From assembly GCA_009746045.1 (NCBI GenBank), contig RPFO01000084.1:1072176-1136175 (forward strand): a DNA stretch of 64,000 bases. The letters run 5' to 3'. Of this stretch, positions 1 through 64,000 are shown piece after piece; the stretch's first letter is position 1; the number at the start of each line of letters is the position of its first letter. A program made the translations under genes and the position numbers. Origin of the DNA: Mesostigma viride. Taxonomy: Eukaryota > Streptophyta > Mesostigmatophyceae > Mesostigmatales > Mesostigmataceae. The notes beneath the pieces are model-generated. The model ran no database searches, was not told the DNA's origin, and saw only the letters and a list, made by a program, of their open reading frames with translations.

Positions 1-5
1 TCCAA

Positions 6-57
6 CCCACCCACCCACCCACCCACCCACCCACCCACCCACCCACCCACCCACCCA
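6..57. repeat. (CCCA)n microsatellite
   Basis: About 13 uninterrupted CCCA units lie immediately upstream of a splice acceptor. This is probably the pyrimidine-rich end of an intron of the gene that continues at 101. It is not a telomere, because it is an internal tetranucleotide flanked by coding sequence. Confidence 0.9.
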
Positions 58-100
58 CGCCCACGTTTCCTGTGCTTTCTCCCCATCCCTCCCCCCCCAG

Positions 101-3100
101 CGATGGCCAGAAGGTGTCCGTGTACGTGATGGGCGCGGTGACCAACATCGATGAGATGGTCGAATTATACGCACTGGGGGCCGAGGGGGCCACCGAGCCG
201 CCACCTGTCCGCGTGTCCGACACTGCGGAACTGCTCATGGCGCTGTACCTCAACGTGAGTGCTGCCTTGGTTGCGCGCGGTACAGCACCTACTAGGCTAA
301 CCTGCTAAACTGGCCTTTCTCACGGGCACAGCACCTAGTGCGTGAGTGATGGGTCGTGATGTGAGGGGCCCAATGCAAGGAAAGGAACTGCAGGTTTCGC
401 GTCCTGGTGGTGAACCTTTATCCGAATCCTTGGTCCATGCTTGTGCTGGCTGCTTGCTCCCGCAGGGCTTCAGTGATTCGGATGCCGACATGTCCCTGCA
501 GCCCGCCACCTGCCTGGACGCGCTCCAGGTACGCGTCGTGTGCACAGGGTGTTGGATGGGCCGAATCTAGTGCGCCCTTGCCGGTAACGCTTTGGTTTCA
601 TATATGCAACCCTTGACAGCTACGACATGGATTCCTGTAAGCACGCCTATCAAGCACTGCTAATGAGCTCAACAGATAAGTTTATTTGGTATCGCGCCTA
701 ATGACCAGCGCTTGTTCTTATACGCATGAGTTAGGGGCGGTATTGGTCAACTAGGCCGCGACTTTGAGTCGATCGTAGCCTTTTCAGGTGCCGTTTTGTT
801 GCTACAGGAAGCGTCAATGACGCACACCCTGCTGCTACGGGGAGGAAGATGCCGTGGCAGCGCTCACATGATTCTTGCATTTTTTTTTCGGCTGAGAAGC
901 GTTGTGGAGGTGGAGGCTTGGGTGGAAGCCTCAGCCAGTTGGGGGATCCCGTTTGGAACGCCCCCCTGTTGCCCCCCTGTCATTGTGTGCATGGGGTGGC
1001 ACGGCCACCCTCGCCATGGCCCCTCTGTCAGTTGGGCTGACGCCGCATGCGCGCGCTGTTTTCTTGCACGCCTCTTGTTGACTTTCGTCTTTCTTGCCCC
1101 CCCCCCCCCCCCCCCCCCCCCCGCCACCAAACGCTTGTTTCCGCAGGGTGACTTTGCGTTCATGCTCTACGACGCCGCGCGCTCGTATGTGCTGGCGGCC
1201 CGCAGCGCGCAGCACCCGCAGCCCTTCTTCTGGGGCACCGCGCTCAGCGATGGTGAGCGATGGTCTCCCAGGACACTTGGGTTTCTCGTGTGCCTTGGCT
1301 CTAGCGTGCCTTGCTCTCGGGTGCCTCGGTCTCGGGTGCCTTGGCTGGAAGTGTCTAGCTCACGTCGTGCGCCGCGGCGGTCCCCCAGAACGCTGCTTTC
1401 ATGATGACCAAACCTTCCACGATGGCTTAAAATCCCACGGACGATTTAATTCTGCGATTGGCTCATGGATGAGCTGTTCTGCTCGCACTGCACACGTTTG
1501 GTGCGCGCACGAGTTGGGGGAAGGCATGCACCTGCCCGGTTTGCTGTGTGATATTTAGAGGGTTGTGGGAGGGGCGGAGACGTTGCCCTCTCTGTTCTTC
1601 CAGCCAGTCGTCTAAAAAAGTGTTTTTGTGAGAGTTGTCTGGTGTGCAAAGGCTCCCCTGCTCCCGCATTTCATCGCTCCCCCCCCTTCCCACTGCCCCC
1701 TTGTTTGGCCCCCTTGTTTCCATCCCCCCCCCCCCCCCCTCCCCCAGGCGCGATGCTCTTTTCCACGTCAGAGTCGGCGCTGGAGGAGTGTGGCCCCCAT
1801 GCGGCCGGCACGTTCGAGTTCCCGCAGGGATGCCTCTTTGAGAGCACCGAGGCCGACGACTTTGGCGCGCTCAAGTGGTGCGTGCCTGATGGCAGTATTG
1901 TGTATGTGGTTGTATTTATGCCAGGCTTGTGTAAGTGGTTCTATTTATGCCAGGCTTGTGTATGTGGTTCTGTTGATGCCAGGCTTGTGTATGTGGTTGT
2001 ATTTATGCCAGGCTTGTGTATGTGGTTGTATTTATGCCAGGCTTGTGTATGTGGTTGTATTTATGCCAGGCTTGTGTATGTGGTTGTATTTATGCCAGGC
2101 TATTTATGCCATCTATCTGGGTGCTTCATTGTGACGTGGACTTCTTTTTTTTCGAAGCTTTGGCGTGCTTTAACTTTGACCAGGATGGTTGTATGACACC
2201 TTTTGAGTGTTTTGAGTCGGCCTCACTTGTGGAACACGATTCCTTCCCTGCCGTACAGGGCGTGTAACATTTGTGGCTCCTTTTTTTCTTCTAGTAAGGC
2301 GTGCGCGCATGCCTGCCGAGTGGCCGGGCTGAAAAGTCCCCCCCTCTTCCTACCCCTGATCCTCTGAATGGTAGGAAACACAAGTTTCAGTGCTCTGCAA
2401 GACATCTTTATATATAGATGCCGTTTCTGCCTGTGCCTGCCCCTTGCTTGTCTGTAAACAGCATTCAATTCACTTTGTGCTTGCTGTGACTGATGCTTCC
2501 GTTTGCCTTGCGCTTCCCGTTTTGTTTTTGCTTTGCCCTGCGGCTCTGCCCTGGTTTCCCCTTGTCTCGCTCCTTGCTGTGTCACCGTGGCTTTTTGCCA
2601 CCCTGCCTCGCGCCCCCAGCTTCAAGCTGCACGGCGTGGCCCTCAAGACGATGCAGCGCATCAACAGCCAGGGACAGCTGTGCGGGGCCATGTACAAAGT
2701 ACCCAGGTGAGTGGCACCGCGTTGGCTAGTGGTGGGATCCAACCACATAGCAGCACTAGCCATTATCTATATCAATATTGTATATTATGAGACAACCAGC
2801 GCAGACCAGAAATCAGGAGAATCACGACCATGGTAGCTGGAGCCTGCCGTTATCTTATCCGCGTTTATATACAGAACAGAAATAGCGACAAAGCTCAGTT
2901 ACCGTACCTGGCACTTCACGCACCAGTCGCCTGAAGTGTGCACGCGCCGGCTAGGCTTTGTGAATGCGCCCCCTTGCTCAAATGTCACTTCTAGGGCTGC
3001 GGAGTTTGCTGGCTGGGTGTGGAACCCTCAACGGCAGGCTAGCAGGCTCTGGTTGGTTTCCTTCTTTGCATGCATATCCTCGCTGGTGAATCTCGTCTGG

Positions 3101-3267
3101 GTGCAATGAGGCTTGCTGTTTGATGGCGAAACTTAGGGCTGGCCGGCTGACCCTCCTCTCTGGCGCCCATGTACCTGTGCCCCCCTCTTGCGCCCCCCAG
3201 CTCCTGCGACATGTGCCTGAGCCGGGATTCAAGCCTCAACAACTTGGCGGAGCAGTGGGCCCACTAA
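101..3267 (+). CDS. TSJT1 / aluminium-induced-protein-like (DUF3700, class-II glutamine-amidotransferase-like fold), 3' part
   Basis: Six exons read by eye: 101-254, 466-528, 1147-1252, 1748-1877, 2620-2706, 3201-3267. All have GT..AG borders and compatible phases, ending in TAA at 3265-3267. The 5' exons lie outside the window. Conserved blocks in order are YVMGAVTNIDEM, GDFAFMLYDAARSYVLAARS, FFWGTALSDG, FEFPQGCLFES and MQRINSQGQLCGAMYKV, which match the second half of plant stem-specific protein TSJT1. The family resembles the Ntn-type glutaminase domain of asparagine synthase; its biochemical role is unsettled and it is linked to stress and auxin responses in plants. Introns are 211-742 bp and hold poly-C runs, a 29 bp minisatellite and a transposon fragment. 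The last exon is the least certain: another acceptor near 3355 has the same phase and would give a different C-terminus. Confidence 0.8.
1097..1122. repeat. Poly-C tract (26 C) in intron
   Basis: Homopolymer run of 26 C just before the acceptor at 1146. A second run of 16 C (1724-1739) precedes the acceptor at 1747. Both may serve as polypyrimidine tracts and are likely length-variable and error-prone in assembly. Confidence 0.9.
1898..2112. repeat. 29 bp intronic minisatellite, about 7 copies
   Basis: Units start at 1898, 1927, 1956, 1985, 2014, 2043 and 2072 and share the core GTGGTTGTATTTATGCCAGG. The first three units carry substitutions and the later ones are nearly identical, suggesting recent expansion at the 3' side. 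The array lies in the intron between exons 1748-1877 and 2620-2706. Since 29 is not a multiple of 3, the open frames across it are artefacts. Confidence 0.92.
2787..2866 (+). repeat. R2 dispersed repeat fragment (GAGACAACCAGCGCAG family)
   Basis: This 80 bp segment resembles the left end of the repeat at 4103-4649 and its inverted copy near 52.6 kb (shared GAGACAACCAGCGCAG and CATGGTAGCT, then GCCTGCCGTTATCTT). It sits in the last intron of the TSJT1-like gene. Confidence 0.8.
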
Positions 3268-3610
3268 TTGATTTGTCACATCTTCCTGAATTGTTTGAGT
3301 AGCGGGCTCGATGGAGTTTTGGCTGGGATGAGTGAGGGGCTGACGGTCCCCCGCAGCTCTGCCAGCATGGTGGGAAGTGCGCGGCCTGCAACAGCGGACG
3401 CCTTTGTGGACACTACTTGGTGGAGGTTAAGGATGCCAGCGGCACAAGGGTGGTTTTCTATGGCTCGCTGCCTGCCATGGTTGGCAAAGGCGGAGGCTTG
3501 TTGCAGCTATCGCGTGGAGGTGGAGGCCATGCTCTTGCTGCTGGTTTAAGGCAAGGAGTTTCCGTGGGCGCAGTCACAGACTCCTGGTGGCTGTGCCAAG
3601 TGGATGGTTA
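3268..3610 (+). other. Region after the stop; possible alternative terminal exon
   Basis: Acceptor CCCCCGCAG at about 3354 is followed by open frames. The phase matching the gene gives SSASMVGSARPATADAF and stays open to 3549. Another frame gives a Cys-rich stretch (CQHGGKCAACNSGRLCGHYL) followed by VEVKDASGTRVVFYGSLP. I recognise neither. It could be an alternative 3' exon, 3' UTR or a gene relic. Confidence 0.25.
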
Positions 3611-3895
3611 GGTGTTTTAGGGTAGACAGTGACGCAGCCAATCTGCGACGGTGTACATGTGTTAGAAATGGAATATCGATTAGCCTGCTGGGTGGGGATG
3701 GTCTCATGCCGGCGAGGACGAACTGCACAGCCTTGTAGGTGAATCTCAAGGGCGCTGCCCAGTGGAGGCTGGATGGCGCTATGTACATTTTATAGGTTTG
3801 GTAGCCTTGTATGGATGCTGGTCAGCATTGATAGACAGCAGTAAGGACATGTGTTGACATGTGCTGCTATTACATTTAAAGGCTATCATGTTTTT

Positions 3896-3941
3896 GTGAG
3901 ACAACTATCGATCGCCATGCGTCCAGGCATAGTTGTCTCAC
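3896..3941. repeat. Short foldback repeat, GTGAGACAACTA arms
   Basis: GTGAGACAACTA (3896-3907) and its reverse complement (3930-3941) flank a 22 bp spacer containing GCGTCCAGGCA. The arm and spacer match the TIR of the MITE at 6840-7071, so this is a minimal member of that family. Confidence 0.8.
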
Positions 3942-3971
3942 TTCATCGATGGGAAGATAGCCAACAGTTAC

Positions 3972-4014
3972 TATCAAGGAGACAACCAGCGCAGGCCAGA
4001 AATCGGGAGAATCA
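3972..4014 (+). repeat. R2 repeat terminal fragment
   Basis: This 43 bp piece starts TATCAAGGAGACAACC and matches the left end of the R3 repeat that begins at 4103. It is a solo terminal fragment about 130 bp upstream of the full copy. Confidence 0.8.
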
Positions 4015-4102
4015 GAAAAAAAAGTTACTATGCTGAGTTATGCAGCATCATGTCTGTGGTCAAATGCAGGGAGCATGCACGAGCCACGAGCCACGAGATA
4101 GC

Positions 4103-4649
4103 TATCAAGGAGACAACCAGCGCAGGCCAGAAATCGGGAGAATCCGGACCATGGTAGCTCAAGCCTGCCGTTATCTTGTCCGCGTGTTCGAGTTGTTCAG
4201 GATGATGAAGATGAATGGTGATGGAAATGTGTATCCTTGTGCATTGAAATTATGGCTGGCTTACGTGTAGAGCGACTAGATGACCTAGACGGTGGGGCCG
4301 GAAACAGCATGCTTGATCAGGGCGTGTGTTTCGAGCCTAACTGGCCGGAGTGTCTAGTGGTGAGCACCATTGCTGCGATCGCTCTCCCACCATTTACGAG
4401 GAAATACCCGCAAATGGAAAACCACTGAAAAGGTCTAGCTAGTCAGTCATTACGTTAGCCATGCCATGATTCCAAACGTCCAAGAACTGCACACGGTGCA
4501 AAGGCAAAAAGCCGGAGGACAGCACTTTCAAATGTGCGGCGGGAACCAAAAGCCCGCGTATGCCAGAAAACATCGTGTTGCTCACGTGACGCAGTCACGT
4601 GTCTATTAATTAATTAATCGTGTTGCTGCAGCGATGCGACGATGTGGAC
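4103..4649 (+). repeat. R3 dispersed repeat, copy 1
   Basis: About 510 bp (excluding a small insertion) that recurs in inverted orientation at 52114-52642. One end is TATCAAGGAGACAACC and the other is GCGACGATGTGGAC. No coding domain was recognised. The copies differ by substitutions and small indels. Copy 1 is interrupted at 4583-4616 by a hairpin-plus-tail micro-insertion; copy 2 is empty there. Confidence 0.85.
4583..4616 (+). mobile_element. 34 bp hairpin-plus-tail micro-insertion
   Basis: An 11 bp direct repeat ATCGTGTTGCT (4572-4582 and 4617-4627) brackets a perfect hairpin (arms CACGTGAC and GTCACGTG, loop GCA) and an AT-rich tail of TTAA units. The R3 copy near 52.1 kb lacks it and has a single target copy. 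This is what an extreme 5'-truncated LINE-type insertion would leave. Confidence 0.8.
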
Positions 4650-5072
4650 AACGAATCCAGTGCCAAGCTCGGAACGGTCGCAAAGGAGATCTGGCATCAC
4701 AGGGTTCAGATGTGCGGAGATACTTACGCGATCCAGCCGGTCCACGACCTGCTTGTAGAGCTTGTGCCAAGGGGCAGCACCGAACAGGTGTGGGTGACGT
4801 TGCAAAAAACACCGGACTTGACGGAGCATAATGTCTCGGTCATAGTCTTTGACCAACAAACGATGCAAGAGTTCAACAAGAGTCGTGATGAAATCGACAC
4901 GATAAGAGCAAAGACGGGGAAAACGATGCAACTGACTAAGAACAACACCATATTATGCCTGAGGATCAGGAGACGTCCGTCCTATAGTCAGAAAAAGCTG
5001 GTGCGAGAGGTCCCCAGTTCGATTCCGGCCTGGATTCATTTGCAGATCGTGTTTTCCGCGGACCGGCACTGA
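4650..5072 (+). other. Unassigned open frame, possible relic
   Basis: A frame open for about 140 codons after the R3 repeat, ending at 5072. Readable blocks include KEIWHHRVQMCGDTYAIQPV and LPVHDLLVELVPRG-like sequence, but I recognise no family. No upstream exon or matching neighbour supports it. Its 3' part (about 4984-5043) contains a B-box-like AGTTCGATTCC, so a tRNA-derived SINE piece is an alternative. Confidence 0.2.
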
Positions 5073-5199
5073 ATGCAAATGGTTTTCACCTTTGCGGTGT
5101 GCCAAATCAGAATATTTTGCTGTGTGGGAAAGGAGACTGTGAATATCGGGGTAGCGAATAAAAGGAATTTGCTGATATTTAGGATCCTTGCGCTTATCA

Positions 5200-6838
5200 T
5201 AGACAGCCGTACGCCAGCCCTTCTTGTTATGGCTGACGGCGGCACCCATAACTTTCACATGTGGGCTTTAAATTTTGCCGTGACTACATATTGATTACAA
5301 TCGCTTCGTCTTTCTAAGAAGCACACGCTGCTATATTTTCCCAAAGCTATCATGCAATATTATGACGTCCGAGAAAACACTCCTCTACGCAACGCAGCCT
5401 GCGGCTGCGCTGAGCCCTGAAAATACGTCTGCAGCTTGCCAGCTTCGCCCTCAGGCCCGGAAGGCAGCAATGCCACCAGTCACGCACTGGTGGTCGCCCA
5501 GCCCCCCCCCCGGGCTTGCTTCGCCATCGGCATCCCAAGCGTAGTCGCCCTGACGAACCTAGCTGGTCCGAGTGTAACGTTGACGTCAACCAGGCCGGCT
5601 ATTTTCAACATGCAGCCCGGCCCACTCAAGATCCTCGAACATGTGTTTTATGGGTCGCACACCTCACTCCTTGACCTGCGCCAGCAGCTCCGCTACCAGA
5701 ACCTCCTCCGCACGGGAGACGACGGCCGGTTTTCCAACCGTGTTACAGACCTGCCTGGCTTCTTTCAACCCCGCCTTCAGCTCTGCGCTCTCTTCTCCCT
5801 CCTCGGGCGCTCCGTCGACAACCTCTGGGCCCCCTTCCGCCTGACCGAAGCCCCCTTCCGCTCCCTCCTTAAGGGAGGCCAACGAGCAGCATGTGACCCC
5901 CCTCGCTGCAGATGTGGCAGCCATGGGCGGCACGATGGCTGCCGAACTCCCCCTTCTCTCTACTATGCATCTGCACCGCCACCTCCACCCTCCTCGCCTC
6001 CACTGGTCACCACCGCCACCACCGCGCCAGGTGCCACCGCGCTACCTCCGACGCCATCACCGCCTAGCTCCGTGATATTGACAAGCGCCTAGCTGAGCAA
6101 GGACAACGCCATCGCCATCGACATGCCTGCAATACACCGCAGGCCTCACCGCCCATGCAGGCGCGGTGAAGGACATTGCTGCCACTGAAGCCAGCCCCCG
6201 CTGGCCCAGCAGGCGATGCTCCTCCCCCCCAGACCTGGGCCGCCATGCTGCTGAACCACACCACCTCCACCGCCTCCACCATCACTGCCCAGCTCAATCA
6301 ACAGACGCTCGACCTCCGTGTCAGTCCTGAGGCCGAGCTCGACAAGCGCAGCCATAACGTCATCGTCAAGCACTTCGACCTGCTGGAAGGTGAGAACTCT
6401 GAGAAGCTTGCACACTGGCGTTTGAGGACAAAATCCTTGCCCCGGCCCTGGCCCTCATAGGCGAGCTCCGGCTGGAGGTCCTCCGCCTTCCCCGCTCGCA
6501 ATAAGGCGGGACCGCCCCCGCTGCTGCTGGATCACCTTTGAGTACATGGCGGACAAGCTTTTGTTCCTCAGGCGTCGCAAGCGGCTCATGAGGACTCCCT
6601 ACACGCTGGAGGAAGACTTGACCCTGGTGCAGCAACAACGGCGACGGGAGCTATCAGGCCGACCTACCTCCAGCTATACGCCGGAAGACTGTCAGCAGGG
6701 AAGAAGCCGGTACACTGGAGGGGGGCGGTCATCTACGTCGTAAGTTTAATTAATTAACGTCGACCACAAGCCCTGCATGGCCGGCCGGCGACCCCCGCCG
6801 CTGTCGGCCCAGCAACCCCAGCCTAGCTAGGGGACCGG
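5200..6838 (+). pseudogene. LINE-type ORF1 relic, copy A
   Basis: A degenerate coding region in several frames. The 5' leader (5200-5360) recurs at 12.4-12.6 kb (inverted) and 33.6 kb. Readable blocks are EQHVTPLAADVAAMGG (about 5885-5930), a Pro/Thr-rich linker, QTWAAMLLNHTTSTASTITA then LNQQTLDLR (6230-6325), HNVIVKHFDLLEGENSEKL (6350-6410) and MADKLLFLRRRKRLMRTPYT then LEEDLTLVQQQRRREL (6546-6650). A helical stretch, an NVIVxxxPE-like strand and a C-terminal DDLTxxQxxxRxxL motif are the hallmarks of L1-type ORF1 RNA-binding proteins. No RT follows. A TTAATTAA insertion near 6745 is flanked by a repeated ACGTCG. Confidence 0.65.
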
Positions 6839-6839
6839 T

Positions 6840-7071
6840 ATGAAGTGAGACAACTATGCCTGGACGCATATAGCAGTAGTGTAGCCATAGTAAGGCCCTT
6901 AGCTGACGTGGCCATGTAAGTAAGTAAGTACTTGCGTGTCATGCGCATGGGCATGCCACGCCGGAGTGCTATGCTTGTCTCATTAGAAAAATAATTACAC
7001 GAAAGTTACAAATATCGTCTGCATCATGTAGCCATGTACAGGCACGTCCAGGCATAGTTGTCTCACTTCAT
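6840..7071. mobile_element. MITE, 232 bp with 27 bp perfect TIRs
   Basis: Arms 6840-6866 and 7045-7071 are perfect inverted repeats (outer part ATGAAGTGAGACAACTATGC). The interior is AT-rich with no ORF. I could not settle the target duplication. Related pieces lie at 3896-3941, 26763-26831 and near 23.69 kb. The superfamily is unknown. Confidence 0.85.
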
Positions 7072-7079
7072 GTATGCCT

Positions 7080-7343
7080 ATGATGGGATCCACACCAGAT
7101 GATGCATCAGCCTAGTTTATTTAGTTCGCAGTTGCTTTGCCCATGCATGCAGAGAATTACTCTCTGCTGAGACGCCATGCCCTGAGCAAATGATAATTGC
7201 CTAGCCATAATCATCTTCCACCCCATGCCAGGCCTTTTAAGTAGGTATGATACATCACTGACATATGGTGGTGCAGGTGCGCCTTGTGCACCCAGAGTAC
7301 GTACGGGGCTGTTTGCAGCTCCAACCTGCAGGCCCAGAATGTG
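7080..7343 (+). repeat. R1 repeat: 3' UTR of ORF1 copy A, interrupted
   Basis: Homologous to the 3' part of the element at 10376-12575 and to 12580-12850 and 20130-20380. Landmarks are a GCAGAGA...TCTCTGC hairpin followed by TGAGACGCCATGCCC, then CCATAATCATCTTCCACCCCATG, GGTGGTGCAGGTGC and CCCAGAATGTGTTAA. The unit breaks at TTAA 7344 and resumes at about 9070 (AACCAAATGCCCC), so a TTAA-target element has inserted in it. Confidence 0.75.
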
Positions 7344-9069
7344 TTAACTCTTCAACCGTCTGGACTGGAACCACCGAAACGGACTGAGTTTGGGTATCTT
7401 TGTGCGCCTGAGAGTAACTAGCCAAATAACATTTTCTGGCCCACCCTTGGAACCAAGCATGCTTTTATATCAAATAATGTTTGGGAAATTTGGTTGGTCA
7501 CATATCTATGCCCCATGCATGCTATAAATAGCACCCCCCCCGGGGGGGTACGGTGCACATGGGGTTGGAGACATATATAATGCATTATAGACCATTTACA
7601 CAAATCAGGTGGCCCTGGCCTTTTAAAGGCAGTTTATTAGAATCACAGGCATGCCATCAATGCATTCACAGCATGAAATGTCACAGAACTGCACATGCTA
7701 GCTAGCAAACAGCCCAAAATAGCTCAGACCGTTATAACGGTGCAAGCTATTTTGGGACGGTTGCTAGAACTGCCGTATAGGTTTCCTATCCCAAAGTGGC
7801 ACAAAACAACAACTAGATGGCCACAAAAGCAATGCCAACACCATGTCCAGCATATAAGACACAAGCTCATGCTATACAATAGGTGTAAGGCTCATATCAA
7901 GGCCTAAAGCGCGCGTACAAAGGGTGGCAAGGAGCTACATCACTAACACACCCAATGAACGACAAAACACCTCTATGTTCTTGGAAACAATGAATAAAAC
8001 AATAGGAATAAGTTGGTATAATGCTCCCATGCAAACAGGTTATGGGTATCTCCACGATTTTCACATGCAATGGATGCAAAACAAGAAGGTGGGCGTTGGC
8101 CAGCAAAACAAGAAGCCACGCCTAACACTGGTCAGAAAAGAACTTGTCTCGGGGTGCTTGACCAAGGAAAAGCATTGGGTAATCAACGTTACCATATTAG
8201 TGACCGATAACAATCGTTACCTCGCTATTTCCGTTGCAGCATCAGCTAACGGTGACCAAACATGGTCCAAAATCTGCTTGACCTGATGGTATTCCCCAAC
8301 CATGACAAGCCGATGCGTAGAGGCAGCAAAACAACAAAAAGACAATCACAACCCCTCGGTAATAACTCTGATATTAGCTTTAAACGATAATACAACTATA
8401 TACGGCTAATAGAACACGCTTGGAGGCTAGAACGTACCAGGTCGGTACAGCAGATTACCTTTCTTGCGCGAGCCAGCACGCCAGAGTAATGGACGTAGCC
8501 TCGAGCCTTTACTGGCTGCCAATGCTAATAAATCTTGTTGGGAACAACGTACTAAATTGATCGATGCGCAGATGTCTGGGAAAATTCGGCCTAGCAACAT
8601 GCAGCACTCGCACCATCACTGCCTGGCCGCTAACGTCATTTGCTGCGCCGACCAGCACCCCGAGACCCATCTACGTACCTCCGAACCTTCCATGGCTAGG
8701 GATATTCAATTTTTAGGATCTAAGAATCATGCCTACAAAATTTGAGTCCAATACGTCAAGCCATTCTCTCGTACCAGTCAGTTCTTTGCACCGCCATAGC
8801 CGTGCGCGTCAATATTTTTCCTGCACGTCGGTCCCGTTGGACCATGGTACCCCCCTAACTTTGCTCAAGCATTTCTCCCTGGCCAGGTGTCCAAAGTACG
8901 GTCTGAAGTGCTCTACGGAAAGCTGACGTCTAGATCTTTCGATCCCCCCAGGTTTGACCGTTAAATTATTATTGGCGCGGCGCCTGGTAGGCGCACAAAC
9001 TCAGTCCGTTAGAGTGGTAGGACTTCAACTGGTACCACGAAAACGGCGCGAGAACGGTTTAAGAGTTAA
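7344..9069. mobile_element. TIR DNA element with TTAA target duplication (piggyBac-like candidate, non-autonomous)
   Basis: TTAA at 7344-7347 and 9066-9069 flank 1718 bp whose ends are imperfect inverted repeats of about 80-100 bp. Both begin CTCTT(C/A)AACCGT and share ACGGACTGAGTTTG and GTGCGCCT further in. The paralogous R1 unit (about 10449-10478, inverted) gives an empty site with a single TTAA. The interior has no recognised transposase; the longest frame (7924-8286) resembles nothing I know. A composite hairpin lies at 7702-7766. Confidence 0.7.
7702..7766. other. Composite perfect-stem hairpin
   Basis: CCCAAAATAGCT (7713-7724) pairs perfectly with AGCTATTTTGGG (7745-7756), and the palindrome CCGTTATAACGG lies in the loop region. 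The stem extends outward through CTAGCAA / TTGCTAG after a 4 nt mismatch. It lies inside the TTAA-flanked element and may be a subterminal structure or a nested minimal foldback. Confidence 0.8.
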
Positions 9070-9189
9070 AACCAAATGCCCCATCTCCCCCACCCCCAAG
9101 CCAGTTGGGGCTCCGCGTGTGACCACGTATATGGCATTCACAGTAATTCGGGTGCCCACATTAACCCTGTAACTAGGTCTTAGGTTTAA

Positions 9190-9895
9190 TTACAGCTCCA
9201 TCCATCTCATCCCATTGAGTGCCTGCAAAACACCGCAGGCCTCACCGCTCAGGCGGTGAAGGACATCGCCACCCAGCCGGCATCTGCTGCGGGCCCGGCC
9301 AGCGATGCTCCTTCCACCCAGACCTGGGCCGGCGGACCACACCGCCTCCACCGACTCCACCATCGCGGCACAGCTCAAGCAACATTAACGCTCGACCTCC
9401 GCGAGGAGGCCGACCTCACCCAGCGCCGCCACAATGTCATTTGAACAAGCACTTCGACCAGCCGGCTGAGGTGAGAACTCGGACACTCTTGCCATAGCAT
9501 TTAAGCGCGACATTCTTGCCCCAATGCGACTCTGACACTGGTGAGCTGCGGATGTCGGCTGTCCGCCAAGTTCCCCGCGTGCGGGGTAAGGCTGGCCCGG
9601 CCCCCTTGCTCCTCACCTTTAAGTACATGGCGGATAAGCTGTTGTTTCGTAGATGCCGCAACTTGAAGGTCTCGGGGACTTCCTACACGCTGGATGACGA
9701 CTTGACCCTGGCCCAGCAACAGCGGCGACGGGAGCTATGGCCGACCTACATCCAGCTCCGGCAGAGCGCAGGGGGGAAACCGGTATACTTGAGGGGGGTG
9801 GTCATCCCGACGTCGACCACAAGCCCTGGCAGGCGCCCCCGCCTGCCACCCCAGCAACCTCAGTCTACCTGGAATATTGTACAACAGTAGTGTAG
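9190..9895 (+). pseudogene. LINE-type ORF1 relic, copy B (C-terminal half)
   Basis: 5'-truncated copy with frameshifts. Readable blocks are VKDIATQPASAAGPASDAPS then TQTWAGG (9256-9335), LTLDLREEADLTQRRHNVI (9388-9444), YMADKLLFRRCRNLKVSGTS then YTLDDDLTLAQQQRRRELWP (9624-9740) and KPVYLRGVVIPT. The DDLTxxQxxxRxxLWP block and the following basic KPVYLRG match copies A, C and E. R1-type 3' UTR follows to about 10030, where another element interrupts it. Confidence 0.65.
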
Positions 9896-9899
9896 ATTA

Positions 9900-10030
9900 G
9901 TCAGGCTTAGCCTTAGATAGCACGTGGCCCACGCGCATGTGCGCCCTTAATGCCCCCCCCCAGGGATGACGCCTTCAGAATTTAGCCAAGCTCTGCCTAT
10001 GCAGCGAGTCACTCTCTGCTGAGAAGCCAT
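9900..10030 (+). repeat. R1 3' UTR start of copy B
   Basis: Holds the R1 landmark hairpin region (GCGAGTCACTCTCTGCTGAG) and stops at GAAGCCAT, where the AT-rich tail of an opposite-strand R1 unit begins. Confidence 0.6.
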
Positions 10031-10375
10031 TCATTAATTAATTAGGAACATGACTCCGTTGGGAGTACATGTGGCACATATCCCTGAGAAGGGGCATATC
10101 GGGCCGGCCTTCAATACCGGCATTCTGGGCTACTTCCTGTAAGGGTAGGATGTCAACTACACCTGCTCGAGGTGCACCCAAGTGCACCTGCACCACCATG
10201 ATCCATCGGAGCGCGTGGGCCGGCCCGTCATGGGGTGGAAGATCAGCATGGCTATACAAAAGCTACTAGGGCATGGCGTCTCAGCAGATCGAGAGTAGCT
10301 CTCTGGATGGGCACAGCATAACTAAATAAGGCTAGGCATCATCTGGCGTGTGGCACATCATAGGCACACATGATG
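10031..10375 (-). mobile_element. R1 retroelement unit, 5'-truncated
   Basis: About 345 bp on the minus strand. It has the AT-rich tail (TTAATTAATGA) at 10031, a 3' terminal stem-loop at 10049-10071, the CCCTGAGAAGGGG signature and the R1 body. It is 5'-truncated compared with the element that starts at 12.57 kb. It has the layout of a SINE-like or LINE-3'-end insertion into copy B. Confidence 0.65.
10049..10071 (-). other. 3' terminal stem-loop (CAAC loop)
   Basis: On the minus strand: arm CATGTACTCC, loop CAAC, arm GGAGTCATG, followed directly by the AT-rich tail. Confidence 0.8.
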
Positions 10376-12575
10376 CAATTAATTAATTTAAGAACATAAC
10401 TCCGTGACGAGGACATGTAACACATATCCCTGAGAAGGGGCATATGGTTTTTAATACATTCTAGGCGACAACCTAGCTGCAGGGGGTGGGTGTAAGCTGC
10501 CACCGACTCGGGGTGCACAACTGAGCTAGGTGCGGCACCTGCACCACCATGTACAATATTCCAGCAGCTCTGCAAAGTTGCGGACATGGGGTGGAAGATG
10601 ATCATGGCTAAGCAATGGCTAGGGCATGATGGCGTCTCAGCAGTCTGAGAGTGGCTCTCTGCATTGGCAAAGCATGGCTGACTCATAGCGGATGCAGTAA
10701 GGCTGCCCCATGGTCCAGAGCCCACAGTTAGGCTTGGAACACATTTAGAGGCGCCAGTTTGGGAGAATAGAAAGGCCTCTCCCGGAGCCTGAGGGGTTTT
10801 AGGGGCATACCCAGGGTTAACCCACAACCCCCAGGCACACATGTACATGGTTAAATATGGCATAAGCTGGCCGGTAGGGGGCCCATAATAGGCGTACATG
10901 TACAAGGCCACGGCTAGGCCTTACTATTGTACACTACTACTGCTGTATTCCCCGAAGCTGGGGCGTCAGGAGGGGCTGGCGGCCGCGGGGGTCGCGTGCC
11001 AGGGCTTACAAGTGGCCGATGTAGATGGCCGCCCGGCCCTTCCAGTACATGCACCGGCTTCCCCGGCGGCCGCGGTCTGCCGGAGCTGGACCGGGGTAGG
11101 TCGGCCATAGCTCCCGTCGCCGTTGTTGCTGCGCCTGAGGGTCAGGTCGTCGTCCAGGGTGTAGTGAGTCTTCTCGAGCCGCTTGCGGCGTCTGAGAAAC
11201 GAAATCTTGTCCGCCGGGAACCTTCCTAAAGATGAGAAGAAGCAGGGGCGCCCCTGCCTTACCCCGCGAGCGGGGAAGGCGGTGGGCGTCTGGGCGACCA
11301 GCTTGATCTCACCATGCAAGAAGAAGGCGCCCCATGCGACCAAGGATTTCGGCTCTCAAACGCCTGTGCAAGCTTCTCAGAATTCACACCTTCCACCAGG
11401 TCGAAGATCTTGACCGGCGATGACGTTAATTAAGGTTGCGCCTTGGCAAGCTCGGCCTCCTCGCGGCTCCAGGTCGAGCGTCTGCTGCTGGAGCTGTGCT
11501 GCGACGGCGGAGCTGGTGGAGGTGGTGTGTTGCTTGAGCATGTCCGCCCAGGTCTGGGTGGGAGGAGCATCGCCAGCCGTGAGCCGGGCCAGCGGGGGCT
11601 GGCTAGGCGGCAATGTCCTTGACCGCCTGCCCAGGCGTCGTGAGGCCTGCGGTGTTTTGCAAGCACTCAATGGCGATGGCATTCGGTCCGCCTTAATTGA
11701 GGCGCTGGTCGATGTCGCGGAGCTGGGCGGTGATGGCGTCGGAGCTAGGTGGGGGTGGTGGCGGTGGAGGAGGCAAGGCCGGTTGGAGGTGGCGGTGGAG
11801 ATGGTGCCGGGAGCTCAGCAGGCTGCCAGCGTGCGGCCCACAGCTGCCACTGTCATCTGCAGCGAGGGGGGCCACGTGCTGCTCGAGGGCCTGAGTGAGA
11901 GGATGGAGGATTCCGTCAAGGTGACCAGTGGTGATGGGCTGGGGGGGGCAGAGCCGGCCCCTCGATGGAGCGTCCAAGGACCTAGGAGAAGAGGGCGAAT
12001 GTTTGCAGTCGATCATGCAGGGGCGGGGGGCGGTGAGGATGGAGTCGAATGGGCACCTCTCAAAGAAAGCATTGACGAGGCGACCCTGAGTGGAAGAGCT
12101 GCTTGCACAGTTCAAGACGCGAGGTGTGCGATCCCCAGAACACGTAGCTCAGGAGCTTGTCCTGGTTATAATAAGCTTGTCAAAAAAGCCGGGGCCTTGC
12201 TGGCGTCAAAGTCAGACTCTTCCCTGGCAGCTCGGCGCGGCAGGACGACTGCGCTTGGGCTCAGGCGACGCTGAGGGCGAGGCAAGCCCAGGGGGCTGGG
12301 CAATCACTATAGGGCTTGGCTAGTGGCGCCGCTGCCTTCTGGGCCGGAGAGCCGGAAGCTGCAGCCGGAGCTGTATTTTCAGGTCTGAGCGTGCAGCCGT
12401 CAGGCTGCGTTGCGCGGAGGAGCGTTTAATTGCTCGCCATATATTGCGTAATAGCTTCGGAAAATTATATCAGTGTGTGCATCTTAGAAAGACGAAGCGA
12501 TTGTGATATTCGCAGCCGAATTTGGTGCCCAAACGTGAAAGTTATGAGCTCTGCCGTCAGCCATGGCTACCTCGT
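10376..12575 (-). mobile_element. ORF1-only (half-LINE) retroelement, full-length-like copy C
   Basis: Minus strand, in order: 5' leader (12575-12380, shared with 5200-5360), ORF1 relic (about 12115-10915), R1 3' UTR (10914-10418), degenerate stem-loop (10395-10417) and AT-rich tail (10376-10394). Nothing between ORF1 and the tail could encode an RT, so the unit resembles mammalian HAL1 half-LINEs, which rely on RT supplied in trans. The edges are approximate; no target duplication was found. Confidence 0.6.
10915..12115 (-). pseudogene. LINE-type ORF1 relic, copy C
   Basis: Spread over several frames. N-terminal part (12115-11693) has LEQHVAPLAADDSG, a long Pro run and DAITAQLRDIDQRL. The middle (11682-11377) has DAPPTQTWADMLKQHTTSTS, QLQQQTLDL and an acidic/basic helix. 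The C-terminal part (11343-10966) has DKISFLRRRKRLEKTHYTLD then DDLTLRRSNNG. Domain order matches copies A and B: helical region, RRM-like strand, DDLT motif. A small TTAATT insertion near 11425 breaks the strand motif. L1 ORF1 proteins bind element RNA as trimers; that role is inferred here from motif similarity only. Confidence 0.6.
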
Positions 12576-12579
12576 GGCT

Positions 12580-12850
12580 CGTCCATTATAGTGAGAAGCC
12601 ATGCCCTAGCCTTTGTATAGCCATGATGATCTTCCACCGGGCCATGCCAGGCCTTTCTGACACGAGACAGCTCTGATACATCATCATGGTGGTGCAGGTG
12701 CACTTGGTGCCCCTACTAGAGCAGGTGTAGTTTACACCCTACTACGGCCTTGCAGGAAGTAGCCCAGAATGCCATGCGTATGCCCCAGACTTCTCAGGGA
12801 TATGTGCTATACATGTACTCCCAACGGAGTTAATATGTTCTTAATTAAAT
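12580..12850 (+). repeat. R1 repeat unit with terminal stem-loop
   Basis: Has all R1 landmarks (GAGAAGCCATGCCCTAGCC, CATGATGATCTTCCACC, GGTGGTGCAGGTGCACTTGG, GGTGTAGTTTACACC hairpin, CTTCTCAGGGATATGTGCTA), then ACTCCCAACGGAGT at 12817-12830 and an AT-rich tail. A further R1 3' end on the opposite strand follows at about 12890-12968. Confidence 0.75.
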
Positions 12851-12970
12851 TAACGCTGTTACATATTAATTAACTAATTAATGCCCCTTCTCAGGGATAT
12901 TCATTAATTATAAGAACATACCGGCCTCCGTGGGGAGGATATGTAACACAGGGATATGTGTTACGTATAC

Positions 12971-13697
12971 AGTTAACGTTTTTAAGCGCAATGTATAAGG
13001 ATATGGTTGCAATGCAGCAATTATGCGAATGTGGTTGGAACGGAGCTTTGTTAAAATTGGATAAGCTTACAGCAGTGACTCAGACACTTGAGGCTTAGAC
13101 ACGAGTTTGCCAAGTCAAGGCAACACACTTGAGGCGGGCTCGCAAGATATGACCAGTTGGCACTGGCCTATTCTTTATATACTTGTTCACTGTGCTTTGC
13201 TAGGCCTGAGCAGCCTCGTAGGTGAGGACTCCTGCTCAGTATTAACACCCCGGTACAGTATTAACAACCTGTACAGCGTCCAGATCCTATACAGTAGGTC
13301 TGGCAGCCATACAGGCACAGTGACCACAGAGTACAGTCCACACAGTGATGATTGCATCTGCACCCAATAGTCCAGGACTAAGCCTGCGGCACCAACAGAC
13401 CACAGGTTAAGGTTCCTATTTCCTGCGTACGACGTATTAATCCAATACCGTCGTAGGTACAGCACCTAATTCCTGTCAGCCCAGGAATTACTGTCGACCC
13501 CATATGTCGTCGGCACATATTCACGCACGACTTGGAAGATCAGCCGGCTCGCGCTCGCGCGCGACCGGGAAGTCGGAACGCCGTAAGTTACTTTCTTGAT
13601 ACTCGTTGCAATGAACTCGTTCCGGTGCCGCTGGAATCGTAGTCCGTAGAGATATGCCGAATCAGGAACACCGTCGCCAATGCGCTTGGCGTTAACT
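12971..13697 (-). repeat. 3' LTR of copia-like copy 1
   Basis: About 727 bp, related throughout to 35239-35931 and 51047-51736. The ends are AGTTAACG and CGTTAACT, an 8 bp inverted repeat. On the element strand, a purine-rich tract (13698-13716 region, AAGAAAAGAAAGGATTGG) lies directly upstream and is the likely polypurine tract. Confidence 0.85.
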
Positions 13698-14451
13698 CCA
13701 ATCCTTTCTTTTCTTGAGCTGTAGCAGCTCACACAAGTCTACATACAAACACACACAATGGGTACTGGACATCCTCCCCGACTTCAAGTCACAACCCTCT
13801 GGGCATGACAGCCAGCTTGGATTCCTTATTATATGTACATAGCACCCATACTGGTTCAGGAGCACAAACAAATTACAATGAGTCCCTATCCCTTCCTGGG
13901 CCGAGGCTCGTTGTGTCACCCATGTACAAGAGGTTGGCCAACTGTGGCAGCCCATAGGTGTTCAGTGAAGAACTTGAGAAGTATGTACAACCTTCGGGAC
14001 CTTAGGCGAAACCCCACAGATCACCCACAACAGCTCATCAGAAAACATTGCTGACCCCCAGACGAGAGTCGGCGCCGGTCTGCTGCCCCTTATCGAACCA
14101 GACACAACATCTACGCGAAGCACATGCAAAACACAAGCTCCTATACTCGTTCCAACCGTGGAAAATCAGGGGACCTGTCGCCACCTCACCAGCATGGTGG
14201 ATGGGTCAGCCAGTCCGTGAAACTCCGCCTTAAGACGGCACCAGGGAATCGAACCCCGCCCACAAACCACAGATCTGGGGAAACCTCAGACTGAGATGAA
14301 AACCCCAGATAGACATCTCTCCATCAGAGACAATGTCAGACATTCCCACACCAGAGACATGTCTCACCCCTCAAGGTGTGCTCAGGATTATGTACAATCA
14401 AGCTCCCAGCTTGATATCCAGAGACTTAATTAAGCACCCAGCTCTCAGCTT

Positions 14452-17400
14452 TTAGACAGATAGACCGACTTGACAGTCAGCATTCATGAGCTTCCTCAGT
14501 ACATTGTACTGGGCTGGGGCCTTGTGTGGCAGCTTGGTCAATGCATCAGCAGGGTTCTCCTCGCCAGGGATATGCTTCAAGTCAACCAAACTGGCCAACT
14601 CCTTCAGCAACAAATAATCCAGGTCCCGGCTTCTGGCCAGCTGCTTGTGAACAAACTGGACCATACCCATGCTGTCTGTTAGCAACAACGTCTCCATCTG
14701 CAAGGTCCAAGGGGTAACTGAAGCCAGCTCCAGCATTAACTCCTTTATGTACAGCTGGACTGGATCCCCTCGCATATGGCCCTGCATTCTGCCACATCTG
14801 AACTGATACAGACCCTCTTCTGCAGTCTGCTGTACCAGCTGAACAAACTTGCCCTGCTCTGATAAAAAGCAAACAGAGCAGCAGATCTCCCCCTGACCTT
14901 GGTAACCTGGCGAGCATCCATGGAACTGTCAACAAAGATCTCCAAGGTGATAGGCTGGGCAAAGTCAATCCCAGACAAAATCAGATCAGGGGTACTCTCC
15001 ACCAATCGGGCTATGACTCGAGGCTTCTCATCCTCAAGCACATCATCAGGCATTCTGCTATGGACCATCAAAGACGGACCACAGATGCTGGCAAACCAGG
15101 CCCACATGCCTCTCAACTCAGGTCCTGCAGCCTGGGTGATCTTCTCTGGCAAGGCCTTCACAATGGTCTGTTTATAATCTCCTCCAGCCTGAAGCCTGAT
15201 ACTCCACTCCCCATCCCTCCTGAACAGGGTAGCCTGCATTCCACAGAACACTACAGGCTTGTTGGGCTCCTGCCACAGCTCCTTGCCCAGTGAAAACTTG
15301 CCACTGATGACAGGAATAAACTTCTTCAGCCAGGTCGTGGGGGCTAGCAAATGCAGATCATCTCCATGCAAACTAGCATACACTGGCAGACCCTCCCATT
15401 GGGCCAGCAACAACAGGGATCAACTGAAGACACTCTCAAGCCACACTCACTGATCAGAGCTTCCTGCAGCGTGAGTCTCCAGATGATTGGGCTCGACCTG
15501 AGTCCTTCCAGGCCCTTCAGAATAACCAGGAAATGTTGATGCAGCTCCAGCTTCCAGATAGCAGGCACCTCAACACAGTAAGGCTCATCCTGCTTCCACA
15601 CCCTCCTGGCCACTTCTGGATCAGATTTTAAAAATGCCCTCTTGAAGTCCAGCAGCACTGATGACATAGCTGCTCCCCTGTTCAGCAACCCCACGTAGAG
15701 ACATAGCAAAATTCTCCATGTGTCGTGTAGCATCCCTGGCGTGTACAGCTCCTCTCCTGGCAGACTCCCCGTGCCGTGATACTCATTCAGGACAGGCCTG
15801 ACATGGGGCACTGATACCTCATCCACAACCTTCCTCTTCAGCACAAATCTCAAAGCAAGCTTCCTTGATGCTGGGGGACGTCTGTCTGTTGGTGCAGCAC
15901 ACTCAAACTGCAACCACTCCTCCAATGCCTTGGAGAAGGCGAGCTTCCAAGCCTCAAACAAAGTAGGCGAGCTCATCTCTTGGACTAGCTGGTCATATGT
16001 CAAAGGAGAGTGTGCAGCAAGGCTCCTGTGAGTTATGCCAATACTGCTGGGGTGCAACACAGCTGGAATCACCAAACTGGCTGCTGGGGGCACCTCCCCT
16101 TCATCCCATTTTACACCCTTGACCGGCTTGGCCCTGCACCTGACTGGAAATGTTGTCCTGAAATTTTCTAGGGGAATCATCCCCCAGCCATCTCTTCTCA
16201 GAGCTGTAGCTCTGATAGAAATCCCAGGATTGCCCAGAAAATTCTGACCCAAAATCACAGGGCCATCATAGTCCTCTAGGACAAGGAAGGTCACATCCAC
16301 ACCCATGACAGGGGCAGTAACCTCTCCCAACACCCTTAGATGCGTCCTACCACTGAAATCAGACACCCAGGGGCAACTTGGTTCTCGACCAGCAGTTCTC
16401 CTGTATGCTGAGGTCCCATGACAGAAACCTGTGCATTGGTATCTATCTCCATGGCAGCTACCTCAGGTTCATCCAACTGGACAAGCTTGGACACCTTAGG
16501 CTCCTTCTTGGCTCTTTGCAAAGCCTGTACAATATCTGATAGACGCACACCCCTAGGCCTGGTGTCGGGCCGTTCCGGAGGTGCAGCCTGTCCGCCTGCT
16601 TGCCCAACCACCGTATGTGAAGGTACCCCAGGGGCCGGGCCAGGGTCACCCTGAGGGCTCGATACAGCTGTAGCACCCTGATCAGGAAGTTCCACGTCAC
16701 CCCCACCTTGTACACCAGCAGGCACCTGGAAGAGGTCTCCTTGATTACCTCCCCGGGGACGGATCTTTGACCAGGACAGACGGTGCACTGCCTGGGAGCC
16801 ATCAATGGCCACCCAGCACTTATGGCCAGCGGCTTCTACTCGGGTCACCACCCCATCATGCCAGCTGCCACGTTTCCCTGGAAAGCTTGGCTCCTTCCAC
16901 ACAACAACCTGTTGTCCAACGTTAGGTTCTAGGACACTCCAGCCCTTGTCTTTCTGCCTCAGCTTGAGGAACTTGGCCTCTAGCTTCTCCTTCCATGTGT
17001 GCTCAGCATCAGCTGGCAGCATCCGGGTATGCAGCATAAGAGGATTGATGGCAAGGTCACCAAAGAACATGGGAGTCCTCGGGTTCAGCCTATCCTCCAC
17101 AGAACGTAGCCATGCAGATGTCACAATGGCAGATGACATCCTGGGTATCCCCTCCACCAGCAGCACAGTCTTGATCTCTTGGATGGCTCTCTCCACCACC
17201 CCTTGCTGGCCGTGGCTCTCCCTGGGTGTAATCAGCAACTCTGGAAATTCTGGCAGGTTCTCACAGCACTCAAACTGAATGTCACCGACTGCAGCAACTC
17301 CAACCCCGGGTACCTGCTCCTTGTCAACTTCAGTGCAGCAATCAACGTAGTACATAGGTTTCTCCATGTCAGGCAGGATCTCTAGGGTCTTGTACAAGTT

Positions 17401-17650
17401 TGGTATATCTGTCCACTGCCACCAGCAGCTTCAATCCCCTGATTCTCTGAATATCCACCTGCACACGCCGGGCCTGGATGCAAAATAGGAGACCTGGCAT
17501 GAGACTGCTTGGGCTTAATTCTAGCAACTAGCCTGCACCTGCAAGCTTGAGCAACCTGTTGGCAAATGGAGTACAACTCACTTCCTCCTGCAGCCGTCTA
17601 GCAACTTGCAAAGACTGAGCTGCATGGCCAAACATGGTATGCAACCTTGA
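14452..17650 (-). pseudogene. pol (INT-PR-RT-RH) of copia-like copy 1
   Basis: Integrase signatures are ITPRESHGQQGVVERAIQEI with an SH3-like tail (VGQQVVVWKEPSFPGKRGSW). The retropepsin-like part has MEIDTNAQVSVM and PVILGQNFLG and lies after integrase. RT has KLALRFVLKRKVVDE, SVLLDFKRAFLKSD and LHGDDLHLLAP, the last at the position of the catalytic YxDD box. RNase H has IFVDSSMDARQV, CISSDVAECRAICEG, LLTDSMGMVQFVHKQLA and HIPGEENPADALTKLP, the last typical of copia elements. Frameshifts near 15413 and 14760, and several upstream of 17400, make it non-functional. It keeps the RNase H C-terminus lost in copy 2. Confidence 0.85.
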
Positions 17651-18418
17651 GGCAATGTCAGTCATACAAGAGAGAAAATCTTTTATTGTCATTATTAGCA
17701 CTCAAGGTATGTAGTGTACAGATCCCTTATGTACAGGAGGCACCAGGGTCGTGCCTGTCAGACTGTCTACAGCCCTATCCTCATCCTGACCATCCTTTGC
17801 CAGTCCTGCAAGGTCAGAATGCTTCTGAGATCCACCTGGGTCCACAGCACCAGGTCCTACCTCAGGCTCAGCACCGCCATGGCGGGCACGTTGGCGAGTA
17901 ACCACTGCAGCTACAGCTGGCATACTCTCTGTGGTAACAGTTAGAATATGAACGACCGACTTGGTACAATGCTTGAGAACACAGAGTGCTGAGAGCAATG
18001 AATTGCTTGGTCCATTAGAAAATAGGTTTACCCTTTATCAACGTTCCTCTCACTGGCTGCGCCGCCAGTGACCGTTGGGTGCAGACCGTTGGCCCGAGGC
18101 CGCACGATGACAGGTCGCAGTCTAGTCACTGCATCGTGTGATCACAGATCAATGCAAGGTTCCGGCACTATTTAACCTAACTGTAACCAAGCTTGCCCCA
18201 TCGTGTCCAATGGGCTCTATCACAAGAGCATGGGGCTGCCCCTCACTGCCGTCACTAGCAGCTACATTACACACCCCTGGGGGCACCCTCCAGGGTTCAG
18301 GGATGTGTGCAGGCTCCAGTCAATGATCAACAGCCTTGCCCTTAATTGCCCTTGTCCTGGGATGGACCAGCCTTCTCCTTGCTGCCACCCTGGGCTGGCT
18401 TGCTATGACCTTCCTGCC

Positions 18419-19445
18419 TCAGGTACCAGGCCGACACTCATTCCTGAAGTGACCCTTCCCATGGCAGAAATAACATTCCACCTGACTGATGTCCCGTGAG
18501 GTCCCACTGCTGGGCCCAGCCTTGGGAGGACCACCCACCCTCTTGAAGTCAAACTGGGACTGTGGAGGTCCCGACTTAATTCGGAGGTGTCCCCCGTCCA
18601 GCCATTCTGCCACGCCCCCTCCTGGACCTTCCTCGACCCCTGAACGAGGTATCAGGCCCCCTTGAGGACGCTCAGACCCCCGTGGCCCGATCCCCTCATG
18701 GACTTGACTGCAGGCTCAGCTGCCTCATACAGCTGGTCCGTCATTGCAGCCCAGCCATGGACTTGGCGCATGTGGATGGACACGTTGTCCATCGTGATAG
18801 GATCCAGCTGCAGTGACTTGAGAAAGTCACCCATGCATGGCCATTCTGTCTGCACAGAAGAATCCTTTAGCCATGGCGTCCTCCCTCAGCTTACAGAAGT
18901 CTTCAAACGCGTGGACCACCAACTGCCCCTTGATGGGCTTGTAGTCCAGGTACTCCTGCTTCAAGTGAGAACCATCTATCTATGGTCCTCTTATCGATTA
19001 GGAACACCCTGAGGCGCGTCATGAACACGGCCCAGGTATCCCCCGCTGACTGTCGCTCTCGGACGAACTTAAACAGCCGCCGTGCCGACTGCCGTATGTA
19101 GGCACTGGACGCCAGAATGCGAAGCTTGTCGCCGGTGTAGATGTCCGTGTACAAGTTCATATCCTCCAGCATCCTCTCCGCGTCTCTGGGCTGCCCATTG
19201 TCTTTGATTGACTGAAATTGGCTCAGCACCGCGTACCCCTCGGCTACGGTCGGCCGCCTAGGCGCTGCTTGGGCTGCTGCTGGCGCGTTCTGAGCGCCTT
19301 GAGACCCCTGACTCGGATCATCCTCTAGACCAGCCTGGTCCCCTAGTGCAGGCCCTCCTCCTCGTCCACCGCGTCCATCCATATCAGCGCCGCGCCGCTC
19401 AAAGCCGACCCCACGTCCTCGTTGGTCGGATGCTCCCTCGCTCAT
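18419..19445 (-). pseudogene. gag of copia-like copy 1
   Basis: Starts MSEGASDQRGRGVGFERRG. Contains PTVAEGYAVLSQFQSIKDNG, YTDIYTGDKLRILASSAYIR, a Gly/Arg-rich linker and one CCHC zinc knuckle (CYFCHGKGHFRNEC, about 18450-18491). Compared with copy 2 it has lost the segment around DQLYECFSGKYVGGKRPRQG and carries frameshifts near 18970 and 18850. Gag packages element RNA; the knuckle is the nucleocapsid motif. Confidence 0.8.
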
Positions 19446-19794
19446 GATGGGTCTTGTTCAGGTCTGCTACAGATCAGCCAAGTGGCCAAACAGCAATATA
19501 CGCTGCTGAACAAGAAGGAAGATGACAAGTGTTACCACTTAGTCAAGCCCACCACGGCCACCCGCTGGCAACACCTGGTTTTCCTTGTCGCTGTCGCTGT
19601 CGCTGTCGCTCATACTGATGAGCTCTGGCACCCTGCTGCCAGCAGCACCGTCGTCAGCCCGCTGTCGGCTCGCGCCATGACAGCGTCGTCACCGTTGGCG
19701 TAGTAGACAGGCGACAAGTTACCCGTCGTTACCACCCCGCGGGTTATACCTTGGCACTGACCTCGCGGTCGCCAAGTTCCTCGTCGCTTAGGGG

Positions 19795-20380
19795 AATACA
19801 GCAGTAGTAGACTGTGTAGAAAAGATAGACCAGTGGCCTTGTTGTACATGTACAGTACGCCTCCTACAGGCACTATACCAGCTGATTCAAGAGCATTATT
19901 TAGCCATGTACATGTGTGCCTATGATGTGCCACACTCCAGATTCAATGCCTAGCTTTATTCAGTTATGATGTGCCCACGTAGCAGAGAGCTGCTCTCTGC
20001 TGTGCACATGAGATTAATTAATTAAGGCGGGTGGTCAGAGTGGCTGTGGCCTCGGAAACTTTGGTCGGGCAATGTGCTCTTGCGTAGCAGTAAATTGAGG
20101 CTGGAGCTTAAGTGCGACTCTGGCTTCAATGTTGAGATGCTGAGATGCCACGCTCTAGCCATTGTCTAGCCATAATGATCTTCCCCCCTACTGTCGGGGC
20201 CTTTAGGTAGGTTCCTGAATACATAGTGCATGGTGTGCAGGTGCACTGACTTTGTGCACCCAGAGCAGGTGTAGTTTACACCCTACCCTTGGAGGAAGTA
20301 GCCCAGAGTGTATTATAGGCCTGCATATACCCCTTCTCAGGGATATGTGCTACATATATTCATTGAGAATGATAGATTAC
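19795..20380 (+). repeat. R1-derived fragments
   Basis: Two partial R1 units: 19795-20035 (AGCAGTAGTAGACTGTGTAG through GCAGAGAGCTGCTCTCTGC, then a TTAATTAA tail) and 20130-20380 (GAGATGCCACGCTCTAGCC through CCCTTCTCAGGGATATGTGC). The second lacks the terminal stem-loop. Confidence 0.6.
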
Positions 20381-22673
20381 GGAGGTGAGATAGGCATGCA
20401 ACATAAGGAAAAACCCGATAACTGGGAGAATAACCCTGAAGAAATTAATAGTAATCTGACACAGATGCATCCAAGGATCACGCCATGCAGCGGCACAAGG
20501 TACAACTAACTATACATCACAAAACTACACGCAGCAACAGCGCTGCCGGCCCACCATGCAGGCCTGGAAGGGATCTAGACCGCATGGGTCGCGACAAAGT
20601 CGGCCCGGGTGCGGCGGAATAACACATCAGCCACGGTGCGAGTGAGGGCGAGTGACAGGCGCTGCCGCCAATACGAGGACCACGTGCGGGCCGACCACGG
20701 GGCGGTCTGACCCTCGAGGTCGAGGCGGTCTTCACGGCGCTGGCAGCACTCGTGGAAAAACTCCGCTGTCTTGGGGCCCATGGCCCCGAACTCCTCAAGG
20801 ACAAAGGGGATGACCCGGTGGGGCCCCACATTGCCGTAGGAGGCAAACTTGTCGCGCTCAGCCACAGCGGCAGCAGCGCCGGCATCCACAGCCGCCCGGA
20901 GGATGTGGCGACCGGAGAGCGGCCGAGCCACGGAGACATCGATGAGCAGGTGGCAACCCTGCCCGTCGTAGTCAAGCACGGTAATGTCGGGGCGGTGGTT
21001 GGGTGAGTAGAGGGCGGCCCCATCCGCGTCCTCGCACTTGATGGTGGAGTGGGGAAAGACCGACCGAACCATGGCCGGCACACACCACCCGGAGGAGAGC
21101 GGTATGGAGATAGAGGAACCAGTTCTGGTTCTGCTGGCCACCCATGCACGCGATGTAGTGCGTCCCAGTAGTATCCAGAGCAAGCCCGCAGCTGCCGCAG
21201 GACGCACCCGCCGTGATGAGAGGTTGCGGGGCAAAGAGCTGGTGGCGGAGAGCGATGGCGTAAAGGGCCGGAACCAGTGTGTGCAAAGGGCTCATGGGGA
21301 GGGCGCGCAGGAATGCGGACCCCATGCTCCCCTCAAGGGAAACGGAGTGAAGCCAAGCCTTCCCCTGATCGTTCAAGCTCGCATGCAGACCCATCCAGTC
21401 GGCACAGTGTAGTATACCCGCGTAGGTCTTTTGTTGTTTTTCATGAACGCAGGCAGGGAAGACACTAGGACTGACGACAGTGGACACGCCGGGCGTGCCC
21501 CGGGGCAGGCGACGGTGGACGGCCTGAGCGGGGCGGACAAGGTCGCAAGCCTGCTGGATCCCGAGGTAAGAATCCTGCACAGCCTGCACAAAGGGGAAGG
21601 GGGATGGGGTGACCAAGTCGGGAATGGCGCTGACGGCGCTGGGGACCAACCGGCGGATCTCCGCCCAGGCCTGAGCAACAGAGCCAAGGAAGGCGGCGGG
21701 GGCGAGGCGGGCGGCGCGGGTGAGCCCACACCCGCCCATGCGGCAGGGGAGGGTGGCCAAGCGCATGGAGTGAGCTGGCAGGCTAGGGCCGGGGAGGAGC
21801 ACCTGCAAGGCGGCCTGAATGCGCTCGTCATGGCCTTCCGCGGCAAGCCGCACCAAGTGGGGGGGAGCGCCACGGAGCCAGTGAACCACCCGCGGGTGGG
21901 CGCAAAACCACAGGAGGAGCCCTTTGGTCTGGGGGTCCTTGAGGCGCGCCCAAGTCTCGAGGACATAGGTGCGCTGTTCCACGGTGGCCCGGAGCTCCTC
22001 TTCGACGTAGTCAGGGTCACCCACAGGGACGCCCAGGCACGAGAAACCATGCGCCCGCGCCAATGCCCCCGGGATAGCCGCGGGGAAGCCAGAGCAGTCC
22101 CCCTGGGGCGAAAAGACTGCACACTTGGGGAGGGTGAGCCGAAGGTTGATGGCCGCCATCATGGCCACTTCAAGGGCAGCCAGGGCGGCAACCACAGCGT
22201 CGGCCGGGCCAAGGGCATGGATATCGTCCATATAGGCGAGGAGCACGACATCCGGGTGCACAGCGTGGACACCTTGGAGAGCCTTGTGCAGCGGGGCAGA
22301 CAGGTAAAAGGGGCCGAGGGGGTCACCTTGCTGGGTTCCCGTGCGGGAAGCGATGTCGGCGAACATCCCATCCTCCATGAGGAAGGAGAGTTGAGTGGGT
22401 TCGCCGTAGCAGGCTGCTGTCCACGCAAGAAGGTCAGGGAACGCCTCGCCGACGGCCTCAAAGATGCTAGCCTTGGTGACAGCATTGAACGCATTGTGGC
22501 AATCCACCTTCAGCGCCACATGGGTCGGATGCGTCTCGAGGTAGGCCTGAACTGTGTGCACGATGATGTCGCTGCCCCCTTTGGTGGCGACGCCAAGCTG
22601 GGCCGCGACGGACTCCTCAGTATCACTCCGGTTGGGGCAGAAGTAGGCGCGAAACTCGGGGGCCTTTTGGCGA
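20381..22673 (-). mobile_element. Non-LTR retrotransposon with RT and restriction-like endonuclease (5'-truncated)
   Basis: The coding strand is minus; RT starts abruptly at about 22673 next to an R1 3' end, so the 5' half is missing. The order RT, Cys/His knuckle, PD-(D/E)XK-type endonuclease is that of CRE/R2-type elements, which cleave with a C-terminal endonuclease instead of an N-terminal APE. The 3' UTR runs from 20574 to an undefined end near 20381. No target duplication was identified. Confidence 0.7.
20575..22673 (-). pseudogene. RT plus restriction-like endonuclease protein
   Basis: RT motifs in order: QLGVATKGGSDIIVHTVQAY (22610-22550), VALKVDCHNAFNAV (motif A, 22524-22480), SRTGTQQGDPLGPFYL (motif B) and LLAYMDDIHALGP (motif C, catalytic DD, about 22240-22202). 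A knuckle CGSCGLALDTTGTHYIAC lies at about 21210-21150. The endonuclease follows in another frame: NHRPDITVLDYDGQGCHLLI then DVSV, and ERDKFASYGNVGPHRVIPFV then LEEFGAMG (21000-20780). The frame change near 21060-21080 is an inactivating indel or a sequence error. The RT stretch itself is open for over 500 codons, so decay is recent. Confidence 0.75.
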
Positions 22674-22743
22674 CAAATTGCTACATATATACTCCCAACG
22701 GAGTTATGTTACAATTCAATTCAATTCAATTCAATACTCCCAA
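22674..22743 (+). repeat. R1 3' end: stem-loop and (AATTC)n tail
   Basis: GCTACATATATACTCCCAAC leads into GGAGTTATGTT and then repeated CAATT units. It is the terminal stem-loop of an R1 unit with a different simple tail. Confidence 0.65.
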
Positions 22744-23518
22744 AAGAGGCCCAATGATGGACGCTCTGACGGACAAGATGGCCGCCCGGCTGGACGGCAC
22801 GGTTTACAGGATGCTCAGCCTGAACGTGAGGTTTTCAACAAATAGGTCGTTAGAGTCTTTGTATAAGCTGGGTATGCCTCGCATTACGGACGAGATTACT
22901 GGGCAACGTAGGATAGCATTCGTAGGATGTCCATCTTGCTCGCACTAATTACCTAGGTAGACACCGACCGCGGTCTGGCCGGCCCCCAGCGGCTTGGCCA
23001 GCCGGGGCAGCACATCCTGACCTGGCCTGGCCCCAAGGACATTCCTAGAAAGATTGGTAAACCTGCCATGAACTATACACAGCAGTTCAGTCTGAAGCAG
23101 ATCTGAAGCAGGTGTGTCAGGCCTGGCCAGCAACCACAACACACACTAGGTTCAGACCTAGTGGTCCCAGCTAAGTTTGAACCGGCGACCGCCGATTTCC
23201 TCCCTCTCTCTTGCTTGGACTGCTATGCAGAACAAGCAGAGGTGCAACTCCATTCGGTCCAGGCTCACAAGCCAGCCCGGCCCTGTGGGCAAGCCCCCCC
23301 CCCCCAGGAGGAAGGGGCACTTTGCTGAGTAGTTAGGATTTTCTAGAGTAGCTAGTTAGGATATTCTAGATAAGCTTAGAGTGAGCTTACTTAGGTTCCG
23401 CGGCTTAGTAATTAGATTCCGCGGTTCACCTCCATCCATCAGCATTCAAGGGAATACGTGCTACATGATCTCCCAACGGCCGGAGTCATGTTATAATTTA
23501 ATTTTAATTAATTTTAAA
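22744..23518 (+). mobile_element. LINE-1-family (this window) 3' fragment
   Basis: An 8 bp duplication ACTCCCAA (22736-22743, 23519-23526) flanks it. The coding part reads MAARLDGTVYRMLSLNVRFS and MPRITDEITGQRRIAFVG, the C-terminal post-RT region of the LINE at 24690-26591. The 3' UTR ends with the stem-loop at 23464-23490 and an AT-rich tail. It is severely 5'-truncated and has frameshifts. Confidence 0.8.
23464..23490 (+). other. 3' terminal stem-loop of LINE family 1
   Basis: Arm CATGATCTCC and arm CCGGAGTCATG flank CAACGG, a slightly enlarged loop. It is followed by TTATAATTTAATTTTAATTA. Confidence 0.8.
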
Positions 23519-23526
23519 ACTCCCAA

Positions 23527-24676
23527 CGGAGTTATCAAGGAGACAAGGTCCGCGTTATGTTCTCAATTAAAATGTATGTATGTGGTGGATTTGGTCACTT
23601 GTAAAGGGCCACTGACCATTGAAGACAGGGAGCTTACGTAGGAGGTAATACGCCGGATTGTCTCACCATCATGGACGTAATGCATTAAGTGAGACAACTA
23701 AGGGACGTACACCTCAGATAGACTAGCCGGAACCAAGCCTGCACAGCCAGGGCGCTAGTTGTCCTCACAGTATTATACAAAAGTGCATGAGACAACTATT
23801 CACACTACTCACATTATACCGGGCCCCGGGCCGGCTCCTCTGTGGCCTGGGCGCTTGAGGCAGTGAGAGAAGCCAGGGCTCACTCCCTCCTCGTTGTGTA
23901 TAGGGGTTGAAGGTTCCTTCATTGGTACCCACGTGATGCAGTTTACATGCCCAATGATGCGCTTGACACGCAAGCACCTACTTACTTACTTAGTTTGCAT
24001 GGTGCTTACAACTGGACACTCCTTGCTGGTAGGAACAAATGCCCTGATCACGCGAGATCGACAGTCTAGGTCTCAGTCTGAATGTTAGCCAGGCATAACT
24101 TTACACGTGCACCTGTAGCATTCGATCACGTACACGCTACACATTTCCACTCCAGGCGGTTCAGAATATTTACCTCCGACGGGCCGGAGTCATTTTCACC
24201 GACTACCACACGCGCGGAGTTCGAAGGTCAGAGTTATTAAAATCAATTCCGACTTGCACGCGACCGAAGTAATTAGCTAAACAGTACAAGTACTTGTACT
24301 GAGTCCGCACCAGCGTCTTGAATAAGGATCACTTATATACTCGACTTCCCCGTCATTGAATCTCATCGACCGGGGTTCAAAACAACCCACAAACGCTGTA
24401 GATGCAGATCCAACGGTGCAAACAATGTCACGACTGACGCGGCGCCGAGTCGCCTCGGTTCCTTTGTCACGAGCCATTTCACGACATCACGCTGCGTCGG
24501 GCATCCGCGCCCTTTTTTTCCCATGTAAATGGTTTTTTTTTCCCAAAGTTAATGTTTTTCTTTTAATTTACACAAGTTTTACGAAACCCGCGCCCTTTTC
24601 TGGACATGTAACTTGAGATGTAAAATCCGCTTCCATGGCTGGCCAGGAATTCCATCCAGCAGTGTCGTACAGTACT
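23527..24676. other. Intergenic stretch with repeat scraps
   Basis: No gene seen. Contains R2/MITE-like scraps (ATCAAGGAGACAAGG near 23533, GTGAGACAACTA near 23690, ATGAGACAACTA near 23787) and one perfect 20 bp palindrome at 24282-24301. The rest, 23820-24670, has only short open frames. Confidence 0.5.
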
Positions 24677-24707
24677 CGACAATGGCTATTAAATTAAATT
24701 AATATAA

Positions 24708-24730
24708 CATGCCACCGTTGGGAGATCATG
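24708..24730 (-). other. 3' terminal stem-loop of LINE family 1
   Basis: Minus strand: arm CATGATCTCC, loop CAAC, arm GGTGGCATG (one mismatch and one wobble), then the AT-rich tail that abuts the target duplication. Confidence 0.8.
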
Positions 24731-24825
24731 TAGCACATGTTCCTTGATGGTGGTGGAAAGGAGAGAGCCGCGTAATCTAACTATCCTAACGCCAATCTAC
24801 CTAGTCTAGAAAAATCCTAACTGCC

Positions 24826-26590
24826 CTACTCGTCAAAACGCCTCCTCCTCTTGGGGGGAGGTGGCTTGCCCACAGGGGCTGGCGTGTGAGCCTTGACAAT
24901 CTTCTGCCACCGCGTCTTGTTCTGCATGTCAGTCCAAAGAAGGGAGAGCGAGTGGATGCGGTATTCAAACTGGGCTGGGACCAGTAGGTCATCCAGCAAC
25001 ATCTGTACGTAGTTCGTGACATGTTTCCCTACCTTTTTGGGAATGTCCTTGGGGCCAGGCCAGGTCAGAATGTGCCGCCCTGGCTGGCCAAGCCGCTGGG
25101 GGCCTGCCAGACCAAGGGCGGTGTCGACCTGGCCAGTGCGAGGAAGGTGTCCTACAAATGCTATCCTACGCTGTCTAATCTCGTCCGAAATACGAGGCAT
25201 GCCCTGATACAAAGACTCTGATGACGGGCGCTTGGAAAACCCTACGTTCAGGACCTGTCGGAGCATCCTGTAAACTGTGCCGTCTAGCCTAGCTGCCAGT
25301 GTGGGTGTGAGTGTCCACGCCTCGGCGCCATACGTGAGCACCGTGAGGACGAGGACCTTGAAGAGCATGCGCTTGCGGTGGTCGCCCAGGCCCTTGGAAC
25401 GCCAGTAGGTGTTGAGCGAACGAAGCGAGCCCAGGCCAGGCCGATGCGGGTGTCCACATCGTCGGCGGTGTCAGGGAGCCAGCTCCCTAACAGCTTGAAG
25501 CGATCGCGGAACGGGACCGTCGTCCCATCGAGCAGGCGCGGCAGCGGCGGTGTACTGGAGGCCCCAATCACCATCGCGTCAGTTTCGACACTAATCTCCA
25601 ACCCCACCGCCCTCGCCTCCAGGCCCAGACAGTCCAGCCAGGTCTGAATGTGCTCGGGGCGCGCGATGAGGGTGGTGTCATCCGCATAAATCAGGTCGGC
25701 CAGGCGGTAACCAGGTCTAACCCCGCCATGCTCTTTCTCGTTAAGGATGTCCAAGCCTGGCTCGAACCTTTTAAGAGCAGTAAAGCGCGCACGTGCCCGG
25801 CGCATGACGTGATCCACGACAATAATGAACAGGTATATGGGGACAGGACACAACCTTGCCACACCCCGTGGTGAAGGGGGAATGGTGGGGTGGTGCCTTC
25901 CGCAGTCCGCACTACTGCCTGTGAGCCCTCATTCAGTCGGCGAATGGCAGCAATAAACGCTGGTGGCACCCGATCCAGAGCTAGGATGGCCCAAAGAGCC
26001 TCCCAGAGGACCGTGTCAAAGGCCTTGATATAGTCAACAAAAATGAAGACCAGCGGCAAACTGTCAGGGGGAAGGTGACGCACCTCCTCCATCAACCGGC
26101 GCGCGACAAACACAGCCATGACAGTGTTACGACCACGACGGAAACCCATCTGAGACTCACCCAGGTGTGGGTCCAGCGCGGCGCGGAGCCTGTGCAGCAT
26201 CATGCGCATGAAGACCTTCAGCGCGGCGCTCTGGAGGCAGACACCCCGATAGTTACCGGGGTCAGCAGCAGAGCCCTTCTTGTACAGCATGACGCGGATG
26301 GCCGTCTGCCACTCAGCAGGCGGAGGCTCGTCAGAAAGCAGGACACGGTTGCAGAACGCCAGCAGAAGATCCCTAACCGCCGGATCAGGGGTCTTCAGCA
26401 GCTCAGCAGAAAGGTGACCAGTCGGCACCGACCGCCGCATCATACCGCAGGCGAGCAAGGGTGCTGTCCAGTTCCTTCAAAGTGAAGGGGTGGACGACGT
26501 CGTCAGTGGCAAGGCAGCCCTCCTGCAAGGCGGGGACCTGGTAGTCGGCGGCCGAGGAGGGGGGCGCTGGCGGCGGCGGGGGTCCGGCAA
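24826..26590 (-). pseudogene. LINE reverse transcriptase (ORF2 C-terminal two thirds)
   Basis: Blocks in order: FTLKELDSTLARLRYDAAVG (26500-26440), NRVLLSDEPPPAEWQTAIRV then MLYKKGSAADPGNYRGVCLQ (26350-26240), MGFRRGRNTVMAVF, FIFVDYIKAFDTVLWEAL (motif A), HHGVWQGCVLSPY (motif B), YADDTTLIARP (motif C, catalytic DD, near 25670), FRDRFKLLGSWLPD, then VLTYGAEAWTLT and RRIAFVGHLPR. At least three frame changes (near 26440, 25860 and 25370) inactivate it. The order and the LTYGAEAWTLT block are typical of APE-type LINE ORF2; the endonuclease part is lost to 5' truncation. Confidence 0.85.
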
Positions 26591-26604
26591 CCGACAATGG
26601 CTAT

Positions 26605-27826
26605 ACCATTCCAATCCCAGATATCGCTGGAGGTATACATAGATCTTACTTAGTCTTCTCCGCATGAGTGCCTCTTAATTTCCAACTCCAGCTCCAACTC
26701 CAAACTCGGAGCCATTTTTTCACCGGCTGGCCGGCAGCTAGTGTCATTGCCTGCCTGTAGTTGAAGTGAGACAACTCTGCCTGGACGCATGGCGATCCAA
26801 CGCCGTGGAAGGACTAGGGTAGTTGTCTGAGAGGAAAAACGCGAAGGCTGCATGGCTATGGAAGACCTGCATGGAGGGAGACAGAGGGTAACAAGAAAGG
26901 TTGATAGGGAAAACATTGCCTGCCTGTAGTTGTTTGTTGCACTGGCTAGTGATTGTTGTTTCCTTGTTCTTGTCTTGCGTCACGTGCTTTTATATAAATT
27001 ACGTACATCAAAGTAACGAAGTTGCACGGCCGGGCAAGGCCTGCATGTGGGCTTTATATGCATTCACGAATCGCTAGAATAGTGTATTTATGTTCTCATG
27101 CAAATGACCTTGTCTCGTTTGCACTTTGATTGATATAGCGAGGGTTGTCGGTCCCAGCAATAGCCGTGCTACAGACATGATGTCAAAAGTATTGTCCTCA
27201 CATGATCCAGCGCATGATCCATGTGACGATTTGCCAAGCAGCCTCCACAGGGCGACCAGGCTGAGTTCAGAACTGAGCAATCAATTGCCGTTGATTGCCA
27301 GCAAACAACAGCACTGCTGCCATTGGATCCAATTGCAATAATTGGAATCTCCAACTCAAAAAGCACACAGACCGGCGGCATCCAGGATGATCGGCCAGCG
27401 CAGGCCCCGTCCACACCAGCAGGTGCATATCCTGACTAGTCACAATAAAAGATTCAGGACCCACTGTGCAAAGTCCCACTTGCAGATCCCATTGTAGAAG
27501 TCATGCATAGAATGTAAGTCATGCGTGCAGTTTGCGCATGATTTACGGTGTATGCAGTTACCTCGCTTGTACACAGGTAACTCTAGCTCGCTGGGATGAA
27601 CTACTTTCCTGGCCTGAGGGCTGGAAAAGGAAGCTGGAAAAGGAACAACCCTGGCTGCATGTCTGACACCAGCATCGCAAGCCACGATACACAAACGTTC
27701 CTGTACTCCACACAAACCGTCGAACCCAAACGTGCAGGCTACGGTCTTTGTACACTAAGCACTACACGACTGCAGCATAGAAGGTAGCCATCAAAATCCT
27801 GTCTACCCGCGCCATGGCACCCAATG
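26605..27826. other. Intergenic region between LINE and dioxygenase gene
   Basis: No gene recognised. Contains a MITE-family relic at 26763-26831 (TGAAGTGAGACAACT on one side, TAGTTGTCT on the other, with GCCTGGACGCATGGCGATCC inside). The part nearest 27826 is presumably the 3' UTR of the dioxygenase gene. Short frames here look like chance. Confidence 0.5.
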
Positions 27827-30800
27827 TTAGCTTACACGCGGCCCCCTGTAGTTGCCCCTCTGGATCACAAAGTCATCATGTGGGTCGCAATCCAGCAGCC
27901 AACGCACATTGGATGGCCCCTCCGACTCATCACCTGCTTGCTTGCTACCTTCCACCGGCACGCCCGCACCCGCGGCACCACCTGGCACCACCCTGGTCGC
28001 GGGACCGTAGGGCGCAGGCACCTCCCTGTAGTACGTGCAGTCGCGCCCGGCGCCCGGCGCATACGGCGGAGCCAGCACATCCAGCACGGCGACGGGCGTT
28101 AGTGCCGTGAACGCGTGGATGTTGCCCCCGCTGGTGGGGAACAAGATCCCCGGCTCGTCTGAGGCATGGAAGACGTTGTCCAGGACTGGGCGCGCGGGGC
28201 GGGGGAACAGCCTGCTGTGGCCCAGCAGCGACGCTCGCTCTGTCGCGGTCCCAAGGGACACCGAGGCAACCACAAAGATATTTAAAGCAAACATGCCACC
28301 GTTGCGGATGGACACAAGGGGCAGCAATGAGACAACCCGGTACTAATGAGACAACCAGCGCAGGCCTTAATACTGTAGCATTGTGACCATGGTACTAATG
28401 AGACAGCCAGCGCAAGCCTTGATACTGTAGCATAGTGAAAAAGATCTGTACTCTTTTGTTGGTATGTTTTCGGAAGAATGGATTATGCGACGAAAGAGTG
28501 GATGGCGCCCGGTACCAAAAATTCTAGACAAAAACGCAAGACATGCTAGCTTACTGGCTGCCACCTACCGTCTCACTGCCCAGAAAATTATCCTCACAGA
28601 AGATGGTGTGCACAATATCCAAAAAAGCACTGCCTGTCGTGTACTCGCAAGCAAGAGAACTGATGCGTACCGGCGGCGGTGTGCACCCTAGTTACCCAGA
28701 TACCATCACGGGTGCCCCTCACCTGCAGCGGCGTGCTCCGCAGGCGGCAGCGGCTTGCCCTCCTCGTCGCACCAGTCATACGAGCGCACGTGCATGGAGC
28801 CGTACAGGATCTTACTGATCACGATCATGCCCGGGTGATTATGCAGGCTGTGCGCGTGCGGGGTGGGGTGGGGTGGGGGATGAAATGGGCAGCACAAGGA
28901 AACAAGCGAAGCAGCGAAATGAGTGACCCACGCCAGGGCAGTTAAATGAGAGGAGGCAAACCGGAGCAACGCAGAGGCAGCATGCAGTTATCAGGAACAC
29001 GAGGCAGCAAGGAAAGGGCAGGAAGCTATAGCTTTGCGACCATTTCGGATAGTGGCTGGACCCCGGTTGGTTTCAAGGATGACTGTTCACCAAGGCAGGG
29101 TAGGGCTCGAGGGTAGGGCTCGACGGTAGGGCTCGAGGGTAGCTGGGTAGGGTTCGAGGGTAGGGCTCGAGGTTAGGGCTCCTGCGGGATCCAGGGGAAG
29201 GAGGCGGCGCTGCGAACCAGCAGGCAAAGGAACGAGCCGGGGAGGGGCGACAGGAAGCAACAAGTCGATGATAATCACGTAGACGGCGTCGCGCGGGAGC
29301 CCCACGATGATGAGTAGGAGAATAGATCGAGTGGCAGAATATTGAGGAGGATAGAGGAGCAATATCAAGCGGCAGGGAGCCAACAGGGATGAACCAGTCA
29401 CCCCGTCGTTCCGGCATGCAAAGCACCAGCATGGTGCAAGGCACCGGGCACAGAAGAGCCGGGTTGTGCGGCGAAAACTGGCCATGAAGCCACGCACAAT
29501 TGTGTGATGCCACGTGACGCAGTAGCCCATGGGAGGGCGAGGCACACTTTGGGAACCGGAGACTACGCAGCCCATGTGACACGTGCATCCGAGGACCATA
29601 GGTGCCGCCAGTGCATGACACTCACGGCACTGCCACGATAATCAAAGAGACAACCAGATGCCATGATTATGGTGGTCTCGTTGCGTAGGTGGAACGTACG
29701 GTATGGTTGCGGATGTCGGCAGGCAGAAGATCCCCATCTGATGCCCCGACAAGGGAAGAGGACGGAGAAAACAAAAAGGCAGCGATGGCACCAAGGAGGC
29801 ACACACGCAGACGGGGTAGAGGGAAGAAAATAAAGCATCCCGTCAGCCACAAAGCCAGAAGAATTCAAAAGCGCGTGTCTGCACGTCCCATGCATACCCC
29901 GTTGCGTGGAGAACACCAACCATGCAAAGCGAGCGAGCATCCGCAACCTGCCACCCTGCCGCCGCCTGCAACTGACTGCTGATTTGCCATGCTCCAAAGG
30001 CCATAGTAATGTCCAGGCTTCTCACCACCACCTTCACTGCTACACCGCCGTCTTCACGTCTAATGGACTCGCCAATGGCTATACATCAACCTGCGGCAGC
30101 AAAAGTCGCCTTCACCTCCTCCCCCTGTCCCACCCTAGCGCTGCGTCTGCAGTCAGCCCCTACAGCCAGCATCCAAGACAGGAAGGGCACGTCCAGAATT
30201 CAAGACGCAGCATCCCTACGAAAGACCTTTGCGGATATTTTTTCCTAGTGCAGGGTGCAGTGCTTGTGGAACTTCAGCACTGCCATTGATAGGTCCCATA
30301 CACGCCGCGACAAGCTACCGTGCGTGCTGGCACACGCAACGATGAGTACTGCACTACAGCACCCACATAGATGCCATCATGCTACGAGCTCGCCCACGCA
30401 TGACGAGGAATCGAGCTACCGCACGCAGGCAAGCGTATCATCATCTTAAACGCTTGTGCACGCAACGACCAAAAAAAGAAACGATTGCGTGCGCGCACCG
30501 AAAAGTCAGGGCACTCGTGGATGTGCAGGTACGTGATGGGTGGGGCGCGACCCCGACGGGGGGGGGTCCACGAAGGGGGGCCGCGCGGGCCAGCCCCACC
30601 TGCGCCCGCGCGCCCTGCCATGGTATTGATATCTGCTGGCACCCCTCCTTGGCCCAGGGGGTCTACCAGGCAAACGTCACTACTCGACACGTTCTCTGCC
30701 GTGGGTGTTAAGGCGACAAAAAAGACACCGACGGGCACAGACACAGTTACCGGAGGCACGCCGCCCACAGCACAGCATGCGACAGCCAAGCGTCACTTAA

Positions 30801-31497
30801 GGGACAGGAAGAGCAGGCACTGGGAACAGACCTTGGGGAGCGAATTCAGCGAGTAGGCCGTTTGGAAACAGGCGCCAGGACACAACTGATACTACAATGA
30901 TTGTTAACGTCCTGAACCAAGCATGGTAGAATTTTCAACATTGTGTCCGTTTACAATATCCTTTCCCAAATGCTTCGATGAAACAAATAGAGAGCCACGT
31001 GCAGGATGCCTGGCGCACCTACTCTTAACACAGAATGGGAGAATCTTACAGCCACAGCTGCATGCAGCTTCTAGGGGGCGCGTTGTCGAGAATTGAAGGG
31101 CGCATGCGTCATGCCAAAGCCTCTGTGCTACATACTCGAGGGCAGACATTCTGGACCGGGGTACACATACTCAATGACTATGCTATTGCAGCACCGCTCA
31201 ATCGCCTCTATAAGAAGCTGAAAACAGCCACGACGAAAAGTCTACGGAGCAAAACCGACGACAGGCCACGAAAGTGCGGCGGGTACAGCGAATTTGTTCT
31301 CTAGAAACAAACAGTATTTGTCCGCTGCTCATTTGATCGAGAGCACATGGAACGAATCGCTAAATGCACGTACTCATCGTCAATGCCACGGCCTTCAGCG
31401 ACTCCATGGAAGTCAATCTTCCGTTTTTCCACGCAATTTTGCAGGCGTCATACACTTTCTGAATCGCGGCAACCCTCGCGTCCTGCGGTCCAGGCAT
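27827..31497 (-). CDS. Plant cysteine oxidase / ADO-type thiol dioxygenase, five exons
   Basis: Exons on the minus strand: 31497-31374, 30695-30499, 29737-29700, 28847-28723, 28239-27827. All borders are GT..AG, phases fit, and the sum is 897 nt (298 aa plus TAA). Conserved blocks: start [34 protein letters not shown] across junction 1, [28 protein letters not shown] across a 38 nt micro-exon, [20 protein letters not shown] then [39 protein letters not shown] and the C-terminal [16 protein letters not shown] and the later GNIHAF His are the iron-binding triad of this cupin family. Family enzymes oxidise N-terminal Cys of target proteins with O2, feeding the N-degron oxygen-sensing pathway. 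Two Gly/Pro/Arg-rich insertions (exons 2 and 5) make it longer than typical plant versions. The gene appears intact; introns (483-852 bp) hold repeat scraps. Confidence 0.9.
28325..28440 (+). repeat. R2-like repeats in dioxygenase intron 4
   Basis: Two tandem pieces of about 55 bp, each beginning ATGAGACA(A/G)CCAGCGCA and ending with ACTGTAGCAT(T/A)GTGA. Related to the R2 family at 2787, 3972 and 60465. A further scrap, GAGACAACCAGATGCC, lies in intron 3 at 29648. Confidence 0.7.
29098..29182. repeat. Short tandem repeat, unit GGTAGGGCTCGAG
   Basis: About six imperfect 13 bp units in the third intron of the dioxygenase gene. Open frames on the minus strand over this region are not supported as genes. 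Confidence 0.75.
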
Positions 31498-32060
31498 CTC
31501 TGCCCGCGCCCCCGAGAGCTGCGAGTTGCGGAAACTGTTTATGATTCCCGCTACACCGCAGCAAAGGTTCCCGACGGCAGGCATCGGATGGATGCTGTCA
31601 CAGCAGATCAATTGGTTGTGATGCTTTTAGTAACGGCAATGGCTAATTATTGGTCCGCTGCAGCTAATAACGCATTGAAAGTGAGGCATGGCCACTAGCA
31701 GTCTACTTTACAAAACGCTTATTTACTGCCGTCTTGAAAATCGACTGACCGCTCGACGTAGAGGGGACGAGGCAGTTAGTTATGGTGACGAAGAGAGGTG
31801 CATATGGTGCAGAGGCGCTGACGACGCAGAAATGAGAAATCAGATGGATATTCGTCAAGGATATCATCAAGTAACGTGCCTTGTAAGTTGTAATAATAAC
31901 TATCACGTTTTAAAAGACTTTCGTCGGCGGAGCCCATCTTCGGAAGAACATTCGCCACCCCTCACCCCACCCGGCCACCCCACCCACCAGTGCTCATTTT
32001 ATTGCCGCCGGGGATCCCCGGCGGCGAGGTTGCCGGAGCGGGGCCGGCGAGCCGGCACCC
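31498..32060. other. Region upstream of dioxygenase start
   Basis: No second gene recognised. It must hold the promoter and 5' UTR of the minus-strand dioxygenase gene, but I cannot point to a specific element. The 32000-32060 part is GC-rich with an inverted repeat GCCGCCGGGGATCCCCGGCGGC. Confidence 0.4.
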
Positions 32061-32071
32061 GGCAGGCCCTA

Positions 32072-32128
32072 ATAAAAAAATTAAAATTAAATTATAACAT
32101 GACTCCGTTGGGAGATCATTTAGCATGC
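32072..32128 (-). mobile_element. 57 bp hairpin-plus-tail micro-insertion of LINE family 1
   Basis: An 11 bp direct repeat GGCAGGCCCTA (32061-32071, 32129-32139) brackets only a stem-loop (arms ATGATCTCC and GGAGTCAT around CAAC, 32098-32119) and the tail TTATAATTTAATTTTAAT. Sequence and tail match the 3' ends at 23464 and 51919. It is an extremely 5'-truncated LINE insertion. Confidence 0.88.
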
Positions 32129-32371
32129 GGCAGGCCCTATACATCAGTGATAATGAGATCGACGCCTAAAATTCGGCGTCACAACTTACCGCGATACTGT
32201 AACGCAACTTGACGGTAGACGGAATCATTAGGATAGCATCCCACCGGGCAGGACTGCCCTAACGGACTTTTGTCGGTACGGCATTCGACTGCTCTCGTCC
32301 AGCCCGATCCATCTGCATCATCATCAAAGCCGCCCAAACAAACTTTTCGCGACAGTCCCGAAGATATCGCC

Positions 32372-32520
32372 CAAGGGGGGCGGGGGGGTGGGGTGGGGGG
32401 GGTGGGGCAAGCACCGGCCCCCCCAGCCACGGGATCCGGCCCCGGGGTTAGGGGGTCCCCCCCCCCCCTCATTCGTTGCCACCCCCGGGGGGTCCAGGGG
32501 AGGGGGGGGAGGGTAAACAA
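32372..32520. repeat. G/C homopolymer-rich low-complexity tract
   Basis: Alternating runs of G (with GGGGTGGGG) and C between 32372 and 32520. Probably variable; open frames through it are not credible genes. Confidence 0.7.
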
Positions 32521-32569
32521 GGCTCGCACAGGACGTCGACCAAGGTTCGCACATGGTAATGACCTTCGG

Positions 32570-33556
32570 GCTTGAGGTCAGCAAGAAGACAGAGGCCCTG
32601 GCGGTTGGGCTCACCCACTCACCGCCACCCCTCTATCTCCTATAGACTGCTCTCGAGTCCTGTATCGGGACCGCGTCAAGCTGCTGGGCAGCCTGCTTCC
32701 CAGCTGCGAGGCCGATGTGGACCATCGCATCTCCCTCGCCTGGCACGCTTTACGCCAGTACCGGGCCCTGTGGCGCAAGCCCCTGGGCAGGATCGAGAAA
32801 CATGACCTGTTTAAGGTCCTATTCCTTCCTGTTCTCACGTATGGGGCCCAGACGTGGACCCTCACCGCCGACCTGGCCCGCAAGCTGGACGGCGCGGTCA
32901 CCAACATGCTGCGATCCATTTTCAGAGTAGGATATGCTGCTCATGTCCGCAATGAGGACCTGTACCAGGGCATGCCATATATATCACCAGCACCATTAAG
33001 CAGCGGCGCTTGCAGCTCGTATAGGGCACCTAGCTCGCACCAACCATGGGTAGACACTCTCACGTGGCCCTCCCGCGGGACTGCGACCAGCTCAGCCTGG
33101 CCGGCACCTCCTGACGTGGGCCGGGCCCCGTGATGCTAGACGCCGCAAGGCCCGCACCTTCAAAGAACAACTAGTAGAGGACATGGGGGGCCTAGGCCTC
33201 TCCGTGATTTGGAAGAAGATGATGGACAACAAGGCCAAGTGGGCCCAGGTCGTAGAGGACAACGAGCCCCCCCCCGTGGGGAAGCGCCCGCGTGTGCAAA
33301 CCCGCGGGAGACACGCCAGACAGCTCCCCTAGGGTAGCGAGATGTTGTTTCTAATAAAGATAGCTGTTGATGTAGTTAGTGATGTAGTTAGTGATGATTA
33401 ATTAATTAATTAGTTAGTTAGTGATGATGTTTGATGTTAATTGTAGGTAGATGATGTAGATAGATTAGACCGGTAGGACTGTTTGCACCCATCCATCCAT
33501 CCATCCATTGGACCGTGACTCCCCAACGGGAGCACGAGTCTAATTAATTCATTAAT
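32570..33556 (+). mobile_element. LINE family 2, 5'-truncated, 13 bp target duplication
   Basis: TAATGACCTTCGG at 32557-32569 and 33557-33569 flanks the insert; a third copy lies at about 33580-33592. The coding remnant reads LEVSKKTEALAVG, then YRDRVKLLGSLLPSCEADVD, HRISLAWHALRQYRALWRKP and VLTYGAQTWTLTADLARKLD, the post-RT part of a LINE ORF2. The 3' UTR has TAG/TGATGTAGTTAG repeats and CCAT repeats, then a stem-loop (33514-33536) and a TTAATT-type tail. Confidence 0.85.
33514..33536 (+). other. 3' terminal stem-loop of LINE family 2
   Basis: Arm CGTGACTCCC, loop CAAC, arm GGGAGCACG. Compared with family 1 both arms have changed together while the loop is kept. Confidence 0.85.
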
Positions 33557-33596
33557 TAATGACCTTCGGACGACAATGGTAATGACCTTCGGCCAA

Positions 33597-34184
33597 TTAT
33601 TACGAGCCACGAGGTAGCCATGGCTGACGGCGGAGCTCATAACTTTCACGTTTGGGCACCGAATTCGGCCGTGAATAGATCACAATCGCAATTCTTCTTT
33701 CGAAGACGCACACGCTGATCTATTTTCCCGAAGCTATTACGCAATATGAAGATGAGCAAACGCACCTCGACGCAGCTTAGCGGCAGCGCTTAACACTGCA
33801 GCTACTACGCAAGAAGCTACGCCTATCTAGAGTTCCGACGCCCGGCCTGGAGGGCAGCAGCACCACTTCCCAAGCTTTAGTGGTATATTCTCCCCCTTCT
33901 TCGGCCTCGCCGTCGGCCTCTCCTGAGCCCAAGGCCGCAGTCGTCCCGTCGGCAAGGGTGGTTGCCGTCTCTGACACCTGGCTTCTGGGGGAAGCGACAC
34001 AGCGCCACTCGGGGCTTCTTCGCTGCGAGCGCGGTCGGTGGCCTCCCGTGGTTTTGCCTGCATGGCAAAGGTCCTCAAGCTCATGGAGTTTCATGGCGAT
34101 GGCGTCTGCGGTCGAGGCGGTCGCTGACCGCCATGAAATATACACAGCAGTTGCTGGCCGACCTAGTGGTCCCATGCAGCCCCA
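33597..34184 (+). pseudogene. Rearranged ORF1-element fragment, copy D
   Basis: 33597-33860 matches the 5' leader of copies A and C in + orientation (GCTGACGGCGGAGCTCATAA, then GAAGACGCACACGCTGATCT). 33930-34140 matches copy E near 53.73-53.93 kb, whose coding strand is minus (AIAMKLHELEDL on the minus strand). The fragment therefore looks like a head-to-head chimera. No intact frame. Confidence 0.5.
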
Positions 34185-35132
34185 TTTAATTAATTAATTA
34201 ATTAATTAGACTCGTGCTCCCGTTGGGGAGTCACGGAGCATTAACCCCGATGGATGGATGGATGGGTGCAAACAGTCCTACCGGTCTAATCTATCTACAT
34301 CAGCTACCTACAACATCTATATCTAACAACATCACTAACTACAACATCTATCTAAACAACATCCCGCTACCCTAGTAGGGGAGCTGTCTGGCGTGTCTCC
34401 CGCGGGTTTGCACACGCGGGCACTTCCCCACGGGGGGGGGCTCGTTGTCCTCTACGACCTGGGCCCACTTGGCCTTGTTGTCCATCATCTTCTTCCAAAT
34501 CACGGAGAGGCCTAGGCCCCCCATGTCCTCTACTAGCTCGATCTTTGAAGGTGCGGGCCTTGCGGCGTCTAGCGTCACGGGGCCCGGCCCACGTCAGGAG
34601 GTGCCGGCCAGGCTGAGCTGGTCGCAGTCCCCGGCGGCGGGAGGGCCACGTGAGAGTGTCTACCCATGGTTGGTGCGAGCTAGGTGCCCTATTATACGAG
34701 CTGCAGGCGCCGCTGCTTAATGGTGCTGGTGATATATGGCATGCCCTGGTACAGGTCCTCGTTGCGGACGTGAGCATGCAGCATATCCTACTCTGAAAAT
34801 GGATCGCAGCATGTTGGTGACCGCGCCGTCCAGCTTGCGGGCCAGGTCGGCGGTGAGGGTCCACGTCTCGGCCCCATAGTAACGTGAGAACAGGAAGGAC
34901 GAGGACCTTAAACAGGTCCTGTTTCTCGCCCTGGGCAGGATGATCCTGCCCAGGGGCTTGCGCCACAGGGCCTGGTACTGGCGTAAAGCGTGCCAGGCGA
35001 GGGAGATGCGATGGTCCACACCAGCCTCGCAGCTGGGAAGCAGGCTGCCCAGCAGCTTGACGCGGTCCCGAAACAGGACTCGAGAGCCGTCTATAGGAGA
35101 TAGAGGGGTGGCGGTGAGTGGGTGAGCCCAAC
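34185..35132 (-). mobile_element. LINE family 2, second copy, inverted
   Basis: Minus-strand copy of the 32570-33556 element: VLFRDRVKLLGSLLPSCEAG, then VDHRISLAWHALRQYQALWR and AETWTLTADLARKLDGAVTN. 3' UTR, stem-loop (34213-34235) and a long TTAATTAA tail (34185-34209) follow. Frameshifts near 34900. It forms a roughly 1 kb inverted repeat with the + copy. The 5' edge is approximate. Confidence 0.8.
34213..34235 (-). other. 3' terminal stem-loop of LINE family 2 (inverted copy)
   Basis: Minus strand: arm CGTGACTCCC, loop CAAC, arm GGGAGCACG, identical to 33514-33536 and followed by the TTAATTAA tail. Confidence 0.85.
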
Positions 35133-35238
35133 CCCGTTTGAACACCGCATTTCCTTAATCCCGGCTCTCTCTTGCTTGCCGGACTGCTATATGCAGAACA
35201 AGAAGAGGTGCCATCTGGACCATTGTCCAGGCCCACAC
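35133..35238 (+). mobile_element. LINE family 1 3' fragment, left part (split by copia-like copy 2)
   Basis: CTCTCTCTTGCTTG, ACTGCTATATGCAGAACAAG and GTCCAGGCCCACAC match 23205-23270. The continuation, GCCAGCCCCTGCATGTGGGC, is found at 51742 after the LTR element, showing the host LINE was split at CACAC. Confidence 0.7.
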
Positions 35239-35931
35239 AGTTAACGTTTTTAAACGCAATGTATAGGATATGGTTGCAATGCAGCAATGTGTGAATATGG
35301 TTGGAACGGAGCTTTGTTAAAATTGGATAATGTTACAGCGCTCACACGCTTGAGCCTTGTGCACGAGTTTGCCAAGTCAAGGCAACACACGTGAGGCGGG
35401 CTCGCAAGAGATGCCCAATTGGCACTGGCGTATTCTTTATATACTTGTGCACTGTGCTTTGCTAGTCCTGAGCAGCCTAGGAGGCCTGCTCAGTAATAAC
35501 ACCCCCGGTACAGTATTCACTACCTGTACAGCGCCCAGTTCCTATACAGTAGGTCTGCCATACAGGTACAGTGACCACAGAGCACAGTCCACAGTGACTA
35601 TGGCATCTGCACCTAGAAGTCCAGGACTAAACCTGCGGTACCAACAGACCACAGGTTAAGGTTCCTATTTCCTGCGTACGACGTATTAATCCAATACCGT
35701 CGTAGGTTCAGCACCTAATTCCTGTCAGCCCAGGAATTACTGTCGACCCCATATGTCGTCGGCAAATATTCACGTCCGACTTAGAAGAACAGCCGGCTCG
35801 CGCTCGCGCGCGACCGGGAAGTCGGAACGCCATAACTTTCTGGATACTTGTCGGAATGAACTCGTTCCGGTGCCGCTGGAATCGCAGAGATATGCCGAAT
35901 CAGGTACACGCCAATGTGCTTGGCGTTAACT
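35239..35931 (-). repeat. 3' LTR of copia-like copy 2
   Basis: 693 bp, ends AGTTAACG / CGTTAACT, near-identical to the 5' LTR at 51047-51736. The purine-rich tract precedes it on the element strand. Non-canonical ends: not TG..CA. Confidence 0.88.
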
Positions 35932-36831
35932 CCAATCCTTTCTTTTCTTGAGCTGTAGCAGCTCACACAAGTCTACATACAAACACACACAATGGGTACT
36001 GGACATCCTCCCCGACTACAAGTCACAACCCACTGGGCATGACAGTCAGCTTGGATTCATTATATGTACATAGCACCCATACTGGTTCAGGAGCACAAAC
36101 AAATTACAATGAGTCCCTATCCCTTCCCGGGAGGCTCGTTGTGTTACCCATGTACAAGAGGTTGGCCAACTGTGGCAGCCCATAGGTGTTCAGTGAAGAA
36201 CTTGAGAAGTATGTACAACCTTCAGGACCTTAGGCGAAACCCCACAGATCACCCACAACAGCTCATCAGAAAACATTGCTGACCCCCAGACGGGAGTCGG
36301 CGCCGGTCTGCTGCCCCTTATCGAACCAGACACAACATCTACGCGAAGCACATGCAAAACACAAGCTCCTATACTCATTCCAACCGTGGAAAATCAGGGG
36401 ACCTGTCGCCACCTCACCAGCGTGGTGGATGGGTCAGCCAGTCCGTGAAACTCCGCCTTAAGACGGCACCAGGGAATCGAACCCCGCCCACAAACCACAG
36501 ATCTGGGGAAACCTCAGACTGAGATGAAAACCCCAGATAGACATCTCTCCATCAGAGACAATGTCAGACATTCCCACACCAGAGACATGTCTCACCCCTC
36601 AAGGTGTGCTCAGGATTATGTACAATCATGAAGCTCCCAAGCCTGATATCCAGAGACTTAAGCACCCAGCTCTCAGCTTTTAGACAGATAGACCGACTTG
36701 ACAGTCAGCATTCATGAGCTTCCTCAGTACATTGTACTGGGCTGGGGCCTTGTGTGGCAGCTTGGTCAATGCATCAGCAGGGTTCTCCTCGCCAGGGATA
36801 TGCTTCAAGTCAACCAAACTGGCCAACTCCT

Positions 36832-38215
36832 TCAGCAACAATCATCCAGGTCCCGGCTTCTGGCCAGCTGCTTGTGAACAAACTGGACCATACCCATGCT
36901 GTCTGTTAGCAACAACGTCTCCATCTGCAAGGTCCAAGGGGTAACTGAAGCCAGCTCCAGCATTAACTCCTTTATGTACAAGCTGGACTGGATCCCCTCG
37001 CATATGGCCCTGCATTCTGCCACATCTGAACTGATACAGACCCTCTTCTGCAGTCTGCTGTACCAGCTGAACAAACTTGCCCTGCTCTGATAAAAAGCAA
37101 ACAGAGCAGCAGATCTCCCCCTGACCTTGGTAACCTGGTGAGCATCCATGGAACTGTCAACAAAGATCTCCAAGGTGATAGGCTGGGCAAAGTCAATCCC
37201 AGACAAAATCAGATCAGGGGTACTCTCCACCAATCGGGCTATGACTCGAGGCTTCTCATGATCCTCAAGCACCTCATCAGGCATTCTGCTATGGACCATC
37301 AAAGACGGACCACAGATGCTGGCAAACCAGGCCCACATGCCTCTCAACTCAGGTCCTGCAGCCTGGGTGATCTTCTCTGGCAAGGCCTTCACAATGGCCT
37401 GTTTATAATCTCCTCCAGCCTGAAGCCTGATACTCCACTCCCCATCCCTCCTGAACAGGGTAGCCTGCATTCCACAGAACACTACAGGCTTGTTGGGCTC
37501 CTGCCACAGCTCCTTGCCCAGTGAAAACTTGCCACTGATGACAGGAATAAACTTCTTCAGCCAGGTCGTGGGGGCTAGCAAATGCAGATCATCTCCATGC
37601 AAACTAGCATACACTGGCAGACCCTCCCATTGGGCCAGCAACAAACAGGGATCAACTGAAGACACTCTCAAGCCACACTCACTGATCAGAGCTTCCTGCA
37701 GCGTGAGTCTCCAGATGATTGGGCTCGACCTGAGTCCTTCCAGGCCCTTCAGAATAACCAGGAAATGTTGATGCAGCTCCAGCTTCCAGATAGCAGGCCC
37801 CTCAACACAGTAAGGCTCATCCTGCTTCCATACCCTCCTGGCCACTTCTGGATCAGATTTTAAAAATGCCCTCTTGAAGTCCAGCAGCACTGATGACATA
37901 GCTGCTCCCCTGTTCAGCAACCCCACGTATAGACACAGCAAAATATTCCACGTGTCATGCAGCATCCCTGGCGTGTACAGCTCCTCTCCCAGCAGACTCC
38001 CCGTGCCGTGATACTCATTCAGGACAGGTCTGACATGGGGCACTGATACCTCATCCACAACCTTCCTCTTCAGCACAAATCTCAAAGCAAGCTTCCTTGA
38101 TGCTGGGGGACGCCTGTCAGTTGGTGCAGCACACTCAAACTGCAACCACTCCTCCAATGCCTTATTAAGAGAAGGCGAGCTTCCAAGCCTCGAACAAAGT
38201 AGGCGAGCTCATTTC
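36832..38215 (-). pseudogene. RT-RNase H part of copia-like copy 2
   Basis: A 441-codon open frame (38157-36832) with SVLLDFKRAFLKSD, GLRSSPIIWRLTLQEALISE, SLHGDDLHLLAPTTW (box C position), IFVDSSMDAHQV, CISSDVAECRAICEG and LLTDSMGMVQFVHKQLA. It ends early at RDLDDCC through a 1 bp loss near 36841 that copy 1 does not have. The frame is otherwise open, and runs upstream to the chromovirus insertion except for a TTAA-type change at 38162. Confidence 0.88.
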
Positions 38216-38250
38216 TTGGACTAGCTGGTCATATGTCAAAGGAGAGTGTG

Positions 38251-38983
38251 TTTAACACGTATGGCTATTTAGAATAGCGCCTTAATGATTGAGAATGAAT
38301 GCGAAAGACCTTTGACTTCCTATGCGTCACAGCGCACGATGGTGGCTTAAGAATACTTGTCACACAATACGAATAAGCTCAAACCCGGAAAACCGGTTTC
38401 GTATATTACAATGTTACCACACAGATTAAAACACTCAATGCGGGAAGACTTACACCCAGTAGGCGAGGGATTCACACTCGAGCCCACAGGAGATTTACAC
38501 TCCAGGATTAAGCGATGGTAAATAATCTGTAGAGCAACGTGGTAAATTACGATACAAGGTCCGGATTGCTGGCATAGCTCGTGCCTTCCTATTTTGTCCC
38601 TTCGTCCCCGTTGGTGGCTGCGCCTGGCGCTGCCAACCAGGCATGACGTGAGGTCCGCGGGGACGGGCTTCTCGAACCGTCTAGAACACGTTAAAGACCA
38701 GTACGGCTAGAGGCCTCTCCTGAAAAATATCCAAATGTCCGTAGGTACCATCATAACGCATGTGCAGTGCCACTTGGCTGTCCGTAACTCCCGTTCAGGC
38801 GCTAGGTCTGCCTACGGCGCAAAGGCCAAGTTCGTCAGCAAAACTTCTACACTTACTTCCACACGGATTGCCTCGGCTGCCAACTATACTATGGCCTCGG
38901 CACTGGCGCCGGATTACGGTCGGCGCCGATCGACCGGGACGGATAATTTAATACCACAAATGGCATGTTGCATCCGTGCAACA
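38251..38983 (-). repeat. 3' LTR of chromovirus 1
   Basis: On the element strand it starts TGTTGCACGG and ends CGTGTTAAA. Nearly identical to 45981-46715; observed differences are a C/G near 38452, a 2 bp gap near 38628 and a 1 bp gap near 38777. Confidence 0.95.
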
Positions 38984-38998
38984 CTCCTCCCCCCCCAA
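38984..38998 (-). other. Polypurine tract of chromovirus 1
   Basis: Minus strand GTTGGGGGGGAGGAG directly abuts the 3' LTR, the expected plus-strand priming site. Confidence 0.8.
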
Positions 38999-39536
38999 CA
39001 AAAGAGGCGGCTACTCCTGTAGCCGGGACTTATAAATGACTGTATACATGGTCACTGTTCCCTTCCAGGGCACGCATCGATCGTGCCAATTGTCACCGTC
39101 CGTTGGCGATGGTTTACGGCGCCGGGCGGTAAGGGCTCGGGCGGTGACCCCCACGAGTGGAGCCCCCACGGCCATGCCCGCGCAGAGGTGCGGCCGGGCG
39201 TTGACGCCGGTGGACACGCTCAGCCGGCGCGGCCTCAGCCGGCTCGGGAAGAGGCAGGCCATTGGCCTGGACTAGGGCGGGCTGGAAGGTGAGTTGCCGC
39301 TCGCCGGCGCGTGCATCATGGCGTTTGGCCAGGTTGACATCCCGCAGCGCCTCCAGTGGGAAAACGCTCAAGAAGGCGGCGAGGAACTTGTGTCGGGTGA
39401 GGGACACCGAACCTCCTGTCCAAACGATACCGCACCGAATAACTCGCCCATGGACCCCTGGGGCGGGGCGGCCTGCATCAAGGCTGCCAATGCACATGCA
39501 AGGAGCATTACGCAAAAGGTAGGAGAAGGGCCGGAA

Positions 39537-41201
39537 TTATGCCAACCCTGCCCGGGCTTTATACTCCTGTAGCAAGCGTGCACAGCCCGTGAGTCCAGCC
39601 TCAGCTACCCATGAGTGCTCTAGCTCTGTTTGGGAGAACTTCCACTTAAGGAGGTACTCGCGGCGGCGGCCTCGATTGCGGTGGGCTACAATGTCCTCGA
39701 CCTCATCCTCGGGCTCGCCCGTCTCGGGGTTGAACTCCAAGGGGGCGGGTGCCATGACACGACCTGGGAAGGTGCTCTTGCGGTAAAGCTTCAGCTGGTC
39801 AACGTGGAAAACATTGGACTTCAGCTGCCACGAGTCCGGGATGGCGACAGACACCATCACCTCATTGAACACCTTCTCCACCAGATACGGTCCAAGGAAT
39901 AAGGGGCGGAGCTTGACCTTCAGGCTGTCCTCGAACTTGTGCGAGAAGCGGCCTTGGTGGGGGCCCTCAATTAAAACCAAGTCACCTGCTTCGATTGCAG
40001 GGGTGCGCCTGTCCAGGGTACTTTGGACTCGCGCCATGTACTTGGCACGCGCCTGACGTAGGCCACTTATGGCGCTGGAATGAGCTTGCACCATCCGTTG
40101 TACCAGCTCCCGCGCCCCTGCGACTGTGGAGCGTAGCTCCGTTGTCGTGGTGATGGCTGGGGCGGTCAAGAGATCGGTGGGGGTAAGGGGATGCCTGCCT
40201 GTATCAAGAAAGAACGGGGTATACCCGTGGGCAGAATGGGGGGCATTATTGAGTGAAAACTCAATGAATCCCAGCACTTCGTCCCAATTCCTCCCGTCTC
40301 GATCCAGGTAGTGCCGCAGTGCCTCTTCCACCACCCGATTCACTCTCTCCACCATGTGAGAAGAGCTACTGTGATAGGCCGTACCCATAGACAACTTAGT
40401 CCCGACGACCTGAAAAAATGAGGTCCAAAATTTCGACGTGAACAGCTTGTCCTTGTCGGTGATAAATTGTCGGGGCATGCCATGGAGCCGGAACACATTG
40501 TTTAGGAACAAGTGGGCACACTCTTCCGCCGTCAGGGTGGCCTTGCAGGGGATTAAATGGCATCTCCGCGTGAGCCGGTCCACCACTACCAGGATCTGAG
40601 CATTGCCCGCCTTGGTCTCTGGCAAGGGCCCAATGAAATCCATCATCACCGAGTCCCAAGGGAACATGGGGTCTGGAATTTCCTTTGGAACGCCCTGTTT
40701 GCCCGTATTCCGTGGCTTCATGTGCTGGCAGCTGTCACAGGTACTGACATACTCCCGCACATCCCGAGCCATCTTAGGCCAATAGTAGGACCTCCGGGCC
40801 CTCGCTAACAGCCTGTCCTGGCCTTGGTGTCCCCCCAAGACGGAGTCATGTAACTCAAATAATACCTCAGCGCGGCATATTTGGGGGACATACAAGCGCC
40901 ATGAGTCTTGACGGGCCGCCTGGCCACTGACATTCACGTAAAGGAACCCGTTTTGAAACTTGGCTGGGTAGCCGTCCATGCTCTGAGGGCGGGCAGCTAT
41001 GGCTTCATTTGCCTTACCCTCAGTGACCGTGAAGCGCGAGATGAGGCGCTCTAGGTCCGAGCTGATGACGACCGTTGTTGCAGTATTTGCCAACGTGAAT
41101 GCCTCTCCAACGGGCTGCATTGGAGGGTAGACTCCTGTCGCCGGCACCATATGGCTGTACGGGGCCGAAGTCCTTCCCCCCCTGCGGCTGCGCACGTGCC
41201 C
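39537..41201 (-). CDS. Integrase with chromodomain, chromovirus 1
   Basis: About 552 codons. Zinc-binding HHCC: H-x-H in ELHDSVLGGHQGQ and CDSCQHMK. Catalytic core: WDSVMMDFIGPLP (first Asp), RQFITDKDKLFTS (second Asp) and SSSSHMVERVNRVVEEALRH (Glu), i.e. D,D-35-E. A GPY/F-like region (LRPLFLGPYLVEKVF) and FHVDQLKLY follow. The C-terminal EDEVEDIVAHRNRGRRREYL then LKWK is a chromodomain, known in this clade to steer insertion to marked chromatin. It is in the -1 frame relative to the upstream PR-RT-RH frame, which it overlaps at 41051-41201; a 7-G run on the coding strand (41176-41182) is the likely slip or indel point. Confidence 0.93.
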   Translation of the reverse strand, partial: GHVRSRRGGRTSAPYSHMVPATGVYPPMQPVGEAFTLANTATTVVISSDLERLISRFTVTEGKANEAIAARPQSMDGYPAKFQNGFLYVNVSGQAARQDSWRLYVPQICRAEVLFELHDSVLGGHQGQDRLLARARRSYYWPKMARDVREYVSTCDSCQHMKPRNTGKQGVPKEIPDPMFPWDSVMMDFIGPLPETKAGNAQILVVVDRLTRRCHLIPCKATLTAEECAHLFLNNVFRLHGMPRQFITDKDKLFTSKFWTSFFQVVGTKLSMGTAYHSSSSHMVERVNRVVEEALRHYLDRDGRNWDEVLGFIEFSLNNAPHSAHGYTPFFLDTGRHPLTPTDLLTAPAITTTTELRSTVAGARELVQRMVQAHSSAISGLRQARAKYMARVQSTLDRRTPAIEAGDLVLIEGPHQGRFSHKFEDSLKVKLRPLFLGPYLVEKVFNEVMVSVAIPDSWQLKSNVFHVDQLKLYRKSTFPGRVMAPAPLEFNPETGEPEDEVEDIVAHRNRGRRREYLLKWKFSQTELEHSWVAEAGLTGCARLLQEYKARAGLA

Positions 41202-43714
41202 TCACGTGCAGGGGTGCTGCCGGCGAGGCGCACGGAATGGTCAACAGTGTCAACCTCCGCGGTTGTGGCGCCACAGAAGAGGAAGGGGCTCATCGGGTCG
41301 CTCAAGCGGTCGCCAAAGGGGGCGACGGGACCATGGGAGGGGATCAACGTCGTGGCCAAAACGTCAAGATCCTCATAAAACCAATAGTCGGGGCGACGCG
41401 ACAGGGCGTCAGGGACCGTGTTGTCAAGGCCCTTGACATATTCGATCTTGAACGGACCGAACTGTGCCAAATATTCAAGCCAACGGGCTTGGCGTGGCGT
41501 AAGCGTGGGCTGCGTCAACAAGTGCGTGAGGGGCCGATGGTCGGTCTGGATGATCAAGCGGTACGGGTCCGCAGGGTCGGGTTCGGCCATGGCCACGTTG
41601 AACTGAGCACCCAGAAGATGGTGCCGCCAAGTATGGCAACAGTACACCACGGCCAACAACTCTTGCTGATGGACCGGGTAATTTCTTTCGGCCGGGATCA
41701 TCGTCCGGGAGATATACTCGACCGGTTGGAGACCGAGACCATGGTCTTGGAGCAGCACACCGCCAATAGCAACCTTGCTAGAATCGCTATTGACCACGAA
41801 TGGCTTGGTGGGATCCGGAAGGATGAGGACAGGCGCAGTGGCGAGCCTGGCCTTCAGCAGGTCAAAGGCCTGTTGACACAGGCCTGACCATTCCCACGGT
41901 ACGTCCTTCTTGAGGAGGTGAGTAAGCGGGGCCGCAATGGTCGCGAAACGCGGGATGAAGCGGCGATAATACGATACCAAGCCCAAGAAGCTGCGCAAGG
42001 CGCGAACATTCGCGGGAACAGGCCACTGTTGGACGGCGGCGACCTTATCGGGGTCCGTGGACACGCCCTTGTCCGAGAGAATGTGGCCTAGAAAGGGGAC
42101 GCTGCGGCCTGATTCTACCTTGCTGCGGCGGGCGGACAGTTTATTATCCGCCATGATCTGCAGAACCGCGGCAACATCCTCCAAGTGCTCCTCGAACGTG
42201 CGAGAGAAAATGAGGATGTCATCCAAGTAGATGGCCACGCAGGTGCGTTTGTACGGCTGCGTCCCCGGGTCCCACGGGATAGTCGGGTCGCGCAGGTCTG
42301 CCGAGACCTGGGGCAGCCGACTAGTGCCCATCACCGACCTAAAGAGGTGGTTCATGAGCATCTGAAAAGAGGCAGGGCTGTTACACAAGCCCATGGCCGC
42401 CACGCGGAATTGGTAATGGCCAAAAGGCGTGGCAAAGGCTGTTTTATGGCAATCTTCGGGGGCGATCCGAAGTTGCCAAAAACCGTCTGCACAATCGAGC
42501 ACCGTAAAGTACTTTGCGCCCTCCACCTTATTAAATATATCATCGATGCGGGGGAGGGGATACTTGGACTTCACGGTGATCGCATTGAGTTTGCGATAAT
42601 CCGTAACCAGACGCCACTTCCCATTGGGTTTGGGCACCAGCAACACGCCCGCGCTGTAAGGGCTATTGCTGGGCTCGATCAAGCCGGCCTCCAACAAGCC
42701 GACCAAGATCTTCTTGAGCTCTGCCAACTCCACGGGTCCCATGCGAAAAATGGGTGAGGTGGTAGGTGGGTGCCCCTCCTGCAAATGAATGCGGTGGAGC
42801 ACCGGTCTGGCCGGGGGAAACGTAGGTGTTTTCTCCTCAAACACGGCTGAATACTGATCGAGCACTGCGTTGAGTCGTTTCACCTCGTCTTCCGACAAGT
42901 CCATGCCAAGCGAGTTTAACGAAACTCCAGCCTGTGCATGCTGGGCGCTGGGCCCGCGCACGTGGGCAAGGGCGTCCAGACGAATGGAGTAAACGGGAGG
43001 AGGCTGCCGGGCTCTCATCATCCGCTTGAACTCCCTTTTGGACATGAGAATGTCCGCAAGGCGACGACGGTCACTCTTGAGGGCAGGCGTGTCATCGGTG
43101 ATGGTCATGCCGTTGGCCGCATACTGCCGCTCAGGTAACCAGAATGACCCATCTGGGAAGTGGGTAACCATGGTACCAAAAGAGACGGTCACCTTGGAGA
43201 TGTGCAGCCAGTCAATCCCTAGGATGATATCAGCCGCTTGTAAGGGAATGACCGTGGCGCGAATGGGCACGCTGGTGCCTTGTACGATAGGGGCCAAGTC
43301 CACATAGCCCGGGGATGGCTGAGTGTAGCCATCCGAGTATCGCACGCGCCGAGCAATGGTATGGGGAGTCGGGGTTACTCCCAGGCGCTGCACTATGGCC
43401 TCACTGATGAAGGTGGTAGCCGCACCACTGTCAATGAGGACCTTGATGCCCTCCAAACAACGCCCAGAGCCCTGGGGGTCTGGTAGGCTTCCAGTGAAGA
43501 GGAGTAGTTGCCGCGGGCCTTCGCTAGGCTCCGCTTGCCATTCCTGGGTCTCTGTCACCACATTACATGGTAACAAAACTTGGGCGACTTGTGCATGGCC
43601 GGGTAAGGTGTCGCCCGGAGTGCCCTCCCGGCCTCTCAGTCCAACGCCTCTCCTGCAGGCCCCTCGTCCACCGGTGTGCCTCGCAGGTGGCCGGATGCGG
43701 CCGCGGAAGAGCCA
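41051..43714 (-). CDS. Protease-RT-RNase H (pol), chromovirus 1
   Basis: The frame is open from 43714 to 41051. Protease: IKVLIDSGAATTFISEAIVQ (active-site DSG). RT: WRLVTDYRKLNAITVKSKYP, FTVLDCADGFWQLRIAPED (catalytic Asp), AMGLCNSPASFQ and AIYLDDILIFSRTFEEHL (YLDD box), then PFLGHILSDKGVSTDPDKV. RNase H: FVVNSDSSKVAIGGVLLQDH, QQELLAVVYCCHTWRHHLLG, TDHRPLTHLL and VPDALSRRPDYW. It overlaps gag by about 79 nt in the -1 frame, so it is presumably expressed by frameshifting as in many Ty3/gypsy elements. No stop or loss of catalytic residues is seen. Confidence 0.93.
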   Translation of the reverse strand, partial: WLFRGRIRPPARHTGGRGACRRGVGLRGREGTPGDTLPGHAQVAQVLLPCNVVTETQEWQAEPSEGPRQLLLFTGSLPDPQGSGRCLEGIKVLIDSGAATTFISEAIVQRLGVTPTPHTIARRVRYSDGYTQPSPGYVDLAPIVQGTSVPIRATVIPLQAADIILGIDWLHISKVTVSFGTMVTHFPDGSFWLPERQYAANGMTITDDTPALKSDRRRLADILMSKREFKRMMRARQPPPVYSIRLDALAHVRGPSAQHAQAGVSLNSLGMDLSEDEVKRLNAVLDQYSAVFEEKTPTFPPARPVLHRIHLQEGHPPTTSPIFRMGPVELAELKKILVGLLEAGLIEPSNSPYSAGVLLVPKPNGKWRLVTDYRKLNAITVKSKYPLPRIDDIFNKVEGAKYFTVLDCADGFWQLRIAPEDCHKTAFATPFGHYQFRVAAMGLCNSPASFQMLMNHLFRSVMGTSRLPQVSADLRDPTIPWDPGTQPYKRTCVAIYLDDILIFSRTFEEHLEDVAAVLQIMADNKLSARRSKVESGRSVPFLGHILSDKGVSTDPDKVAAVQQWPVPANVRALRSFLGLVSYYRRFIPRFATIAAPLTHLLKKDVPWEWSGLCQQAFDLLKARLATAPVLILPDPTKPFVVNSDSSKVAIGGVLLQDHGLGLQPVEYISRTMIPAERNYPVHQQELLAVVYCCHTWRHHLLGAQFNVAMAEPDPADPYRLIIQTDHRPLTHLLTQPTLTPRQARWLEYLAQFGPFKIEYVKGLDNTVPDALSRRPDYWFYEDLDVLATTLIPSHGPVAPFGDRLSDPMSPFLFCGATTAEVDTVDHSVRLAGSTPAREGTCAAAGGEGLRPRTAIWCRRQESTLQCSPLERHSRWQILQQRSSSART

Positions 43715-45510
43715 TCATCAGGCTCGGCCGCGTCTGCGGCATCCAGTTGGTTGAGGGCATGCCCAGCTTGCTGGTAGGAGCTTGGGGGCGCCTTGGGTTG
43801 TTGGTACAGCCGGGGCTGTTGGCGCGCTTGTTGCAAGCGTCGGGCACGCTCACCCGCACTGGGAGCTGTGCGCATATTTCGCGCCGGTGGTGGCCTCGAG
43901 GCCATTTGCGGGGAGGCCGCTTGGAAATTGTTGCGTTGCACAGGCGGGGCCTGGTCCAGCGGAGGGAGATCAGGGCACTCACGTTTGATGTGCCCCACGC
44001 GGTTGCAGTGGTAGCACTGAATCCGGGAAGTGTCCAAGGCATTAATGTCCAGGACCTCGCACTGTAGCTCATCCACCCACACGGGGGCGAATCCCAGCTC
44101 ATTGAGTTCCAGTGCATTCACGCGGGGTTTTGGGGTCCGCTGCACCAAGGGAGCTATCTCCGCTAGGTAGGTCTTGATGTCCTGCAGGTTCCATTGAGCC
44201 CAGGAGAGGTGGGCGAATTTCCGCTTCACCTCATCCCGGAATTCGGGTTGCAAGCCCTCATAGAACCTTGCCAAGGCTTCTGGGCCCATCAGGTCATCAA
44301 CCCGCCCAGCTAGAAGCTCGAACTTGGTCATATATTCCCGATAGCTCAGGTTCCCCTGCTTGAACGCCCCAAAAGCCTCCCGGTCCAGCTTGTCTTGGTC
44401 GGGTGGCAGGTACTTGGCCCGTGCTCGCCGAAATAATTCAGCCAAGCTGCTGGGGAAGCCATTGGCCAGGGCGCTTTCGCAATGGAGAGCTTGTCTCACA
44501 TCGGGAGCCAGTGCCTCGCTGGACACCAGCTTGACCTTGATATCCTCGTCCAAGAGCTTGCGATTGTATGTCTCCCAGATGTCGATCTTCTGAGACACTG
44601 CAATCTCCCAAGCCTCAAACTCTTGGTACGAGCAGTCGGGTTTAAACTTGGGAATATCCGACAGCTTGGGCAACGGTGGTAGTCGCCCTGCATTGTGAGT
44701 ATCATCGTCATGATGGCCCATGATACTCGCGGGTCTCCCGGGCCCGGCCACACCTTGCGAGGTGTGCCCACGCGGGTAACCTGCCGGGGGGCTGCACTCA
44801 TCCTCACCCGGGTGCTCATACCCATGTGGGTAGTGGGCGCGGCTTGCATAATGATGGGCGGCGGTGGCCGCTGGGTGCTGCGCTCGTGGGTCACCCGGAG
44901 CCAGGCGGTCGTATGCTGAGTTGGGGAGGGGAATCGCCTCCCCTGCGACCCCGAAGGAAGACCGACCGGTCCGTGCGGTGCCCTGGCCCTGCCCAGCCAT
45001 ATTTGGCGAGGCATGGCCGAAGGGGCTAGCCCCAAGGGGTCCAGGCGCATGATAGGACGCCCGATGCGCAGCTCGGCGAGACCGCGATCGGCTATCATAC
45101 AAGGGTGGCGCCGGGGCGCTGCTGGGCCAAGTGGCCAATGTAGGTTGCGGCAGCACCGTAGGCAGGGCCCCACTCCTACCGTAGTGCAGGGTAACATTAT
45201 TCCCCTGCGCCCCCGCGCCGGCTCCTACACCAAGGGCCGGACCCGCCGACAATCCCGCGATGGATGTTCCACTTGGTGGTCCATTAAGGGGATTCACTAC
45301 AGGGCTACCAGGTGGTGCACCGGCAGCCGCCGAGGAATTCCCTCCCAAACGTGGGGTTTGTGCTGGGGATGACCCCCTAGAGCCACGCTCACTACTCGGG
45401 CGTGAGTGATTTTGGGTAGCTCTCTCTGCCGCCTCGAGTGCTGCCACGAGGGAAGGGGCAGGAGAGAAGCGATGGGCCTCTCGTCGCCCTCGCTCAACAC
45501 CGTCAGCCAT
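43636..45510 (-). CDS. gag, chromovirus 1
   Basis: 624 codons from MADGVERGRREAHRFSPAPS. The first 290 residues are low-complexity (Ala/Gly/Pro/His). A capsid-like helical region follows: LPKLSDIPKFKPDCSYQEFE, REAFGAFKQGNLSYREYMTK and FEGL-like repeats around ALARFYEGLQPEFRDEVKRK. One CCHC knuckle, CYHCNRVGHIKREC, lies at about residue 490. A Gln/Pro-rich tail ends at TGA 43636-43638. It is intact. Gag forms the particle and binds element RNA. Confidence 0.92.
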   Translation of the reverse strand: MADGVERGRREAHRFSPAPSLVAALEAAERATQNHSRPSSERGSRGSSPAQTPRLGGNSSAAAGAPPGSPVVNPLNGPPSGTSIAGLSAGPALGVGAGAGAQGNNVTLHYGRSGALPTVLPQPTLATWPSSAPAPPLYDSRSRSRRAAHRASYHAPGPLGASPFGHASPNMAGQGQGTARTGRSSFGVAGEAIPLPNSAYDRLAPGDPRAQHPAATAAHHYASRAHYPHGYEHPGEDECSPPAGYPRGHTSQGVAGPGRPASIMGHHDDDTHNAGRLPPLPKLSDIPKFKPDCSYQEFEAWEIAVSQKIDIWETYNRKLLDEDIKVKLVSSEALAPDVRQALHCESALANGFPSSLAELFRRARAKYLPPDQDKLDREAFGAFKQGNLSYREYMTKFELLAGRVDDLMGPEALARFYEGLQPEFRDEVKRKFAHLSWAQWNLQDIKTYLAEIAPLVQRTPKPRVNALELNELGFAPVWVDELQCEVLDINALDTSRIQCYHCNRVGHIKRECPDLPPLDQAPPVQRNNFQAASPQMASRPPPARNMRTAPSAGERARRLQQARQQPRLYQQPKAPPSSYQQAGHALNQLDAADAAEPDDGSSAAASGHLRGTPVDEGPAGEALD

Positions 45511-45963
45511 CGCGTGGTGGCTGGTAAAGTGTGAACAATGTGCCTCTAGTCACCTTGGCGGGATGACAAATTAAGCACAAAAATACGTCAATTAAAGGAC
45601 GTGAGATATTACTGCAGCTTGCCGGAGCTGACAGTATGTATCCCAGATATAGGGTATGGGGCAATGGCCAAGACGCCAACTAATGCGTGAAATTGCAACC
45701 CACAAAGCGTTTCCGTTTAAAGCACGCAATATAAGGAGATTCGTTTCCGGACGAATCCCTTAGGTCAACCGGACAAGGCCAGGTTGGGGCATGCAGGAAC
45801 CGCAATATGGGTAACGGGTATGGGCAGTTAGGATTGTGGGGATCCGACCCCCACAATGAATTACTGCAAGCGGAATTAGTAAGGGTTCCGGCCCTTATAT
45901 AATTCCGTTGCTGATCCGGATCAGATTACAGAAAAACGGGACGGGATAGAGGCCACTAGGAAA

Positions 45964-45979
45964 GTTTCCTCCGAGTCCA
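45964..45979 (-). other. Primer-binding site of chromovirus 1
   Basis: Minus strand TGGACTCGGAGGAAAC, one nucleotide (C) after the 5' LTR. TGG complements the CCA end of a tRNA; the tRNA is not identified. Confidence 0.75.
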
Positions 45980-45980
45980 G

Positions 45981-46715
45981 TTTAACACGTATGGCTATTT
46001 AGAATAGCGCCTTAATGATTGAGAATGAATGCGAAAGACCTTTGACTTCCTATGCGTCACAGCGCACGATGGTGGCTTAAGAATACTTGTCACACAATAC
46101 GAATAAGCTCAAACCCGGAAAACCGGTTTCGTATATTACAATGTTACCACACAGATTAAAACACTCAATGCGGGAAGACTTACACCCAGTACGCGAGGGA
46201 TTCACACTCGAGCCCACAGGAGATTTACACTCCAGGATTAAGCGATGGTAAATAATCTGTAGAGCAACGTGGTAAATTACGATACAAGGTCCGGATTGCT
46301 GGCATAGCTCGTGCCTTCCTATTTTGTCCCTTCGTCCCCGTTGGTGGCTGCGCCTGGCGCTCACCAACCAGGCATGACGTGAGGTCCGCGGGGACGGGCT
46401 TCTCGAACCGTCTAGAACACGTTAAAGACCAGTACGGCTAGAGGCCTCTCCTGAAAAATATCCAAATGTCCGTAGGTACCATCATAACGCATGTGCAGTG
46501 CCACTTGGCTGTCCGGTAACTCCCGTTCAGGCGCTAGGTCTGCCTACGGCGCAAAGGCCAAGTTCGTCAGCAAAACTTCTACACTTACTTCCACACGGAT
46601 TGCCTCGGCTGCCAACTATACTATGGCCTCGGCACTGGCGCCGGATTACGGTCGGCGCCGATCGACCGGGACGGATAATTTAATACCACAAATGGCATGT
46701 TGCATCCGTGCAACA
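45981..46715 (-). repeat. 5' LTR of chromovirus 1
   Basis: 735 bp; starts TGTTGCACGG on the element strand, partner of 38251-38983. Confidence 0.95.
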
Positions 46716-48388
46716 GTGTGCAGCAAGGCTCCTGTGAGTTATGCCAATGCTGCTGGGGTGCAACACAGCTGGAATCACCAAACTGGCTGCTGGGGGCACC
46801 TCCCCTTCATCCCATTTTACACCCTTGACCGGCTTGGCCCTGCACCTGATTGGAAATGTTGTCCTGAAATTTTCTAGGGGAATCATCCTCCAGCCATCTC
46901 TTCTCAGAGCTGTAGCTCTGATAGAAATCCCAGGATTGCCCAGAAAATTCTGACCCAAAATCACAGGGCCATTATAGTCCTCTAGGACAAGGAAGGTCAC
47001 ATCCACACCCATGACAGTGGCAGTAACCTCTCCCAACACCCTTAGATGTGTCCTACCACTGAAATCAGACACCCAGGGGCAACTTGGTTCACCGACCAGC
47101 AGTTCTCCTGTATGCTGAGGTCCCATGACAGAAACCTGTGCATTGGTATCTATTTCCATGGCAGCTACCTCAGGATCATCCAACTGGACAAGCTTGGACA
47201 CCTTAGGCTCCTTCTTGGCTCTTTGCAAAGCCTGTACAATATCTGATAGACGCACACCCCTAGGCCTGGTGTTGGGCCGTTCCGGAGGTGCAGCCTGTCC
47301 GCCTGCTTGCCCAACCACCGTATGTGAAGTTACCCCAGGGGCCGGGCCAGGGTCACCCTGAGGGCTCGATACAGCTGTAGCACCCTGATCAGGAAGCTCC
47401 ACGTCACCCCCGCCTTGTACACCAACGGGCACCTGGAAGAGGTCTCCTTGATTACCTCCCCGGGGACGGATCTTTGACCAGGACAGACGGTGCACTGCTT
47501 GGGAGCCGCATCAATGGCCACCCAGCACTTATGGCCAGCGGCTTCTACTCGGGTCACCACCCCATCATGCCAGCTGCCACGTTTCCCTGGAAAGCTTGGC
47601 TCCTTCCACACAACAACCTGTTGTCCAACGTTAGGTTCTAGGACACTCCAGCCCTTGTCTTTCTGCCTCAGCTTGAGGAACTTGACCTCTAGCTTCTCCT
47701 TCCATGCCTGCTCAGCATCAGCTGGCAGCATCCTGGTGTGCAGCATAAGAGGATTGATGGCAATGTCACCAAAGAACATGGGAGTCCTGAGGTTCAGCCT
47801 ATCCTCCACAGAACGTAGCCATGCAGATGTCACAATGGCAGATGACGTCCTTGGAATCCTCTCCACCAGCAGCACAGTCTTGATCTCTTGGATGGCTCTC
47901 TCCACAACCCCTTGCTGGCCGTGGCTCTCCCTGGGTGTAATCAGCAACTCTGGAAATTCTGGCAGGTTCTCACAGCACTCAAACTGAATGTCACACTGCA
48001 GCAACTCCAACCCAGGGTACCTGCTCCTTGTCAACTTCAGAGCAGCAATTAATGTAGGCTTCTCCATGTCAGGCAGGATCTCTAGGGTCTTGTACTTGGT
48101 ATATCTGTCCACTGCCACCAGCAGCTTCAAACCCCTGATTCTCTGAATATCTACCTGCACATGGCCTGGCTGCAAAATAGGAGACCTGGCATGAGACTGC
48201 TTGGGCTTTCTAGCAACTAGCCTGCACTTGCAAGCTTGAGCAACCTGTTGGCAGATGGAGTACAACTCACTTCCTCCCAGCCGTCTAGCAACTTGCAAAG
48301 ACTGAGCTGCATGGCCAAACATGGTATGCAACCTTGAGGCAATGTCATACAAGAGAGAAAATCTTTTATTGTCATTATTAGCACTCAA
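46716..48388 (-). pseudogene. Integrase and retropepsin-like domain of copia-like copy 2
   Basis: Integrase frame 48388-47330: zinc region HTMFGHAAQSLQVARRLGGS with H-x3-H and ACKCRLVARK, then VQVDIQRIRGLKLLVAVDRY (first Asp), ELLQCDIQFE (second Asp) and ITPRESHGQQGVVERAIQEI (Glu), then the SH3-like VGQQVVVWKEPSFPGKRGSW. A 2 bp insertion near 47508 breaks the frame. The next frame (47495-46680) has KVSKLVQLDDPEVAAMEIDT, NAQVSVM and FLVLEDYNGPVILGQNFLGN, a retropepsin-like pair of motifs with DTNA in place of the usual DTGA or DSGA. The chromovirus interrupts at 46715. Confidence 0.85.
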
Positions 48389-48754
48389 GGTATGTACAGA
48401 TCCCTTTTGTACAGGACGGGCACCAGGGTCGTGCCTGTCAGACTGTCTCCAGCCCTATCCTCATCCTGACCATCCTGTGCCAGTCCTGCACGGTCAGAAT
48501 GCTTCTGAGATCCACCTGGGTCCACAGCACCAGGTCCTACCTCAGGCTCAGCTCCGCCATGGCGGGCACGTTGGCGAGTAACCACTGCAGCTACAGCTGG
48601 CATACTCTCTGTGGTAACCAAGCTTGCCCCATCGTGTCCAATAGGCTCTGTCACTAGAGCATGGGGCTGCCCCTCACTGCCGTCACTAGCAGCTACATTA
48701 CACACCCCTGGGGCCGGGCACCCTCCAGGGTTCAGGGATGTGTGCAGGCTCAAG

Positions 48755-49923
48755 TCAATGATCAGCAGCCTTGCCCTTGCCCTTATCCTGGGATGGACCA
48801 GCCTTCTCCTTGCTGCCACCCTGAGCTGGCTTGCTCTGACCTTCCTGCCTCAGGTACGAGGGACACTCATTCCTGAAGTGACCCTTCCCTTGGCAGAAAT
48901 AACATTCCACCTGACTGATGTCCCGTGAGGTCCCACTGCTGGGCCCAGCCTTGGGAGGACCACCCACCCTCTTGAAGTCAAACTGGGACTGTGGAGGTCC
49001 CGACTTCGGAGGTGTCCCCCGTCCAGCCATTCTGCCACGCCCCCTCCTGGACCTTCCTCGACCCCTATAAGAGGTCTCAGGTCCCCTCGAGGACGCTGGG
49101 CCCCCGTGGCCCGATCCCCTCATGGACTTAACTGCAGGTTCAGCTGCCTCCTCGTCCCCTTGACGTGGGCGCTTACCACCTACATACTTGCCGCTGAAAC
49201 ACTCATACAGCTGATCTGTCATAGCAGCCCAGCCATGGACTTGGCGCATGTGGATGGTCACGTTGTCCATCGTGACAGGATCCAGCTGCAGCGACTTGAG
49301 AAAGTCGCCCATGGCCATCCGGTCTGCAACGAAGAACCCTTTGGCCATGGCGTCCTCCCTCAGCTTGACAAAGTCTTCAAAGGCGTGGACCACTAGCTGC
49401 CCCTTGATGGGCTTGTAGTCCAGGTACTCTTGCTTCAGGTGAGAACCATGTATGGTCCTCTTATCACTCAGGAACACCCTGAGTCGCGTCATAAACGCAG
49501 TCCAGGTGTCCCCCGCTGTGTGTCGCTCCCGGACGAACTTGAACAGCCGCCTCGCCGACTGCCTGATGTAGGCACTAGACGCCAGGATGCGAAGCTTGTC
49601 ACCGGTGTAGATGTCCGTGTACAAGTTCATGTCCTCTAGTTCCTGTCCATCCTCTCAGCGTCCCGGGGCTGCCAATTGTCCTTGATGGACTGAAACTGGC
49701 TTAGCACCGCGTACCCCTCGGCCACGGTCGGCCGCCTAGGTGCTGCTTGATCTGCAGCTGGCGCGTTCTGACCGCCCTGAGATCCTTGGCTCTGATCATC
49801 TGCCAGCGCAGCCTGGTCTCCCAGCGCCTGGCCTCCACCGCGCCCATCGCGTCCATCCATTCCAGCGCCGCGCCGCTCAAAGCCGATACCGCGCCCTCGT
49901 TGGTCAATAGCTCCCTCACTCAT
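48755..49923 (-). pseudogene. gag of copia-like copy 2
   Basis: Starts MSEGAIDQRGRGIGFERRGA (49923), frameshifted near 49636 by an insertion of about 8 bp, then open 49630-48755. Blocks: MNLYTDIYTGDKLRILASSA, RRLFKFVRERHTAGDTWTAF, HMRQVHGWAAMTDQLYECFS, an Arg/Gly-rich linker and the CCHC knuckle CYFCQGKGHFRNEC, then a Lys/Ser-rich tail. No protease motif follows it before integrase, unlike canonical copia elements. Confidence 0.85.
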
Positions 49924-50025
49924 GATGGCCCCTGTTCAGATCTGCTACAGCCAGCCAAGTGGCCAAGCAGCAATTAAAGCAATATAAGCTACTGAACAAG
50001 AAAGGAAAATGACAAGTGTTACCAC

Positions 50026-50953
50026 TCAGTCAAGACCACCACGGTCACCCGCGGGCGCTTCCTGGTTCTCCTTGTCGCTGTCACTGTCGCTGTCGCTCAC
50101 AACGATAAGCTCTGGCACCCTGCTACCCGCTGCGCCGTCGTCGGCCCGCTGTCGGCCCGCGATGACAGCGTCGTCACCGTTAGTGTAGTAGACAGGTGAC
50201 AACCCGTCGTTTCCACCCCGCGGGTTGTATCTTGGCACCTCGCGGTCGCCAAGCTCCTCGTTGCCTAGACCAGCGACCCCCACAGCTCCCACCTCAAGGT
50301 CACTGTCGTAACCCAGAGGGGCGAACTCCTCCCAACGCGTCACACGAACGCGAAGAGGTTGGGGCAGCTCCTGAAAAGGAACTCTCCTTCGCTCCGGATT
50401 CCTGTCGACTCGTGTCGCACGCTGACCTCCGGTGATGGCTTCCGCAGTCGCCTCGACCTCTGCCAGCCGCCTGTAGCGCTCCGCCCCGCGTCGCTCACGT
50501 CGACCTGGTCCCGCTGCAACTCCGGCCCTCGTCGCCAATTACGCCTGCGAACGTACGTTGTACACCCGCACCCGCTGCTGCCTGCACGAACTCGTGTCGC
50601 ACCGCACCAGCTGGCTCCGCAGCTTCTCCTCGCCTAGCCGCCAACTCCGCACGCACCCGGTCAACTAAGGCTGTAATCACAGTCTGGATCCCGACCAGAC
50701 CGTGCAGCTCTTGCTCGATGTCGTCGACGTTCCGGTGTGCCGGAATGACGATGGTTCGGACGTGCTGCAGAATGCGCTCCCAATCCTCGACCTGGTCGTC
50801 GACGAATTGCACAAAGTTGCGATTAACAGGTGGACGATCTGCAAGCAATAAAGATAAATCTCGAACCACATGACGCAATTCAGGCGAAATGGAACCACCA
50901 GCAGACTGCCGAGGAAACCGGAAATTCTGCTGCCGTTGTTCTTCCTGCACCAT
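50026..50953 (-). pseudogene. Extra ORF upstream of gag, copia-like element
   Basis: Two overlapping frames. 50953-50495 starts MVQEEQRQQNFRFPRQSAGG and has a predicted-helical part (DDQVEDWERILQHVRTIVIP, DDIEQELHGLVGIQTVITAL). 50538-50026 continues with YRRLAEVEATAEAITGGQRA, VTRWEEFAPLGYDSDLEVGA and an acidic end VVSDSDSDSDKENQEAPAGD. A frameshift near 50510 probably splits one protein of about 300 residues. Copy 1 keeps the acidic end (19500-19786). It lies between the 5' LTR and gag on the same strand. No family recognised. Confidence 0.5.
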
Positions 50954-51046
50954 TCGACACCTGACGAGCTTCTCGCGCCGTCAACGCTGCACGCAGCAAA
51001 CAGCAACGACCCTCCTGGTCGTTCCGTCGAGACTGCTTGTAATTTG

Positions 51047-51736
51047 AGTTTACGTTTTTAAACGCAATGTATAGGATATGGTTGCAATGCAGCAATGTGT
51101 GAATATGGTTGGAACGGAGCTTTGTTAAAATTGGATAATGTTACAGCGCTCACACGCTTGAGGCTTGTGCACGAGTTTGCCAAGTCAAGGCAACACACGT
51201 GAGGCGGGCTCGCAAGAGATGCCCAATCGGCACTGGCCTATTCTTTATATACTTGTGCACTGTGCTTTGCTAGTCCTGAGCAGCCTAGGAGGCCTGCTCA
51301 GTAATAACACCCCCGGTACAGCATTCACTACCTGTACAGCGCCCAGTTCCTATACAGTAGGTCTGCCATACAGGTACAGTGACCACAGAGCACAGTCCAC
51401 AGTGACTATTGCATCTGCACCTAGAAGTCCAGGACTAAGCCTGCGGTACCAACAGACCACAGGTTAAGGTTCCTATTTCCTGCGTACGACGTATTAATCC
51501 AATACCGTCGTAGGTTCAGCACCTAATTCCTGTCAGCCCAGGAATTACTGTCGACCCCATATGTCGTCGGCAAATATTCACGTCCGACTTAGAAGAACAG
51601 CCGGCTCGCGCTCGCGCGCGACCGGGAAGTCGCGAACGCCATAACTTTCTGGATACTCGTCGGAATGAACTCGTTCCGGTGCCGCTGGAATCGCAGAGAT
51701 ATGCCAAATCAGGTACACGCCAATGCGCTTGGCGCT
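51047..51736 (-). repeat. 5' LTR of copia-like copy 2
   Basis: 690 bp partner of 35239-35931. Its outer end reads GGCGCT where the others read GGCGTTAACT, i.e. it lacks a TTAA. Confidence 0.88.
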
Positions 51737-51741
51737 CACAC

Positions 51742-51990
51742 GCCAGCCCCTGCATGTGGGCAAGCCCCCCCCCGGCCCCAGCTAGAGGAAGGGGCGCTTT
51801 GCTGAGTATAGTAGAGTTAAGTTAGGATTTTCTATATTAGCTTAGTTAGAGATTAGCTTAGTTAGGTTTGATTCGCGGCTTCGCTCACCTCCATCCATCA
51901 CGCAAGGAATACGTGCAGCATAATCTCCCCACGGAGTCATGTTATAATAATAATAATTATTAATTTTTAAATATAACTGTGGGTCCTAGG
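51742..51990 (+). mobile_element. LINE family 1 3' fragment, right part
   Basis: Continues the LINE split at 35238: GCCAGCCCCTGCATGTGGGC, a C run, GGAAGGGGCGCTTTGCTGAG, TTAGGATTTTCTATATTAGC, then the stem-loop (51919-51941) and an AATAAT-type tail. Confidence 0.8.
51919..51941 (+). other. 3' terminal stem-loop of LINE family 1
   Basis: Arm CATAATCTCC, loop CCAC, arm GGAGTCATG, then TTATAATAATAATAATTATT. Confidence 0.75.
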
Positions 51991-52113
51991 AAATAAAAAA
52001 GCATGGTAGGCATAGTTTGTGTGCAAGATTAGCTCGAGGCCGTACTTGAGACCCATAATACTTGGAACAGACTAGCAGTGGACATACATGTACATATATT
52101 GACGTTTCGTTAA

Positions 52114-52642
52114 GTCCACATCGTCGCGTCACTGCAGCAACACGATGTTTTCTGGCATACGCGGCTTTTGGTTCCCGCCACACATTTGAAAGTGCTATCC
52201 TCCGGATTTTTGCCTTTGCACCGTACGTGTGCAGTTCTTGGACGTTTGGAATCATGGCATGCATGGCTAACGTAATGACTGACTAAGCTCTAGACCTTTT
52301 CAGTGGTTTCCCATTTGCGGATATTTCCTCGTAAATGGTGGGAGAGCGATTGCAGCAATGGTGCTTACCCCTAGACACTCCCGGCCAGTTAGACTAGTAG
52401 GCTCGAAACACACGCCCTGATCAAGCAAGCTGTTTCCGGCCCCACCGTCTAGGTCATCTGGTCGCTCTACACGTAAGCCAGCCATAATTTCAATGCACAA
52501 GGCTACACATTTCCATCCCCATTCATCCTCATCATCCTGAACGACTCGAACACGCGGACAAGATAACGGCAGGCTAGCTCGAGCTACCATGGTCCGGATT
52601 CTCCCGATTTCTGGCCTGCATGCGCTGGTTGTCTCCTTGATA
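52114..52642 (-). repeat. R3 dispersed repeat, copy 2
   Basis: Inverted copy of 4103-4649. Lacks the 34 bp micro-insertion and so provides the empty site. Ends with GTTGTCTCCTTGATA. Confidence 0.85.
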
Positions 52643-52702
52643 TATTGATCGACGTTGTGGGGAGACGTCCACAATATCTTAAATTGGGGAATTCAGTGCT
52701 CT

Positions 52703-52723
52703 GTGGTCCCCCAACGGGGACAC
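52703..52723 (+). other. Co-varied CAAC stem-loop with tail
   Basis: Arm GTGGTCCCC and arm GGGGACAC (one bulged G) around CAAC, followed by GTGACTAATTGATTAATTAA. Probably the 3' end of another short retro-insertion. Confidence 0.7.
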
Positions 52724-52922
52724 GTGACTAATTGATTAATTAACCCCACGGGCTCGACTAGCCATACTGTCATGTAGTCACACGTGACACCATGTTTCGG
52801 TGATGCAACCTGGACACTCCTATCCATACCATGTGTGCAACGCCAATGCAGGGTAGACCGTAGCCATGCATGCCTATAGCCTAACTAACCAGTAGGGCCA
52901 ACAGACATCCATTAATTAAACA

Positions 52923-52949
52923 CGTGCTCCCCTAGCTTGGGGAGTCACG
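52923..52949 (-). other. Stem-loop with changed loop, same stem
   Basis: Minus strand: arm CGTGACTCCCC and arm GGGGAGCACG pair perfectly apart from one bulged A; the loop is AAGCTA instead of CAAC. Preceded on the plus strand by CATTAATTAAA, the reversed tail. Confidence 0.7.
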
Positions 52950-53334
52950 GAGCACCGGAGTGCTTTTAATCCCTGTTGTATGTGCACAACAGGAAGAAAG
53001 GGCAGAGTCTGACCCCCTTTCTTAATTCTCCTTCATGCCAGAGGCATATGCCACAGCAGCATGCTCAATCGGACACGATAGACGATCCGGCAAATTCTGT
53101 GGGTGCAATAAGACCCGCGTGAGCATACCCATAATAACAAGGGGCGTGGGCAAGCAAGCGCAGCATAGCAAGGACGTAGCATGGCTGGCTGTAGGGCTAA
53201 GCTAAGGCTATGGCTGGTTGTGCGCGTAGACCGTGCCGTTAGCAGTGCACGTGACTAGGTATGGTGGCAAGGCTAGGCAAACATTCTAGGCATGGCTGCC
53301 ATGGCGGCAGTGACTACCAATATTATAACCTAAG
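52950..53334. other. Unassigned repeat-like sequence
   Basis: No gene recognised. Contains an imperfect inverted repeat around CCTGTTGTATGTGCACAACAGG (52973-52994) and GGCTA-rich sequence (AGCATGGCTGGCTGTAGGGC). No assignment. Confidence 0.3.
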
Positions 53335-53952
53335 TTGGCTTTTCTAGCCTGCACTGAGGGGGCATCCACATCTTGTGGTTGTCATCAGGTCCCCGCCCCT
53401 CCAGTACACCTTGGGCTTAATTCTGGAGATCCTGCTTGTGGCGGAGGTATTCCGGCCACAGGTCGCGTCGCTGCTGCTGCTGAGCGGGGGTCAGATCGTT
53501 GTCCAGCGTCCAGGTGAGGCCGTGCAACCTCTTGCGACGAGAAAGGAACCACTGCTTGTCCTCAGGGGAGGGGAAGGTGAGCAGGACTGGTGCATGGGGT
53601 AGCCGCCTTGTCCCGTGAGTGCAGGGAAGGCGGTGGCACCCCGGCGCAGTTCTACCTCGATCACCTACTACCAGGCCCATGAGGGTAAGAAGCTGGTGCT
53701 TGACTGATCTCAGTCGTCGGCATTAGGGTGGTTGCCGTCTGACCCCTGGCTTCTGGGGAAAACGACGCAGCACCACTCGGCACTCGCGGCGAGCGCGATC
53801 GGTGGCCTCCAGCTGTTTTGCCTGGTGGTGGTCCCCCAGCTCCTGGAGTTTCATGGCGATGGTGTCAGTGGTACGTTGAGGCGGTCGTTGACCGCAGCAG
53901 GTCTGCATAGGAGAGCGGCGGGAGGTCGCCAGCGTCCTGCCGGGGAGGCTGG
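53335..53952 (-). pseudogene. LINE-type ORF1 relic, copy E (C-terminal part)
   Basis: Minus strand: IAMKLQELGDHHQAKQLEAT then DRARRECRVVLRRFPQKPGV (about 53880-53750) and FPSPEDKQWFLSRRKRLHGL then TWTLDNDLTPAQQQQRRDLW, PEYLRHK (53605-53420). The DNDLTPAQ...RRDLWPEY block is the clearest match to the C-terminal motif of L1-type ORF1 proteins. Chromovirus 2 splits it at 53952; the N-terminal part lies at 59867-60140. Confidence 0.65.
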
Positions 53953-54493
53953 TGTTACGAGCCGCACCAGCGACTCCGAAAGATCCTAGTCTAGCGTGGG
54001 TTACGCCTGAATGGACCCGGAATCTGCTATGATTTCCGCCAGGACTACGGGAATGTAGCCTAATTCTAGCTAGTACGCGTATTTACTAGCTAGTAGGCCC
54101 TGAATGCACAACTAGATAAATTATGCATTTACTGCCATTGCCACCTACAACATTTGTCTTAGGCTGCATGTGCGACGCCAGCGGGCCAGCTGTGGGCCGC
54201 GGACCTCTAGTGTCGCAACCCCTACGCAATATAAGGCTGCCGTAGATTTACGCATGGTATCCGCCAGTCTGGCACCCCAGTACCTGGTAGTCCCGGGTGC
54301 AGACCAGTAACACACCAAACCGAAGGTAAAGCCACGGGTACCTGGGCCGACTGATGGAATAACTCGTCCAAGTCCCCGAATCAAACATAATGACTATCGA
54401 AAGTCTCAAACAATCTCAAAATGACTTTCGACTGACCAAACTAATTTATTTTAGGAATTGTTACGCCCAAACACGGGTTATAGGGCCGTAACA
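53953..54493 (-). repeat. 3' LTR of chromovirus 2
   Basis: 541 bp. Lacks an approximately 100 bp segment present in the 5' LTR; otherwise closely similar. Confidence 0.88.
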
Positions 54494-54510
54494 CTCCTCC
54501 CCCTCCCCCA

Positions 54511-55030
54511 TGGGGACGATGGCTATCGTCCAATCGCCCGGGGGCGCACCTCAAACAATGCCACCACAAACATGGAAAATTCAAAAGAAAACCAAAACAC
54601 AATCATACCAACAAGTTGCTGTGTACCAGCGAGAACCCATCATCATACATGCATATACTGCGCCAACTATGAGAATACTATGTCCTGATCCCTGTTCACC
54701 AGCGGAGCAGTAAGCCAGTTCGATCTTCTCGGTGTTGCCTCACGGGGACAGCACCTTTATAGTTGACAAAATACACTCATTCAAGTCAGCAACCCCGGGG
54801 CTCGGAGGACAACGGCGCCCGCACCTGTGAGTGCAGGAGAAAGCTGACCAAGTCGAAGGTGCCTTCTCTCGAAATGAGCACCACCGTGGGAACCCCCACA
54901 GATGCGCAAGCTACGATCGGGGTAGTAGAAACCGATCGAATTGGGATTCAAGGCTCGGGTGCGAGAATCCCACATCAATGTCGACCACAAAGCCGGCCAC
55001 AGGGGCCAAGGGGACACTGAGTAACCCGAT
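54511..55030. other. Interior of chromovirus 2, unassigned
   Basis: No retroelement domain identified. A minus-strand frame (55017-54781) includes LNPNSIGFYYPDRSLRICGG but I recognise no family. It ends in AACCCGAT, the hAT-like target site. Confidence 0.35.
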
Positions 55031-56523
55031 CAGTGTACAGGCATACGCAAACGCAATCGTACGGGGCCCATGGGTATTGGGTATAATACGCTCGTACGGG
55101 GTATTATACGCAAATCGTGCGGTGACTCTTGAAAATGCTGTTTTTTTAATGGTTCCGGGGGGACCTCAACATACTGACCAATCAGGCATGTTTTCTTTGT
55201 GTTCTTGCAATGCACCACATGCCTATATGTGACACATCATCTCATGACATTGGCATTACCGTTGCTGCTTACAAGTACAAGCATTGTCCTGTTAAAAGCA
55301 CACCTGATAACAAAGTTGTATGCACAATCAGTGCACACCTGAAAAGGATAATAACACAAGTAGATATGCATGCGCAATGACACTTGCAGAGGTATAGAGA
55401 TTGCTGCCACCATTACTGTAGGTTGAACTTAAAACCACGTCATCGCTGGCAGCATGGAATTGCTATGTACTATGACTGAAATACAGCACGCGGTCAGTTG
55501 GCCAACTTGCCAAAAGTATTAAGACATTATGCCAGAAACAGAGATCTTGCCTACTCGTGGTAGGCCACCATGCAATATTGATCTATACATGAAGCAAGGA
55601 TCCATGCGGGCTGCCAACAATGTGGCTAGCGTGCACCTGGATACCATGCATGCCAGCAACCTGACCCAGCTTCCCTAAATTAAATTAACACATATGGTAC
55701 GGTGGCTGGCTATAGCAGCAGCCGGCATGGCTAAATAAGGCATTTATGTGCATCGCGAGTCACGGCCAAGTACCCCGCAGCCTGCGACGTACGTAATGCC
55801 TCCGGCGGCCTCTTGCACTCGCTCACTCTTGCCTCCTTCGCATACGTGGCGCCCATGATATGGCGGGTGCTAGCCTTGCTCGGGTGGTAGCCTTGCTCGA
55901 TCGGGTGGTAGCCTTGCTCGGGTGGTAGAACCCGAGAATTTTGCATCCAAAAGTGTGCACGTCACTGAGCTTTTAGTTACCTGTCGGCTGCCCATTCTTG
56001 TTGAGAGTGTGTTCTTTCACGATGTGTGTCCAGACAGTCTCGAATACGGCCTGCATCTCGTCGGCCCCATCATCATCGTGCTCCATAGACCCGCACCATC
56101 ACCGTCGCTAGCTAGCCATGGTGCCTGGATGTCAATTGTGCTACAATTAAATGTTAGGTGCCAGATGCGCGCCCTTGTTGGCAGACAACATAACTTCGTC
56201 ACCTAATTTCCTCGTCCTTCGTCTCCTAGACCCTAGTCCGACACGCAGCAATCTGCAGCAATGCACGTAAAAGTACATTCGTACACGGCTAGCTTGGCAC
56301 CTGCACGCCCGTATATTTGTCGCGGAGTTACTACAGGTCGCCTCAGTCTAGTTCCGGCTCCACGTGCCGTCCAAAATGATGCCAGAAGCTACTTCGAACA
56401 CGGTTAATACGCAAAAAATACGCCGTGCGTATTTTTTTGCCCATTTTATAATACGCAAATCTTGCGTATGACGTATAATACGCATCGTACGGCATAAATT
56501 ATACGCCGTATGCCTGTACACTG
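55031..56523. mobile_element. hAT-like non-autonomous DNA transposon, 1493 bp
   Basis: Perfect 17 bp TIRs: CAGTGTACAGGCATACG at 55031-55047 and its reverse complement at 56507-56523. An 8 bp duplication AACCCGAT lies at 55023-55030 and 56524-56531. TIRs starting CAG(T/G)G with 8 bp duplications are diagnostic of hAT. The subterminal regions are rich in ATACGC / GCGTAT motifs, likely transposase-binding repeats. No transposase ORF; the interior has a short CTCGGGTGGTAGCCTTG tandem near 55860-55925. Confidence 0.9.
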
Positions 56524-56531
56524 AACCCGAT

Positions 56532-56940
56532 TACAGGCATACGTGCCCCGCAGCCTGACAGGCAAGGGCCACACGTAACCTAGCTGCTGGCGCGGCGGTC
56601 AGTCGCTGGCACCTCAAACGGGTGTCCGCTAACGTTTCCTGACCCGGCTGATTTGTTCGCGCCCATGCAGCGCTCGATTGCCATGCATGCTATCAAGTCC
56701 GGGGCTGAGCTGGCGCGCGAGGGCCGCTCGACACGGTTTAGGGAACGGGCGGCTGTCCCTGGGGTAGAACGTCATCTGTCGTGACTCTTGCCGGTGGGCC
56801 GGCTCCCGGAAGCCTGTACGGCCGCTGGCTATGCATACCTGACTCACAATCGGTCAATACAGACATACCTGTGCATACCTCGTGCACTGGACCTGGCTGG
56901 TCCCCTACGTGTCCTGCAGCCCGTCGCGGCCAGTGCCTAC
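56532..56940. other. Interior of chromovirus 2, unassigned
   Basis: About 410 bp with no recognised domain. Repeats the phrase ACAGGCATACGTGCCCCGCA and has CATACCTG repeats near 56835-56880. Confidence 0.3.
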
Positions 56941-57180
56941 TGTTAATCCTCCGCCCACAGCTTTGACAATAATGTCATAATTATCTTCAAGGCCTAAAGT
57001 TTCTAATGGAGATCTAACAGCAGAAAGATAAGATCCATTAAATTGTAAATAATTTGTTCCAGGTAAACCATTAATAATAACTTCACCATTACCAGGAACT
57101 AATCTCACTCTTGCAACTGCAGATTTTCGTCTGCCAGTTCCTAAATAATTAATAATAGGCATCATTTTTTGAACAGACAT
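56941..57180 (-). pseudogene. rps9: Plastid rps9 (ribosomal protein S9) N-terminal fragment in nuclear DNA
   Basis: Minus strand from ATG 57180: a stretch ending [20 protein letters not shown] then [16 protein letters not shown], later [31 protein letters not shown] is the S9 signature. Homology stops at GGGLT (56941), where the sequence turns GC-rich, so about 50 C-terminal residues are missing. AT-rich codon use contrasts with the flanks. A GGAGGGGG Shine-Dalgarno-like stretch lies upstream (about 57190-57200), as in plastid genes. Confidence 0.92.
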
Positions 57181-57232
57181 TTGTACTTTTCTCCCCCTCC
57201 TAATATTTTTCTTTAATTGTGTTATATGAAGA

Positions 57233-57400
57233 TTAATATTTTTCTTTAGGTAAATAAATATTTAATTTTTTTTCTAATGCTTCAATCACTTCTTCAGCGG
57301 ATCTCCTGCCAAAATTCTTAATTTCTAAAAGATCTTCTTGAGAATAAGCAAGTAAATCTGAAATCGTATGTATTTGTGCACGTTTTAAACAATTATACTT
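57233..57400 (-). pseudogene. rpoA: Plastid rpoA C-terminal fragment (RNA polymerase alpha CTD) in nuclear DNA
   Basis: Minus strand, ending at TAA 57233-57235, 52 bp upstream of rps9. It reads [20 protein letters not shown] then [20 protein letters not shown], the helix-hairpin-helix alpha-CTD. Homology begins abruptly at about 57400. rpoA directly followed by rps9 is a green plastid gene order. Both edges are sharp, so this is one piece of about 460 bp of plastid DNA. Confidence 0.92.
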
Positions 57401-57519
57401 ACCTGGACCTGTACGTACGGCCCTGCATGATGAACACCTTTCTTGCTATCTCCCATCTACCGCCCTTAGTAGTGTAGGGCACGGCCTCATCTTGTATTCC
57501 CGAAGCAGGCGCTCACATC

Positions 57520-58800
57520 CGCCTAGCTCGTTCTCCGTACGCCATGAATCCTCATAGTCGTGCTGGGTAAAACCGGTGCCATCGTACTCGGTACTGTCGC
57601 TGAATGCTTAGAACTCGATCCCGCGCTGGATGTCCCGGTGGTCCACGATCTCGGCCACCTCGTCTTCCTGTTCGCCGGTCGAGATCGGGGTTGTATTCGA
57701 CGGGGGCCGGCGGATTGAGGCGACCTTGGATGGAGTTCTGGTGATACAACTTGAGCTGATCGCGGTGGAAGTTGGGGGAAGTGTTCCAAGAGCTTGGGAT
57801 GTCGACCTTGAACATCACATCGCCCAGCTTCTCCAAGACCGTTGTGAGGCCCCAGGAACATATAGGACGGAGCTCGGTCTTGAGCTTGCACCTCCTACCT
57901 TCTCGGAGAAACGTCCTAGTCGGGGGCCTCCCACCAGAACTACCGTCCTAGTCGGGGGCCATGCAGTCGCCTGCCTCAATCGACGGGGTGCGCGCGTCCA
58001 GGCGACTACACTGTAGCGGTCCTCGCCATATAGCGCTCGGCTGCGGCTCGGTAGCCCCTGACCGCGCTGTCATGGGCCTGACGCATCTGAACCAGCAGCT
58101 TCTCCACCCCTTCCAGGGTGTCCCGCCGGACCGTTTTCTCTGCCAAATGAGCGGGGCTCCGACGTGAGAAGGTCGGTCGGCTTCAGCGGGTGCCTGCCAA
58201 CTGGTGTTGAGGATTCAATACGGCGTGAAGCCATGGGCCGCCTGGGGGGCGTTGTTCAAGGAGAATTCCACCATTGAAGCCCAGAAACTCCTCCCAATTG
58301 CCTCCCACCGCGTCTGTGTAGTGCCGCATGGTCTCAGTTGCACTGACAGTGCGGTTCAGTCGCTCCACCAGCAGGTGAGAGGACGAGCTGTGGTACGCTG
58401 TCCCCAATTACACCTTGGTGCCCAGTCGTTCAAAGAACTCCTGCCAGAAGCGAGCCGTGAACAACTTGTCACGGTCCGATATGAATTGCCGGCTGAGTCC
58501 GTGGTACCGAGACAAGTGGTGGAGATACAACTTAGCGCAAGCCTCAGCCGTGAGCTCGGCCGGGCATGGGGCCAAGTGACACATGCGCGTCAGGCGGTCC
58601 AAGAAAGCCAAGATCATGCTGTTTCCGTTCTTGGTCTTCCGGAAGGGGCCAATAAAATCCATCATCAATGAGTCCCAAGGCGCCATGGGGTCACCGGCAG
58701 CGTCTTGGGGATCGCTTGTGACCCTGTGTTGCGGGACTTCATGATCTGGAGGTGTTGCGCTGGATTAGGACATATTGCGGAACTCAGCATCAGAAGTGTC
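57520..58800 (-). pseudogene. Chromovirus 2 integrase and chromodomain remnant
   Basis: Minus-strand pieces: MKSRNTGSQAIPKTLPVTPW, MAPWDSLMMDFIGPFRKTKN (first Asp), QFISDRDKLFTARFWQEFFE (second Asp), YHSSSSHLLVERLNRTVSAT (Glu), then MEKLGDVMFKVDIPSSWNTS, FHRDQLKLYHQNSIQGRLNP and the chromodomain start EDEVAEIVDHRDIQRG. Several frameshifts. It is clearly related to the integrase of chromovirus 1 but divergent, i.e. a different and older family member. Confidence 0.88.
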
Positions 58801-59155
58801 CTATTTGAAATGTTGAAAAACGTGTTTGGCCGAACCGGAGGCCTTGGGAAATATGGTTTAGAATGGGTTTCACCAAACAGTTCTATTGGCAGCGGGAATT
58901 TACAGTAAAAGTGCCATGTTTCAGTAACAAATGCTGTCAACGGCGTCACCACAAGAGCATTGTCGACGATGATGCGATATTACCAAGGTATTCTAAAACA
59001 AGAATGCATCTACAGTGTATCCTTGTGTCATCGAGCACTTACTCATGCGTGTGGTGTCGTCAATTCCGTTGCAGTGACCCTTACCGGCATCAAATTGTGC
59101 AATATAATCTGCAGCTAGGGCCTGGAATCCATGCATCTCTGAATAATTAAACCAG
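58801..59155. other. Chromovirus 2 leader region
   Basis: No domain seen. At its right end, minus strand TGGTTTAATTATTCAG starts one base after the 5' LTR, the expected place of a primer-binding site. Confidence 0.4.
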
Positions 59156-59791
59156 TGTTACCAGCCGCACCAGCGACTCCGAAAGATCCTAGCTAGTCTA
59201 GCGTGGGTTACGCCTGAATGGACCCGGAATCTGCTATCCGCCAGGACTACGGGAATGTAGCCTAATTCTAGCTAGTACGCGGAATTACTAGCTAGTAGGC
59301 CCTGAATGCACAACTAGATAAATTATGCATTTACATGGGCTGCACAAAGGGCACTAGTGCAGCCCAGTTGTGACCCCTGGTTTGGCAGACGAGTTTTACT
59401 CAAGTCGATTTCATTCCAAACCAAAGATGCAGAAGCCATTGCCACCTACAACATTTGTCTTAGGCTGTGCGACGCCAGCGGGCCAGCTGTGGGCCGCGGA
59501 CCTCTAGTGTCGCAACCCCTACGCAATATAAGGCTGCCGTAGATTTACGCATGGTATCCGCCAGTCTGGCACCCCAGTACCTGGTAGTCCCGGGTGCAGA
59601 CCAGTAAACACACCAAACCGAAGGTAAAGCCACGGGTACCTGGGCCGACTGATGGAATAACTCGTCCAAGTCCCCGAATCAAACATAATGACTATCGAAA
59701 GTCTCAAACAATCTCAAAATGACTTTCGACTGACCAAACTAATTTATTTTAGGAATTGTTACGCCCAAACACGGGTTATAGGGCCGTAACA
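59156..59791 (-). repeat. 5' LTR of chromovirus 2
   Basis: 636 bp; contains an extra segment of about 100 bp (about 59334-59438, starting CATGGGCTGCACAAAGGGCA) absent from the 3' LTR. Confidence 0.88.
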
Positions 59792-59798
59792 GCTGGGA

Positions 59799-59855
59799 TA
59801 TGTGCTCTCAGGGATATGTGCTACAGATACTCCCAACGGAGTTATGTTTCTAATT
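59799..59855 (+). mobile_element. 57 bp R1-type hairpin-plus-tail micro-insertion
   Basis: An 11 bp duplication AACAGCTGGGA (59788-59798, 59856-59866) flanks TATGTGCTCTCAGGGATATG, GATACTCC-CAAC-GGAGTTATG and a TTCTAATT tail. The duplication includes the last four bases of the chromovirus LTR, so it inserted after the chromovirus. Confidence 0.88.
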
Positions 59856-59866
59856 AACAGCTGGGA

Positions 59867-60140
59867 GCGATGGTGGCCGTTTGCGCCACTATCTTTGGGA
59901 CCGACCTGCGTGGCCAGGGCCTCGGTGTGGGTGGTGATGGCTTTGAAAGCTTCTTCATGAGCACGCTGCACTTGCCCTCCACCTGGTTGAGGCGGGAGAG
60001 GAGCGGGCGGCATGCGCATCAGAGGCCTGCGCCGCGATCTCACAGCACCGTGAGCTGAGGTTAATTGAAGCTTGTGGGCGACCTTAGTTTCCGTATTGGA
60101 TACCTTTGCCTCCACCGTGTTGAGCGCCGATCATCATCGA
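59867..60140 (-). pseudogene. LINE-type ORF1 relic, copy E (N-terminal part)
   Basis: Minus strand MEAKVSNTETKVAHKLQL (60115-60062), a Pro-rich linker and RAHEEAFKAITTHTEALATQ then VGPKD. It continues at 53952 after the chromovirus, restoring the relic order. Confidence 0.5.
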
Positions 60141-60918
60141 TGTAATCTTCTTGGCCAGTGGCCAGGTCACGTGCTCCTCCAGCACTGCTCGGATGTCGTC
60201 CTTGCAGAGGGAGGAGGCCTATGTGGCCAACAGACATCCGCCAGCCCAGCTATGTGTCTCGCCTAGCACCGCCTGTTTCGGCTCTCGTCTCCATAGTAAT
60301 GCAATGCTCATACGGGTCCGTCTTGCACCCACAGGGACTTGCCGGATCATTTCAACGGGTCCGATTGGACACCTGTGGCATGAGGGATGGGAGTGGTCTC
60401 TGCACCCTTCCCGCTGTGCACACTCGAGCACTCTGGTGCTCCGTGGCCCCCCAACGGGAGCATAATCAAGGAGACAACCAGCGCAGGCCAGAAATCGCAT
60501 TATTGCCTTCAGGCATGAGGGCCGGAAGACGGGTCTCTGCCCCCTTCTCGTTTGTGCAACACTGACATGCACAGGGATGTAAACCATTAGAAGTGCTCCC
60601 CCACAGGTTGTGTGTAATAAATTAACTAAGCCTAGAGAGAGCACACTGTGGCCCGTTCCTCCTGGTAGTTTGGGTGCCCTTTCTCGTTCTAATTCATAAT
60701 TGGATTTAGAGGTTAACAGCTAGCATCCTAAGTACCACCCCACTGAGGACTTGTGCTCTCGTGACACACTGTACGTGTAGATAAAAATAATGTACGTTAA
60801 TATAAACTAGTGTGACCCGCTGGCTTCGCCCAGCCAAAAAAAGTCACTTTGGGGCGGTAGAGGGCCTGCCCGCTGCCCGCTGCGTAGTACGTGGTCCTTC
60901 GCTGCGCTCCGGAGAGGG
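60141..60918. other. Unassigned, with R2 scrap and a stem-loop
   Basis: 60465-60500 is an R2 end (AATCAAGGAGACAACCAGCG). Just before it, GTGGCCCCCCAACGGGAGCA (60448-60467) is a degenerate CAAC stem-loop. No credible gene seen. Confidence 0.45.
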
Positions 60919-61070
60919 GAACAGTACGGTGCTCGCTTCGCTCACGGCCCGCTGAACAGTACGGTGCTCGCTTCGCTCGCGGCCCGCTGAACAGTACGGT
61001 GCTCGCTCCGCTCGCGGCCCGCTGAACAGTACGGAGCTCGCTCCGCTCGCCGCTCGCTGTGCGCTTTCAG
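60919..61070. repeat. 35 bp tandem repeat, about four copies
   Basis: Units start at GAACAGTACGG 60919, 60954, 60989 and 61024, each with GCTCGCTTCGCTCGCGGCCC-like sequence. GC-rich palindromic CTCGCTTCGCTCGC motifs resemble the short repeats of chlorophyte organelle genomes, so an organellar origin is possible but not shown. Confidence 0.85.
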
Positions 61071-61280
61071 CGCAGCTCGCTTCGCGCGGGTTGGTGCTCA
61101 GTAGGCCCGCCTCTTTCGTATTGGCGGGGAAGTCGCAATGCCCTGGATAGTGTCGGATGGCGTGGCATTGCCAAATTAATATATAGGATAAAGTACGTGC
61201 ACACATGCACGTCAAGGCTTTGCACCAGTCATGTATCAAGGAGACAACCAGTATGCATGTATATCATAATTCTAAACGCT

Positions 61281-61890
61281 TTAACATAGCTTGCTGGAAG
61301 ACCCAGCAACAAGCAGTACTGCCCTTTTAGTATCCCAGTGCGACAACAATATCCATGCTCCCCCATCCAATCCATGTTCGGCCAAGGTCTTGAGCAAAGG
61401 GGCATTTACTAGGTGCTCCATAGCTTCTTGGCGGAATGCGATAAGGAATGAATTTTTACGAGAAGAAGTGTTGCGCGCTCTTTCATTTGCTTGGGCGCAC
61501 GTATTGCCTGCCAAAGGAGCGTGCCCACCCACCACGTGCCATCTCATGAGGGTGGGGGAACACCTGGATCTTGTCCTGGCCGCCCTTCTCTGTGGGTGGC
61601 AGGGCCCCTTCGCCACCGGGCGCCAAAGCATGGATGGCTGCAAAATGCACGGTGCCAGAGGGAGCCCCATGTTTGGTGGCCACCTGCCCTGTGGGTGCTG
61701 CAGACATGTTAGCCTGGGCACTCGGTGGCCCTATGGCTTGTGAGGAGGCAGGCTGGGCCAAGCTCCGCGGCGCGTAGAGGACTTCTCGCTTTACGTCGAA
61801 GGGAATAAAGCCGCTGCCCACTTGGGCAGAAACGTCTTGGACCAGCTTGGTGTATTTCTTGAAATGATGTCGATGATGCTGCACGATCAT
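61281..61890 (-). other. Unassigned coding-like region
   Basis: Frame 61890-61483 starts MIVQHHRHHFKKYTKLVQDV then SAQVGSGFIPFDVKREVLYA and ends GGWARSFGRQYVRPSK. A second frame continues to 61281 with NSFLIAFRQEAMEHLVNAPL and GGAWILLSHWDTKRAVLLVA. Amino-acid composition looks coding-like, with basic start and balanced middle, but I recognise no family. The frame change near 61500 could be an intron, an indel or chance. It could be a gene 3' part or a transposon relic. Confidence 0.3.
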
Positions 61891-62069
61891 TTAATCATGG
61901 GAGCGAAGAGGGATGTGTGCACAGAAGTGATCTAAGTGGTGGGTACCTAAAACGGACGTGGCAACTATTTGACTTCACTCCGTCCAAATGCTTTCAGCAG
62001 CCAGAGAAATGGATCAATTTGCCGCGCAGTCAGTTTCGTCTGCCAAAACAAAAGCTGTGTATCCTTGAC

Positions 62070-62312
62070 AACCATCTCAACAATGGCGTATATCATAGGG
62101 CCGCCTCTGCAGGTAGAGGTGTGGATAAGACAGGAAGACCGAAGTATATCAACCATCTCATCAATGGCGTATATCATAGGGCCGCCACTGCAGGTAGAGG
62201 TGTGGATAAGACAGGAAGACCGAAGTATATCAACCATCTCAACAATGGCGTATATCATGGGGCCGCCTCTGCAGGTAGAGGTGTGGATAAGACAGGAAGA
62301 CCGTAGTATAAA
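62070..62312. repeat. 81 bp tandem repeat, three copies
   Basis: Units start at 62070, 62151 and 62232 (AACCATCTCA(A/T)CAATGGCG) with very few differences. 81 is a multiple of 3 and three frames stay open through the array; one reads NHLNNGVYHRAASAGRGVDK then TGRPKYI per unit. Whether it is coding is unknown. Confidence 0.92.
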
Positions 62313-62719
62313 AGTATAGAATACATAGTATAAAAAAAAAACGATACATGAAAGGAATACGATACTGAATAAGAGAGGCTCTCATAAGAGAGGCTCTCAC
62401 TGTGACATGGAGAAGGAGAGGCTGACTGTGTACGTGGCCTGCAGAGCACACCGCCTGATCAAACGCAATGGGAGCTCATATGCATGCACATGGGCCAGAG
62501 CATTCATGGGAGCACAGATAATTTGCACCTGCGCTTCTTCCAGCCACCGTAGAATGCAGCGATACCATATTATATATGAGGCCCCGCCATGCATACCCAC
62601 CATTCACAGCCCCCAGACCCTGACCGTACATGTGCATCCCCATCATGGCTTGACACCAGCAAACAGGCCAGCAGTCAGGCCTCTACATAAACGCACACCA
62701 GGTTTGATAAACACACAAT

Positions 62720-63300
62720 GCAGAATCATACACAGCAGATGCTCAAGAAAGAGACCAGAGAAAACAGTACCGTTTTGACCGGTGCAGGCGCCAGCCGGGC
62801 CCCGCCAGGTTTTCCATCACCGACAAACAGCGCTGCCCCCAGGTCACCCCTGGGCGACCCTGGGCTCTCCGGCACCACGCGGGGGGCACCAGTCCTTGAG
62901 GGCGATGGCGAGCGAGGGCTTGTCGTGTGGTCTACCGTGTTAGCCTCCCGCGCCTCCCCCGTCGCCTGCCACGTGACCGCACTGGGCGCTGCCCCACCTT
63001 GTCCCCGCCTTACCCACAGGGACCGCTGCTGGCCCCCGTCACCCTGGCTCCCAAATGCCTGCCCTCCCTGCGGCTGCCCCATTGCACTCCCAGGGCCAGC
63101 CACCCCCGCTGGCCTCTGCCCCTCCCCGCTCAGCAGCCGGTCTGCGCGCCCTCGGAACAAGGGGACGGGCGGCTCCTGCGATTCTTGAGCATGGCTGGTG
63201 CCGAGCTGGGGCGCCGCCACCCAAGAAATTATGATTAAGCACAAGAAACGTGGGAAAAGCACAGAAACATGGGTAAAGAGGGAACATGCTGCGAGAAACA
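62720..63300. other. GC-rich, open on both strands, unassigned
   Basis: Frames of 150-190 codons exist on both strands, a usual result of GC-rich DNA lacking stop-like triplets. The minus-strand frame is Gly/Ala/Pro-rich (GEGQRPAGVAGPGSAMGQPQ). No domain recognised; it may be an exon of an unrecognised gene. Confidence 0.2.
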
Positions 63301-64000
63301 TGCGAGAAACATGGGAAAGTACACGTGTGCGGCTATGGGAAGCAAGCAGGAAGGGTTAACAGGCTCTTCAATATCTTCAGTGTAAAAAAAAATTCTGTCA
63401 GATTCGATGACCCATTCGGAATATGCGGAGTGACGGAACCTCCATCGAATACCTGTGGAGCGCGCAGATTCGGTCCGGCTCTCGCGCCGTGACGGCTTAC
63501 ACAAGTAGCAGGGCGGTGCCTACTCAGGCGTTTGCCATGTGGCGGTGGGTAGTAACCAAGCATGTTGACATGGATAAATTTGCCTGACTTGAATGGCGCC
63601 AGCTTGTCAAATAACGCTAGAGGTGGAGTTATTCGCAAGCGCAGAAAGTAGCGAGCTTAGTTATTGATAGCTACGTACTGATAAGGCAGTTATTAATGGA
63701 TTCTTCAAGCTTACGTCTTGGTAATGGCTCGGTGATTGGGAAGCACATGTTATGGTTGATCACATCCTGGTATCTTGGCTGCCATGTGAAAGTTCTGCTA
63801 CCGGTTACCTCCGTCTGATAGTGATATGTATCAACCATAAGGTCTTTGTGTACTTATTCTTCTAGGCTGTCATACTATGTCGATGCTGGATAGAAGAAGC
63901 AAATGTTCTAGCGAAGCAGCTGGCCGGAGTATTTTTATCCATCGGCCAAGCAGCTCTGCCCCCCAATTGCCGGTCCTGCCTGCTCCGGAGCCACGGCAAC
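63301..64000. other. No recognisable feature
   Basis: Only short chance frames. The start has ACATG(C/G)GAAA repeats (63265-63320). Nothing else can be supported. Confidence 0.4.

Follow-up and report, generated by a model that had tools for sequence, protein, structure and literature searches.

A bulged 3' hairpin with a CAAC loop as the probable shared recognition element of LINE families and ORF1-only elements in Mesostigma viride

In a 64,000-nucleotide stretch of the Mesostigma viride genome (the window; contig RPFO01000084.1, positions 1,072,176 to 1,136,175), the same small stem-loop recurs at the 3' ends of several kinds of retroelement, which raises the question of what role this structure has and why elements with different genes share it.

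The module consists of a 4-bp outer stem, one unpaired 5' base, a 5-bp inner stem, a CAAC loop and an AT-rich repeat tail. The 5' bulge was seen in CATG[T]ACTCC-CAAC-GGAGT-CATG, and also in CGTG[A]CTCCC-CAAC-GGGAG-CACG and TGTG[G]TCCCC-CAAC-GGGGA-CACG. A preliminary description of the window had reported 12 sites, with a stem of about 8-10 bp and a loop that was usually CAAC. Reading back the sequences located the module at all 12, some copies being decayed; the stem proved to be paired, in the refined form of 4 bp, a one-base 5' bulge and 5 bp, and the loop was CAAC with exceptions at 51919 (CCAC) and 23464 (CAACGGCC). At 52923, where the loop had been described as changed and the stem as kept, the altered loop (CAAGCTAG between 5-bp arms) and the retained stem were both confirmed. 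The 3' arm of the 24708 copy is decayed (GGTGG), and at 12817 a small insertion displaces the 3' outer arm. A hairpin-based scan added two minus-strand copies, at 10404 (inner stem and loop decayed in part) and 12930; damaged extra copies lie at 23524 and 60452 on the plus strand. When 14 window copies were scored, pairing reached 92.1% of cells, against 34-50% with the partner slid by 1-3 columns. All features are listed in Table 1.

Table 1. Hairpin modules and the elements that carry them in the window (TSD, target site duplication).
Positions	Strand	Feature	TSD
4583..4616	+	Doubtful member: 34-bp insert, CACGTGAC-GCA-GTCACGTG and tail	11 bp, ATCGTGTTGCT
10031..12591	-	C element, ORF1 remnant starting MADG, no RT seen; inside another C element; carries a nested 460-bp insert	11 bp, 12592-12602 / 10020-10030
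10049..10071	-	C-class hairpin CATG[T]ACTCC-CAAC-GGAGT-CATG, 3' end of ORF1-only element	
10373..10832	-	Nested C 3' fragment, hairpin 10395-10417	11 bp, CATGTGTGCCT, 10833-10843 / 10362-10372
12817..12830	+	C-class hairpin ending the outer, interrupted C element (~9208-10030 and 12592-12853)	
12901..12948	-	48-bp micro-insertion, CATA[T]CCTCC-CCAC-GGAGG and tail	9 bp, ATATCCCTG
22692..22705	+	C-class hairpin, (CAATT)n tail, within reverse-strand RT frame 20975-22708	none found
23464..23490	+	A-class hairpin, loop enlarged by 4 nt, 3' end of A copy ~22779-23519	
23518..23536	+	Damaged hairpin core in A-copy tail, interrupted at 23536	
24690..26591	-	5'-truncated family A LINE, RT frames (PF00078), hairpin 24708-24730	13 bp, ATAGCCATTGTCG
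32072..32127	-	56-bp micro-insertion, A-class hairpin and tail	12 bp, TAGGGCCTGCCG
32570..33556	+	5'-truncated family B LINE, C-terminal ORF2, hairpin 33514-33536	13 bp, TAATGACCTTCGG
34189..35133	-	Second family B copy, hairpin 34213-34235	none clear
51919..51941	+	A-like hairpin, loop CCAC	
52703..52723	+	Class D hairpin TGTG[G]TCCCC-CAAC-GGGGA-CACG, element body not assigned	
52923..52949	-	Changed-loop hairpin, 3' end of ORF1 element E	
59799..59854	+	56-bp micro-insertion, C-class hairpin and tail	12 bp, TAACAGCTGGGA
60442..60464	+	E-type hairpin GTGCTC CGTG[G]CCCCC-CAAC-GGGAG, without AT tail, broken by later micro-insertion at 60467	

The 11-bp duplication around the C element at 10031..12591 is weak when taken alone, as 7.8% of random positions show one of equal length at that distance; it is backed by the nested layout. 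The insert at 10373..10832 has a paralogous empty site at about 19911-19921, which is without the module. The 34-bp insert at 4583 also has one, at about 52115-52150 (minus strand), and was not scored as a member by the model (12.3 bits, E 3.6). The hairpin at 51919 probably terminates an A-like element that LTR elements (35239-51733) interrupt. In element E, an ORF1 remnant lies at about 53410-53860 on the minus strand, and no RT was seen between it and the hairpin. At 33602-34180 a C-like ORF1 seems fused to an A-like 3' end, but this apparent fusion was set aside because a segment between the two parts is inverted.

The bare core, with up to two mismatches, gave 13 matches in the window against a shuffle mean of 5.9, and 1 of 100 shuffles was as high, which excludes chance only weakly. 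The motif CC[A/C]ACGG occurs 37 times in the window; an AT tail follows 12 of these, all of the module kind. Counts across the 440-Mb assembly were 13,688 for the core CTCCCAACGGAG and 21 for the reversed pattern. The AT-tailed cores and this genome count rule out chance palindromes. An occurrence in viruses was dropped: the 17-base core gave a single match in viral contigs (L001), without an AT tail, and the B-type core none; no relative of the RT was confirmed there, and the genome_contigs search returned nothing. The 3' element of UnaL2 LINEs has an Rfam family. Rfam covariance models run on the window reported nothing at the gathering score and, up to E 5, only two weak unrelated matches, to DUF805b.

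Covariation in the CATG group of the window (10 of 14 copies) was no higher than in shuffles. Since most of the window evidence reflected the contrast between two groups, a genomic sample was needed. Position pairs were scanned with no assumed structure (256 pairs, 76 distinct copies, 1000 shuffles, which ignore relatedness), and in five of the nine model pairs double-sided changes were above all shuffles. Of the nine highest double-change scores, six belonged to the model pairs -5/+5, -7/+6, -3/+3, -4/+4 and -9/+8 and the adjoining -11/+11; all six exceeded the 1000 shuffles and were paired in 84-93% of copies. The non-model pairs -5/+14, -6/+16 and -5/+11 were also within the top nine, and two of them exceeded all shuffles. 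At least 17 fully paired stem forms occur among the 76 copies (G-U allowed, bulge base counted).

A bias-free sample, from which fetch targets, 301-base stretches and L029 were dropped, retained 29 copies, 11 of them from the window. Its five highest pairs were -11/+11, -5/+5, -3/+3, -4/+4 and -9/+8, the last lying under the highest shuffle; -7/+6 was absent from the top twelve, and 10 fully paired forms were found. Search and fetch had fixed positions -1, +1, +2 and a CMAC loop in all copies, and CTCC/GGAG in the fetched targets; the constancy of these positions therefore proves little. With the loop left free, CAAC was found in 13 of 14 copies of B, E and D type, the A and C types having been sampled via the CAAC core. 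A loop count for A and C types was discarded, since CAAC copies match the fetch pattern by definition.

A model trained on the CATG copies only and including the stem recovered the four left-out copies (E 0.0014, 0.062, 0.77 and 6), two of them at chance level even with structure; a sequence-only model with the same training reported none of the four, the two runs using different filters. The claim that the arms vary yet remain paired was upheld: genomic copies show compensatory change, as judged by shuffles that ignore kinship.

Hairpin class was compared with the upstream gene for 60 hairpins, the classes being counted by hand and six remaining unassigned. In 11 of 16 A-class hairpins an ORF2 match ends 95-160 nt upstream of the loop; in class B this holds for 7 of 11, at a distance of 133-199 nt. 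Class C has an upstream ORF1 in 14 of 26 cases, and in none of the 26 an RT match ending within 200 nt of the hairpin; the single E-class hairpin also has an ORF1. Family A carries PF03372 and PF00078 frames in L028, not as one continuous frame there; proteins of R2 and LINE-1 are among the relatives of its RT with solved structures, and ORF1 frames lie upstream in all four loci inspected out of 12 (L072, L073, L078 and L081). A split element, with A as an endonuclease-RT-only partner of the ORF1-only C, was rejected because longer A copies have their own ORF1.

Families A and B are related (57% identity over a 70-aa stretch). The C-terminal ORF1 of A scored 109 against that of C (highest of 200 shuffles, 55) and 77 against that of E (shuffle maximum, 50). 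For the first 391 aa of the C ORF1 the BLASTP match to A was not significant (E 0.31), and the scores against shuffles were 65 versus 70 (L072) and 86 versus 76 (L081). The sequence match between A and C at the 3' end spans about 40-50 nt. A and B are APE-type LINEs, with endonuclease, RT and an upstream ORF1 in A and RT ends in B; C and E are HAL1-like, with an ORF1 related in its C-terminal part to that of A and no RT seen in the copies examined. The module ends elements of both RT families (A and B), the ORF1 elements C and E, in which no RT was seen, and micro-insertions, as had been proposed.

The sharing of the module is explained by common descent together with constraint, because A and B, and the ORF1s of A, C and E, are related. 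Plain common descent, with a 3' end recently shared through recombination or capture and the hairpin as baggage without a role in copying, would account for the related coding sequences and for the 3'-end match of A and C. It does not account for arms that differ between families and are still paired, in the many forms counted in both samples, or for the reporting of the other group's copies by the structure-aware model and not by the sequence-only one. Plain descent is disfavoured because of the compensatory change, and we regard it as improbable.

Target duplications were found in 22 of the 60 copies, of which at least one (L012+405) is probably the flank of a neighbouring hairpin, and in 158 of the 1345 AT-tailed controls; duplications of exactly 12 bp occurred in 13 of 60 copies and in 13 of 1345 controls. 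The expectation that the module always lies at element 3' ends beside target duplications holds for many copies, no duplication being found for 38 of the 60. The hairpin sits 3' of the ORFs on the coding strand, adjoining the repeat tail, and inserts show 5' truncation and target duplications; three window micro-insertions of 48-56 bp comprise little beyond hairpin and tail. Several modules are nested within one another and the tails are TTAA-rich, as might be expected of a feature arising in the DNA itself, either palindromes attracting insertion or slippage products in TTAA-rich DNA. Such an origin is hardly credible given the position 3' of the ORFs on the coding strand, the enrichment of 12-bp duplications and the empty site of the 10404 insert.

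Instead of being a tag for the RT, the hairpin could act as a terminator or processing signal, with a role in forming the 3' end of the RNA, in its stability or in its export. A stable hairpin with an AT-rich stretch fits processing too, and we only infer binding by the RT. This reading appears unlikely: the same hairpin ends inserts of 48-56 bp and elements whose coding match lies about 110 or about 520 nt upstream, and it adjoins the tail where copying starts, as in the stringent LINEs described in PMC4176376. A double role, in RNA processing and as RT tag, may be compatible with that evidence.

The hairpins of UnaL2 and ZfL2 have a loop other than CAAC. As in UnaL2 of the eel and ZfL2-1 and ZfL2-2 of zebrafish, the 3' hairpin described here lies near a short repeat tail; according to PMC4176376, the loop decides recognition in these LINEs, the stem is tolerant (an exchanged stem keeps partial activity) and a stem bulge is needed, a single bulged stem base mattering in UnaL2. 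Unlike those LINEs, the group described here has ORF1-only relatives. In maize and sorghum, LINE1-1_ZM and the non-autonomous ZmSINE2/3 have a 3' end of about 50 nt in common, and there too the hairpin shows compensatory changes with a conserved loop; the loop is UCU with a 3' flank CGAG there and CAAC here, and the partners are SINEs there and ORF1-only elements here (PMC3747384, section 4.3). The sharing of one hairpin across families, put forward in the preliminary description as a new suggestion, therefore stands, with its novelty reduced by this plant LINE/SINE precedent (PMC3747384). We regard the hairpin as a variant and not a new class, because its kind is known from UnaL2, ZfL2 and plant L1/SINEs. 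Mammalian HAL1 (half-L1) depends on a relaxed-type L1 with a poly(A) end, unlike the present elements, which have a hairpin in common. Like C and E, HAL1 derives from a two-ORF LINE of which it keeps ORF1 only (PMC5753468).

We therefore consider it likely (probability about 0.8) that the module is a 3'-terminal recognition element of an APE-type LINE group, used in cis by A and B and in trans by C and E. The LINE ORF2 protein would bind the hairpin of its own RNA, mainly through the loop and bulge, tolerating any paired arms, and would position the tail on the nicked target, where target-primed reverse transcription would start. The shared tag would also let C and E be copied in trans, a use that we infer from RT not being seen in them. 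Truncation at the 5' end would yield inserts shrinking to little more than hairpin and tail.

A wider reading can be offered tentatively: a hairpin code (CAAC loop, one-base 5' bulge, arms free to covary) might license two-ORF LINEs, arm-matched ORF1-only elements (B-E, A-C) and inserts of about 50 bp, the tag being the minimal mobile unit and the arms a record of enzyme-partner pairing. To our knowledge, recognition hairpins have been described for few LINEs, and in each case for a small number of families. The core copies of this genome, more than 13,000 and spread over several arm classes, can serve as a natural mutational scan of the enzyme's requirements for loop, bulge and pairing. Through the arm classes one can also examine how autonomous LINEs and the ORF1-only partners that they copy are matched, and the tag would aid the annotation of easily missed retrotransposon inserts of about 50 bp.

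Re-reading the window confirmed all 12 hairpin sites of the preliminary description, in which a single module with differing yet paired arms had been proposed for several retroelement families; some of the copies are decayed. A scan for the loop only (CC[A/C]ACGG) gave 37 places, 12 of which carried an AT-rich tail, and all 12 were hairpins of the same type. Copies 10404 and 12930 (both minus) came from a hairpin-based scan and are therefore not independent of structure. The consensus of the 14 aligned window copies has an outer stem of 4 bp, one 5' bulged base, an inner stem of 5 bp and the loop CAAC. Nested retroelements are dense in the window.

Pairing was found in 92.1% of the 126 cells of these 14 copies, against 34-50% with partners slid by 1-3 columns. 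Double-sided changes occur at five of nine pairs, a count that 143 of 500 shuffles attained as well; they involve 19 cells (shuffle mean 7.7), and neither this number nor the covariation score was reached by any of 500 shuffles. When the 10 sequences of the CATG group were taken separately, the covariation measures fell inside the shuffle range; what the window alone reveals is thus mostly a single division into two groups. With the CATG group as training set and filters off, a covariance model placed the four left-out copies of the other arm group at 29.3, 21.8, 16.8 and 12.7 bits (E 0.0014, 0.062, 0.77 and 6; the two weakest are no better than chance), and a sequence-only model with the same training, run with default filters, reported none of the four up to E 10.

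The exact core CTCCCAACGGAG was counted 6808 + 6880 times in the 440-Mb assembly (2243 contigs), and the reversed pattern used as control 12 + 9 times. Copies were sampled from twenty 9.9-kb and forty 301-base stretches around listed places of one contig, plus eight 3-kb loci. Selection for CC[A/C]ACGG with an AT tail yielded 115 rows including the window, or 76 distinct 44-mers; it fixes stem positions -1, +1 and +2 and the loop CMAC, and for fetched targets CTCC and GGAG as well. With the loop left free, CAAC was present in 13 of 14 B-, E- and D-type copies (loci 11/11, window 2/3).

Of the 256 position pairs of the 76 copies, those scoring highest for double changes include five from the model (-5/+5, -7/+6, -3/+3, -4/+4 and -9/+8) and also -11/+11, an extra pair outside the modelled stem. 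The non-model pairs -5/+14, -6/+16 and -5/+11 were in the top nine, two of them above all shuffles; they pair in just 62-71%, and we read their scores as a putative family signal. At least 17 fully paired stem forms occur, G-U allowed, with outer arms such as CATA/TATG, CATC/GATG, CATG/CATG, CAGA/TCTG and CGTG/CACG and inner arms such as ACTCC/GGAGT, TCTCC/GGAGA, CCTCC/GGAGG, CTCCC/GGGAG, TCCCC/GGGGA and GCTCC/GGAGC. Removal of fetch targets, 301-base stretches and locus L029 left a set free of fetch bias (29 distinct copies, 11 from the window) with 10 fully paired forms. Its top five scores were -11/+11, -5/+5, -3/+3, -4/+4 and -9/+8. All of these except the fifth surpass 1000 shuffles; -9/+8 (0.266) lies below the highest shuffle (0.288), and -7/+6 is absent from the top twelve pairs. 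Compensatory arm changes are seen in both genomic sets.

Sixty hairpins were classed by sequence, with class counts taken by hand from the listing. In 11 of 16 class A hairpins an ORF2 match ends 95-160 nt before the loop; the distance is 133-199 nt in 7 of 11 hairpins of class B, two of these seven being neighbours with one ORF2 in common. Class C (n=26) has ORF1 upstream in 14, and an RT match ending within 200 nt of the hairpin in none; the single E hairpin also has ORF1 upstream, and six hairpins are unassigned.

The family A element at locus L028 carries frames for an endonuclease (PF03372, E 8.4e-6) and for an RT (PF00078, E 1.6e-23). Close copies of its endonuclease frame number at least 71 in the assembly (of 8583 candidates, 71 were scored). 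Twelve such loci were fetched; ORF1 was upstream, continuous or broken, in all four inspected, and in other loci upstream homology stops early, indicating truncated, nested or fused copies. C-terminal ORF1 of A and C aligned with a local score of 109 (200 shuffles: mean 34.5, highest 55), and that of A and E with 77 (highest shuffle 50); the N-terminal part of C ORF1 showed no clear likeness to A (65 vs 70 and 86 vs 76, score vs highest shuffle; BLASTP E 0.31). Given the C-terminal likeness, C and E appear to be relatives of a two-ORF LINE that have ORF1 only, as HAL1 is.

Target duplications (TSDs; E below 0.01, duplications made up of hairpin core or of the other repeat family excluded) followed the tail in 22 of 60 hairpins and in 158 of 1345 AT-tailed control positions; the proposed position at element ends beside duplications is thus supported for many copies, and no TSD was found for the other 38. 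TSDs of exactly 12 bp occurred in 13/60 hairpins vs 13/1345 controls; among the 13 from hairpins, one (L012+405) probably represents flanking sequence of a hairpin next to it. In the LINE group (L002-L029 and window) this length prevailed, with 13 of 22; so fixed a TSD length is unusual for a LINE. Insert lengths ranged from 48 bp to 4.7 kb and hence give no proof of truncation favouring the hairpin base.

Retroelement features and inserts (window coordinates, except L028)
Feature	Position	Strand	Observation
Family A element	24690-26591		13-bp TSD
Family B element	32570-33556		13-bp TSD
C element	10031-12591		11-bp TSD, weak alone
Nested C element	10373-10832		11-bp TSD; paralogue with empty site
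Three micro-inserts			48, 56, 56 bp; delimited by TSDs
34-bp insert	4583		11-bp TSD; clear paralogous empty site; loop GCA; not accepted as a member by the covariance model
Different RT frame	20975-22708	minus	PF00078, E 1.1e-9; unlike families A/B by eye; encloses hairpin copy
LTR element	39540-45549	minus	Matches: gag, protease, RT, RNase H, integrase, chromodomain; among more repeated stretches (35239-51733)
Possible E-type alternative folds	52936	minus	Mutually exclusive
Possible E-type alternative folds	60430-60460	plus	Mutually exclusive
GNAT acetyltransferase frame	L028:8480-9901	minus	Upstream of family A element
Second 3'-end type	3975, 4106, 23536, 60467, 61237	minus
Second 3'-end type	52639	plus
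Second 3'-end type	2789

In ZfL2-1, loop exchange strongly lowers retrotransposition and stem exchange about halves it, and in UnaL2 a bulged base matters (PMC4176376). By analogy with ZfL2 and UnaL2, ORF2 may read the CAAC loop and bulge, and reverse transcription would then start on the tail; C and E elements would use ORF2 in trans, and very short inserts would be extreme 5' truncations. By eye, AGCAC-TCCG-GTGCT just 5' of the E-type hairpin could pair with itself or with GAGCAC downstream of the hairpin.

Sharing of one hairpin across families of a genome had been put forward as new. A covarying 3' hairpin common to LINEs and SINEs of one genome precedes it in plants (PMC3747384), and the kind is therefore already known. 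The CAAC loop, the ORF1-only partners and the 12-bp duplications set the present group apart as a variant; no earlier report of this hairpin was found in the literature searched, where coverage of subscription papers was thin.

A second 3'-end type was also observed, in inserts that end in GGTTGTCTCCTTG|ATA and whose 5' truncation varies widely; by eye, the shortest measure about 18-19 bp and have duplications of 5-7 bp. One such insert breaks the hairpin at 60452.
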